Shown here: positions 1 to 64,000 of the stretch, one piece after another
Position numbering within the stretch: the stretch's first letter is position 1
Layout of the letters: the number at the start of each line of letters is the position of its first letter
NCBI GenBank assembly: GCA_034440575.1
Contig: JAOTOL010001568.1
Span: forward strand, 654,001-718,000
Origin: Imbricaverruca yamaguchii
Taxonomy: Eukaryota > Arthropoda > Thecostraca > Neoverrucidae
Direction of reading: 5' to 3'
Length of the DNA: 64,000 bases
Program-made: the position numbers and the translations under genes
The notes under the pieces: generated by a model
Told to the model about the DNA's origin: nothing
Seen by the model: only the letters and a program-made list of their open reading frames with translations
Databases searched by the model: none

Positions 1-538
1 CTCCATTGGCAACAACAAGCTCAAAACACTTAAAAGCAGTTTAATTTTTTGGAATCATCAGTGAGAAAATCCCAGAGGGAAGAAGTAGTCCTTGCTATGG
101 TGAGGATAGGGCACACGTACGCCATCCATCGTTGTTTGGTAATGGACGAGCCGAAGCCGATCTGCGACTATTGTGAGGTACCTCTTACAGTGTGGCATGC
201 TCTGCTGTCCTGTCCTCGCTTTCGAGTGCAGCGAAGACGGCATTTTGGGCGACGGGCGGATGTGCTTACGCGTTCAGATATCTTAGGCGACGATTCGCAT
301 TTTATCCAGACTGGCAAACTATTTAAATATGTCTCTGACATCAAGCTCCATGTCATCTGGCCGTCACTGTAGGTAGTTTTTCCTCATACATGCATGCTGA
401 AGGATGCGACGTGGGGGTGTGCATGGATTTATTACCTCAGAGGAAGGCCCGATCATAATATGCCGGTAGCAAACTATTAGTTATGGGCGCTAAATGACCA
501 AACCTGGTCGATGCGCCCTAAAACTCAAATAACCAACC
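1..538 (+). mobile_element. 3' end of a non-LTR retrotransposon (C-terminal pol zinc-finger tail)
   Basis: The open frame ending at 372 reads like the extreme C-terminus of the pol protein of RNase H-bearing non-LTR elements (I/Jockey-like clades). It has a basic 'VLAMVRIGHTYAIHR' segment, then a CDYC...H...C zinc-knuckle-like motif (CDYCEVPLTVWHALLSC), then a run of basic residues. That arrangement is typical of the region after the RNase H domain. The ATG at 49 is not a real start; upstream sequence lies outside the window. After the stop there is about 165 bp of 3' UTR ending in 'GCGCCCTAAAACTCAAATAA' and a short AACCAACCA tail, typical of elements that end in short tandem tails rather than poly(A). 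It lies in the intron or flank upstream of the first visible cadherin exon. The exact clade is inference. Confidence 0.7.
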
Positions 539-660
539 ATGTGTGTGTGTGTCTGTGTGTGTGTCTGTGTCCGTATCTGTGTCCGTGTCTGCGTGTCCGT
601 GTCCGTGTCCGTGTCGGTGTCTGTGTCTGTGTCTGTGTCCGACAGACACGAACACTGTCT
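539..660. repeat. (GT)n / GTCTGT compound microsatellite
   Basis: A run of TGTGTGTGTCTGTGTCCGTGTC units begins directly after the retroelement tail. It gives spurious Cys/Val and His/Thr frames on the two strands and is not coding. Confidence 0.95.
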
Positions 661-931
661 GTGTATATATATAACGATTTCGTTATGGTATGTTCACTGG
701 CGTTTTGTAGCTTTGACGATCTAGTCATCGGATCCATACCATTACATGCTCTTCTCTTTTCATTTATCTATTAATTGCGCCCCTGTGTGTGTGTTGATTT
801 TCTGATATCAGCTGTCGCTCGCCAGCCACATCAGGCTGTGTTGTTCGTTGCCGCTGACCAGTCGACATTACATACAATGCCGCACATCTGGCAGTGTCAG
901 TATGACGTCACGGCCGTTGTTCTGTGCACAG

Positions 932-1128
932 GTGCCAGTGTCCGGAGGGCTATCCGGGCCCAAACTGCCAAGGCGACACGGTCAATTTTGAGGGCACCGG
1001 GTACGCGTGGTTCCCACAGCTGACCGCCTGCGACGCGTCCCACCTGAGCTTCGACATCACCACAGCTGCTGATGAGGGTCTCGTCATGTACAACGGCCCG
1101 CTCTCGGAGCCGGTCGATTTTGTCCAGG
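932..1128 (+). CDS. Cadherin exon a: EGF end and start of LamG
   Basis: The acceptor is ...TTCTGTGCACAG at 931. The exon enters in phase 1 and encodes [12 protein letters not shown] (second half of an EGF module) and then the first strands of a LamG domain ([32 protein letters not shown]). It ends in phase 1 at CCAGG followed by the consensus donor GTGAGT. This donor is also the first unit of the 46-bp array that fills most of the intron. Confidence 0.88.
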
Positions 1129-4100
1129 GTGAGTGGCGACGGGTAGTGCACACATCACCTCACCTCTGTCCAGGGTAAGCGGCGGCGGGTGGTGCACACG
1201 TCACCACACTTCTGTCGATGGTGAGTGGCGACGGGTGGTACACACGTCACCTCACCTCTGTCGATGGTGAGTGGCGACGGGTGGTACACACGTCACCACA
1301 CCTCTGTCGATGGTGAGTGGCGACGGGTGGTACAGACATCACCACACCTCTGTCGATGGTGAGTGGCGACGGGTGGTACACACGTCACCACACTTCTGTC
1401 GATGGTGAGTGGCGACGGGTGGTACACACGCCACCTCACCTCTGTTGATGGTGAGTGGCGACGGGTGGTACACACGTCACCACACTTCTGTCGATGGTGA
1501 GTGGCGACGGGTGGTGCAGACATCACCACACCTCTGTCGATGGTGAGTGGCGACGGGTGGTACACACGTCACAACACCTCTGTTGATGGTGAGTGGCGAC
1601 GGGTGGTACACATCACCTCACCTCTGTCCAGGGTAAGCGGCGGCGGGTGGTGCACACGTCACCACACCTCTGTTGATGGTGAGTGGCGACGGGTGGTGCA
1701 CACGTCACCACACCTCTGTCGATGGTGAGTGGCGACGGGTGGTACACACGTCACCCACCTCTGTCGATGGTGAGTGGCGACAGGTGGTACACACGTCACC
1801 ACACCTCTGTCGATGGTGAGTGGCGACGGGTGGTGCGTCACACACCTCTGTCATGGTAGTGGCGACGGGTGGTAATCACCACACCTCTGTCGATGGTGAG
1901 TGGCGACGGGTGGTACACACGTCACCTCACCTCTGTCGATGGTGAGTGGCGACGGGTGGTACACACGTCACCCACCTCTGTCGATGGTGAGTGGCGAGGC
2001 ACTGTGAGGTGTGGCACACGTCACCCACCTCTGTCGATGGTGAGTGGCGACGGGTGGTCACACCTCTGTCGATGGTGAGTGGCGACGGGTGGTGCACACG
2101 TCACCACACCTCTGTCGATGGTGAGTGGCGACGGGTGGTACATCACCACACCTCTGTCGATGGTGAGTGGCGACGGGTGGTGCACACGTCACCACACCTC
2201 TGTCGATGGTGAGTGGCGACGGGTGGTACACACGTCACCACACCTCTGTCGATGGTGAGTGGCGACGGGTGGTACACACGTCACCACACCTCTGTCGATG
2301 GTGAGTGGCGACGGGTGGTGCACACATCACCTCACCTCTGTCCAGGGTGAGTGGCGACAGGTGGTACACACGTCACCACACCTCTGTCGATGGTGAGTGG
2401 CGACGGGTGGTACAGACATCACCACACCTCTGTCGATGGTGAGTGGCGACGGGTGGTACACACGTCACCACACCTCTGTCGATGGTGAGTGGCGACGGGT
2501 GGTACACACGTCACCACACCTCTGTCGATGGTGAGTGGCGACGGGTGGTGCACACGTCACCACACCTCTGTCGATGGTGAGTGGCGACGGTGGTACACAC
2601 GTCACCACACCTCTGTCGATGGTGAGTGGCGACGGGTGGTACACACGTCACCACACCTCTGTCGATGGTGAGTGGCGACGGGTGGTACACACGTCACCAC
2701 ACCTCTGTCGGAGTGGTGGACTGGAGTGGCGGGTGGTGCACACGTCACCACACCTCTGTCGATGGTGAGTGGCGACGGGTGGTGCACACGTCACCACACC
2801 TCTGTCGATGGTGAGTGGCGACGGGTGGTGCACACGTCACCACACCTCTGTCGATGGTGAGTGGCGACGGTGGTACACGGTGGTGAGGGCACACGTCACC
2901 ACACCTCTGTCGATGGTGAGGTGGCGACACGTCACCACACCTCTGTCGATGGTGAGTGGCGACGGGTGGTACACACGTCACCACACCTCTGTCGATGGTG
3001 AGTGGCGACAGGTGGTGCACACGTCACCACACCTCTGTCGATGGTGAGTGGCGACGGGTGGTGCACACGTCACCACACCTCTGTCGATGGTGAGTGGCGA
3101 CGTTGGTGGTGAGGCACACGTCACCACACCTCTGTCGATGGTGAGTGGCGACGGGTGGTGCACACGTCACCACACCTCTGTCGATGGTGAGTGGCGACGG
3201 GTGGTGCACACGTCACCACACCTCTGTCGATGGTGAGTGGCGACAGGGTGGTACACACGTCACCACACCTCTGTCGATGGTGAGTGGCGACGGGTGGTAC
3301 ACACGTCACCACACCTCTGTCGATGGTGAGTGGCGACGGGTGGTACACACGTCACCACACTTCTGTCGATGGTGAGTGGCGACGGGTGGTACACACGTCA
3401 CCACACCTCTGTCGATGGTGAGTGGCGACGGGTGGTACACACGTCACCACACCTCTGTCGATGGTGAGTGGCGACAGGTGGTACACACGTCACCTCACCT
3501 CTGTCGATGGTGAGTGGCGACAGGTGGTACACACGTCACCACACCTCTGTCGATGGTGAGTGGCGACGGGTGGTACACACGTCACCACACCTCTGTCGAT
3601 GGTGAGTGGCGACAGGTGGTACACACGTCACCACACCTCTGTCGATGGTGAGTGGCGACGGGTGGTACACACGTCACCACACCTCTGTCGATGGTGAGTG
3701 GCGACGGGTGGTACACACGTCACCACACCTCTGTCGATGGTGAGTGGCGACAGGTGGTACAGACATCACCACACCTCTGTCGATGGTGAGTGGCGACGGG
3801 TGGTGCACACTCACCTCTGTCGATGGTGAGTGGCGACGGGTGGTACACACGTCACCACACCTCTGTCGATGGTGAGTGGCGACGGGTGGTACACACGTCA
3901 CCACACCTCTGTCGATGGTGAGTGGCGACGGGTGGTACACACGTCACCACACTTCTGTCGATGGTGAGTGGCGACGGGTGGTACACACGTCACCACACCT
4001 CTGTCGATGGTGAGTGGCGACGGGTGGTACAGACATCACCACACCTCTGTCGATGGTGAGTGGCGACGGGTGGTACACACGTCACCACACCTCTGTCGAT

Positions 4101-7100
4101 GGTGAGTGGCGACGGGTGGTCACACGTCACCACACCTCTGTCGATGGTGAGTGGCGACGGGTGGTACACACGTCACCTCACCTCTGTCGATGGTGAGTGG
4201 CGACGGGTGGTACACACGTCACCACACCTCTGTCGATGGTGAGTGGCGACGGGTGGTACACACGTCACCACACCTCTGTCGATGGTGAGTGGCGACGGGT
4301 GGTCACACGTCACCACACCTCTGTGATGAGTGGGGGGGGTGGTACACACCCATTGTCGATGGTGAGTGGCGACAGGTGGTATACACGTCACCTCACCTCT
4401 GTCGATGGTGAGTGGCGACGGGTGGTACAGACATCACCACACTTCTGTCGATGGTGAGTGGCGACGGGTGGTACACACGTCACCACACCTCTGTCGATGG
4501 TGAGTGGCGACGGGTGGTACACACGTCACCTCACTTCTGTCGATGGTGAGTGGCGACAGGTGGTATACACGTCACCTCACCTCTGTCGATGGTGAGTGGC
4601 GACGGGTGGTGACACGTCATCTCGCCACTTCACCCCAGCTATGAGAGTGGGCGGCAAGATGGCAGCGTTTGCATATGCCCGTCGATAATGGGCAAGAAAA
4701 GTGTTTATCGTCCGCTCTGTCATTCACTGTTGACACGTCGGGTTTACATAACTACAACTGCCCTTGTGACAATGCGTGGGCAGGGAGGATGGATGCACGT
4801 GGGTTGAGCCAGCTGCATACCAGACGACAATCCGCGACATGAGTATAAGTCAGCTGCTGATGCTGAATCGACTCAATGATCGGTGAATACAATGCGTATT
4901 GCGTCACTGGCGAAAGGCGGTGCTCGCATTAATAAACGGTACCAGCCAAATAATGAACGAAAACTGGGATAATTATTGGTTAGTTGGTTAGTTATTAGGG
5001 CTTTAGGGCACACATAACTAACCAACTAACCTTCTCACGGCTGGTATATATCTGTTGTGCAGACTTCTTCGCGGTGGACATGCTGGACGGCAGGTTGCGA
5101 GTGTTTATGAACTACGGCACGGGCACGGTGGTGGCCAGTCCCCAGCTGAAGGTCAACGATGGTCTGCGACATCATGTCGACATCACGTGGGACCCCGAGG
5201 TAAGTGCGGTCGTCGGCTGCCTGTGCTCCACGTGATCGCACAGCATGCGTGTGCGGTGCCGTTTCATTACGTACTCACGTGCTGTTTCTCTATCGATTGT
5301 ATGCAGTTAATTCGTAGGACATTGCATGTACGTACATACAACGGCCCAAAGCATGCCATTATGCCCCTTATGTGACCCCGTTGCCTCTTCGTCGGTACTG
5401 TATATCCAGGTGCTGGTGCTGGTGGGCGGTTAGGTAAACTTTATGTAACCCCGTGACCCCTGACGGTGCCGTATCCCCGACAGACAGTACTGGTGGACAG
5501 CTGGGTGCCCGTGACCCCTGACGGTGCCATATCCCCGACAGACGGTGCTGGTGGATGGCTGGGTACCCGTGACCTCTGATGGTGCCGTACCCCCCGACAG
5601 ACGGTACTGTGGACGGGTACCCGTGACCTCTGACGGTGCCGTATCCCCGAGAGACGGTGCTGGTGGATGGCTTCGTACCCGTGGCCCCTGACGGTGCCGT
5701 ATCCCCGACAGACGGTACTGGTACTGGTGGACAGCTGCGTCACCGGCGCCAACTGCCAGTCATCAGTGGTGGCGCCGGCAGCGCCCGGCGGCCAGAAGAA
5801 CGCCTTCCTGAACGTGGTGACGCCGCTGCAGCTGGGCGGCTCGGCGGTGCCACTGGACCGGGTTAAGCAGTTCATGTCGTGGCAGCATGTGCCCGGCTGG
5901 GGCGGCTTCGTGGGCTGTCTGCAGAACATGACTTTCCTGGACCGAGTGTTCGACCTGAGCGAGCCGGCGGCCGGCACCGGCCACAGTCGCTTCTGCTCCG
6001 AGGCGGTGAAAGCCAAGCCTGTCATCGAGACCACTACCAGCTTCCTGGCCGTCATCCTCATCTGTCTGGCCGTCCTGTGCTGTGAGTGGCGGGCCCCGTG
6101 GCATGGGTGTGGCGTAGACGGGTGGCAGGGCCTGGACAAAGTATAGACGACTTTTCACAACTGCGGTGTAAATCAGAGACAAATCCCGGGTGCGGTCTGA
6201 CCTCATCCAGTATTGCCATGTCACGGCGTAATAAGCCTCAATGTGCTTAGCTACCCCCATATTTTGCTTGTTCCAAGCATTGGTGCTGTTCACGAGGGAT
6301 TGGGTTTGGACTTGATTATGCTTAGTTTGGAACATGAAGTGCCTTCGATGGTAATAATGCAAGTGAGGTGATGATTAATTATCGTAAAGATGGATTCTAG
6401 GACAGATGTACGTAAGGACAAATGTACTTATGGCAGATGTACGTAGGAAAATGTACGTAAGCGCAGATATACGTGTGGCTAATGTACGTAAGCGCAAATG
6501 TGCGCATGGAAAGCGTACGTGTGCGTAAATGTACTTATGCGCAGAAGTACGTAAGCGCAAATGTACGTATGCGCAAAAGTACGCATGCCCAAATGTATAT
6601 AAGGGCAAATGTACGTGTGCGCAAAAATACGTAAGCCCAAATGTACGTAAGCGCTATAGCACGTATGCACAAGTGTACGTATACGTGAATGTATGTATGT
6701 ACAATTGTACGTATGCGCAAATGTACGCGAATTTACTCATACGCACCTTCGGGCTTATGTACATTTGGTTAGGTACATATGTCATACGTACATTTCCAGT
6801 AACCGGACAAATGTACCTACGGAAATGTACGAAGGCAAGTGTACGTAAGCACAGATGTACGTATGGCAAATGTACTTATGTGTAAATGTACGTATGACAA
6901 ATTTTTGTATGCAAAAGTACGTACGCGCAAACGTACGTATGCGGAAATGTACGTAAGCGCAAAGGGACGTATGTACAAATGTACGTATTTGTTCATGTAG
7001 GTCTGCGCAATTGTACGTATGCGCAAATGTACGTCCATTTGCGCATACGTACCTTTGGGTTTAAACACAGTTGGTTAGGTGCATATGCCATACCTAGATG

Positions 7101-10100
7101 TGTGGTAACCGGACAAATGTACGTACGGAAATGTACGCAAGTACGTACGTATGACAAATGTATGTAAGCACAAATGTACGTAAGCGCAAAAGTACGTGAG
7201 CGCAAACGTTCGTAAACGTAAATGTACGTAAGCGCAAATGTGCGTAAGCGCAGCAGTACGCAAGCGTAAAGGAATGCAAGAGAAAATGTGCATATAAGCC
7301 GGTGTACGTACATTTAGGTATACATTCCTTTGCGTTTAAGCGGAGTTGGTTCGGTGCATACACAGTAGGAACATTTGTTCTTACGTATGTTTGCGCGTAC
7401 GGACTTTTGAGCATACGTGCATGTGCGCTTATGTACATTTGCACTTGCGTACATTTGCGCTTATATACTTTTGTGTTTACGTACCTTTGCGCATACGTAC
7501 ATTTGCGCTTACGTACATTTGCGCATACGCACTTTTGCGTTGACGCACATTTGCGTTTACGTGCATTCACCATACGTACATACGTACATTATCCTCGCGT
7601 ACATCTGTGCTTACGTACAATTTTCATATGTACATCTGCGCTTACGTACATTTGTTTACGTATATTTCCGTTCAAACATCTGCCATACGTAAATTGTATG
7701 TACGTACATTTGTCCGGTTATCGTAAATATGCAATGAGGCGAGCAAGAATGGGTCGGTTTTGCGAAGAGGGCTTGCGTAAGCTGGTTGTGGGAAGTTAGA
7801 TGCTTGGTGTGGTTAAAAAGGCGCGACATGTTATGCGACCTTCTTGGTATGATGCCTCTGTCTCGGTTGCTACAGCCCTTCACCACAGCCCGCACCCTAT
7901 CACTGCTGATGTCGCTGAGCACAGCCCGTGTCCATCTGTGCCGGTGTCCCTCTGTGCTGGTGTCTCTGACAACAGCCCGTGCCCCTCTGTGCTGGTGTCT
8001 CTGACAACAGCCCGTGCCCCTCTGTGCTGGTGTCTCTGACAACAGCCCGTGCCCCTCTGTGCTGGTGTCTCTGACAACAGCCCGTGCCCCTCTGTGCTGG
8101 TGTCTCTGACAACAGCCCGTGTCCCTCTGTGCTGGTGTCTCTGACAACAGCCCGTGACTCTCTCTGCTGGTGTCTCTGACAACAGCCCGTGCCCCTCTGT
8201 GCTGGTGTCTCTGACAACAGCCCGTGCCCCTCTGTGCTGGTGGTGCCCCTCTGTGCTGGTGGTGCCCCTCTGTGCTGGACAACAGCCCGTGCCCCTCTGT
8301 GCTGGTGTCTCTGACAACAGCCCGTGCCCCTCTGTGCTGGTGTCCTTGACCCACAGCCCGTGTCTCTCTCTGCGGGGTGTCCCTGACCCAGTGATAATAT
8401 TGTTGTTTTTCGTTAGATGCGAAGTGTCTAAACGAGTATAGTAGGATGTTGAAATTTGCTGTGGAAGCAATGTTGCTGAACACGTTCTTCCAACAAGGTT
8501 TTGATCCAACAGCGTAGTTATACGTGTGCCTTTTTCACTTTTTGCCAGATGCCTAATTCAGGGATAACTATTTTAGCGTTAACCGTGCAAAATACTTATG
8601 CTTGGCAATTTATTTTCTATTACATGTTACACCATAAATAACACCTTACACCATACATACCATATATCGTCTTATACCATGGTCCTCTCAACTGGAATTA
8701 TGTCAAAAGATGTTCTTGATCGTGTTATAGATGTAAATTTATCATGATCCGCAATTATGAGTGTAAGAATGATACTTACCAACGCCATGCTGCTAGAAAT
8801 TAAACGTAAAGACATCATGAAGACTTATCACGGGGCACGATGTCGATAATTATTTGGAAGGGATGGCGATTCAGTGTTCAGAAAGTGGTATATTCCACCT
8901 TGTTTCACGAATAATTTGTAACTGTCCTGGTCACAACCATTGTCCCTTTGTGCGGTTGTCCCTGACCACGGCCAATATATCTATGCTGGTGTCCCTGACA
9001 ACAGCCCGCGTCTCTCGATGCGTGTGTCCCGGATCAGTGAATGTCCCTTTTTGGTGGTGTCCCTGACCACAGCCCGTGTCCCTCTGTGCTGGCGTCCCTA
9101 ACAACAGCCCGTGTCCCTCTGCGGGTGTCCCTGATCACAGCCCGTGTCCCTCTGTGCTGACGTCCCTAACAACAGCCCGTGTCCCTCTGCGGGTGTCCCT
9201 GATCACAGCCCGTGTCCCTCTCTGCTGGTGTTCCTGACCACAGCCCGTGTCTTTGTCCTGGTGTCCCTGATCACAGTCCATGACCTTCTGTGCTGGTGCC
9301 ACTGACAGCAGCCCTTGTACCTCAGTACTGGTGTCCGTGACAATAGCCTGTGCTCCTCAGTACTGGTTCTGGCAGTCATTGTGTATCGGAGGCGGCGTGT
9401 ACGGTCGCTCTACAAGGAGCCGTCTGACGAAATGCGCGACACCATCATCAACTACGACGACGAGGGCGGTGGCGAGAAGGACCAGACAGCGTACGACCTG
9501 AGCGTACTTCAGGTGGCCAATGGTCTGCCCAGTGAGTATGATTCAGTTTGGCAGATACCTGTGGTCGTCACCCTATCAACGCCTACCGCACAGCTGTGGC
9601 CAGACACAACTGGTGGCTTTATCTACCTTAGTTTTTATGTCGGTGACGTATTTACTTCTACTTCGACACGTGCGTGATATATGAAAGTGCGGCTGGTTTC
9701 GGCCGTGGTTGTTCGGTGTTGCGAGTGTATTGTGGGAAGGAGGCTTGATAGAGGTGGGTTCGACAGGACCTTCCGTAGGGAAGCTGTCCAAGCGACGCTG
9801 ACCGCCGAGTAGCGTATCGGAACTCACCCACTCATGTTTCGTAGATGCCCTTCCCATGACGATTAGCACCAAACTGGAGCAAGTCATTCGAAGTCATACG
9901 CTATCATCCTCTCCGCTGTCGTATGCCACATACATATAGGTCATTTCGCACTAGGTAGGCAGAGAACGATTCAATTTGTCGAAAACGGACGCTTCCCATA
10001 GATTGCTCTTGGTTTTTGTTTCCTTCCGGGTTCTCCGAACAGCCTGGTTTTTCCCTTTCAGGTTTTTCCCAAGCTCTAACTTAAACATGCACCTCCACAT

Positions 10101-12546
10101 TCGAGGTCGGGTCTGACGCCCACGACTCACCTTGGGCGTCGGACCTGCGCGCTTCGTTCCAGGTCGCAGGTGGCCAGCGGAGCCTGCCCGGAGGCTGTAA
10201 TGCTGTCCACCTTCCAAGCGTTCTACCGTTAAATATGTATGTGTGTGTGTGTGCGTATATACGATTTGTGTACCGACTATTGCCACACCACATTTGCGCC
10301 ATTATGTCAGTCAAGTTCTTATTCATAATCTCATTATTTCCAAGTTTATGATGCGAAACAACTAACTAACTAGGCACCCATGCAAGACTAGTGCCCTTGC
10401 TATTCGCATGAACTTCTGGCAAAGTTTTAAATAATGCATATCTGTGCAAGTGATATTCGTTCCCACACCGTACGTGTTACCCTGTGTTTAAGGATAACGC
10501 AAGACAGTTTTCCACAGGTGGTACGGCTAAGAACCCCACTCAGTGTTGGCCCGTACAATCAATTACACTTAGCCATACGGTGTGGAAAGGTCTGGCGATT
10601 TCCACCCCCTCTTCCGCGACATCCATAATTATTGAGATCTTACTGAAGCCAGGTCTGTTGTTTGCTGCCAAGTTATTTTTCATCTCACCTCTCAAGCCTC
10701 ACCAAATCAACGACTGTCCCGCACCCCCGGAATAACGTCGTCCTCAGTTCGGACATCTGTGATGCGGGTTTCAGTTCCGCTTTGCATATCTCGGAGATGC
10801 CGGTCTCGCATAGCACACGTGGCCTCTCCCTCTACTACCTAACACCTGAAATGGCAGGTGAGTCTGGTGGTAGCGATGTGACTTGACTTGCTCGTCTCTC
10901 GCCTGCAGAGGAGAACAGCCGGCCAGCCGGGCAGACGCCCGGCCAGCCGCCGTCCGTGCGGAACTTCATCGACGATAACAAGAGCCAGATGGACAAGGAG
11001 CAGCAGGTGTGGCCGGCAGACGACGTGAGAAACTACGCCTACGAGGGCGGCGGCAGCTCAGCTGGCTCCCTGTCGTCGCTCAACTCGGGTACGTGTGCTG
11101 TGTGTCGCTCAGCTCGGGTACGTGTGCTGTGTGTCGGTCAGCTCGGGTACGTGTGCTGTGTGTCGCTCAGCTCGGGTACGTGTGCAGTGTGTCGCTCAGC
11201 TCGGGTACGTGTGCTGTGTGTCGGTCAGCTCGGGTACGTGTGCTGTGTGTCGCTCAGCTCGGGTACGTGTGCAGTGTGTCGCTCAGCTCGGGTACGTGTA
11301 CAGTGTGTCGCTGAGCTCGGGTACGTGTGCTGTGTGTCGCTCAACTTGGGTACGTGTGCTGTGTGTCGCTCAGCTCTGGTTCGTGTGCTGTGTGTCGCTC
11401 AACTTGGGTACGTGTGCTGTGTGTCGCTCAGCTCGGGTTCGTGTGCGTGTGTCGCTCAGCTCGGGTACGTGTGCTGTGTGTCGCTCAACTCGGGTACGTG
11501 TGCTGTGTGTCGCTCAGCTCGGGTACGTGTGCTGTGTGTCGCTCAGCTCGGGTACGTGTGCTGTGTGTCGCTCAGCTCGGGTACGTGTGCTGTGTGTCGC
11601 TCAGCTCGGGTACGTGTGCTGTGTGTCGCTCGGCTCGGGTACGTGTGCTGTGTGTCGCTCAGCTCGGGTCGTGTGCTGTGTGTCGCTCAGCTCGGGTACG
11701 TGTGCTGTGTGTCGCTCAGCTTGGGTACGTGTGCTGTGTGTCGCTCAACTCGGGTACGTGTGCTGTGTGTCGCTCAGCTCGGGTACGTGTGCTGTGTGTC
11801 GGCTCAACTCGGGTACGTGTGCTGTGTGTCGCTCAGCTCGGGTACGTGTGCTGTGTGTCGCTCAGCTCGGGTACGTGTACTGTGTGTCGCTGAGCTCGGG
11901 TACGTGTGCTGTGTGTCGCTCAACTTGGGTACGTGTGCTGTGTGTCGCTCAACTTGGGTACGTGTGCTGTGTGTCGCTCAGCTCGGGTACGTGTGCTGTG
12001 TGTCGCTCAGCTCGGGTACGTGTGCTGTGTGTCGCGATTGCCACAGCGTGACTGTGGGCCGATTGTTGTCACAGCCGGAATGTTTGGCCACCACTCGCAC
12101 CTCCGACAAATCGTTATGTTAGTGGTGCAGTTGCTGGACAGGCTTGCTGATCTTTGTTGGGTGGGATAGCCGAGCCAGTCAACACTAGGTGAAAATAAAT
12201 AGCTTGGTGGTGCCTGAATTGTCCGTTTCCGTGAGTATACAGCTGTCGATTTATATGTCCATCTGTTGATGATTTAATGTAGATTGTCTCTCGTCGACGT
12301 AAATTGTCGTTGTCTCGTCGAACACCGATCGTCACTGATCGTCTCGTTTCTCATTATATTCTGACAATAACTCATCTCCTGACAGGCACCGACGACAACG
12401 ACCTAAACCTGGACTGTCTGAACGAATTCGGGCCTCGGTTCCGGAAGCTTGCCGACATGTACGGCGGCGGTGAGGACGAGGACGAGGACGAGCCGGCGCC
12501 ACCTGCCGGATGCCGCTCGTCGCTGGCGGGAGAGTCCTGGTGCTAG
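932..12546 (+). CDS. Classical cadherin, C-terminal part (EGF-LamG-TM-catenin-binding tail), six exons
   Basis: Joined exons are 932-1128, 5063-5199, 5712-6081, 9361-9531, 10909-11088 and 12386-12546. Each junction is GT-AG and the phases (1,0,1,1,1) chain without error into 404 codons and a TAG stop. In order: the end of an EGF domain ([12 protein letters not shown]), a laminin-G domain ending in GCLQNMTF, a transmembrane helix split by intron 3, a basic stop-transfer run (YRRRR), the p120-binding juxtamembrane core ([12 protein letters not shown]) and the beta-catenin-binding region ([32 protein letters not shown]). This is the non-chordate classical cadherin plan (Drosophila shotgun or CadN type). 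It mediates homophilic adhesion and links to actin through catenins. The cadherin repeats must lie upstream of the window. The tail ends in an acidic run and GESWC. I cannot decide between the E- and N-type arthropod paralogues. Confidence 0.93.
1120..4615 (+). repeat. 46-bp minisatellite made of the exon-a 5' splice site (about 75 copies)
   Basis: The consensus unit begins GTGAGTGGCGACGGGTGGTA, continues CACACGTCACCACACCTC and ends TGTCGATG. Unit one is the real junction TTTTGTCCAGG|GTGAGTGGCGACGGG. Unit two still reads CTCTGTCCAGG|GTAAGCGG. Later units become TGTCGATG|GTGAGT. Almost every copy therefore keeps a near-consensus donor. Internal variants include T/C at CACTTC or CACCTC, GACAGG for GACGGG, a few short or rearranged units at 1840-2060, 2710-2900 and 4320-4370, and ACAGACATC for ACACACGTC. 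Length is not a multiple of 3, and retention of the intron meets a stop in the second unit. Confidence 0.97.
4616..5062 (+). other. Remainder of cadherin intron 1, with a perfect hairpin near the acceptor
   Basis: No gene seen. The segment holds an 18-bp perfect inverted repeat, GGTTAGTTGGTTAGTTAT (4978-4995) and its complement (5014-5031), with an 18-nt loop, TAGGGCTTTAGGGCACAC. Read on the minus strand it resembles the short-tandem tail of the non-LTR family at the window start (GCCCTAAA...AATAACTAACCAAC). It ends 31 nt before the exon-b AG. Confidence 0.7.
5063..5199 (+). CDS. Cadherin exon b: middle of LamG
   Basis: The acceptor is ATATCTGTTGTGCAG and the donor is GAG|GTAAGTG. Joined in phase 1 to exon a it restores a GAC codon and reads [21 protein letters not shown], then [18 protein letters not shown]. 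These are the central LamG beta-strands (the 'DGxWHxVxI' position is DGLRHHVDI here). It ends in phase 0. Confidence 0.9.
5456..5745 (+). repeat. ~58-bp tandem repeat of the exon-c 3' splice site (5 units; the last is the real acceptor)
   Basis: Each unit reads CCTGACGGTGCCGTATCC then CCGACAG|ACGGTRCTGGTGGAYRGCTGG. The last unit is the true acceptor and first codons of exon c (5712). Decoy acceptors fall at 5484, 5542 and 5601, plus a CGAGAG variant at 5654. The copies at 5484 and 5601 are in frame with exon c but run into TGA within the array. Exon sequence as well as intron sequence was duplicated. Confidence 0.92.
5712..6081 (+). CDS. Cadherin exon c: LamG end, stalk, first half of TM helix
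   Basis: It starts in phase 0 after GTATCCCCGACAG. It encodes [15 protein letters not shown], a linker, then the LamG C-terminus with the paired-cysteine motif [12 protein letters not shown] short membrane-proximal stalk (residues like [18 protein letters not shown]) precedes the first half of the transmembrane helix ([14 protein letters not shown]). It ends in phase 1 before GTGAGTGG. An intron inside the transmembrane helix is unusual but gives a clean helix when joined to exon d. Confidence 0.92.
6395..7725. repeat. GTACGTA/GCGCAAATGTACGTA foldback repeat in cadherin intron 3
   Basis: The core is a 15-16-bp degenerate motif, (A)AATGTACGTAWGCGCA. It runs in one orientation from 6395 to about 7300 and in the opposite orientation (TACGTACATTTGCGCTTA) from about 7305 to 7720, so the transcript could fold into one long imperfect hairpin. 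A second-order cassette, CCTTTGGGTTTAAACACAGT with GGTTAGGTGCATATGCCATAC, recurs near 6745, 7045 and 7325 (spacing 275-300 bp). AACCGGACAAATGTAC follows it at about 6796 and 7108, with its reverse complement at about 7700. The open frames on both strands are repeat artefacts. It may be a foldback-type transposon. Confidence 0.8.
7868..8395 (+). repeat. 35-bp minisatellite related to the exon-d 3' splice site, distal block
   Basis: About 14 units of CAGCCCGTGCCCCTCTGTGC followed by TGGTGTCTCTGACAA. The unit aligns to the real exon-d acceptor (AATAGCCTGTGCTCCTCAG|TACTGGT), so CTCTG|TGCTGGT in the array corresponds to CTCAG|TACTGGT at the splice site. Confidence 0.9.
8396..8927 (+). other. AT-richer intron spacer between two blocks of the 35-bp array
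   Basis: No gene and no clear repeat seen, apart from short ACACCATA-type repetition around 8625-8665. Confidence 0.5.
8928..9372 (+). repeat. 35-bp minisatellite, proximal block ending in the real exon-d acceptor
   Basis: More diverged units of the 35-bp array (TGTCCCTGACCACAGCCCGT, CCCTCTGTGCTGGCG). Near its end the units converge on the real splice site. The unit at about 9300-9335 reads ACCTCAG|TACTGGTGTCC, and the following one is the true acceptor, CTCCTCAG|TACTGGTTCTGG, at 9361. A decoy acceptor therefore sits exactly 35 bp upstream and out of frame. Confidence 0.88.
9361..9531 (+). CDS. Cadherin exon d: TM end and p120-catenin-binding juxtamembrane domain
   Basis: Phase-1 joining gives a Leu codon and completes the helix (LVLAVIVY). 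Then follow the basic anchor [17 protein letters not shown], the conserved p120-binding core [13 protein letters not shown] and TAYDLSVLQ. The donor is CCCA|GTGAGTATG. This block is diagnostic for a classical cadherin rather than a protocadherin or neurexin. Confidence 0.95.
9532..10908 (+). other. Cadherin intron 4 (no splice-site array)
   Basis: The only cadherin intron here without a junction-derived array. It holds short dispersed repeats, a small (GT)n run near 10236-10256 and an ACTAACTAACTAGG tail-like sequence near 10362. No gene seen. Confidence 0.6.
10909..11088 (+). CDS. Cadherin exon e: linker and start of beta-catenin-binding region
   Basis: The acceptor is TCGCCTGCAG. Phase-1 joining gives KENSRPAGQ. 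The linker [16 protein letters not shown] resembles the FIEE/FLND-type segment of invertebrate cadherin tails. Then comes [21 protein letters not shown], the serine-rich core whose phosphorylation strengthens catenin binding in this family. It ends in phase 1 at AACTCGG|GTACGTG. Confidence 0.94.
11072..12036 (+). repeat. 29-bp minisatellite made of the exon-e 5' splice site (about 33 copies)
   Basis: The unit is TCGCTCAGCTCGGGTACGTG followed by TGCTGTGTG. The first unit is the real exon end (TCGTCGCTCAACTCGG|GTACGTGTGC), so each copy repeats the last 13 or so exon bases and the donor GTACGT. Variants are AACTTGGG, GTGCAGTG, GTGTACAG and rare one-base indels (11438-11450, 11668). The Cys/Val-rich frames reported across it are not exonic. 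Confidence 0.97.
12386..12546 (+). CDS. Cadherin exon f: C-terminal catenin-binding tail and stop
   Basis: The acceptor is CATCTCCTGACAG. Phase-1 joining completes [16 protein letters not shown] and [12 protein letters not shown], the most conserved beta-catenin contact of classical cadherins (usually NFDYLNEFGP, with L and C here). An acidic run (EDEDEDE), PAPPAG and a C-terminal GESWC precede TAG at 12544. Confidence 0.95.
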
Positions 12547-13858
12547 TGACATGCCAGGGATGCCGCCCCGCTGTGCGAGGTGGATGGACCGCCACCGGGA
12601 CAACAACCGACGCCGGCCGAGATTGCACGGTGCCGGTGGCTGTAGGTTGCTGGGTGTCTCATCTGACGGGTGACCGCGACCTGACCTGACATGGTGCCAG
12701 GTGGTCGTGTCAGCTCTGCTGGCCGAGCCTTAGCCTGAGCCGACTGCATATGAGTGTGATCTAGTGCTGTTCGATCTGCCATGCTGGACGGGGCACGGTC
12801 GATCTGATGTTCGACCTACCATGCTGGAGAGGACTCTGTCTCCGTTGGCTGCGCCACTGCTACAGGTACTTGGTCGGTTGTTGCGTCCCGTCACGTCACG
12901 TCACGCCGCGCACCGTCGCGTCGCGTGTAGCTCGCGACACATTGGGTCCGCACCGGGCCTAGTCAGAAGTGTGGCGGCGGCAGCCACCGCAGACTCGGCC
13001 GCGCCAACCAACCAATCAAAGCTGAGAGAGGTGGACGTCAATGGCGTCGGCCGTGACCCACAGACAGCAGTAACCAAGTGATGCGGCTGTGGACGCGCGT
13101 CTTCAAGACGCCGGTAGCGACAGGCTAGGACGTGCACAGGGGGCGGCGGACGGCCCGCGAAAACCGTTTTTAGTACTTGTGATCTTCGCCGCCGGTTGTA
13201 GGTAGCGGCGTTTGTGACGCCCCGGTGCGTCGGTGGTTGTATGCGTGTGTGGTCGTGAATGTGTGTATGTGCGAATTTGTGTGCGTGTGCGCGATATGAC
13301 TTGTCGATATCATATCATCATGACGCGCCGGTATCGGCTTCGGATATTTTTAGCAGTGTCGACGGATGCGCTTTAAAGGCGACGAGCCCACTCTTCATAT
13401 CTCCGCATCAAATCTGATCTCCTGTCCGAAGCGCCGGCGTGGTGTTGTGTCCCACTTTCCGACCGTGTAGCGGTCGCGTTGCCGGCATTGACATTCCGCT
13501 TTTCTACTGTGGCGTCGGCGACGCCCTTGCCGTGGCGGCCGGTCTCCAGCACGCTGCCGGTGCTCTCGCACAGTCCTAGAGCTCGCCGGTGTCCGTCGAG
13601 AGGGCAGAGCGACGTTCAGTCCAGTGCCGGACTTTCACGCCGCGGCGCGGCGCTGCTCGCCGGCCGGAGCAGTGTCGCGCGGCAGCTGATTCGTTGGCTT
13701 TGCGTGTCGTACTGGTCATGATGCGGCAGTTCATGGTGCGGCAGGTCGTGATACAGCAGGTCGGCATCGCCGCGCTCCTGTCCCTTTTATATGTTTGATA
13801 AGGTACCGACAGTGCCATAATGCTGCTTCTTTGAAATAAAAGTGCCTCACAAAAACAC
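12547..13858 (+). other. Cadherin 3' UTR (inferred extent)
   Basis: A GC-rich, CpG-rich stretch without a convincing frame runs from the stop to a canonical poly(A) signal at 13835. The extent is inferred from the first AATAAA on the strand. Confidence 0.6.
13835..13840 (+). terminator. Poly(A) signal AATAAA of the cadherin gene
   Basis: TTTGAAATAAAAGTGCC is the first AATAAA downstream of the stop. A second AATAAA lies at 14210-14215, after a tandem array. Confidence 0.6.
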
Positions 13859-13861
13859 ATG

Positions 13862-14190
13862 TTTGAGCACCCATGACAGGAGCAGACTGGCATCGTGGGC
13901 AGAACTGGACAGGACTGTGTTTGGCTGTCCCGGGCAGGAGCGGTCTGTGTGTGAGCACCCCTGCCAGTACCGGATTGTATTTGAGCACCCCTGGTGGAAT
14001 ATGACTGTGTTTGGGCACCACTGGCAGAACCGGACTGTGTTTGACAACCCCAGACAGGACCAGACTGTGTGTGGGTACCCCAGAAGGGGCCAGACTGTGT
14101 GGGTACCGCGGACAGGGCCAAACTGTGTGGGCACCCCAGAAAGAGCCAGACTATGTGGTCACCCCGCACAGGACCAGACTGTGTTAAGTA
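13862..14190 (+). repeat. Degenerate ~35-bp minisatellite starting just past the poly(A) site
   Basis: About nine diverged units of the type GACTGTGTTTGAGCACCCCTGGCAGGACC. It fills the interval between the two AATAAA signals (13835 and 14210), so it may be included in a longer 3' UTR form. Confidence 0.75.
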
Positions 14191-14493
14191 TGCTTGGTAT
14201 TAAGCTTCCAATAAATACCGATGAATTTGAGTTGATCGATAAGGAGAGCATCCCCCTTCTACCCCACCCATCACGCAGCATCCATTCCGTGCAGTCGAGC
14301 TACACGTGCAAGGCATGGCCTGATTCGCCAACGTGCTAAAAGAAAGCCACCGATATGCCCACATGCCGACCAATGCCGAGCCGTCATTCGCCGAGTATCT
14401 GACGAATGAGGGTGTAAAGGACCGACTGGCAGCTGCAGATAGCTTTCATCTGTGTCGAGCCGTCAGTCGATTGCTCAGCCGTCAACGGTAGGC

Positions 14494-14738
14494 GACAGCC
14501 GGGCGAGGCGACAGCCGGGCGAGGCGACAGCCGGGCGAGGCGGCAGCCGGGCGAGGCGACAGCCGGGCGAGGCGGCAGCCGGGCGAGGCGACAGCCGGGC
14601 GAGGCGACAGCCGGGCGAGGCGACAGCCGGGCGAGGCGACAGCCGGGCGAGGCGACAGCCGGGCGAGGCGACAGCCGGGCGAGGCGGCAGCCGGGCGAGG
14701 CGACAGCCGGGCGAGGCGACAGCCGGGCGAGGCGACGC
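14494..14738 (+). repeat. 16-bp GC-rich minisatellite GACAGCCGGGCGAGGC (about 15 copies)
   Basis: Near-perfect units with A/G variation (GGCAGCC or GACAGCC). It produces shadow Arg/Gly and Pro/Ala frames. An 11-base G run follows near 14846. Confidence 0.95.
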
Positions 14739-15951
14739 ACAGTGGCGATGGTCGGACGTGATAGTCGGTCATCCGTCATCTGCCACCTGCCATCCGCCAA
14801 TGGCGGCTGAGCGTGTCGTTAGTTTGTGCAGCCTGGCGCTGAAGGGGGGGGGGGGGCAGACCGGCGGCCGCCGCCGCTCTGGTCGCCGTCAGATGAAGAG
14901 GGGGGGCAGACTGGGTTGTACAGACTCGACACAGACACCTGGGTGGGTGCAGTGCCAGCCGTGTCGGTCGTCGCTGAGTGTCTGACTTGCTTGGGTCTGA
15001 ATGGAAAGGTCGCCTGACTGCTGACGAGGTCGCCCGAGAGACCACTTAAAGCTTTTCTGAGATAGCTGCCGAATGAATGCACGCAAACACAACTTTCAGT
15101 ACCGTCGCATACATGGACTTTGCACGTCTGCAAATATCAGTCGTCAACGGTAATTGGCACGTGACGTTCAAAGGGAGTATGGGCTCAAATCCTTCAAAAT
15201 ATCGCCATTCGGAGCAACTGAAACATGTCGACATCAACCCCAGATCGTGCTATTCTTTCATCGAGGTGTTCAGCCTGCAATCTCAAACTTATAATTGTGT
15301 TGACTTAATGTCTCATCACTTGCGGCGTTTTTACCAAAGAAAATGTGGAAATTGAAGTTTTGGGTACCGTTCGACGTCGGAAATGACAAAAGAGCATGTA
15401 ACAAGCATTCTGGTTGAAAATATGCTTCAATGATCAACGGAATAATTATGGTCAGGTGAAGTATCAAGCATATTCTACACAACGCCATCTTATCCAGAAT
15501 GTTCCTATTTCTTGTGAAATCACGTGTGATGTTGGTTTCAACACCGCCTGAGTCGTGCGACATGATACTGGATGATCACCCCCCTTAAACCCAAGTAATC
15601 AATCAATGGATGATCAACCATTGACCGCAGATGAACTCGCTTCGCGTGATTTGTCCTGATTTGACGTTTCCATGGAATTCCTTTCCAAGCCTGGTCTACA
15701 CATGGCAAAGTGTGAGGCGACCGTTTTGTCAGCCTATGCATTATGTCAGCGTGTCATATGGTCGGCTCACGATACTTCAGTATCATATAAATTCTTCCTG
15801 ATACAATTTTTTATACGTAAAAAGGTATGTACCGAGTGTAATCTAGGTGGAGTTAAATCGATGTAACCGTATAGCGTGACCTGACCTGACAATAGTACTT
15901 GCTGATATAGAACATATGCATGCATTCTTTAACGGGTCTTTTGAAAGAAAC

Positions 15952-15953
<2 letters not shown>
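14739..15953. other. Unique intergenic DNA with one 28-bp micro-insertion
   Basis: No gene seen. At 15579-15606 a short CCCTTAAACCCAAGTAATCA-type segment is flanked by a perfect 10-bp duplication, TGGATGATCA (15569-15578 and 15607-15616). It looks like an extremely 5'-truncated non-LTR insertion. Confidence 0.6.

Positions 15954-16031
<78 letters not shown>
15954..16031. repeat. (AT)n microsatellite
   Basis: About 39 uninterrupted AT dinucleotides, self-complementary and able to form a cruciform. Confidence 0.97.
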
Positions 16032-16034
<3 letters not shown>

Positions 16035-16654
16035 TATTTATTAGGGTGGGAATAAAAAACATGTGTGTTAAATGATAAAAATCCCCTCACCTAGATATGT
16101 TTGTTCGTGTCCAAAACCCCTTCGCAAATTCACCACTGCAAGAATTATATCCTGTTACACTGCAATCAAGCGTTATTAAGGACTGAAGAGCGTGGCGGTC
16201 GGGTCTGGCTGGGGGTCTACACGACTATTTGTATACTACGGGAGTAGGCTTGTTCCTGTTTCACCCTGTAGGTGTGCCAATGTAGGCCTGCAATGCAAAG
16301 TCGCCCAACGCATCTCAGGAGAGCGGACTTACTGCACGTCACCACCAATGTCTCCCAGCAAGTATTCCTACCATGGTCACAGCCGGTATGTCGTCATTTG
16401 ATGAGTGTCCCTGCTTTTGGAGGTCACGAGTTGTTGGGTGGCAAGGCCGCGTCGTCGTCTGATGAAGACACGGGCCCACAAAGCGGAAAGGCACGGCATT
16501 AGTGAACAACGCCACTGATTGCTCAATTGCGTGCATTTCACGTCACGGACGTTTTGGACGTCACTACTTACGCCGACCCGTCTGACAAATTCACCAACTC
16601 CTCCCGTTTTCATCTCTGGTGCGGTAGAGCGTGCCATCGGGACCGACGGGCGGC

Positions 16655-17748
16655 CATTCGGCTCGCGCTGGCTGGTGTGAGCTCTGTGGCAGACTAGTGG
16701 CTCGCGGCGGCACACCTGGTGTGAGCTCTGTGGCAGATGAGTGGCTCGCGCCGGCCCACCTGGTGTGAGCTCTGTGGCAGACTAGTGGCTCGCGCCAGCC
16801 CACCTGGTGTGTGAGCTCTGTGGCAGACGAGTGGCTCGCGCTGGCTGGTGTGAGCTCTGTGGCAGACTAGTGGCTCGCGGCGGCACACCTGGTGTGAGCT
16901 CTGTGGCAGACCAGTGGCTCGCGCTGCCTGGTGTGAGCTCTGTGGCAGACTAGTGGCTCGCGGCGGCACACCTGGTGTGAGCTCTGTGGCAGATGAGTGG
17001 CTCGCGCCGGCCCACCTGGTGTGAGCTCTGTGGCAGACTAGTGGCTCGCGCCGGCCCACCTGGTGTGAGCTCTGTGGCAGACTAGTGGCTCATGCTGGCC
17101 CACCTGGTGTGAGCTCTGTGGCAGACTAGTGGCTCGCGCTGGCTGGCGTGAGCTCTGTGGCAGATGAGTGGCTCGCGCCGGCCCACCTGGTGTGTGAGCT
17201 CTGTGGCAGACGAGTGGCTCGCGCTGGCTGGTGTGAGCTCTGTGGCAGACTAGTGGCTCGCGCCGGCCCACCTGGTGTGAGCTCTGTGGCAGACTAGTGG
17301 CTCATGCTGGCCCACCTGGTGTGTGAGCTCTGTGGCAGATGAGTGGCTCGCGCTGGCTGGCGTGAGCTCTGTGGCGACAGTGGTTCCGCCGGCCCACCGT
17401 GTGGCTCTTGGCAGACGAGTGGTTCGCCGACCACCGTGTGTGAGCTCTGTGGCAGACTAGTGGCTCATGCTGGCCCACCTGGTGTGTGAGCTCTGTGGCA
17501 GACGAGTGGTTCGCGCCGGCCCACCTGGTGTGAGCTCTGTGGCAGACTAGTGGCTCATGCTGGCCCACCTGGTGTGTGAGCTCTGTGGCAGATGAGTGGC
17601 TCGCGCTGGCTGGCGTGAGCTCTGTGGCAGACTAGTGGCTCGCGCCGGCCCACCTGGTGTGTGAGCTCTGTGGCAGACTAGTGGCTCATGCTGGCCCACC
17701 TGGTGTGTGAGCTCTGTGGCAGACGAGTGGCTCGCGCCGGACCACCTG
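16655..17748. repeat. 44-bp minisatellite (about 25 units of 36-46 bp)
   Basis: The unit is TGGTGTGAGCTCTGTGGCAG then ACTAGTGGCTCGCGCCGGCCCACC, with shorter units lacking the CCGGCCCACC part. A degraded patch lies at 17370-17440. Each unit contains a donor-like GTGAGC and an acceptor-like CTCTGTGGCAG, but no adjoining exon is recognised. Confidence 0.95.
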
Positions 17749-17814
17749 TCGATTTGGTGACACCTGTGTCGAACAGGTGGCTCAGGGGCCGAGCGGACCC
17801 TCCGCGAGACTGGT

Positions 17815-17985
17815 CGTCGCCGCCGCGCCGCTGAGGACAGCCATTACGAGCAGTACCGCTGAGGACGGCCGGTGCGAGCAGTACCGCTGAGGACGGCCAT
17901 TACGAGCAGTGCCGCTGAGGACGGCCGGTGCGACCAGTACCGCTGAGGACGGCCGGTGCGAGCAGTACCGCCGGGCAGTACCGCC
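17815..17985. repeat. 28-bp GC-rich minisatellite (about 6 copies)
   Basis: The unit is CAGTACCGCTGAGGACGGCC then GGTGCGAG or ATTACGAG. It ends in truncated copies CAGTACCGCC. Confidence 0.9.
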
Positions 17986-18647
17986 GTGCTGAGCGCGCCT
18001 ACGCTGTGAGTGTATGTGAGCAGCCATGAGTGGATACTGGCGGCGCGAGCTGGGCCAGTGGGACGGGTGAGTGAGATGTGCTCAGGGAAGTGAATGCGTA
18101 TGTGTATAGTAGTGTTGGCATCTGTGAGAGACAGCCCTCTCACCCCATACATGCGCTCCAGCTGATAGCCAACCAGCCTGCCGATTGGCCCGTGTGATGG
18201 GTGAACCCGCCTGTGTGATGGTATGACAACCCGGCCGGTCCACTGTGCTGAGGCTGCTGCTGCTGCTGCTGCTGATGCTGGGCTGTCGGTCGTTGGCCGT
18301 GACCGTCCATCCAAAACACAGCACTTTAGTTCAGGACCTCGCGTTGTTATTTTCACTCCTCAAGTCCTCAAGCACAAGCAAGACACAGCGAATTGTCAAG
18401 GAATTCGCGCAACAAACAATGCGAATTGTTCACGTAGTTCCGCACGTAAATGGTGCGAACTGTACCTCGTTCTCCCGGTTCTTGGTTGCGGGGCTCGGTC
18501 CGTCCCCCGCCAGGTCAGGTGCAGTTGGAGGTAGAGTGCCGGCCAGCCTGGTGATGTGCGGCAGCAAAGAGGTGCACAGCTCGGCGTCTGGTGATGGTCT
18601 GCCCTCCTGAGTGTTCCGTGCCAGGCCTTTGACAATAAAAGGCCGTA
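17986..18647. other. Intergenic DNA with a short CTG/GCT run
   Basis: A (CTG)n tract at about 18248-18276 makes a leucine-rich pseudo-signal-peptide frame without an ATG. No supported gene. Confidence 0.5.
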
Positions 18648-19026
18648 GACCCTCCTGTGTGATGGGTGGACCCGCCTGTATGGTGGGTGGACCCCCTGTG
18701 TGGTGGGTGGACCCCCTGTGTGATGGGTGGACCCCCTGTGTGATGGGTGGACCCGCATGTGTGGTGGGTGGACCCCCTGTGTGATGGGTGGACCCCCTGT
18801 GTGATGGGTGGACCCGCATGTGTGGTGGGTGGACCCGCGTGTGTGATGGGTGGACCCGCCTGTGTGATGGGTGGACCCCCTGTGTGATGGGTGGACCCGC
18901 CTGTGTGATGGGTGGACCCCCTGTGTGATGGGTGGACCCGCCTGTGTGATGGGTGGACCCCCTGTGTGGTGGGTGGACCCGCCTGTGTGGTGGGTGAGCC
19001 CGCCTGTGTGATGGGTGGATCCGCCT
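18648..19026. repeat. 20/21-bp minisatellite, left block (TGTGTGATGGGTGGACCC)
   Basis: About 18 units of TGTGTGATGGGTGGACCCSCC. The left part of one array that continues at 20987, split by the inserted element 19027-20986. The junction is GGGTGGATC-CGCCT|element|CGCCT-GTGTGATGGG. Confidence 0.9.
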
Positions 19027-20986
19027 CACACTGTGATACCTGGAGGGAAAAACTGGCCATAAATCATAGCGGACAAAGTATGCTAGTTACCGGGGCGATT
19101 TATTCATAGTCGAAAGAGCTTAAAATTTTGATCATATGGGGAAGATTTATTGTCTTAAATATTGTCCAACCCAGGAATGTCAGAGATTATATCTGCTAGA
19201 GGGAAGGGAGCATTCCGCTCTACTCATTTTGCTTACGCAAAATATATCGGGAACCAATTGAGATATATAGCTAAAATTGTGCACACACCTACAGGAGTAT
19301 CTAGTATACCTTGTATTAAAATATCGACGTCCGGTCATCCATGATGACATCATGATAACGTCATAAGTGAAGTCCGTTGGCGCTCATATATTGGATGATT
19401 ATTAGTGAGCATTTGTTATCCGAATATTCTGCAGTGTAAATGTTACCTTATATTTGCTATGCAGAATGGGTCAAAGATCTTGTCCAAAGTGGCTGAAATT
19501 ACGCCAAAATACATCACTAAGATATGAACTCAGGTTGGCTCACTTCAGAGATTTTGAGAGCCCCGCGAATCTTGCTGGGCCGATTTGGTGAAGGCCCCAA
19601 CTGTCGCAACACGAAAGCCTTCATGCCCGGCCTTCATGCCTTCAGCACGAGCACTTTGCCCAGCAACTTCCACAAGCTGCAGATCACTGTGCTGTTGAGT
19701 AACTCTTGAGGATGCCCGACGGTGAAAACGGGCGCTGAGGTGATCGTAGATTCTAGTTGGTCGCCCTCGCGCTCTCTTCACGGTCTCGTCATTGAGGCAG
19801 GTCTTGACTTCATCATCACTCACGACGTGGTCACCACGCTTCAGGGACACGGAGAATACCTTGGCTCCCGAAAGACTTGTTGCAAACTGACTTCTGAATT
19901 TGTTCTGGGCTCGCATTTACTTAACCCGCTTTCCTTTTAAGTTCTTGGCGATAAGTCGTTAGCCTTTCTCAAGTCCACAATCGACGACTCACTTCGGGGC
20001 ATCCCTGAGGGATTTTCTCCATGATCAACTGCAAACTATAATTAAACACATGAGCATAATAGTTCCCACGCCCAGAAGCTTTTGCACTGGTTAACAAGTC
20101 CACAAATTCCTCTGCTGACGCGCACCTCCATGTTCACTGTACGCAAAATCCAACCACAATGACCCGAACCTTACAGGTAGACATCTTCCCTGCCATGGGA
20201 GACGCTGTGCGTGACCTATCTCGCCTCGGTCGCCTCGTCAGTTAGGGGACTCTTTGGCATAGCAACCACTGGATCAGGTTACCCGGTCAAGACACCCCGC
20301 GAGCCGACGCGTCGCGGCGTCCGGCACGGGCTTCCCCGTGCCGCCCGGGCTGGCCACCGCACTGCACCACGGCCTGTCGGGATACGATCGATCACTATCG
20401 GTGTTAGAGCAGCTAGGTGCAGCTGAATCTTGCGGCACATATGTCAAAGGATCACTGACTTCATTGAGATTGGTCTCTGGCTGGGCGCTGTTGTGCGTTT
20501 TTTTTTCAACCTTACTTGAACTTCGAAGTGCTAGAAAGTTGAACGACTATTACAATTACTGATTGTTTGACAATAAATAGCATATTTTGAATTGGTGTAT
20601 GCCTTCTTGAATTGCTTGACGCAATGCGAATGTTCTCAGAGCTGAGAATGTGACATGTGACTGACATCGACATGTGACTTCACATGTCGATGGAAATGAT
20701 AGCTCTATCATTTCATATCTCAGTTGTCCAGGTTTTCAGAATGCAACTTACCTTTATCCATCACCAAACTGCGACAACATTTGTGCACATGTGTGTCGTT
20801 TTTTCCACACGTAATGTTGTCCATGTTCATCGACTTATTTCTATATCAAATCTTGTGAAAATTTTCATAGAAACTGTGATAGTCTGCTTCAATCATTTGC
20901 TGATGCAATGGCGCCAGAAATACGGCTTACAAAATAGTCGAGAAAGGCATTTATGGCCAGTTTTTCCCTCGAGATATCACACTGTG
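19027..20986. mobile_element. 1.96-kb terminal-inverted-repeat element inserted in a minisatellite; Transib/RAG-like ends
   Basis: The ends are 37-bp inverted repeats (19027-19063 and 20950-20986) matching at about 34 positions. They are flanked by a perfect 5-bp target duplication, CGCCT (19022-19026 and 20987-20991). Removing the element and one CGCCT restores an unbroken minisatellite unit. Read inward, each end is a heptamer (CACACTG left, CACAGTG right), a 12-bp spacer, then GGAAAAACT and GGCCATAAA. Transib transposons are known for 5-bp GC-rich target duplications and CACWRTG termini, and V(D)J signals for CACAGTG-12-ACAAAAACC. Classification is inference. The interior shows no intact transposase, only a degenerate coding-like stretch on the minus strand, so it looks non-autonomous or decayed. 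Confidence 0.75.
19545..20130 (-). pseudogene. Degenerate coding-like remnant inside the TIR element, unrecognised
   Basis: Minus-strand reading gives two coding-looking stretches in different frames. One lies roughly 20130-19970 (contains EEFVDLLTSAKASGRGNYYA and LIMEKIPQGCPEVSRR). The other is 19916-19545 (contains VKRARGRPTRIYDHLSARFH, an AT-hook-like RGRP core). Stops and a frame change separate them. I do not recognise the family. Position inside the TIRs suggests an element-encoded or captured protein. Confidence 0.35.
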
Positions 20987-23900
20987 CGCCTGTGTGATGG
21001 GTGGACCCTCCTGTGTGATGGCTGGACCCTCCTGTGTGGTGGGTGGACCCACCTGTGTGGTGGGTGGACCCGACTGTGTGTTAGGTGGACCCTCCTGTGT
21101 GGTGGGTGGACCCGCGTGTGTGGTGGCTGGACCCTCCTGTGTGGTGGGTGGACCCGCGTGTGTGGTGGCTGGACCCTCCTGTGTGGTGGGTGGACCCTCC
21201 TGTGTGATGGATGGACCCGACTGTGTGGTGGGTGGACCCTCCTGTGTGGTGGGTGGACCCGCCTGTGTGGTGGGTGGACCCGCCTGTGTCATGGGTGGAC
21301 CCTCCTGTGTGGTGAGTGGACCCGCGTGTGTGATGGCTGGACCCGCCTGTGTGGTGGGTGGACCCGCCTGTGTGTTAGGTGGACCCTCCTGTGTGGTGGG
21401 TGGACCCTCCTGTGTGGTGGGTGGACCCTCCTGTGTGGTGGGTGGACCCGCCTGTGTGGTGGGTGGACCCGCCTGTGTGGTGGGTGGACCCTCCTGTGTG
21501 GTGGGTGGACCCGCCTGTGTGGTGGGTGGACCCGCCTGTGTGGTGGGTGGACCCTCCTGTGTGGTGGGTGGACCCTCCTGTGTGGTGGGTGGACCCGCCT
21601 GTGTGGTGGGTGGACCCGCCTGTGTGGTGGGTGGACCCGCCTGTGTGGTGGGTGGACCCTCCTGTGTGGTGGGTGGACCCTCCTGTGTGGTGGGTGGACC
21701 CGCCTGTGTGGTGGGTGGACCCTCCTGTGTGGTGGGTGGACCCTCCTGTGTGGTGGGTGGACCCTCCTGTGTGGTGGGTGGACCCTCCTGTGTGGTGGGT
21801 GGACCCTCCTTTTGTACTTGTTTCCTGTGTGTGGTGGACCCTCCTGTGTGGTGGGTGGACCCGCCTGTGTGGTGGGTGGACCCTCCTGTGTGGTGGGTGG
21901 ACCCGCCTGTGTGGTGGGTGGACCCTCCTGTGTGGTGGGTGGACCCGCCTGTGTGGTGGGTGGACCTTCCTGTGTGGTGGGTGGACCCTGTGTGGTGGGT
22001 GGACCCTCTGCCTTGTTGGTGGGTGGACCCGCCTGTGTGGTGGGTGGACCCGCCTGTGTGGTGGGTGGACCCTCCTGTGTGGTGGGTGGACCCGCCTGTG
22101 TGGTGGGTGGACCCTCCTGTGTGGTGGGTGGACCCTCTGTGTGGTGGGTGGACCCTTTTCCTGTGTGGTGGGTGGACCCCTTTTGTGGACCCTGTGTGGT
22201 GGGTGGACCCGCCTGTGTGGTGGGTGGACCCTCCTGTGTGGTGGGTGGACCCTCCTGTGTGGTGGGTGGACCCTCCTGTGTGGTGGGTGGACCCGCCTGT
22301 GTGGTGGGTGGACCCGCCTGTGTGGTGGGTGGACCCCTGTGTGGTGGGTGGACCCGCCTGTGTGGTGTGGTGGACCCGCCTGTGTGGTGGGTGGACCCGC
22401 CTTGTTGTGGGTGGACCCTCCTGTGGGTGGGTGGACCCCCTGTGTGGTGGGTGGACCCTCTGTGTGGTGGGTGGACCCCTGTGTGGTGGGTGGACCCTCC
22501 TGTGTGGTGGGTGGACCCGCCTGTGTGGTGGGTGGACCCTCCTGTGTGGTGGGTGGACCCTCCTGTGTGGTGGGTGGACCCGCCTGTGTGGTGGGTGGAC
22601 CCTCTGTGTGGTGGGTGGACCCTCCTGTGTGGTGGGTGGACCCTCCTGTGTGGTGGGTGGACCCGCTGTGTGGTGGGTGGACCCGCCTGTGTGGTGGGTG
22701 GACCCGACTGTGTGGTGGGTGGACCCGCCTGTGTGGTAGGTGGACCCTCCTGTGTGGTGGGTGGACCCGCCTGTGTGGTGGGTGGACCCGCCTGTGTGGT
22801 GGGTGGACCCTCCTGTGTGGTGGGTGGACCCTCCTGTGTGATGGGTGGACCGGCCCAGTGGGTGGACCCGACTGTGTGGTGGGTGGACCCGACTGTGTGG
22901 TGGGTGGACCCGCCTGTGTGGTAGGTGGACCCTCCTGTGTGGTGGGTGGACCCGCCTGTGTGGTGGGTGGACCCGCCTGTGTGGTGGGTGGACCCGCCTG
23001 TGTGGTGGGTGGACCCGCCTGTGTGGTGGGTGGACCCTCCTGTGTGGTGGTGGACCCGCCTGTGTGGTGGGTGGACCCGCCTGTGTGGTGGGTGGACCCG
23101 CCTGTGTGGTGGGTGGACCCTCCTGTGTGGTGGGTGGACCCGCCTGTGTGTGTGTGGTGGGTGGACCCTCCTGTGTGGTGGGTGGACCCTCCTGTGTGGT
23201 GGGTGGACCCTCCTGTGTGGTGGGTGGACCCGCCTGTGTGGTGGGTGGACCCGCCTGTGTGGTGGGTGGACCCGCCTGTGTGGTGGGTGGACCCTCCTGT
23301 GTGGTGAGTGGACCCGCCTGTGTGGTGGGTGGACCCGCCTGTGTGGTGGGTGGACCCGCCTGTGTGGTGGGTGGACCCTCCTGTGTGGTGGGTGGACCCT
23401 CCTGTGTGGTGGGTGGACCCTCCTGTGTGGTGGGTGGACCCCTGCTGTGTGGTGGGTGGACCCGCCTGTGTGGTGGGTGGACCCGCCTGTGTGTTAGGTG
23501 GACCCTCCTGTGTGGTGGGTGGACCCTCCTGTGTGGTGGGTGGACCGGCCTGTATGGTGGGTGGACCATCCTGTGTGGTGGGTGGACCCTCATGTGTGGT
23601 GGGTGGACCCTCCTGTGTGGTGGGTGGACCCGCCTGTGTGGTGGGTGGACCCTCCTGTGTGGTGGGTGGACCCGCCTGTGTGGTGGGTGGACCCTCTGTG
23701 TGGTGAGCTGTGTGGTGGGTGGACCCTGTGTGGGTGGTTGGTGGTGGCCGCCTGTGTGGTGGGTGGACCCGCCTGTGTGGTGGGTGGACCTCCTGGTGGG
23801 TGGACCACCTGTGTGGTGGGTGGACCCCCTGTGTGGTGGGTGGACCCGCCTGTGTGGTGGGTGGACCCGCCTGTGTTGTGTGGTGGGTGGACCCTCCTGT

Positions 23901-24190
23901 GTGGTGGGTGGACCCGCCTGTGTGGTGGGTGGACCCGCCTGTGTGTGGTCTGTGTGGTGTGGACCCGCCTGTGTGGTGGGTGGACCCGCCTGTGTGGTGG
24001 GTGGACCCGCCTGTGTGGTGGGTGGACCCGCCTGTGTGGTGGGTGGACCCGCCTGTGTGGTGGGTGGACCCGCCTGTGTGGTGGGTGGACCCGCCTGTGT
24101 GGTGGGTGGACCCGCGTGTGTGGTGGGTGGACCCGCCTGTGGTGAGTGGACCCGCCTGTGTGGTGAGTGGACCGGCCTGTGTGATGGGTG
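20987..24190. repeat. 21-bp minisatellite, right block (about 150 copies of TGTGTGGTGGGTGGACCCGCC)
   Basis: Two main unit types, ending CCCGCC or CCCTCC, are interspersed without clear higher order. Degraded patches occur at 21808-21840, 22130-22200, 22360-22450 and 23695-23800. Because 21 is divisible by 3, several frames on both strands stay open for hundreds of codons. None has a start context, splice partner or domain. Confidence 0.97.
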
Positions 24191-25945
24191 AGCTGGTGGA
24201 ATGGACAGGCTTGCCGGTGGGATGGGCGGGCTCATGGGTGTATTCTCGGGTGGGGGGTATGCCCCCCAATTCCTTGAAAGTGGCGATTTATCCCTCTCAA
24301 TGTTTTCGTGAATAACAAAAACCTTCACCATATTTTGCTTTCGCTTATGTGGAAAATTCTGCTTTGCGGGCACCAGCATTGCATTATCACAAGGCTTTAT
24401 ACGGCTTAGGTTGCATTCCCCTGCGCATATATCGATATATCTTGAACAAGCGTGACTCCGGATCTTTGAGCGTCTTGGTCAACCTAAAGCACGTACGACA
24501 TGTCAACGTCGTATTCGTATTCAGGAACGAGTTCGCCAGTGACGTATTTGTATTGGTATTGGCATTCAGAGACGGGCTCGTTAGGCGTCGGACGCATTGT
24601 TAATGCGGACATCAGGGGGACCTCCAGTAAAGAAAGAAAACAGGTACGTTCCTGATGCCATTCAAGAACTCCGAAACATGTGCCCGCGACCAGAGCGCCC
24701 AGATACTCATTGGTCTTTGCGCGATGAAAATATTTACAATTTATGAGACTCCGTCTCCATAAAGATATGAATAGTGCATTTATCAAAGCTAGCTTGCCTT
24801 CAGACGTCATTTGCACTGCCACCTACAGTGATATATTGCGCATATTGTTACTTTGCGTATTCCCGTCTGGATATATTTCCACCATAGACAACCAGCCGCT
24901 GGCCGCGACGCCGGCGGTCCCCGGCCCGTCCCTGACCGCCATCCGCCATTCATAGCATGGTGGGTCGCAAACCATTCCCTGAATGTTAATGAGCCCCAAC
25001 GCCAAAGTTACAGGCGGATTTTCAGATTTGAAACGCTAGGCGGTGTACCTGGAATGAGTTCCGCCACTATTGCTGTCGAGTCTGACAGGTTTTCTCGATA
25101 TTGTTCAGGAGTATTGCGCTTATGGGCGTTTAATAGAAAGAATGCCTCTGCAATCAATAATTTGTCCTACGCTTGGCGTGGCAGAGCCGATGTTCTTTGG
25201 CATTGTTGAAGGGTGAAATTTTGCTTCTGTTCATGCCACCGCTCGGCGGCCCTACGGTTCCGCTGGTCAGCAACGGTCGGCGCTATACTTGCATCGAGCC
25301 ATGGCATAACCTGGATATTGCCGGGAAGCTTCATGTCAAAAGGTAAAAAGTGGCACGTTTGGACATCTATAAAAGTAGTCGAGTGTGGCATCAGAATTTG
25401 GAATTTAGACTCACCGGACGTGAGTCAAAATTCCAATGGCGGGCGCACTGCCGAGTCGTCTGCGGGGCGGGGAAATGTCACCTGACTGTTCGTCACCAGG
25501 TGGCATCGCCGTGTTATATCGGAAGTGAAACGTCATTTGACTACCAATTGAAATCGGGGCTCAAATACGTCACTACTAAGTAGCCAATCAGAGAGTGACG
25601 AATCGTCTTGAGCGGTGTGCAGAGCTGTGTGCAGATGTTCCAGACCCCCCGCTGTCAGAGCGCCCCGGACTGTCAAGCCGCGTGGGTCTGTTGCGGTCGG
25701 ACGTTTCGATAAACTGACGCGTCTGTCTTTCAGTCTTTCGGCCCATAAATTTAGAACTTATAGCATTTACTGTCGGGGGTGTCATCGATCCATTATTTCA
25801 ACATCCTTTTGAAGTGTACGAATTGTCGTTCATAACCGTTTAATTCCTTTCAACTGCACAATACATCAAGTGCAGAATCAATGAACTTTCGGAGTTGTCG
25901 CGACGCGCGGTTCTACTAGACTATATCAGGTGTCTACAAGGACGA
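24191..25945. other. Intergenic DNA, no gene seen
   Basis: Mixed-composition single-copy-looking sequence. Small frames lack conserved motifs. Confidence 0.5.
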
Positions 25946-25954
25946 CCTTTTCTA

Positions 25955-26340
25955 CATTATGGATTATGGGTATAAAATTAGCCAAGGATTGCATCAGAAG
26001 GTAGCTGATTTCTTTTCCGTTTATTTGAGACCATTGGACATGAAATTGCTAATGTAGGACATCTGCTTAGGAATATAAATGTGATAATTCGAGACGCATA
26101 TCTTGGAATTTAATGCAAAAATGAGTCATGACAGGGTTAGATATCTATAAAGGGAATCGAGTATGGCATCAGAAAGCAGTTGATTTTATGCCGGTTTATT
26201 TGAGTCTATTGAAAATTAATTCGGAAATGTAGAATATCTGATATACAACGTAAGTGAATACAATGCTATAATTTGAGATACAAATTCTGTAACTGACTGC
26301 AAAAGTTACGGGTTTAAACTTTCATGGAAGTTATTCAAGA
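25955..26340. repeat. Degenerate ~178-bp tandem duplication, AT-rich
   Basis: GCATCAGAARG...TTTATTTGAGNCNATTG...TAGGA(A)TATCTG recurs at about 25990 and 26168. A weaker match to the CATCAGAA motif lies near 25390. Probably an old satellite fragment. Confidence 0.5.
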
Positions 26341-26869
26341 TGATATGAAAATGGAGCACGTTCGATTGTCGTTTAGTTAAGAATATTGGGAATTGCTAGC
26401 ACGTCACAAAGAAGATGTATGATTCGTTTTTATAAAAAAATGTTGAGTGGCCAATTGGTCCCATTTCACTTCAAGGGCCAAATGACAGGGTGAAATGATT
26501 TGATAATCAAATGAACTACACATCATAAGATAGCTTATTTCAATGTTGTTCAAATTTTACCATTGGATATCACCTGCATCTTCTAGCATATAGCAGAAAC
26601 TAGCATATAGCACTAATCAAAGCCAGCCCATTCTGCTGGTGTTCCTTCACAAACCCACAACCAGACGTGCCACCGACATTATGTCCGCTCATGACGCCTA
26701 ACATTATGACTGTTCGCATCAATAACCACAAATGCTTGTTCCTGTACTAAACACACCACAAGCGATTACATAAGTCCCACATGACCCTCTATAGCGGTCA
26801 ATGTCCAACGCAAACCCGTTTCTTTGATCACCTCGCATTCTTTTCGTTCTCACTAAAACCTGTCCAAAT
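26341..26869. other. AT-rich intergenic DNA, nothing supported
   Basis: No convincing coding or repeat structure apart from local ATAGCA duplications near 26588-26615. Confidence 0.4.
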
Positions 26870-28215
26870 CTGGTATCAAGCGACAGGCTGTGGTGAACCC
26901 TCGTACAATATCTGAAACCAGGAAATATCAAGATCAAACTTCAAGGTAAAAGGTTAGACTACTTTATCATATCGCGATATGGAAGCGATAGCTATCGAAC
27001 GGGAGGCTCGGTCGCTAATGTTTCAATTTGCATCAAATAGACTTCATTCGACGTGGCTTGTAATTCTGTGTCTGGAAGTTGAGCAATTTATAATTTTCAA
27101 TGGCGAAAGGCCAAGCTGATCCTTCTGTCGCCTCTAATTTTGTTCTCGTTTTCGCTCGAAGCTGCCGAAATCTGGTATCAAGCGAAAGCCCGGGAGAACA
27201 ATGGAGTAAGATTTCAAATCGAAACATGTTAAGGTCACAGGTTTCATTAAGGTTTCATTCGATGTCCTCGAGTTTCGTCGCTATGGCTTCAATTTGCAGA
27301 AAATGGATGTGATTCGGCGTCTCTTCTTGTACGGTATCGGAAAGTTGGTAAGTCGAAATAATCTCGACGATTAAAAATCAAGTTTATATTTTTTTCAGTC
27401 GTCTGGTATTTTTTTGGGCTTCCCTAAGGCCTACCCAGATCCACTATCAAGCCCATGGTGAACCCTCGTATAACATTTTGAAACCGTGATATTTTAAGGC
27501 CAAATTTCAAGGTCAAAGGATAGTTCGAATGTTTCGAAGTCCTCGCAATCCGTCTTTACTTGCACCAAGTGGGTATCATTCAACGTGGCTTGTTTTGCCG
27601 TATTATAAAGGCAAGAAATCTAAATAATCTCAAAGGTCAAAGAGCAAGCTGATACCTTCGGCTTCCTCGCATTATTTTCATTGCCCTAACCTACCCAAAC
27701 CTGGCATCAAGCAATAGTCCGTGGTGAGCCTCGAGTAACATTTAAAACCGGGATATGTCAATGTCAAACCGCAACATCACTTCTTGACTAAATTATTCGA
27801 AGTTCTCGCGTCTCGTCGCTATAGCTTCAATTTTCACAAGTTCGTTGTTATTCGACGTGCCGTGAGGTACTCTTGACTCAAAGATACTCTAAGCTCGTGC
27901 AGACTCAAATTAGTTTTCAAAGTTAAAAGTCAGTAATTTCTTCGGTCGCCTCGCGTTATTTCGTTTTCTTCCAAAGCTACCCATGTTTCGAATCAAGAGA
28001 TAGCCTGTGGGCAACACCCCAGTGACATATCGAACCGGAACAAGTAAGGTCAAGCCTCAAGGTAATAGGTCAGCTTTAACTGTTACGATGTATTTGGGTT
28101 TTGTCGCTACGGTTCCAATTTGTATTAAGTGGGTGTCATTCGACGTGGCTTGCCGCACGGTAGTATAAAATTGGGATATCGAAATACTATCGAAGATGTC
28201 AAAGGTTCGGTGTGT
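26870..28215. repeat. Ancient ~270-bp satellite (about 5 diverged copies)
   Basis: Three anchors recur in order. CTGGTATCAAGCGAYAG appears near 26871, 27171, 27442, 27702 and 27985. GGTGAACCCTCGTA-type sequence follows. CATTCGACGTGGCTTG appears near 27046, 27313, 27577, 27854 and 28136 (spacings 264-282). Divergence is high, so it is an old array. Confidence 0.75.
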
Positions 28216-28551
28216 GGACAGTGATTGGATTGATTGAATGTAATGGGAATAGGAGATGCACAATAAATATTGTTTTTGTTTGCAACCATTATGATAGCAG
28301 GCACTCATATCCTATATGACATGGAGCTCCCCTAAGGAATCCGCAATAATCTGCTTGGACGGCGTTCTCATTGCTGGTTTTATTTTGCTCTGCCACATTG
28401 ACGTATAAAATATTGAACCGTTTGTTCAGGTCGCCCGCTTTCCTCTTAATGGTTCAACGGAAGTTGTCAAATTTGCAATAGAAGCCACACGTGAATGCGC
28501 ACAATTGTACAACCAGCCGGAGTTCATAACCGCGAGAGAGCAATGCTGTAA

Positions 28552-28861
28552 TCAGGGGTGAATCCAGGAATTGTCATGGGGAAACTTATTTGGTGGAGCG
28601 CCATTCCTTTGGAGAGACGCCACTGCGAGTGCTTGGAGTTGCGATTCTGGCTGAAAAAAAAAAATTCGAGTCGGAGGTGTGCTTGGGCTTCCCGGATGGG
28701 CGCCTTTTCTTCCAAGGGGCACCGTTTCTCTCAGAAGGTCGCCTTTGGCTGAAACATTCGAGGGACATTCTCAGAGGGGCGTCTTTCCCGGCCGGAGAGT
28801 CACCATCTTCCGCGGGAGGAGGACTATACCCCCAGTGCCACACCCTTTATACGCCCCTGGG
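28552..28861. mobile_element. ~310-bp hAT-type MITE
   Basis: Ends are CAGGGGTGAATCCAGG (left) and, inverted, CAGGGGCGTATAAAGG (right). These flank GC-rich DNA containing repeated GGGGCGYCTTTC-like words. Possible 8-bp target duplication GCTGTAAT / GGTGTCAT (6 of 8). The 106-codon frame through it is not a gene. Confidence 0.5.
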
Positions 28862-29007
28862 TGTCATTTCATCGAACATGTCTCCGTGCAACAGGAATGT
28901 GAAAGACTAGTGAAAGTCAGTGGCTTGCCCTGGGTTGGCGCTGGGGGTGAGCAAACGGGTTTTGAGTGGCCCCACCTACCTCCGTGACGTAAAATTCCTC
29001 GCACTCG

Positions 29008-29345
29008 GACCACTGCAGTGATCGTACTGCAGCACCGGGGCAGCACCAGGGCCTCATACTCCGTATATCCCTGTGGTGGCTTCTGTGTTATTATGGTACG
29101 TTGGTCGAGCTTGCGGGTGCAGCACCAGAGCCTCATAGTCCGTCTCTCACTGTCGTGGTGGCTTCTGTGCCAATGTGGTATTGTGATCGAGCTTGTGCGT
29201 GCAGCACCAGGGCTTCATAGTCCGTCTCTCACTATCGTGGTCGCTTATTTGCTGTTGTGGTACGGTGGTCGAGCTTGTGCGTGCAGCACCAGGATCTCAT
29301 ACTCCGTGTATCCCTGTGGGGGCTTCTTTGCTATATCTTCGATGA
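29008..29345. repeat. ~85-bp tandem repeat (4 copies)
   Basis: The unit contains GTGCAGCACCAGGGCCTCAT then ACTCCGTSTMTCWCTGT and GTGGCTTCTNTGY, with GGTACGKTGGTCGAGCTTG between units. Copies begin near 29027, 29116, 29200 and 29281. Confidence 0.85.
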
Positions 29346-32300
29346 ACATTTGCCGCCCCTATTGTTCAGTTGGTTAGATGGCTGGTCTGCACTGGTCTCC
29401 TCTGTCCTGGAAACACAGTGTTCGAGTTGTTTTCGAGTTGTTCACGCGCTCGCATTTATCCTCCGGCTGGGAGGGTTAATTCGCAGCTGGCCCGTTAAGG
29501 TCGGGGACGAGCTACCCGGCGGCCGTGTCGGTGCATTGGCGCGACGTTAACTTCCGGGCTAAATTCTGCTGTTGACCTGGAATCGGGTGCTGGAGCCAAG
29601 GTTCATGCAACAAGCTCCGCTGAGCAATAGAACACTTGTTCATAAAGCCACCCCAGCAAGAGTCCGGATTAAATGCATTAAAAATATACCTGCATAAAAA
29701 TACATAGTCACATATGTGGATGTTAAATCCGTTGCACTTAGGACAGGACGACTCATCATTATGAACACTGGACCAACAAAAAACGAGGTGTTCCCATGCT
29801 GCATGCACATAATTCGGTTTATATCGGCATCAACTGAGAGTCGTGGCCGGGTGCTAGTGATCATTAGGGGTGTGTATGTGGGGGAGGGGCGCAGTGCACG
29901 GCGAGACCTCAGCCGTCGCCAAGCGATCCAGCGTGTCAATTGCCACCGCCAATGATTTCCGCTCAGAAACGAATGTAGATACTTCAAAGCATGAAGTTGA
30001 CGAAAACCAATTAGCAAAACAAAATTTAACTCAGGGTGCAAATGACATGGTGGGGAGCATTGTAGCGCACATAGCATAATATATACATACACATTACGCA
30101 TGGGGTAGGACCGGATTCGGTCCGTCAGGTCGAACCCAGCCGAGCCAGAACAGAGCACCAATGCTGTTTTCGCACTCCCAGATGTAATCTTAAGGTTCCA
30201 AGTCTAGTCAGCCCATTCTGTCAGCAGCTAGTCAGCATATACAGTAGAACAGTTCCTGGCCAGAAACACAACACAGGTCATATCTTATCAAATTAAATTC
30301 AGTGACACTTCATGTCATGATGTTGAAATCCAATCACCAGGTCATTGCCGTCCAGGCCACATCATCCCAGTGCTAAGGGATCCTTATGACCTCTATTTAG
30401 CTGGTCAGATTATCTTTGTGTTGATATCAGCCGATGCAAAGTGTGACAGGCCGATGCGAATGCCAATTTTACAATCAATCTAGCATAAAGTGCTTCAAAA
30501 TGCGGTGCGAATGTATCTGCATATATTTCAGTATCAAACCACGAAACAAGCTTAGCATATATTATCGCACCACGCGATATTCCCTGAATCTTTAGAATGC
30601 CGAGCATGCCAGCTGAGTAAGCTACTGTTGAATAGTCACAACATTTGCAACATCATCAATTGCGTGTTTTGTGAACAGTTCCTGGGCTGCAAATAACTTA
30701 TGACTCGGGCTCGAGAATAGAACACGGCAGTGCGACTACACCACATACCATTGGCATGCGAATGTCACATTTGGCTTAATTGTAGCTTAAATGTGCTTCT
30801 AGCTTTGGATGTCCAAATTTAGCTTCAGCGCTGCAATACCGTAATGAGCTGACCGTTACTCGTTTCGTTGTTGCAAATGCGCCGTGGTCTGGATCGTGGT
30901 AAAGGTGGCCGGTCGCACATATCGAGTGGACCGCCTGACACGTGGCATGATCGATGGCTGCCAGGCCATGTCACGTCGTGCTACACGCCACCGTGCAGTT
31001 GCCGGCGTCTGTTTGGTGAGGTATGCGGGGCAACAGCATGCACGGTCGCAGACAGCCAAGAGTGTACCGGCGCAAGCGTCGCGACCGGTGCCGACACGGC
31101 GAGTAGTACGCGTCGGTCGTGTCCACTGTTCACTGTGCAGGGGTGCCGTCCGTGCTCCGTGCACTGTGCTGGTGCGCCGTCACCTCGACACCCAGCCAGT
31201 GGCCAATGAGTGCCGCTTCGAGCGCAGTGCTCCACGAGGCAGGCGGGCAGGAGATGGAGAGGGTGGTGGTCTGGACGTCACCGTATCGGTGAGTTTGTCG
31301 CAGAGCGGGCATCCGCTGTGCATACCGGATGGTGATGGTGATTATGCGGGACATTTCAAATGGCCAAATAGTTCGCGCTTAACTCGCTTCCAACGGGCAA
31401 CAAAATTCAACTTTGCTTTCCGGTGAGGGGGATGGGGTGGAGTGAACACGTCTCCCTATCTCGCTATCCAAACGACCACACAAAGACCAACGAGAGGGTC
31501 TCATCGAGCCAATCACGAAACATGGTAGCGTTTTATCTCATGACGATTTCCAAATATATTTGCCTTCATAATCTTGCATAAACCTAGCTATTGCTTTACG
31601 AGTATTGTTTAGTGAATCATTTTCCAGAGTGAACTTCGGCAGCTATCTGTCCCATTGATCCAAGTGCGCTCATCGATCCTGTTTTTGTCCTCAAATAGCT
31701 GTAGGCAGGCCAATCGTGTTGTGCTGCAAGATGCAATGGTTGATAACCATTACCATGATTGCTGATCTATGCTCTGACGAATGTTTCGGCACGTCCCATT
31801 CATCAAAATTGTGTTCTTCAATTTCGGTAGTGAAGGTGTTGGAAGTTTTTATTCCGTCGACTGGGATATGGGGTGCGTGAGGTTTTCGGGTTGTCTGTTC
31901 ATGTCTGTATTTGTCGCATCTTCTCCCCAGCAACTTCCCCATCTCCATCCGATTTGGTGTCGTCAGCACTGCCACCCCTTCGACGTATTTATATGCTTGG
32001 CGCGACATTAGAGTTTTCGGAACACCGTATAGGCCACTGAGTGGCATTCGTTAAGTTAGGATGGATACAATGTAGCAGATCAATAATTAATATGTATACA
32101 TTGTCACCGTGCGATTAGTTCATTTTATCCATTCATTTGGGGTGCTTCTCCGCCGGGACACCTTGCAAGATAATGATGATTTTGCATCGCCGTCACTTTT
32201 GTGTGGGCTCGAATGGCTTGTTCCCAGTTGGGAATTATTGATATAAATGGTGACGAAATGCAATGACTCCACACAAAATGGGTGCCTGTGTTGAGCACCA

Positions 32301-33060
32301 ATCAGCATCCACTGATCATTAAGGCTGCCAACCATACCTTCATTCTCCTCATTCGCTCCAGTCAGCCCTGCATGTCCAGCGGTGCGGGTGCCTACCACCC
32401 TGGGCATGTCTCCTAGTCGTCTTTATACCGTTGCCGGCCCTATCCCTTTAGCGTCGGGGCATGCGGAATGACAAGCCCCTCCTCAAATCCTCCCACGAAA
32501 AGCTGCACAACTCGTGCCCGCGTACAGGGAACTGAGGTGTGACACGTGGCAGTGTTTCCCTCTGGGGCGTCCCAGGACAAATCGACCAGTCATCCCCGTA
32601 AATAAGCATACCGCAGCCTAACATTGGTATGGAATTCGCTTCGATGGAATCTGTTGCTTGAGATTGAGATTTGATATGTTGAAACCGATTCCAATGTGTT
32701 TCTTCTTCTGGCCAGAGCAATTTGATTTTTTAATTGGGCCCCTTTTACTAAGATATCTATGAAATAATTCAATATTGCAGCAACCGATGTGCACATTTTT
32801 GAAAACAACATCAATTTGTGTTTAGGATGAGCTGGAACTTTGTATTTCCCTTTTTCAAACATGACCTTGCAACCTATCTTGAAATTCAAATTTTCGAGAT
32901 GTGGGCGGTGATTTAGTCTAAAGCTGTCCACAGGCCAAATCTTCTTAAATTTGTTTAATGCAGCGTTGTTCACGAAAGTTATCAGTATTTTAATTCCTAT
33001 GCTAAATAATCCACCTTAAAAATGAAGATATTTCGACCGAAAACACATTCATCTGGACTC
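29346..33060. other. Intergenic or intronic DNA; CpG-rich island at about 30870-31330
   Basis: No gene recognised. Within it, 30870-31330 is markedly GC/CpG-rich and open in one frame for 180 codons without recognisable domains. It ends near a donor-like TTTCCG|GTGAGG at about 31420. It could be a promoter island or 5' exon of the KChIP gene, but that is speculation. Confidence 0.35.
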
Positions 33061-33069
33061 AGTGGTGGA

Positions 33070-33312
33070 CTACTGTTCTGGACAGTGATCCGCCTCGTTA
33101 CACCGTTCTGACAGTGATCCGACTTGTTACACCGTTCCGACAGTGATCCGCCTTGTTACACCGTTCCGACAGTGATGCGCCTTGTTACACGGTTCCGACA
33201 GTGATCCGCCTTGTTACACCGTTCCGACAGTGATCCGCATTGTTACACCGTCCCGACAGTGATCCGCCTTGTTACACCGTTCCGACAGTGATCCGCCTCG
33301 TCACCGCCCGAT
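33070..33312. repeat. 29-bp minisatellite (about 8 copies)
   Basis: The unit is TTGTTACACCGTTCCGACAG followed by TGATCCGCC. It is followed by a CAGGGGCGCACCTAGG sequence (33332) resembling a hAT end. Confidence 0.95.
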
Positions 33313-33675
33313 TACAGTCCTGGACTCAGGGGCGCACCTAGGATTTGAGTCAGGGTAGGTGGACGGATTTGGAGATGACCCACCTACCACATTCGTTTTA
33401 AAGTTACCTGATTTAAATACCTATATTGTCAATCCTCCAGCCCATTTTTAATGAAATTTTGAATGACAAATTAATTTTCATGTGGGTGGGCCCTAGCCTA
33501 CCACCATAGTTTCTAAGTCAGCGAGGCTTAACTACCTCTTCTTTTTTCAAAGGATATTTTGCATACTTGGCTAAATCAGATTACAAGGCTCGAATTGAGG
33601 CCGTACAAATAACCTAAAGTGTAAAGGTTTCCAATGTCACGTGCTGTCTGCGGCGCTAGGCACTTAGGCTCCCTA

Positions 33676-34686
33676 ATACTCGCACGTCCGGTGGTCCGCG
33701 CCAACTTCACATGTCCCGGGGGGCAGATGTCTGCCCCCTAAGATCCCTGGACCTATGCAAGCTAGCGACAAATGGAAAACGGCGTTGGATAGCTGATGAC
33801 GGGCTCTATCGAAAGTGTTTGGGTTATTTTTCGCTCAGGTCAATATTCAGGTCACTGGGCCATCATAGGTAAAATTCGACCACATCAGGTGGGACTCAGA
33901 TATTGACACATATCTCAGGACCTGTAACAGATAGAAACGAATGGCGTACACTTTTCGACAGTCCTTGAAATGCGCTACGGACAATAGGCGGTGTAACTTA
34001 AGGTCAGGTCAACCGAAACACAGGTCAAGGTCATGAATTCATGACCTCATGGCAAGGCCTAGGAAGGTCATGTAAGGTATCAATCGACACGTCTTGACGA
34101 TATAAGCACAATGACGGTAATTTCAGCCTTCTAGCTCGATGCAGTGCGATGTCATGCGCATACATGTGTAGTGATCTCAGGTGACCTCAGGGACCTTGGT
34201 GAGGTAACTGAGCAAAAATGTCAGCGGTAACATTGAGCATACCTTCCATCTACATGCCACAACCGTTGTGAGATCATTCCTACCGCAAATATGTAACTAG
34301 GAAACATTGGTATATTTTACCATAGCCCTATAATGGGGAAGCAATGGGAGCGACCTGACCTAAGGTCAATGCTACGAAAAAACCCGATATACATATTATG
34401 GTCCCTGATGAGAGCATGACGAATTATAAGTTTGAAATCAATCGCCCAATTATTGTGGAAGTTATTCCACCTAAAACTCTGAGTGCAGTTGGGTCACTTC
34501 GCCTGACCTGATGACATGACCTGAGATGACCCAGGATTAAAAATGTATGGCGATATGCGAAAAAGAACAATGAACAGCAATGCGAGGGTTGGCCTTGCTA
34601 ACCCTATTAGGTTGGCGGGAAATGCGGAAAACCCGGAGGGGGCCAGATATCTGCACCCCCCCCCCCCCTCCCAGACGTGCGCGAGC
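33676..34686. mobile_element. ~1-kb TTAA-type MITE, copy 1 (decayed ends)
   Basis: Alignable through most of its length with 54253-55270 in the same orientation. Ends are ACTCGCACGTCCG and, inverted, GCTCGCGCACGTCTG. The flanking tetranucleotides TAAT/TAAG look like decayed TTAA. Subterminal GGGGGGCAGATGTCTGCCCCC and a C run give hairpins. The interior is dense in AGGTCA/TGACCT half-sites, including a perfect 20-bp palindrome at 34028-34047 (AGGTCATGAATTCATGACCT). Confidence 0.75.
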
Positions 34687-34689
34687 TAA

Positions 34690-35995
34690 GGTTTGCTAAC
34701 TACCGCCATCTGATGGGTTTGTGCCATATTTGACGTCAGGCATGCTTCGAGTGGGTGTCCGGTGAGAAAATTGATGAATTTAATTCAAAGATTCTTCTCT
34801 TCCCACATTTTCTAGTGTGGATAAAAATCGAGATACCATGCTGAGCTTGGGTGTTCTTCATCTGTTTGCTTAAATATACTCCCGGATTGGTTTTCCGAAT
34901 CGAGGCGTTGGTTTGATGTTCTTTTAGAGCAGTTGCAGCTTTTCGTCTACTGATATGCTTTAGGGCCCAAGCGCATTTGCTTGTGGTCAGGGCGTTTTTT
35001 AGACCCCCGAGCTTCAAAAGGCTGTTGTTTTTCATGGGCTTGCGGTACTTTTGAGAGCTCGGTTCATTTGCAAAATTTTCGGTCTGATTATTTGATACCC
35101 TGAAGAATCTGTGTAGGACCATGAAGCTGTGTGCGGTTCCTTAGCTATTTATATGGCTTTCATTCAGTCTTTACGTCCCCGGTGTGCCTCGAAGGTCGGT
35201 AGCTTTTTTTCAGGGCTCCCAGCGTGTTTGTTTCGGGTCCTAGCACATATTGTAAGGCCCGGTCGCTTTTGGGAAGACCAGATGCGTTTTGTAAGACCGG
35301 TTGTTTTCGTCCTACCTGCATGCTTTTAGGGCACTGCTGTGGCTATCTGGACCCCGACAAAAATGCTTAGCCTCCAAGAACAATTTTTTAATGTTCAGCG
35401 CGCTTATCTGTGCCCATCCCGCGACTGTGCGAGTTTTCTGGGTCCGAGTGTGAGCTGTTGGGTGCCTGACGGCAGTTTTCTTGATTCCACACCACTTCTC
35501 AGAGACTCTTGGTTTTTGGGGAAGTGTGGGTCGTTTTTTCGGATTCTGGCCTGATCATTCGGAGCCCTGGTGCAATTCGTTTATGTCCCTGTGTCGGGTT
35601 GTTGGCTTTGCATTTATTTCGGTCCACGATGCTTTTTTTTGGGGGGGGGCAGAGGGAATTTCTGTGGATCAATCGCGGCGTCTAGCGGCCATGGCAAGAT
35701 TTTCTTTGGCGTTATTTTTTTGGCGGGGAGGTCTCCGCTGTATTTTTTTTTGGTCCTCCGGCGCCATTGTTTGAGGGTCCGATGGAATTTTTTTTAAATC
35801 TCAAACCCGTTTATTTCTTGGGGGTGGGGGTTACGTACTATTTGTTTGCTCTGGCCTCGAGCCTCCAGGCCTCCGCTGCATTCGTTTAGGTTAATTGATG
35901 ATACTTATTTGTGTGCTCAGTGGGAATTGTTGGGACACCATGGAGTTTTGAGGAGCTCTGGGGCGATTTTTCGGGCCCTGGACCATTGTCCACGA
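34690..35995. repeat. T/G-rich low-complexity region, possible very degenerate ~40-bp repeat
   Basis: Recurring words such as GCATTTGTTT, TTTTTGGGG and GGGCCCT at irregular 35-45-bp spacing, with several T8/G9 runs. No gene supported. Confidence 0.35.
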
Positions 35996-38002
35996 GTTTG
36001 ATACGTAGGGCTGGTCACACGTTTCCAGCGAATAAGGCGCGACGAGACATGAACTGTTATAAGGCTAGGTGGGATGATCATAGACACCAGAAAATGTATA
36101 TAGGATATCGGAGCTCGTAAATGAGCTCATTTGTAGCATTAAGGCCTCATACAGGCAAATAACGCTACCAATAATGACGAAGCCAGCTACGATTGGTAAT
36201 GAATGTTTTAAACATTTGGCCCACGTAAGTTCAAAAGTAGAGCAATGGTCAGCCGTTATGTGTGTTTGTGCACCAATGCGGGGGGACCAAATTGGGAACC
36301 AAGCAATTCACTAAATAATAATTAGGGAGTGAATGGAACGAGCGAATGTGAGCGAAGGAGGAAAATGAATGTGTGTCAGGTAGCTCTAAGGTCCAGCGTA
36401 AGTCACTCGAGGCCTCATCAAAAAGCCTAAACTACGGACAAGCCATTCAAACCAACGAAAGGAAATGTTCATTAACTTCTAAGGTGCATTATGTTCATAC
36501 TAATTGAGCGATTGGCACTCGTATGCATATATGTTGTTCCCAAAAGTTTGACTTCGCACAGCATATCCATGCATGAAAAGATTCCGTTGAATGCGTTTAG
36601 TTCACACAATACCATGCCAACTTGGGTTGTTGAATGGGTGGTGGAGGTAGTAGGGGACCGAACAGAACACACCATTGCTGACGCCTGAAAGCAAAGAAGA
36701 GATTCAGCCCAGTTTGGTTAAGGTTTTATTGTTCACAACTTCAGAGAAACCGTAACCCTAGCCCACCAAACATCCTACACCACGCCCCCGTCGACGGTTG
36801 AGACCCCACTACAATAAGCACTTCCTGCATAGAAAGCATGATGTTGTTTGCAGCAGAGCTAACAGATTTGAACTGGCTGAGACGCCTTCATCCACTTGAA
36901 GAGAGCGTTTTATGCCATTTCCAGCCACCCCAGGACGATAATGCACGAAAATGGAGATTTCGGTCCAAATATCATAAGCTTGGGTTCAATATCAGACCTA
37001 AAGTAGTAATCATGTTCTTGATTTATGTTACAGCAGAATATATTGAATATCATTTTATCTGTTGAAGGCTTTAATCTGAATCTCTGGTTACATCTAAAAA
37101 ATTGGCAGCAAAGCTAGGTCACAAGATCAAATCCAAAAATCCGAAAGATAAACTAGTTCCTCCTAATTACAAATATATCGTGTTTTTGAACTCCGACCAA
37201 TTTATTCCTGGATTATTGAAGGTTTTTCGTGGGAGGTCTGGCAAGTAAAATGTGGCATCGTCAAGTAAAAAATCAAGTTGCTCTAAAATGAAATCCGTCG
37301 GTCTGATCGAGTTGACAGTCAAATCCCTTAATCCCCAGTAATGTTAGATTCCAGAACCAAATTACATAAAACATGAAACTGTGATCCCCATAGTCGATCT
37401 CACATGGAACCCTCTCTCCTATTGATCGCCTCTAGACTCCCGATGAACCGCAATGCCAACTTCTCTTGGCGGCGTTACATGCCCACCGGGTTTGAAGTCC
37501 ATCCATGCCTTCGTCCCGCTGGCCTTGGCCAACGGGACTTTGCGGTCAAAGAACATTTAATTTGAACTAATTACTCAACTAATTACTCAACCAATGTTTG
37601 AGCTAGCATTGGTGGCTTATAGCATATAACACTATATGCAGGAACGTCGATGTTCCGCACAATTTGGACGGTCGAAGCCCCTCACTGCCGTTGCTCGGGT
37701 ACGTTCAGTTCACAGGACGGCTCGCAGATCGATTGCCTTGCACATCGATTTACTTTGTGCAGTTATTAATTCCACGTGAACACCGAAACACAATGGGTGA
37801 TTTACCAATTAGTCATGCAGTGACTGGATCGCTCAAGCCGTCAGTACACTTGTACCACCTACATTCGTATCTGGCGACAACCGGCACCGCTGAGCGGGCG
37901 GTGAGTGTGAAGCCCTTGAGCCAAAAGGCACGGTCGTCCATTCAGTCGCGTATGGAGCTAACCTTGCTACTGATCAGCCTGGACGCCGGAGCACGCACCA
38001 TC
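35996..38002. other. Intergenic or intronic DNA; possible retroelement 3' end near 37430-37600
   Basis: No gene. A GC-rich segment with the hairpin-forming CCGCTGGCCTTGGCCAACGG is followed by CTAATTACTCAACTAATTAC tail-like repeats near 37565, reminiscent of a short non-LTR or SINE tail. Confidence 0.3.
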
Positions 38003-38197
38003 GTCACCTCTGCCAGGATCGGATCTCTGACGTCATTCTCCACTTACGCCCGTCACCTCTGCCAGGATCGGATCTCTGACGTCATTCTCCACTTACGCCC
38101 GTCACCTCTGCCAGGATCGGATCTCTGACGTCATTCTCCACTTACGCCCGTCACCTCTGCCAGGATCGGATCTCTGACGTCATTCTCCACTTACGCC
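38003..38197. repeat. 49-bp perfect tandem repeat (4 copies)
   Basis: The unit is GTCACCTCTGCCAGGATCGG then ATCTCTGACGTCATTCTCC and ACTTACGCCC, essentially identical between copies, so recent. Each contains a CRE-like TGACGTCA. Confidence 0.95.
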
Positions 38198-40600
38198 AAG
38201 CTCCATGGGATAGCACATCAACAGTCTAGCCCCTGTTCGCCAAACCACTAAAAGACAACGTGGTGCTACGTGGTCTCCTTTCCACCTGGCCGCATTTGTC
38301 AAGTAGCCAACGCTATTTAAACTTAACGTTTGCTTACAATCTTCCCCAGGTTAGCGAGCCTATGACACTGAGCACCTAACTGGAGCGAATCTCTTCATTT
38401 GTGTAAGGCTGTTGCCATAAACAATAATGCACCACGGCGAGTGGCTAGTCAACTATGATTTCAGTGTTCTAGTCCGGTCAGCATAAGGGCATATATCCGG
38501 GGTGAGGAAGAGAAGAGAGGTATCGCATCCAAAATCTGCAACCCGCATGCACTCGAATCGGCAAGAATGATCAAAGTGGTCGAAGCGCCCTAAAGGCCAG
38601 CCGCACTCGAGTCAAGTTATGTCTTTCAACGACCATCTGATACTCAAGACCCACATCCACATCCCTATCGGTTCTTGAGACTTCAGAAGGTCAATGACAT
38701 CAATAGCACTACTCGTGGTGTTTGTCGCAGGCATATAACGAACCAAAGGCTTGCTAATCTGTCTGGCGAGCTGATATGTAGGGGCTCGTATTTTAGAAGT
38801 TACAGGCAGTAGGGATTGCCATCTTGTGATTTTTCACGTTCATGTTGTTGAGTCTTGATGGGTGCTCTGAGCTGTCTGATGTCTTAAAAATGAAAGACAA
38901 CACCTTTTCTAACAATTATATATCCATGTTCTTTCAGGTTCTTAGCCGTTTCGCTGAGCCTTGGGGGAAGCTTTACTGGGATTATGACTCGTACACTTCA
39001 GTTAGGAGTTGGGGCCTCAATCCGGAACGAACTCCAACTTATCCATCACGTTGGGGTTGTAACTGAAAAAGAAGCGCACCCTGCACTTAAATTCACCGGT
39101 ATTGGTTCCTGGCAATTAATGAGAGCACACCGCACACGGCTGGGATGGACGGGACCAAATGGATGATGGGATATACCACATTGGGTCATGTTAAAAGCTG
39201 AGCTTACTGGAAGTGTAAAGCCCACATTTGGGGAGGGCATTGGTGTTAGTGCCCTCAAGAGCATACACAGCTACACTTCTGCTTAAGTCTGCATTTGCAT
39301 ATAATCAAAATAAGCTCATCATGCAAAGGTGATGAGTGGATGCTTGAGCAGATAGTAGAAAACAATTTGAAGCAAACCAAAGCCAACGAAAAATATCGCT
39401 CGTCACCTTCCGCCAGGCCGAACAGCGTCCAATACAGTGATAAAACAATCGAGCGAAGGCTGGGACTCATCTGGGGTAGCCAATTCCATTCCGAAACCCC
39501 CACCCCCAAGTGCTGCTGGTTGGCCAAAGACCGATTGGCTGACTGGCCCCGACAGTCACATTTCCCACTGAGGCATCTTCTTTGATAAACGAGGGCCCCT
39601 TAACAGGCATAGGAGCACATGATGTACATTGATTGGGCCGAGGAGCCCAGAACAGCCATTGGAGTCTTCTGAGACACTGTCAGGGGCCCCCTGCATGGCC
39701 CCCTTGCAGCTGCCCCGTCTGCCAAGTTACCGTAGCCCCCCATGACGTTTCGTACCATGGCCAAAAAACGATTTGCATTAGAGCTTGGAAATTTAGAGTA
39801 TCTTATGTTACATCAATTTGACACATCCACCAAAATTATCAGGTCGGTGTCATGTCAGTTCAGTGACAAACAACGCTTTAAGTGACAGCATGCCGGATCC
39901 AACTGCGGAAAATCTCGCATATTGTGACAATATAGATATACGATCGATTAACAGATGTGCCGCTGGAATCAAACAATATCCTAGCCAGAATTAGCTTCGG
40001 CTTCTTACTGCTAGGTGGCGATGGCCCGCCCTTGGTCGCCGATTCCGGGGAGTTTCCTATCCGTCTATTGTTATCCGTGCTATAAATGTCATCGCACATT
40101 TCGAACAACATAAATCATCAGACTTGAACTGTGTAAGATTTTGACGGTGCAGGACCTGAGCCTCAAATTAGAACAATGCTTTTCCAAATAAAATGCCTTA
40201 GCATTCCGCCTAAGTCGTGAACGAAGAACAGTTTTGTCCCAAAGCATGCCATCTCGTGGGGGGGGGGGGGTGCTTGTCTCCGTTCCCCTCTCCTGGAATC
40301 GCCACTGTTATGAGTGTGTTGCGACGTGCAGGGAGTGATATTTCAGTGTGAGACGAAACTTAGCATACCACTGCTATGGGAGGTGGGGATGTATGCTGAT
40401 CTCCATATGCGCAATGTGCTGTGCGTTATTTCAACTTTCAACCGTGTCTTCAATTTCGGGGTCGGTGAAAATTCACCTAATTCGAAGTTGACAAAGAAGA
40501 GACTGCACCAGTAGATGCAATACGGTGTGATTCGGTGCTGGTGCAATCTTCTGATGCCAGTTCAGGCCGAATGCTGCGTTCGTCCCCGACTGACCATTGC
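38198..40600. other. Intergenic or intronic DNA, no gene seen
   Basis: Single-copy-looking sequence, with a 12-base G run near 40258-40270. Confidence 0.5.
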
Positions 40601-40632
40601 TGACCATGCCTGACCACCACCAACCCGCGCAG

Positions 40633-40850
40633 ACGGTGGTCGCTGTTCCGGTCGCTGAGCTTGCGGGGCTGGTCGGGACGCGTGGAGCAGCTGGCGCGCA
40701 GCTCCCAGCGCCCGGAGCGGCTGGCCGGCGGAAGTGGTCGGCAGCACTGTCAGTCGGAGACCAACACTCACCGCGCAACCATGCTGACCAGCGTTAACGT
40801 AGGCCTCGGCAGGAGGCTCGTTCGCAACTGGAAGGACAAGGCCAGGTCAG
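40633..40850 (+). CDS. Kcnip: KChIP variable N-terminal exon (tentative)
   Basis: The acceptor-like tract is CACCAACCCGCGCAG and the donor is AGGTCAG|GTGAGTCGG. The end phase (1) fits the EF1 exon. The frame is very basic (RWSLFRSLSLRGWSGR, then GRRLVRNWKDKARS) with no conserved domain. That fits the known variable, alternatively started N-termini of KChIPs. An in-exon ATG at 40781 (MLTSVNVGLG) could be an alternative start. Confidence 0.5.
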
Positions 40851-43800
40851 GTGAGTCGGTCGCCATCGACAGGAAGTCGGGTGTAGCGTGCTGCGAAGTG
40901 TCAAGATAACTAACAATTGACAAGTGACGTGTATGGTGTCAGGCAATGAGACTCACTCGCCAGGGAGTGAGCTTGAGGCCGGCAACATACCGGCTGACTT
41001 TGTCCTCGAACTGTCCATGGAGCCTCACGCGCGTCATCTCAGAGGTGGTCTGTGGAGGCACGCACGCGTCACCTCACCAGGGGTTTGTGGAGGCACTCCC
41101 GTGCCACCTCAGCAGGGGTCTGTGGAGGCACTCCCGTGCCACCTCAGCAGGGGTCTGTGGAGGCACTCCCGTGTCACCTCAGCAGGGGTCTGTGGAGGCA
41201 CTCCCGTGTCACCTCAGCAGGGGTCTGTGGAGGCACTCCCGTGTCACCTCAGCAGGGGTCTGTGGAGGCACTCCCGTGTCACCTCAACAGGGGTCTGTGG
41301 AGGCACGCGCGGGTCACCTCAGCAGGGGTCTGTGGAGGCACTCCCGTGTCACCTCAGCAGGGATCTGTGGAGGCACTCCCGTGTCACCTCAGCAGGGGTC
41401 TGTGGAGGCACTCCCGTGTCACCTCAACAGGGGTCTGTGGAGGCACTCCCGTGTCACCTCAGCGGGGGTCTGTGGAGGCACTCCCGTGTCACCTCAGCAG
41501 GGGTCTGTGGAGGCACTCCCGTGTCACCTCAGCAGGGGTCTGTGGAGGCACACCCGTGTCACCTCAGCAGGGGTCTGTGGAGGCACTCCCGTGTCACCTC
41601 AGCAGGGGTCTGTGGAGGCACTCCCGTGTCACCTCAGCAGGGGTCTGTGGAGGCACTCCCGTGTCACCTCAGCAGGGGTCTGTGGAGGCACTCCCGTGTC
41701 ACCTCAGCGGTGGTCTGCGGAGGCACTCCCGTGTCACCTCAGCAGGGGTCTGTGGAGGCACTCCCGTGTCACCTCAGCAGGGGTCTGTGGAGGCACTCCC
41801 GTGTCACCTCAGCAGGGGTCTGTGGAGGCACTCCCGTGTCACCTCAGCAGGGGTCTGTGGAGGCACTCCCGTGTCACCTCAGCAGGGGTCTGTGGAGGCA
41901 CTCCCGTGTCACCTCAGCGGTGGTCTGCGGAGGCACTCCCGTGTCACCTCAGCAGGGGTCTGTGGAGGCACTCCCGTGTCACCTCAGCAGGGGTCTGTGG
42001 AGGCACTCCCGTGTCACCTCAGCAGGGGTCTGTGGAGGCACTCCCGTGTCACCTCAGCGGTGGTCTGTGGAGGCACTCCCGTGTCACCTCAGCAGGGATC
42101 TGTGGAGGCACTCCCGTGCCACCTCAACAGGGGTCTGCGGAGGCACTCCCGTGTCACCTCAACAGGGGTCTGCGGAGGCACTCCCGTGTCATCTCAGCGG
42201 TGGTCTGTGGAGGCACTCCCGTGTCACCTCAGCAGGGGTCTGTGGAGGCACGCGCGGGTCACCTCAGCAGGGGTCTGTGGAGGCACTCCCGTGTCACCTC
42301 AGCAGGGGTCTGTGGAGGCACGCGCGCGACTCGAATGCATGTTCTCGTTCGGTTCCATGCGCACGCTCGCTGCAGGTAGAAAAGAAAAACAAACGATTTG
42401 AGTATTTGGCCGCTATGTCATTAGCAACGCTAATCTCTCACGTCTATTGATCGTGGGTGGTGAACGGCGACAGGTGAGATTCGAACCCACAACCTTTAGG
42501 TTCCGAGACTGATATCTAACTCCCAGACCACTTCATCCCTGCTATGTGTATTGTGACTTGATTTCATTTGATAGCCTACACAACGCACATGTCTACATAT
42601 ATGAATGCGTCAATCATTTGATATATTTTTTTACTTAAGTCCACGACAGACCATGCAAATGACCTTCGATGGGAACAATCATAAACATTTGTAATGGACT
42701 GCGGTTATATATACATGATACTACTTCAAAACATACTCACAAAGTAAATACATAGCTTCATGTAATGTCAATCTGTATTGGCGGTGCAAACAGGGTCACC
42801 TTCAGAGGTCACAATGCACGTTCTAATTATAATTACATGAGGTTATTTGTGCAAGTTCACATAAATAAGTATTTTGCCTTCATTTTCCAAAATAAAGATG
42901 AAGAATGATCTAATTGAAATTAACGCCGCAGAATTACCCTCCACACCAATTTTCTTCTTCTTCTGAGGTATGAGTGTGTTCAAATCTGACATTACTGGAT
43001 CGATTTGTTCTGGAAGGCCCCAGCTTTCATTTCGTTCTTCTTGATCCCGTCAATAAACATTGGCAAATGCATTTCTATGCACAATGTGAGCCGTTGTTCA
43101 CGAGGTCACTAACCTTTAGTCGGGATGGTCTATACTGCCCACTTGTTTGCCTGATGGATGATCTCAGTAACCACACCGATTTTCATTGAAATTCCTCAAA
43201 AATATACTTTGACATACATTTTTGGCCCATTGAGTCATTTCCATCCGATGTAATTAGGTAGAAAGCTACGAAATGATGGATTGAAATTCGATTTGCCCGA
43301 TGGACAATCTACGAAAGTAATCTACAAAATTGCGCCAAATACACACTAATCAATGTCTTTTCACCGTATTAGATTAGCTGAGTCAGTTAAGAGAAAAAAT
43401 GACACTTGAAATATGAAGTAGACTCTTAACACGGAAATTAGTACAACCGTGAACCAAGCTTTCCGTCATTGTACAAATGTGTCACCCATCTTTAGTTCAA
43501 TTGTGATGCAATCCATATCTAATTGAGTTGTGATGTGATGGATGTCTACATTTCGTATGCTATGTTAACTACTTAAACTCATCTAATACCGTGAAAAACA
43601 TTGATTAGCGCGTGTTTGGCACAGTTCTGTAGCTTACTTTCGTGAATCGTACATCGGGAAAATCGAACTTCAACCCCTCATTTCGTGGCTTTCTACCCAT
43701 TTATATCGGCTGGAAATGACTCAAATGGCCAAAAATCGATGTCGAAGTTTATTTTAGAGCCATCTTCACGAAACTTGGTGCAATCGTCACTGAGATCGCC

Positions 43801-46800
43801 CATCTTGCATTTTCGAGTTTTGTGATTATAGCTTTTCAACACCATATCGGACGATTTAAGACATTTATAGGAAAATATTAATTACGGTTGTAGGTTAATT
43901 CCACCACATGAAATACAATAAACTATTCCTACACCTTTCATCGACATCGACGTCTTAATTACTGAGATCGTACATCGGGCCAAACATAGGCATTTTAGAC
44001 TATTACTATTACTTTAGTCGTATTACATCTGTTTGACTTCCACGTTGGAAGTTGCCGGTACACGTAGACTCCCGTCAAAAAGGGTCTGCATTGGAACCAG
44101 ATTTAAATTAATATTTTGGACAAGAGTGCAAAAGGACATTGTTGCTGGAAATCACATATTTTTACAATGCATTGCTCCTTACCACAAAACAAGCAGTGAT
44201 TGTCATCAAATTAACTTGAGCTATAGCGTTACGAAATATATCGCCCTGGCTCAGCACCCATATGAACAATGGCACAGATCGATTTGACGAAGACACTCAG
44301 GAAACGGATACCCAACTAGCCGGTGCTAATATCATCATAATTTATGACGTCCATATTCATATATCGCTGTTACCTTTAATATGACATCCTTGACATTGTT
44401 AAAATAGTCAGAAAAATATACATGTTGGTAAAATAAGCTGTCGTGCAGGGCACTTCATCAGAATCACAAAATGCAAAATTCACATTATAATCAGTATAAC
44501 ATGTTGTCGTACTGACTAGAATTAGTGCTTTACGACAATATGTTGGCAAGATTAAACACGTGACGTGTATAATCCTTCCTGGCACCAGGCATCCGGCAAA
44601 CGAAATCAATGAAGTTGTGTGATTCTATTAACCCGTCCCGTCTCGGGGGGGGGGGGTCTTCAACTGCCCCCATCCCTCAGGTTGTTTTCGCGAATAGTGG
44701 ACGAACAGCGCGCGGCAGCGCGCCCAAGTTTGGCATACCATTTCCCACATCAATTTGACATGCTGTTTTAAAATGTTGAGTCAGGTCATCTAGGGTCAAC
44801 AAGTTAGTCAAGGTCAAGTCAGGTCACCTAAAAAAAACTCAACCAGTCGTCACGCTTTAACGGATACAAATGTTTTTTTTATGAAACATTCAGCGTTTGT
44901 TTATCTTTAGGAATGCAACAAAACGTACGCGTGGAATTTTTCTTCTTTTTTTCGTTTGTGACCACATAAATTTTGCGTATTTGCCAAACTGCAGTTCAAA
45001 TAGAGGATTCTGGCTAAGGTAAGCATTTTTATTAGCGAAAGTTGACTTCGAACAACGTTTCTCGGTCTGCTCGACCCATTGGAAAAGGAAAATTAAAGAA
45101 GATTTGAAAACTCAAAACTTCCTAATTAAAAAGAAACGTTTTTGGAGGCAGAAAATTAAAGCCCTGTTCGATTTCACTGTCCTTTTCTCATTCCAAATAC
45201 ATTTTGTTTTTCATATATCCCCAAAAATTAACTCCCCAGAACCAAAAACATAATGTAATTCGTGAAAAGTCGTGAAAATCTAGCCCACTGGTGACGTCAC
45301 TTCTGGGATAAAATTGTTTTGGGGGGTGGATCACGACCCTACTCGTCGAGCACTTTCCGATGACACCTCTTTCGTTTTCGTGCGATGCTTAGTTTGGATT
45401 TTAGAGTGGGATCTCTAACCGACCCCCCCCCCCGAGACGGGGTGTGAGGATCTGACCGGAAAGACGGCGGATTAACACAACATGTGGGTTGGATACACTA
45501 CACTGCCATTATCAAGGTTCACAACAAAACGCACAAAAACTGTCACAACATTATAACAAAAGCCACGATGCTACATTGCTGCTCAAAGTTGGTTTCCTAT
45601 CCTATTGAATATCGACTCGAATACTTCATTGTTATGAAACTCATTGTTATGGACATAATTATCATGGGCATCTTCGTCATGGGTAACATTTTAATGGAAA
45701 TCATCGCCATGGGCATCGTTGTCGTGGGTGTCATTGTCATGGACATCATTGTCATGGACATCATTTAATATCGCAATTTTGATTCCTCACTGAAGTATAT
45801 CTTAATCCATGGCACTAGAAATTGAAGTAGCCATGTGAACAAATGAGATGATTCAAAGGACAGTCTGTGCACGCTTAGCATTGCGAAATGTTCGTGTATG
45901 CCAAAGTTATGTGTTCTGAGATGATTTTGACAGAAACGCCAGCAGCATCGGTCAGTCTGCCGGCTGAAAAAAAATCCACCACATCCACCACAGCAACCAG
46001 CCGACTTAGCATGCCGAATGATGCCGCCACAGACTTTCGCACTACGAACGTCAACTAGGGACCATTGTGTGTGTTAAGAAGGTGTGGCTATCACATCAGT
46101 GTATATTGGGGTCAGTATTCAGTACTTCATTATTGCGCATCACAAAAAAATACGAATGCCGCTAACATCGCATGTACATATAAACATATGAACTGTGCGT
46201 ATGTCGTCTCGGTGCATGTGCTGATCACAGTATCGAATTGTCTCAGTTCATCTGACATAGAGGTGTCAAGCGTTAAGGGGAGACCCTATGAGAATGCTAA
46301 GGAGTAAAGTTAAGGTGAGTCCCTACCGGACGATGATAGAGAATAACGATGGTTGTGAGGAATACCGAGGGTCCGCGTTAGAGCTAGAAAACCCTTAAAG
46401 CTAGACAGATTGTCAAGTACTGGGATGTGCTAAGCTTCCGAGCCTTAAGGGGACACATACCCTCGTCCCCCTCTGGAAGCTTGCCATGCTTTTCATGGTC
46501 CGATTCATTGGTTGTTATTCACACGTCTGGGACAGTTGGAAAAACTGCTGTATGCGGTTTCGGCTTTATTACCAATTATTCGGTGCTCCCGAAATGCTAC
46601 GCGGTATTCGATTCGAAGCCTCAATGAGAGCCTGATAAAAAATATATATTGCGTTGCTTAGCCTTATTACGGTAGTGGGGACTGGCGAATTCAGCCGGCG
46701 CCACTCTTTTTACCCGCCGCTTCCTGACATTTTTTTTTATTGGGGCGTGCTTTTTGTTGACTGTTACTAACTTGCTTTCTTCTACTTCGGACCAAAATGT

Positions 46801-49800
46801 ATTTTCGCAACTTTATCAGAGGCAGCTCCAGGATCGAACAGTGGGAGGCACCATCGACATATTTTGGGGAGCACGAAGGAACTGCTTCTGAATATTTGCA
46901 TAGTTTTGCTGTTGAAGTGGTGGCAACGTAAAATTCACCCCGTCCTAGACACTTAACGTGAAAACTAACTCTGATTTGGGAAGCGTCGGTTCCGGTGCCA
47001 AGCACAATTGCACAATTATTTCCGCACTTATATTTTATGGTAAATATGTGCGGTAAAACTCTTCCACTGTTCAGCCTCTACTCTTCACATTTTTATATAA
47101 TCTTGTCTAGCCCAGACACATACAGCCGACCCTATCATCTTCCCGTCGTAGAGGCGAAGCAACGGCTTTCCTCGATCATACAATGGTAGGTTATTACGTT
47201 GGTAACTTGTTTCAGACTTTTACCAGTTGGCATTTCTACAGTACCAATGGTTATTGCCATTACCGGCTATTGATGTATATGAAACGCTTTATTCAGCAGC
47301 TGACAGCCCAAGCCACAACAGTGATAACAGGTCCAGCATGGGCATGGAGGACAAAAACAACGTTTGCTGTTTTGGAATGCACAGTGCAATGCAATAACTG
47401 CACAGCCACTTCAGAGGCAGCACATCTTCCCCAAGGACAGGTCAGAAGGCAGGCGGGCCCACTCGTACAACACGCCGCGGGCCATGTTGACATCGACTCA
47501 CCCACCAGACCCGTAACGGGACCGTCTGGCGAGACCATACATCCGGTGTGGCTGTCGCCTGGCACAGAAACCGGAAAACGTCAGGAAGATAGCGCATGCT
47601 CTCGAACCTTACTGGTTTTCGAGTTGGGGTCGGTCCCCACCAAAAAACAAACAAACAAACAAAAACATAGGGTGGGGCACGAACACCAGAGGCTCTGCAT
47701 CGGTGGGGACGCGCATGATCGCAGGCAGTGGCGGAGCTAGAGGGCTTTCCCAGTGGCGGATCCAAGAGGTGATAAGTAGAGACATACCTTATCAAAACCA
47801 TTACAAGCAATGGGTGACACTTTGCCAATGATGGATCAAGGAGGGGGTAGTGACTTTTGGATTGACGATTACAATGAACCACGCACAGTGGTGGAACCAG
47901 GAGATGTTCTCAACGGCTCAATAATTGTATGAGCTTTCTCACTTAAGCTTCCCTGAATCCTCCTGAAGAAAAACCCCTAACGGCACTTCGGGTTAAAATC
48001 CTTGCGGTAAGTATTGGTATTATGCAAGAATGACCCAATAGTAGGTATTTATGGCACTGAGTGGGAAGAAGAACCAGCCATAAAGAACAAATGATACCCA
48101 CTCCTCATCAGGCTCCTGGGTACTCCAACAGTTGTTTTGCATGTGCATGTCGGTTCATCAATTGGTATTTGGACCATTAAGAATGATGGATACTTATTCA
48201 TGCACAATTAGCGGTGTAAAATACAAGCATAGGCAGACATAATTATGCCCAATTTGCACCTGTCATTTGTTTTCGTGACTTCGCCATTTGGGAAATTTGG
48301 AAATTTTATTTGAGCTAAAATATGAGTTATCAGCTTCCACTGCACTTTGTATCATGTTCTTTTTCACACATACGATATTTACATCTCGTACGATGCTTAG
48401 CAGTTGAGTTCGTGAAAATGGACCGAAATGCCTATCAACTTGAAAGCGCTGCACACTGCCTTTACTACATCTGCATTTCTGCCACCATCTGATACTTCCT
48501 GCCGGTACGAATGGCTAGATGAGCTGTGAGTGCTGAGTATTATGTACCTGGCGACAGGTCGCAAGAAGCTCGTGGCAATGCTTATAGAATGCTTCGTTAT
48601 TTGATTGTTAGATCGTTGGGTTGTTAGCACACAATCATTTGATTACCCAATACACTAACATTTGCGATCTGCAGGACGCATCTAGCTAATCGTATAATTC
48701 GTCGCTACTTTGAACGAAATGAACTTATCCCTCAAATAAGTTTCATCCCATCTTAAACCTTCGCCAGTGCAAGATTCACGCAAATCGCATGAATGCTCTA
48801 AATTGATATGAAGGACATCTTCAAGCATTTCAAGAATATCTTCAAAATATCTCAGTGAAATTTCCCTAGTTGTTACCTCATCGGTCGTGCATTATTACCC
48901 CAACGTCATGAAAACTGTTCTTCCCAGATCATTTCAAATCACATAAGCATGACGAGGTAACATGTTCTGGTCATTGGCATCAACATCGCGGATTTTCTCA
49001 GCCTATTGTGTATAATAATCCTGGATAGGTGATGGTTCGTACTTGATGATAGGCGACAACCGTGCCTACCGCATATGAACCATTTAGGTATACAAGGTGA
49101 TGTGAGGTGAAATAGAAATTGGCCATCACGAAGGACATTGATCTGAATCAACTTGATCGATGATTTTAACTACAACATCGTCCTTCTAACAGGAAATATT
49201 CAGCTGTACGTTGTGCATCGCCATCACAGCAGATGCGACAACGGCACAACAATATAATGATTGCGACTGCCAAACCTGACATTCAATGTCGATATGTAAA
49301 ACAGGCCAACCAACTTTATGCAGTGTTGTAAAATACGCTACGAAATTATATCATGCACAAATGGCCAGGCAATGGGCCTTCCGCTCTTTGTTCCTAGATG
49401 ACATATACAGCCAGCAGGTGGTAGCCCTATTATCCACGCGTGTTAGCTCTGTCACGGGCCTCAGCAGTATTCCCTTCAATGTATTACTTTGTAAAACGCC
49501 TACCAGATAGTCGTTCGTGTAATCCTCCGGTGAAGACCACTTTCGGCGGAAAATGTGTAGATGAATAATGAATACTTTGATCTCGCCGCGAAGCACGCGC
49601 AGTGTACTTTGACGTAGTTGGAAGGCTATAAATCCATCGATGATGGAGAAAATCTACGTTGGACCGCCGACTCCAGAGAGTTGCTCGTGCCCACGCTCTC
49701 GATACGCTGTGCGCACTTCCATTTTTCCATACAACAAACAAACTAGTGGAAGATCCCACGTTCCATATATATATTGCGCCACATGTGCACATCTGCCATG

Positions 49801-51673
49801 CCACAGTTCATGAAAAATAGCTCGAAGTGCAGGCAACATGTAGGATAGTCAGGATACCAACTTGATAGATGGGACAGAAGCAGCGTTGACTGGGCGACTA
49901 CTTCTTTATGATGAGGCGTCAACTGCCACGTTGACTAGGCGGCTACTTCTTGTGCAAACTGCCACGTTGGCTGGGCGACTGCCTTTTATGATTGCCTAGA
50001 CGCCAACTGTCACGTTAACTGGGCGTCTACTTCTTAATGATAAGACGCCGACTGTCATGCCTGTGACATCGATGGTTGATTTTCATCGTCACCAAAGATT
50101 TAGCAGTATTTGTCTGTTGCCTTTCGCTTTTCGAAAAATGAATTGCAGGGCACTTCCATGAGCCCACAATGGACCAGCTCTGGCCCTGCAGCGACACCAC
50201 TGTATCACACTACGAATGAACTCTAACCGCACTCTGATCCTCTTGTGGTCCCACTGTGACCTGGTGTGACCGCAGAGACGCCCAGCGATACCTGTGCCCC
50301 CACTGTGACCCGGCCTGATACCGCAGAGATGCCCGGCGATACCTGTGCCCCCACTGTGACCTGGTGTGACCGCAGAGACGCCCAGCGATACCTGTGCCTC
50401 CACTGTGACCCGGTCTGTGACCGCAGAGACGCCTGACGATACCTGTGCCCCCACTGTGACCTGGTGTGGCCGCAGGACACCCATCAATACCTGTGCCTCT
50501 ACTGTGACCCGGTCTGTGACAGCCGAGACGCCCGGCGATGCCAACGAGAGGTGTAGCAGGTATCGGCCAGGAGACCTGCACTCTCTGGCCACGTCCACCA
50601 AGTTCAGTCGACGTGAGATACAGAGCTTCTACCGCGGCTTCAAACAAGAGTGTCCCAGTGGCCACGTAGATGAAGAGAGATTTCGCGACGTCTACGCCAA
50701 GTTCTTCCCTTTTGGAGGTCTGTCAGTTGCTCGTGGGGGTAGTTCATGCCAGTGTCTGGAGTGAATTTATGGAACGCTGTTCATCTCGCTCGAGAAAAAT
50801 CTACTTTTAAGGTCATGTGGGGGTTAAAAGCACGCGTCCACAAAAAAATATGAGTGGGCAGGTGAAGTAAGGATAAAATTGTAGTGCTTTTCACATGCTC
50901 CAATCTTTGCCAGTATGGATCTAGTAAGGCCTTGGGCGGAAATTTGATGACTCTCAACTACCATCAGCCAGATATGATTGGATTTCCCAACAAAGGGAGC
51001 AGAATGGGCCTACCAGGCCCGCCAGATTGCCAGAATGCCAGACTCCCATACTGCCTGAGCCGACCGCCAGCCATGAGAGCAGACCGCGCCGTACTGCTAT
51101 GGTGAAATGTGCGCCGGGTAGTCCGAGGTTGAACGCCGACAAGTTCCTCTGATCGGTGGTGTCAACTTAGCGCTGTGTTTTCACCGCGGCTTCTTTATGG
51201 GTCTACTGCCAGATCCAAGGGGCGATAAAGAGGCAAATATTTTGCGAGCCGGGTAAAAAGGCTTCTTTATGGGTCTACTGCCAGATCCAAGGGGCGATAA
51301 AGAGGTAAATATTTTGCGAGCCGGGTAAAAAGGTACATGCTGAATCCAACCTTTGACATCAGACGCGTAAATCCAGTTATCTGATGATGCAGTCTATCTG
51401 GAGAGACATACATCATGAATTATTAAAAGTAATTCTAATGATTTATGTCATCCTTCAGTCCAGTGTTTTTTGCTTGGTGAACTTCTGAGTTGCTGTGAAT
51501 CTTCTGTGGTTGACGCCTGCCATCTGCGCTTCAGACTCGGATCAGTACGCACACTTACTGTTCAACGTGTTGGACAAGAATCAGACGGGCAGCATCTCGT
51601 TCGACGACTTCATCTTCGGTCTGTCAACCCTCATCAAGGGAAGCACGGAGGACCGTCTCGCCTGGACATTCAA
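40633..51673 (+). CDS. Kcnip: KChIP (Kv channel-interacting protein) type EF-hand calcium sensor, first three visible exons
   Basis: Exons 40633-40850, 50523-50717 and 51535-51673 join with matching phases (1 then 1) and GT-AG borders. The conserved part reads YRPGDLHSLATSTKFSRRE, then FYRGFKQECPSG, then DVYAKFFPFGD (degenerate EF1) and YAHLLFNVLDKNQTGSISFD with DFIFGLSTLIKG (EF2 loop DKNQTGSISFDD, Asp at position 12 as in KChIPs). It ends RLAWTF followed by an incomplete AA- codon, where the family continues NLYD. YAH.LFN and the RYRP start separate KChIPs from frequenin and hippocalcin. The family binds Kv4 channel N-termini, and some members also act as calcium-regulated repressors. EF3 and EF4 must lie beyond the window or be lost; no match is seen in the 12.3 kb to its end. 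Confidence 0.88.
41045..42338 (+). repeat. 36-bp minisatellite in the KChIP intron (about 36 copies)
   Basis: The unit is CACCTCAGCAGGGGTCTGTG then GAGGCACTCCCGTGT, with variants GCGGTGGTCTGCGG and GCACGCGCGG. It starts about 195 bp after the exon donor. Every unit carries an acceptor-like CCCGTGTCACCTCAG. The 36-bp period keeps all three forward frames open for 450-500 codons. These are not genes. Confidence 0.96.
42465..42543 (-). other. tRNA-like sequence (tRNA pseudogene or SINE head)
   Basis: The minus strand reads GCAGGGATGAAGTGGTCTGG and later GTTGTGGGTTCGAATCTCAC. That gives a B-box (GGTTCGAATC), a T-arm stem of five pairs (GTGGG/CTCAC) and an A-box-like TGAAGTGG at the expected spacing. 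The acceptor and anticodon stems are not convincing, so a functional tRNA is unlikely. Confidence 0.45.
42544..43144. other. AT-rich intron DNA, nothing supported
   Basis: No coding or repeat structure recognised. Confidence 0.4.
43145..43822. repeat. Large imperfect inverted repeat (arms ~240 bp, spacer ~180 bp)
   Basis: Left-arm words GATGATCTCAGTAACC, TTTTTGGCCCATTGAGTCAT, TAGAAAGCTACGAAATGA and CTAATCAATGTCTTTTCACC reappear reverse-complemented at 43565-43815 (GGTGAAA/CATTGATTAG, TCATTTCGTGGCTTTCTA, ATGACTCAAATGGCCAAAAA, GTCACTGAGATCGCCCATC). A partial extra copy of the terminal word (ACTGAGATCGTACATCGG) lies near 43961. A foldback MITE is the simplest reading. Confidence 0.8.
44632..45447. 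mobile_element. ~0.8-kb TTAA-type MITE with G-run termini
   Basis: The left end is TTAA-CCCGTCCCGTCTC followed by a G run. The right end is a C run followed by GAGACGGGGTGTGAGG. The inner 17 or so bases are inverted copies. The interior has TCAGGTCA and AAGGTCAAGTCAGGTCA words like the MITEs at 33.7 and 54.2 kb. The right TTAA is not preserved. Confidence 0.6.
45625..45768. repeat. 18-bp degenerate repeat (ATCATTGTCATGGACATC)
   Basis: About eight units making a frame of alternating Met/Ile/Val. Not a supported gene. Confidence 0.75.
45769..49875. other. KChIP intron interior, no gene seen
   Basis: Mostly unique. Four CAGTGGCGGATCCAAG-type words near 47729, 47752, 47815 and 47887 resemble stacked hAT termini, and there is a small (CAAA)n near 47642-47662. 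The 185-codon frame at 47183 has no recognisable domain. Confidence 0.45.
49880..50062. repeat. ~50-bp degenerate tandem repeat (4 copies)
   Basis: The unit type is GACTGGGCGACTACTTCTT with ATGATGAGGCGTCAACTGCC and ACGTT. Spacings are uneven. Confidence 0.75.
50240..50540 (+). repeat. ~50-bp tandem repeat of the KChIP EF1-exon 3' splice site (6 units; the last is real)
   Basis: Units read CACTGTGACCTGGTGTGACC then GCAG|AGACGCCCAGCGATACC and TGTGCCC. The final unit is the true junction, CACTGTGACCCGGTCTGTGACAG|CCGAGACGCCCGGCGATG. The repeat therefore includes the polypyrimidine/AG region and the first exon bases. Decoy CCGCAG sites precede each AGACGCC. Confidence 0.92.
50523..50717 (+). CDS. 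Kcnip: KChIP exon: conserved core start and EF1
   Basis: It opens in phase 1 (restoring Ala) with ETPGDANERCSRYRPGD, continues FSRREIQSFYRGFKQECPSG and ends DVYAKFFPFG in phase 1 before GTCTGTCAG, a weak donor. EF1 carries the CPSG sequence in its loop, which disables calcium binding throughout this family. Confidence 0.9.
51188..51331. repeat. 72-bp tandem duplication
   Basis: Two copies of GGCTTCTTTATGGGTCTACT...GCGAGCCGGGTAAAAA with one mismatch, just 200 bp upstream of the EF2 exon. Recent. Confidence 0.95.
51535..51673 (+). CDS. Kcnip: KChIP exon: EF2
   Basis: The acceptor is CCATCTGCGCTTCAG. Joined in phase 1 it gives GDSDQYAHLLFN, the EF2 loop DKNQTGSISFDD and GLSTLIKGSTEDRLAWTF. It ends with two bases, AA, before GTAAGAA; the family residue here is Asn, so the next exon should start with C or T. 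Confidence 0.92.
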
Positions 51674-52822
51674 GTAAGAAACTGTGTTTAACTGACTGTA
51701 AGCGGCAGAGCTGATCTGTATTCCCTGAAATATATTTTCGGTCCTTTTCATGGTCATACATGGCATCCTTCAACAAATTCCTGCTTGGATTTCACACAAT
51801 ATTTAACTGAAGCGTGATATCGGAAAGCAATCAGAAACTAAAAGTCAACTATGCACATGGTTGAATGACCTTGAATTGTACTCGGCGGTATTTGTACACG
51901 ACTGCACGTATTTGCTGCCGACCTGACCTTCACTTCCTCTGCAGAAAATTTGTTCCTCCAGATAGGTTTCTGATGGCTGCCGTTAGGAGCGGAATTAGTT
52001 TTGTGCCACACTCCCTCGATTATTGGAATCAGAGATACGGCTGGCAAACGATCCGTCTTCTTGCCCAGTTCTTCAACAAACTCAATGCGCATTATTCTAA
52101 GGATGGGGAAGCTCCTTTCAGTGTCATTAAAAATACACAAGTTGCCCATGCCAAAGTGTCTGTCCTTAAAATATCATCTAAATATTTACCGAAGCACCAA
52201 AACAACAATGTGAAAATCACATTCCACCGAAAATGAATGTTGCAATACTTGACACCCAGCAGGAGGTCTAATCATGTAAGATGGAGGCCCCCGATGATAA
52301 TGCATTATTGGCATCGACAAAAGACCCGTATCGGTGATGAAAAGTCCATATTAACTGGCAGGAAGACCGCTGTGTTGTCTCAAGAGCCCAGGTCAGCAGA
52401 CTTAAAACAGACCTTTCGATACTGGCAAGATGGGTTCAGTTTGGCCACTGTGTTCGCGGCCCGCACGGTATTTTCCGAGTGTGTGTGGGGGGGGGGGGGG
52501 GACTGCCTAATGCCACATGATTCAAATGGGATCAAACAAACATTCATATGTAGAGTTGCCAATTACTCGGAACCGGCAGGACTACGAATAAATATAAGCG
52601 AGCTGATTCTCTGAAACAACGCTGTTCTATCCCCTGGCGCAACTTTCCAACTATGAAGCAGTGCGGTATTTGTTCCCTCGCAAGTACTTGGCTATCCTAT
52701 TACGATGCATTTATGGCGGGAGCCAAGCAAGCCAAGGAAGTACAGTTGTTCGAATACTCCCAGGAAACCATAAAACGATTCCTCATCTGCGTAAGCTGAT
52801 TGAAGATTGAACAAAAACCTCT
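51674..52822 (+). other. KChIP intron or downstream DNA, no exon seen
   Basis: Starts with donor GTAAGAA. No EF3-like sequence (family motif LYD.N.DG.I) is visible. A 13-base G run lies near 52489. Confidence 0.5.
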
Positions 52823-53150
52823 CTCCCCCTCTCTCCCTCCTTCTCCCTCTCCCTTCCCATCTCCATATCCCTCTCCCTCCCTCCCTCCCTGCTTCCCTTC
52901 TTCCCTTTCTCCCTCCCTTCCTCCATCCCTTCATCCCTTCCTCACTTCCTTCATCCATCCCTTCATCCCTTCCTCCCTTCCTCCCTTCCTCCCTTCCTCC
53001 CTTCCTCCCTTCCTCCCTTCCTCCCTTCCTCTCTTCCCCCCCTCCCCGTTCCCTCTCTCCCTCTCTCCCTCTCTCCCCCTCTCCCTCTCTCCCTCTCTCC
53101 CTCTCTCCCTCCCTCTCTCCCTCCATCTCTTTCTCCATTTCTTCGTCGGT
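52823..53150. repeat. Polypyrimidine tract (CCCT/TTCCCTCC)n, ~330 bp
   Basis: Nearly pure C/T on the plus strand with CTCCCT, CTTCCTCC and CATCCCTT sub-arrays. Purine-only on the complement, so able to form triplex (H-DNA). The Pro/Ser and Glu/Arg/Gly frames are artefacts. Confidence 0.95.
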
Positions 53151-54248
53151 TTCCATAGCATTTGTATTGCGTCGTAACTCCGATTACAGCTCTGAGTGCC
53201 ACAGGAACTGGCACAAAGTAGGCAGCTGTCTGACCGAACTAGCGAAGGCAATGGAGCCTATCGCAGTTAATGGTGCCTGAACATCCGATCCGTCCATCTT
53301 GGCTAATCGTAAGCGTCCTTGATGATGACGTAAGCGTCCATTGTCTGCATTTAAGGAACGTGGCAGATGCATGGGTGTTGCCACCAATTTTGGATATGGT
53401 ATGGGGTGAGATGATTTTTAGGTCGACTTTTAACGTGCTGCACCACACCAGGCCGAAGGCCGAAATATAATTAATATTATAAGGATTTCTTTTGTGGTAC
53501 CATTTGCGGGCGCACCATTACGCGTAGCGCACCGGAAATGGCACCGATCGGATCGTCTCCACGGTGTGCGTGCTATTGGCGTGTTTCCCGTGTTCTCACG
53601 TGTACATCGAGCACGTGGCACGTGATTGAATTTTCTCAAAAACCCCATTGAATTAACATGGCGATTGCAATTTCGTCGTCTGTCGGACGGCCCGAATCAG
53701 AGCAGTACAGCTGCCGAACCAATGCACCGATCGGCATGAAACTAACGTCACGCTGTAGCCGCTTCGATGCGCCATACTTGCATTTTAAAATTTCCATCCC
53801 ACGTGGCACGTGCACAGGTGGGGCGCGTGAAAGTCCAAGGTCGCATATTTTCCCTATTTTTCACGATTGGGTATGCCGCTGCCAAACGGCTCGAGTTGGC
53901 ATGACGGCAACGCTTCCATCACTCGGCTCCACGTACCGGGTACATTTGCCCAATTGGCACATTGGCACCTGCCGTGCAAACTGCAGTCGTCAATGAATGC
54001 CGATTGGCACGTGTCGCATACACGTAGAATCGACGCTGATTTACACGCTATTAACGCCCATATAAGGCGGGATTTGCCGCCCAAATGTGACACAAACTTA
54101 TAGACGCATGTCTTCTGACGCCCACGCTATCCTTGCAGTTTCTCCAACCCAAATACTTTGGCCACAGTCGCAGATACCCTGAACCATGGCCTTTTCGGGC
54201 GTCAAATTGCGCTTCAACATGGGAAAATTTTGAGTTCGAGGGCGCTTC
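53151..54248. other. Intergenic or intronic DNA with recurrent GGCACGTG words
   Basis: No gene. GTGGCACGTG or TTGGCACGTG recurs near 53615, 53803 and 54004, and CACCGATCGG near 53541 and 53726, suggesting an old repeat. Confidence 0.4.
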
Positions 54249-54252
54249 TTAA

Positions 54253-55270
54253 CACTCGGACGTCCGGAGGTCCGCGTCAACTTCGCGTGTCCGAGAGGGG
54301 CAGATGTTTGCCCCCCTAAGATCTCTAGAACTATGCTAGCTAGCGACAAACAGAGAACGGCGTTGGATAACTGGTGACGGGCTCTATCGAAAGTGATTCG
54401 GTCATGTTTTCGCTCAGGTCAACATTCAGGTCACTGGGTCATCATAGGTCAAATTAGACCAGATCAGGTGGGACTCAGATATTGACACATATCTCAGGAC
54501 CTGTAACAGATAGAAACGAATGGCGAACAATATTCGACAGTCCTTGAAATGCGCTACCGACAATAGGCGGTGTAGGTTAAGGTCACGTCAACCGAAACTC
54601 AGGTTAAGGTCCTGAAGTTATGACCTCAGATCAAGGTCATGAAGTCACCTAGGGAGGTCATGTAATGTACCAATCCCCACGTCTTGGCGATACAAACACA
54701 TTGACGGTAATTTCAGCCTTCTAGCTCAATGCAGTGCGATATAATGCGCAGAAATGTGTAGTGATCTTAGGTGACCTCAAAGACCTTGGTGAGGTCACTG
54801 AGCAAAGATGTCAGCGGTAACATTGAGCATAGCTTCCATCTACATGCCTCAACCGTTGTCAGATCATTCCGAGCGCAAATATGTAACTAGGAAACATTTG
54901 TATATTTCACCATAGCCTATAGTGGGGAGCCATGGCCGCGACCTGACCTAAGGTCAATGCTACGAAAAAACCCGATATACATATTATGGTCCCTGATGAG
55001 ATCATGACATGTTATAAGTTTGAAATCAATCGCCCAATTATTGTGGAAGTTATGCCACCTATAACTCCGAGTGTAGTTGGGTGGGTCACCTCGCCTGACC
55101 TGGTGACCTGACCTGAGATACCCAGGATTAAAAATGTATGAGGATATGCGAAAAAATGCCAATGAACAGCTATGCGAGGTTTGGACTTGCTAGCCAGATT
55201 AGTTTGGCGGCAAATGAGGAAAAACCCGAGGGGGGTGCAGATATCTGACCCCCCGTCGGACGTGCGCGTG
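54253..55270. mobile_element. 1018-bp TTAA-flanked MITE, copy 2 (piggyBac-like ends)
   Basis: Flanked by TTAA at 54249-54252 and 55271-55274. Termini are CACTCGGACGTCCG and, inverted, CACGCGCACGTCCG. It aligns with 33676-34686 over most of its length. Subterminal GGGGCAGATGTTTGCCCCC and GGTGCAGATATCTGACCCCC hairpins. The interior is rich in AGGTCA/TGACCT. No transposase. TTAA target duplication is characteristic of piggyBac, so the class is inferred. Confidence 0.8.
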
Positions 55271-55487
55271 TTAAGCATGGAAGATTTGAGAGGACCCTGG
55301 ACACCACCCCATGCCCCAACCCCACCAGGTGACCCAGTTCCACTCGCTGGAGAATCCTCCTCCGGAGGGATTCTCCTGTGTAGAGAAGCCGACAATTTGT
55401 CCCAGTTTCGCTGCGTTGCGAGACAAACGAATTTCTAACCACTGATAAATTCTCCCCGCACTTTGCTTCAGTTGGGTCGGCTTTTAA

Positions 55488-56485
55488 CACGCGCCCTGGA
55501 GGACCTCGAAATATTACGCGCACTGGATGGGGGGGGGGGCAGATTCCACCCCCTACGATCTCGGCTCCTACAGAGGCTAGAGCAACAAAATTCGCAGGGT
55601 GGATGGATACGATGGTGAACTCTATTGTGTGCCAATTTCATGACCTTCGGTCAATATCTTTAAGGTCAAATGAGGTCAAAATAGCACAATTTCATGGTTT
55701 TGCGTGGATTGGCTTGTCATTGTTATGGATCGCTGTGATTGTGTTTAAATGCTCCAAAATTGGCATTAACGATGTTTTGGACATTACTAATGATGCATTA
55801 CTAATGATACAGATGCCAGATCCGCCATTTGACCTCAGGTCACCTATATAGGAGCACTTTAGCAAGTCATTACCGGCTCCAGTTACCGGAACCGGGCTGC
55901 CCACCCAACTGCTCCGCTGGGCGGTTCGGCACAATCGGCATCGTAAAGATAGGAGTGAAATACATGAATAAAATATGGAAACGCTTAGGCACACAATGAC
56001 AAACAGTAGATTTCGGGATGTGTAGGGAGTAACATGTAAAGTGACATCAATCACATGACTGTCATTTGCATTTTTGACAACATTCTAGTTGACCAAGTTT
56101 GGTTCTATTAGCCTGTCATGAACTTGACCTGACTTGACCTCGGCGACCTGACATGACTTTTAAATTAAATTAAAATTATATAGCATAACAAAATGCATCA
56201 AACAAGTCGCTAGTGTTGTCAAGAACAGTTCCCTTTTGCCAATATACGGGAAGCGCATCAGCGCCGAAATTTGTGGTCTGGCGCTGATAATTTTTTTTTA
56301 CTTTAGCGACTCCTAACTGGAAAAACATTTCGGTCGATGTTCATTTTTCTTACCTTAAACAACGCGCCGGTCATTTATAAGCAGGTACACAAACAATAGC
56401 GCATATCGGCCGGTAAAATCTGGAGTTACCTACGAAATACCGCAGGGGTCGGCGGAATTCGCCCCCTCCCCTTCCAGGGCGCGTG
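55488..56485. mobile_element. 998-bp TTAA-flanked MITE, related family
   Basis: Flanked by TTAA (55484-55487 and 56486-56489) with perfect 13-bp inverted termini CACGCGCCCTGGA. It shares the subterminal G-run/CAGAT/CCCCC architecture and AGGTCA words with the 54.2-kb element, but the interior differs. Confidence 0.8.
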
Positions 56486-56547
56486 TTAAAGCGCCTCGAC
56501 CGACTGACTGACTCGTGTACTGACGGTCTCACTGAGTAGAGTGACAG

Positions 56548-57415
56548 ACTGACTGACTGACTGACTGACTGACTGACTGACTGACTGACTGACTGACTGA
56601 CTGACTGACTGACTGACTGACTGACTGACTGACTGACTGACTGACTGACTGACTGACTGACTGACTGACTGACTGACTGACTGACTGACTGACTGACTGA
56701 CTGACTGACTGACTGACTGACTGACTGACTGACTGACTGACTGACTGACTGACTGACTGACTGACTGACTGACTGACTGACTGACTGACTGACTGACTGA
56801 CTGACTGACTGACTGACTGACTGACTGACTGACTGACTGACTGACTGACTGACTGACTGACTGACTGACTGACTGACTGACTGACTGACTGACTGACTGA
56901 CTGACTGACTGACTGACTGACTGACTGACTGACTGACTGACTGACTGACTGACTGACTGACTGACTGACTGACTGACTGACTGACTGACTGACTGACTGA
57001 CTGACTGACTGACTGACTGACTGACTGACTGACTGACTGACTGACTGACTGACTGACTGACTGACTGACTGACTGACTGACTGACTGACTACTGACTGAC
57101 TGACTGACTGACTGACTGACTGACTGACTGACTGACTGACTGACTGACTGACTGACTGACTGACCGACTGACTGACTGACTGACTGACTGACTGACTGAC
57201 TGACTGATGACTGACGACTGACTGACTGACTGACTGACTGACTGACTGACTGACTGACTGAGACTGATTGCCAGACGGACTGACTGCCAGACGGACTGAC
57301 TGGTGACTGAAGGACTAACTGGCTGATTGACTAACTGACTGACTGAAGGACTGACTGACTGACTGACTGACTGACTGACTGACTGACTGACTGACTGACT
57401 GGCTCTCTGACTGAT
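56548..57415. repeat. (GACT)n tetranucleotide microsatellite, ~870 bp
   Basis: Perfect GACT repeat for over 500 bp (about 56548-57089), then increasingly interrupted (GACCGACT, GATGACTGAC, ACGGACTGACTG). All frames carry TGA or TGAC phases, so it is non-coding. Confidence 0.98.
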
Positions 57416-57500
57416 TGTTAAGTTAGGTTAGGTTAGTTTAGGTGAGGTTAGGGTTGATTAGGATATGTAAGGTTAGGTTGTGTTAGGTTGTCTGACTGAC
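57416..57500. repeat. Short interstitial TTAGG-type telomere-like repeat
   Basis: GTTAAGTTAGGTTAGGTTAG followed by GGTTAGGG and AAGGTTAGGTTGTGTTAGGTT, embedded in the GACT array. TTAGG is the arthropod telomere unit, but only about 8 imperfect copies are present. Confidence 0.6.
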
Positions 57501-58080
57501 TGACGGACGGACTCACCGATGCACTGACTGACGGTGTGACTGACTGACTGACTGACTGACTGGCTGTCTGACTGACTGACGGAATGACGGATTAACTGAC
57601 GGATGACTGATTGATTGACTGACTGATGACCTGGCTAACGGACTGACTGACAGATTGACCGACTTACTTACTGACTGACTGACTGACTGACTACCTAATG
57701 CCACTCGGGTTAACTTAGTGACGTATTTTATTGATTCAATCATTCGTCATGTATTCAGCATTCATTCGTTCGTTTATCCACTCATTCATTATTTACTAAA
57801 CTGCTGCTGGCTGACTGACTGACTGATGGATTAATCAGTCAGTCAGTCACTGACTGATGGATTAACTGGCTGACTGATTGATTGACGAGCTGGCGACCTG
57901 AATAACGGACTGACTGACTGACTGATTGACAGATTTACTGACTGACTGACTGACTGACTACCTACCGCCACTCCGGTTAACTAATCAATAACATCGAAGT
58001 ATGTTATTGATTCAATCATTCGTATTCAACATTAATTCGTTCGTTTATCCATTCATTCATCATTTACTAAGCTCCCGCTA
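57501..58080. repeat. Degenerate GACT repeat with a ~265-bp tandem duplication
   Basis: The block GACTACCTAMYGCCACTCSG...TTGATTCAATCATTCGT...TTCGTTCGTTTATCCAYTCA...ATTTACTAA occurs at about 57688-57800 and again at about 57957-58072, each preceded by GACT repeats. Confidence 0.8.
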
Positions 58081-58712
58081 ATAAGCTGTAGTGAAGGTAA
58101 GATATCAAGATGCACGCGTTCACTCTATACATTCCACGTTAATTCGCGTAATTTGGCGACTTCGTACAACCATACGTGGTAACAAAAGTACCCCCTCCCA
58201 CCAATACACCCGAGGGAAACTGGGATGGTAATTGGTTCTGAGGAGGTGGCACGCGATACATAACCTCCTTTTCTATATTGAAAGGCAGTTGATTAAGCGA
58301 CACAACTTGTTTGATTTGACCATGCCCAGCTCCTGCTAGATTCTGGGAAAATGCAGTGGTTTCCTATTGTTAAAAGCTCGCGAAGCGAGCAGCATAGGTG
58401 AGGTAAGCCCGGCGGAGGCCGGGCGTTCTGACCATGTTCATTTATTATTTCACGATGCACGTACAGTGGTTATTTTGGACAGTCTGGGCATAACTGAGAT
58501 ATATTTATATAGGAAGATTAAACTTGTGGCCAATAGTGAGAGCAGATGCGCAACAAATATTCCTACACAACCATAATACAATACCAACATCAATACAATA
58601 CCAATACTACATGCACTACACATGCCGTGCTTGTAGCACGAATTATAGAGGAGTAGTTTATAGAAGTGATATGAAGGCGATGGCCTAAGGGTGAGTTCAT
58701 AGTATACATGCA
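58081..58712. other. Intergenic DNA with two adjacent perfect hairpins
   Basis: GCTCGCGAAGCGAGC (58376-58390) and GCCCGGCGGAGGCCGGGC (58407-58424). No gene supported. Confidence 0.5.
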
Positions 58713-59641
<929 letters not shown>

Positions 59642-60060
59642 TACACCCATCTATTGTTGTGCGACGGGTATTGTTCATGGAGTTAGCCAGTGCTTGTTTC
59701 TTAAAGTTAGACAGCCTGCATGTTTTTGTTTCAGTCAGAAGTTTGTCATAGTGGAAGAGAGACGAGTATGCCCGCCTCTTTATGTATGGCTGGCAGGTGC
59801 AGGTGGTCGTCTGCACGAGTATGACGGTTTTGCAGGATAGAGTTTGCAGTGATCCGACCGGCAATGTGCGTTGGCTCACCCATCAGAATGATGCTGTGGA
59901 GCAAAATAAGACTGTGAACAAGATGCAGATGAAAATGAAAAAGGTGAGCAGACCCAGCTCACATCGGGCATCATGAATATGATCAAATTTCCGTATAATT
60001 GACACGACTCTAGTGGCGAAGTTTATTTTCTTGTCTAATCTGTGGATGTTTGATGGGGGA

Positions 60061-60128
60061 GCATTCATAACGTCCAAGGTTCATTTAATGCGAAAGTTCA
60101 CAACATCCAAAGGTTATGTGATGCTGTG
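60061..60128. repeat. AACGTCCAA-type dispersed short repeat, left of the Gypsy copy
   Basis: CATAACGTCCAAGGTTCATT and CACAACATCCAAAGGTTATG. The same motif reappears at 63356-63555 on the other side of the Gypsy fragment. Confidence 0.7.
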
Positions 60129-60362
60129 TGTTGACCCACATTCGATGTGATTCCACTCAGTACCTGGCGCCGCCTCTGCGCGCGGTCCGCCGCCGCGGGG
60201 CATGCTGACCCATTCGTTGTCCCGTGACCCGAGTGTTCAATAAAGCAGTTGGTACTGGACCGCCGCCGAGTTTACTACTTGGCGACCAGTGAGTGAACTG
60301 ATCGTGTCTCAGAGGTTTGGTGTGTCAGTTTCGGTTTTCTTTGTGTACGGTGAAGACGAGTG
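60129..60362 (+). promoter_or_regulatory. Putative 5' LTR end, poly(A) signal and primer-binding site of a Gypsy element
   Basis: AATAAA at 60239-60244 lies in a GC-rich block. TGGCGACCAGTGAG at about 60280 is the usual form of a Gypsy primer-binding site directly after the LTR. The left LTR border is not certain and no 3' LTR is seen. Confidence 0.5.
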
Positions 60363-63335
60363 ATGGCGTTTATTGACAAAGCGCCAGAGTTTAATGTATC
60401 AGTGGAGAGATTTGGGGTATATAGCCGACGCATCGAACAGTTTTTCGTCGCGAAAATATCAATGGTGATCAAGTGGAAAAACGCCGCGCTATCTTTTTGA
60501 GCGTTGTGGGTGCGAGCACATTTAGCCTGGTCGAGGATTTGATTGCCCCGAAGTCAGTACACGAAGTGTCGTACAAGGATTTGATTAAGCTGCTCTGCGA
60601 CCATTTCGAGCTTGAGGATTCATCGATAGTTGCCCGTTTCCGTTTCAACTCGTGCATCCGTGAACGTGGCGAGTCCGTGCCGGCATACGTGGCTCGGTTG
60701 AGGAAGCAAATAGACTCTGCGACACAGCGAGGCTTCGAGACACAGCGGGCCGGCGTTTCTGGATCGGTGCGCACGGTGTCACAGCCGTCGACACTCACCT
60801 TCTGCGTGCCCCTTTAAAGCGTGTCGTTGTTTCCGATGCGGTGGAGAGGGGCACATCAGGAGAGCTTGTTGCGCGGCGATACAGGCGCAGGAAATTTATA
60901 CCGTTTCAGAGGAGACGGTGGACAACAGTGCAATGGAGTTGACTTCAAGTGAAAATCGCCATTGTGATGGTGAGCGACAATCATACGATTTGTTTCGATC
61001 GCATTCGCAGTTCTCTAGGGGTGGACGTAAACCACCGCTTATGGTGGAAGCGTCACTGGATGGTAGGGATGCCTGTATGGAGGTGGATACTGGGGCTGCG
61101 GTCAGTGTGTGTTCTGAGCAGGAGCTGTTGCGTCTGTGGGGTCCTGATACACCTGAACTAATACCCTGTGGCTCCACGCTTAGAACGTATAGATGGGAGG
61201 TTCTGCCAATGTGTGGCCAGCTTGACGTGGCAGTGAAATACGGGAATCAGTGTGGTCAGTTACCGTTGATTGTTGTCAAAGGGGAGGGGCCGATGCTGTT
61301 TGGTCTCAACTGGCTGTCTCACCTCAAACTCGATTGGCCTTCGATCCGCCTTTTGTCGAAGAAGGGGGCCTGAGAGAAACTCTGAGGGAGTTTGCTGAAG
61401 TGTTTGAGGATGGCCTGGGCCGTTACAATGGAGAACCGGTCAGGATTTCAGTGGATCGAGATGTTCAGCCGAGGTTCTTAAAGGCTCGGCAAGCTCCCCT
61501 GGCTTATAGAGAACAAGTCGACGCCCAGTTGGATGAGCAGATTAAGGTGCGTCTTTGGGAGCCTGTCACACACCCCAGGTGGGCAGCGCCGTTGGTCGTG
61601 GTCCCCTGGGCAGACAGAACTGTGAGGATCTGTGGCGACTATCGCCTCACAGTAAACAAGGCTGCACCTGTTGAGCAACATCCCCTATCCGGTATCGAGG
61701 AATTGACATCGAAGTCGGTGGGCAGTAAGGTTTCTAAAAAATAGACCTGAGGTCTGCGTACAATCAACTCGTGGTAGAGGATGGGTCCCGAGAGTACTTG
61801 ACTGTAAAAACACATTGGGGCCTTCTTCGCCCCACCAGGCTCGGTTTCCGATATTCCTCTGCCCCGAGTCTCTTCCAGCGTACAATGGATACCCTCCTGG
61901 CTGGTATTCCGGGTGTGGGTGTGTTTCAAGATGACATCGTTGTTGCGGGTGACTCAGCAGAATCTCATCTGCAAGCTCTGCGTGAAGTGTTGCGCAGGCT
62001 AAAGGGGGCGGGCTTGCGCGTCAACAAACAGAAGTGCAAATTTGCTGTTGAGTGTGACCTATTTGGGTCATAAAGTCAGCGGCAGCAGGATAGAGACGAC
62101 TGTTGAGAATGTAGGGGCCATTGTGGTCGCGCCCACTCCCTCCAACGTGGCAGAGCTGAGGAGGTGGTTAGGCTTGATCAACTTCTACTCCAAGTTCTTG
62201 TCAAGGCTGTCTACAACATTGGCACCTATGTATACCCTGTTGAAACGGGGACAAGCCTGGACATTGACTAAGGCTGACCATCAGGCTTTCTGCGAAGCGA
62301 ATTACCTGCTGAAAAGCCCACCTGTCTTGGTGCATTTTGATCCGAATCGACCTGCAGTCTTGGCATGTGATGCGAGTCCTGTCGGAATAGGTTGTGTCTT
62401 AAGCCAGCGATTCCAGCATGGGGAGCAGCCTGTGGCTTATTATTCTCGGTCTCTGAATGACACGGAGCGTCGATACTCCCAGACTGACAGAGAGAGTCTA
62501 GCGGTCCTGACTGGAGTGAAACATTCCATTATTATTTGGCTGGCCGAACTTTTACTATCCGTACTGATCATAAGCCGCTTTTGGGCCTCATCGGTGAGAA
62601 TAAGCCTATACCTCTGATGGCATCGCCACGCGTGGTTCGTTGGGCGCTCATGCTGAGCGCGCATGATTACAGGCTCGAGTATGCGCCGGCTGCAAAGCAG
62701 GCACACTGCGATGCTCTGAGCCGGCTTCCGCTGCAGCACACTGCTGACTGTGTCATACCCCCTCCGTCTGCTGAGACAATCCACTTGATGGAGTTCTTGG
62801 ATTCAACTTTTGTAACGGCTGATCAAATTAGCCTGTGGACTGCGAGAGACCTGGTGTTGTCGCAAGTGACTAAGTATGTCCGGGATGGTTGGCCGACATC
62901 GGTTTTGTTGGGGCCCGAGTTCGCTCCATACAAAACTCGGATATCTGAACTGAGTGTACAGGATGGTTGTCTGCTTTGGGGCTCCCGTGTTGTAATTCCG
63001 CCCCAGGGCAGTTCGCACATTCTCAGGCTACTACATGATGGCCACTGTGGGGAGTCACGCACGAAGTCGTTCGTCAAAATGTATGTTTGGTGGCCAAAGT
63101 TGGATGACGACATCTCGAAGTAACAACTCTGTGAGGGGTGTCAGGAACATAGAGCCAGTGCACCTGAAGTGACCATTCACCCTCGAGTTTGGGCTGCGAA
63201 AGCATGACAGCGAGTTCATGTGGATTATTGTGGACCTATCGATGGGTGGATGTTTCTGGTCATTACGGATGCCCATTCGAAGTGGACGAATATATATCCT
63301 TCTCGCACAGCAACTTCATTAGGGACAATGGAGCA
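60363..63335 (+). pseudogene. Ty3/Gypsy retrotransposon gag-pol, frameshifted and 3'-truncated
   Basis: Domains in order: gag start at ATG 60363 with a frame break near 60460; a gag core with an apparent deletion near 60740-60810; a CX2CX4HX4C zinc knuckle (60828-60869); an aspartic protease with DTGA at 61086; reverse transcriptase with the FQDD catalytic box at about 61924-61935; RNase H (about 62330-62660, TDHKPLLGL); an integrase H2C2 zinc domain (LLHDGHC...WWPK, CEGC at about 63020-63145); and the start of the integrase catalytic core (DYCGPI...VITDAHSKW), where homology stops. At least five frame breaks are evident (near 60460, 60800, 61375, 61740 and 62070, with others in RNase H/integrase). 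It is a dead copy, and the rest of integrase and the 3' LTR are missing. Confidence 0.9.
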
Positions 63336-63339
63336 TCGG

Positions 63340-63560
63340 AGAGCGTCCAGTGTTCTACAGGTTACAACGTCCAAGGATCATAACGCCCAAAATGCAACAT
63401 CCAGTTGAAAAAGTCCAAAATGTATCGGATAGGGTGCGTTTATAACGTTCGGTCTTCATACCGTCCAAAGATCACAACCTCCAAACCTGGCTTCAGAGGG
63501 AGCGTTCATAACGTCCAAGATTGATTTAGTACCAAAGTTTATAACGTCCAAAAATAGTTC
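63340..63560. repeat. AACGTCCAA-type dispersed short repeat, right of the Gypsy copy
   Basis: About eight diverged copies of TTCATAACGTCCAAAGATC / ACAACCTCCAAA spaced 20-40 bp apart. They begin immediately where Gypsy homology stops. Confidence 0.75.
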
Positions 63561-64000
63561 CTCAGTTGTCCTCTAGAGGAGCCAGCGGAACCCTATCGGC
63601 AAATCGAGAATACTGAGAACATCTTTTCCTCAGAATGGAGCCTTAGGCTGGAAAATCTGTTCTAAAGGGGTGGGGAGGGTCTTGCCAGGTCGGAGCGGCG
63701 CCACCTTATTCTGGGGAGCGGGGATAGACTGCCATGTGATACTGGGGAATGTATCTGGACGTCTTTGCTCGTTAGTTCTTATCAGCTACTTGGACGGTCC
63801 TGCAATGCCGGAAGTATGGACTTTGACTATGAGGGGTGCGGCTCACCGACGCGCCGGGCCAGGCGTCTAAACAAGTAGTGGGGAACAAGTTTCAATGCAT
63901 GCAGTTCAGTTTAGTGAGCACATTGTAAAATGGAATGGACGATAGTTGCATTCGGGTCCAGGGTTATATTTCCATGGCATAAAAGCTAGAAAATCCATTT
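63561..64000. other. Unannotated end of window
   Basis: No gene, repeat or KChIP exon recognised. Confidence 0.4.

What the first reader, a model, noticed from the sequence alone, without database searches (positions are those of the whole stretch)
932..50717. Intronic minisatellites seeded by splice junctions in two unrelated genes
Five arrays (1120-4615, 5456-5745, 7868-9372, 11072-12036, 50240-50540) have the genuine exon-intron boundary as one terminal unit, so the tandem unit contains the splice site plus the last or first exon bases. Both polarities occur: two amplify 5' splice sites, three amplify 3' splice sites. In the cadherin 4 of 5 introns show it. Chance placement of minisatellites would not put unit boundaries on junctions this often. 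A replication- or R-loop-linked slippage centred on splice sites, or selection for decoy sites, are possible causes. Tandem duplication of AGGT-containing segments is a known route to intron creation, and this could be an extreme relative of it.
Basis: partly seen in the sequence, partly recalled or inferred. Interest (0 to 1): 0.9.

Follow-up and report, generated by a model that had tools for sequence, protein, structure and literature searches.

The report
Tandem arrays that copy splice junctions
In a barnacle genome crowded with short tandem repeats, arrays that include a real exon-intron boundary recur in unrelated genes, filling the intron with copies of a splice site; such arrays are known from amphioxus, and here they look mostly like tolerated by-products of a very high repeat density.

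Summary
All five arrays contain a real splice junction in their exon-side unit: donors at window 1128 and 11088, acceptors at 5712, 9361 and 50523. The third "array" is two arrays split by unique DNA. Such arrays are already described in amphioxus as "mirages" (PMC3087553), so the kind is known. The genome is a barnacle near Pollicipes.

Outside the window I called 87 junctions (one cadherin gene, 14 kinase loci, three exons of other cadherin-type loci; none picked for repeats): 11 are mirages, 7 of 46 donors and 4 of 41 acceptors.

Is the junction a seed? Only weakly. Arrays cover 27% of the cadherin gene. Array edges overlap exons about twice as often as they fall deeper in introns (1.87 v 0.92 per kb, p=0.028; outside the window p=0.10). 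GC matching leaves no significant excess outside the window (9 seen, 5.6-7.7 expected). The 102 other arrays show no sense-strand splice-site bias. Likeliest: a high rate of GC-linked tandem duplication, tolerated because the exon-side copy keeps the exon intact.

The real puzzle is splicing: one intron holds 75 scored decoy donors whose median score equals the true site's.

The parts
932..1128 (+). cadherin exon; donor CAGG|GTGAGT after 1128
1121..4619 (+). 46-bp x 76.8 array containing the 5' splice site (5' mirage); 75 of 75 scored copies keep GT, median donor score equals the authentic 10.0
5063..5199 (+). cadherin exon, both junctions outside arrays
5450..5722 (+). 58-bp x 4.8 array containing the 3' splice site (3' mirage); 4 of 4 scored copies keep AG
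5712..6081 (+). cadherin exon; acceptor CCGACAG|ACGG inside the array
7940..8387 (+). first of two related 35-bp arrays in the intron before exon 9361; not at a junction
8941..9367 (+). 35-bp x 12.5 array whose last unit holds the acceptor at 9361 (degenerate 3' mirage: 1 of 12 scored copies keeps AG)
9361..9531 (+). cadherin exon (transmembrane end and cytoplasmic start)
10909..11088 (+). cadherin exon; donor CTCGG|GTACGT after 11088
11075..12035 (+). 29-bp x 33.2 array containing the 5' splice site (5' mirage); 32 of 32 scored copies keep GT
12386..12546 (+). last cadherin coding exon
40781..40850 (+). first coding exon of a Kv channel-interacting protein (KChIP) gene; donor GGTCAG|GTGAGT
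50250..50539 (+). 51-bp x 5.8 array whose last unit holds the acceptor at 50523 (3' mirage)
50523..50717 (+). second KChIP coding exon

Best explanation
These are 'mirage' minisatellites: tandem arrays whose unit happens to straddle an exon-intron boundary. This genome duplicates short GC-rich segments in tandem at a very high rate (inferred from array density). When a duplicated segment spans a splice junction, the exon-side copy still provides the exon end and its splice site, so the duplication is tolerated and further copies grow into the intron by slippage or unequal exchange, which also keeps the units alike (inferred from anatomy). A duplication lying wholly inside an exon would change the protein and be removed, so arrays end within one unit of the exon edge. 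The spliceosome must then pick the exon-side site among many similar copies (inferred from protein continuity; no RNA was available). A modest extra preference for exon borders, at most about 2- to 3-fold, remains possible.
For: Array cover 21.5% of 264 kb, about 0.49 arrays per kb, 27% of the cadherin gene. Array-edge rate in deep intron rises with flank GC from 0.39 to 1.39 per kb, and exon edges are GC-rich; 0 of 29 exon edges under 58% GC have an overlapping array. In the 14 measured overlaps the array enters the exon by less than one unit. Copy number differs between near-identical loci: 3.3 v 7.7, 3.9 v 4.9 and 3.2 v 10.7 units at the same acceptors. L037 has arrays at both of its called donors; its relative L034 has none at the matching donors in the sequence held. 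Interior units are homogeneous (median 96.6-100% to consensus in 5 arrays tested). Splice-motif columns are conserved about as much as the rest. Unit length is a multiple of 3 in 2 of 10 donor arrays (one of the ten is at the doubtful donor 610317), so there is no sign of frame selection. The other 102 arrays have no sense bias for donors or acceptors.
Against: Over all 103 junctions, edges overlap exons more often than they fall deep in introns (2.03-fold, p=0.028), and a rough GC-matched expectation of 6.6-9.0 compares with 14 (p=0.008 to 0.075). Edges are also dense just inside the intron (2.65 per kb at 0-55 nt), so something about exon borders beyond GC may matter. The exon unit is clearly more diverged than the interior only in the 46-bp array (87%); in the other four tested it is 94-100%, so a general edge effect is not shown. 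Which copy is spliced is not shown.
Confidence: 0.67

Rival explanations
1. Junction-directed amplification: something tied to splicing or transcription at the exon border (R-loops, U1/U2 binding, a replication pause) makes the boundary itself a hotspot of tandem duplication.
For: Edge rate at the exon border 2- to 3-fold over deeper intron; 16 of 103 junctions, unrelated genes, both polarities.
Against: Rate just inside the intron is as high as at the junction (2.65 v 1.87 per kb); strong GC dependence; outside the window the excess is not significant, plain (p=0.10) or GC-matched (p=0.12 to 0.36); cadherin junction 30-mers are repeated less often (7 of 40) than random intronic 30-mers (758 of 3000); even the 13 junction arrays show only a non-significant sense-strand donor excess (p=0.15).
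Confidence: 0.15
2. Selection keeps the copies as decoy splice sites that regulate splicing or buffer the true site.
For: In 6 of 8 scored donor arrays (610317 left out as doubtful, L029 not aligned) the median decoy score equals the authentic donor's; GT kept in 75 of 75, 32 of 32, 6 of 6 and 9 of 10 copies in four of these six, and in 21 of 21 copies in L037 donor 1869.
Against: Motif columns are conserved about as much as the rest (for example 0.98 v 0.95, 0.96 v 0.97); AG is lost in 11 of 12 copies at acceptor 9361, GT in 15 of 73 copies in L032 and 4 of 10 in L038; copy number varies between near-identical loci.
Confidence: 0.05
3. Intron creation by tandem duplication of AGGT-bearing segments, the arrays being the leftovers.
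For: L032 has an intron at its mirage donor that its relative L031 lacks.
Against: The array touches only one end of each window mirage intron in the cadherin and the other junction has no copy (15-18 of 30 matches); gain or loss in L031/L032 is not resolved.
Confidence: 0.05
4. Assembly artefact: collapsed or expanded repeats misplaced at exon borders.
For: Long arrays are hard to assemble; near-identical inverted loci on contig C1415 could be misjoined haplotypes.
Against: Units differ from each other, arrays recur on several contigs, and three acceptors carry the array in both members of a near-identical pair. I had no reads.
Confidence: 0.05

Closest known systems
Amphioxus 'mirage' minisatellites (Adh, globin, TnC, PGBD5 genes; passages of PMC3087553 and PMC3902484 read; the 2002 Adh paper itself not held)
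   Same: Tandem units spanning an exon-intron boundary, at 5' or 3' boundaries, copies often with AG/GT signals, varying copy number, concerted evolution inside the array.
   Different: An arthropod here, not a cephalochordate; arrays of up to about 77 copies in the window; recurrent in a sample not chosen for repeats (11 of 87 junctions). Undisturbed mRNA is reported from RT-PCR in amphioxus, not tested here.
Intron gain by tandem duplication (Rogers model as cited in PMC3087553; human introns in tandem arrays recalled, not read)
   Same: Tandem repeats carrying splice signals inside a gene.
   Different: There both intron ends come from the same unit (recalled); here only one end does.

Membership tests
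mirage minisatellite | tandem unit spans an exon-intron boundary, with exon bases in the unit | tested here: met
mirage minisatellite | occurs at either 5' or 3' boundaries | tested here: met
   9 of 54 donors, 7 of 49 acceptors
mirage minisatellite | authentic exon is the outermost copy | tested here: met
   joined cadherin exons against a moth cadherin, KChIP against P. pollicipes, L032 against L031; by homology for these, not RNA; the other cases rest on frame and splice scores
mirage minisatellite | copy-number instability between haplotypes | tested here: inconclusive
   copy number differs in three near-identical pairs, which may be paralogs or haplotypes
mirage minisatellite | regular mRNA splicing despite the copies | not testable with these tools
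   no RNA data
intron gain by tandem duplication | both boundaries of one intron derive from the same repeat unit | tested here: not met
   the opposite junctions of the four cadherin mirage introns in the window have no copy (15-18 of 30)

The most novel reading that the evidence does not exclude
In barnacles the exon-intron border itself is a preferred site of tandem amplification, linked to transcription or splicing, so that roughly one junction in eight carries an array and the spliceosome routinely ignores dozens of equally strong copies.
Probability: 0.14. Interest if true: 0.8.

Novelty: new member of a known kind. Interest (0 to 1): 0.5.

Why it matters
The amphioxus mirages I read of were described gene by gene. 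A barnacle genome where about one in eight sampled junctions has one is a natural experiment on splice-site choice: an intron with 75 scored decoy donors whose median score equals the true one, in a conserved gene whose protein appears intact. It also makes the link between minisatellites and intron change testable with ordinary annotation and long-read RNA, and warns that gene predictors may pick the wrong copy.

Tried and rejected
Position test: cadherin junctions are repeated in 7 of 40 cases against 25% (758 of 3000) of random intronic 30-mers and 34% (778 of 2292) of positions 100-600 nt in. This speaks against a simple hotspot, although the control ignores selection on exons. First edge count (99 junctions, overlap zone 5-60 nt): ratio 3.16, p=0.0011; GC-matched 15 seen, 6.4 expected, p=0.003. 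I then dropped acceptor C1335:589129 (2.3 copies only, doubtful site), moved donor 610317 to 610287 (better cadherin spacing by my reading; the array then starts about 8 nt inside the intron) and added five KChIP junctions: ratio 2.03, p=0.028 with a zone of 5-80 nt, 2.59, p=0.006 with 5-60 nt. Three positions in these scripts are a base or two off (two KChIP donors, the L032 acceptor); none is near an array edge. Kinase sample: 52 junctions called out of 58 possible ends of the 29 hit segments in 14 loci, plus one further acceptor in L032; six uncertain ends were left out by hand. Upstream cadherin exons: of 10 pieces sent to Pfam, 3 matched the cadherin model (one below its cut-off), 1 the DE-cadherin Ig-like model, 1 a spurious-looking model, 5 nothing; the piece with donor 602460 is among the five. 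Eleven near-miss arrays (0-55 nt inside the intron) were tested as decayed mirages: one (L038 donor) clearly matched, L041 and one cadherin donor were weak, the other eight did not; of arrays further in, L049 matched. Reading through the decoys gave no clear frame pattern. A genome-wide count of triple donor motifs against a reversed control pattern never ran. Searches for prior reports in barnacles or other arthropods listed none on this subject (open-licence PMC papers only).

Full report
What was checked. The window is C1335:654001-718000 of an unnamed 767-Mb genome. A Kv channel-interacting protein gene in it is 83% identical to a Pollicipes pollicipes protein and 68% to one of Amphibalanus amphitrite over the aligned parts, so the genome is taken to be a barnacle related to, but not, P. 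pollicipes. The first gene is a classical arthropod cadherin: laminin G and the cadherin cytoplasmic domain in the window, and upstream a DE-cadherin Ig-like match and cadherin matches in 3 of 10 exon pieces tested. By coding score and frame it continues upstream to about C1335:531166.

The five arrays. Each contains a real splice junction in its exon-side unit. Donors: 1128 (46-bp unit, 76.8 copies) and 11088 (29 bp, 33.2). Acceptors: 5712 (58 bp, 4.8), 9361 (35 bp, 12.5) and 50523 (51 bp, 5.8). The cadherin joins are supported by alignment to a moth cadherin, 40% identity over 387 residues, with no gap at the joins that involve 5712, 9361 and 11088 and a one-residue gap near the join at 1128. 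The acceptor at 50523 rests on three things: the best, though modest, acceptor score nearby, phase agreement with the first coding exon's donor at 40850, and the aligned P. pollicipes protein.

Is it general? I called 87 junctions outside the window: 28 in the upstream cadherin, 53 in 14 kinase loci chosen only for holding at least two kinase-domain hits, and 6 in three cadherin-type exons chosen because they lie in a near-identical inverted pair. Mirages: 2 of 28, 6 of 53 and 3 of 6; in all 11 of 87, 7 of 46 donors and 4 of 41 acceptors. Examples: L032 donor 1607 (35-bp unit; the array runs 3.4 kb), L037 donors 894 and 1869, L029 donor 432, L038 donor 2856, L039 acceptor 1837 with 72 exon bases in a 110-bp unit, and the L049, L051 and L053 acceptors. 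Exon ends were called by reading frame, homology and approximate splice matrices, by hand where several sites competed; single calls may be wrong, and the sample is small and not random.

Is it more than chance? Arrays cover 21.5% of 264 kb. Counting the array edge nearest each junction, overlap with the exon occurs at 1.87 per kb, the first 55 intronic bases have 2.65 per kb and intron at 55-550 nt 0.92 per kb; overlap against deep intron 2.03-fold, p=0.028 (103 junctions). Outside the window alone: 1.82-fold, p=0.10 (87 junctions). With a narrower overlap zone: 2.59-fold, p=0.006, and 2.22-fold, p=0.053. A looser first set gave 3.16-fold, p=0.0011. Deep-intron edge rates rise from 0.39 to 1.39 per kb with flank GC. 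With those rates, 6.6 to 9.0 overlaps are expected in all and 14 are seen (p=0.008 to 0.075); outside the window 5.6 to 7.7 are expected and 9 seen (p=0.12 to 0.36); 0 of 29 exon edges under 58% GC have one. By plain position, cadherin junctions are repeated less than intron interior (7 of 40 against 758 of 3000). The other 102 arrays carry no sense-strand bias for donor-like or acceptor-like units, and the 13 junction arrays only a non-significant one. So exon borders are somewhat enriched, GC explains much of it, and splice motifs as such do not appear to seed arrays.

How it works. In most donor arrays the copies are as strong as the authentic site: the median equals it in 6 of 8 scored donor arrays, leaving out the doubtful donor 610317 (also equal) and L029, which could not be aligned. 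Motif columns are not specially conserved and interior units are uniform in the five arrays tested, as expected from recent homogenisation. Copy number differs between near-identical loci, and arrays at the same intron positions are present in L037 and absent in L034. In the 14 measured overlaps the arrays enter exons by less than one unit. I therefore favour tolerated tandem duplication across the border: shown are the anatomy, recurrence and copy-number difference; inferred are slippage or unequal exchange and the use of the exon-side site.

What is known. Such arrays were named 'mirages' in amphioxus, at 5' and 3' boundaries, with RT-PCR suggesting regular splicing, varying copy number and a suggested link to intron gain (PMC3087553, passages from the abstract and one section); a later paper adds PGBD5 and cites Adh and TnC (PMC3902484, one passage). 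The P. pollicipes genome paper reports WindowMasker masking of 18.5%, and the words tandem and satellite were not found in its main text (passages). My searches listed no report from arthropods, but they cover only open-licence papers. The kind is known; the host group and the frequency seem new.

Noticed in passing
L032 with L048 and L055 (C1187:262200-270299, minus strand) against L031: A 3.66-kb intron with a mirage at its donor is present in one kinase gene and absent from its close relative; sequence identity is 96% before and 79% after the intron site. Gain or loss is not resolved.
   Followed up: partly
C1415:3157517-3496485: Near-identical cadherin-type loci lie in inverted orientation on one contig: an inverted duplication or a haplotype misjoin.
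   Followed up: partly
window 6399-7652: Degenerate arrays of a 16-bp unit based on CAAATGTACGTATGCG, in both orientations, within one cadherin intron and not at a junction.
   Followed up: no
window 1-539: Fragment of a dispersed repeat with 40 further matches listed in the genome (only the best candidates were scored); its frame looks like the end of a retrotransposon polyprotein (from reading only).
   Followed up: no
window 60425-63120: Open frames that look like an LTR retrotransposon gag-pol (from reading only).
   Followed up: no
window 20987-24190 and 41033-42321: Long minisatellites not at any junction that I called (42-bp and 35-bp units); the second starts 182 bases after the KChIP first-exon donor.
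   Followed up: no
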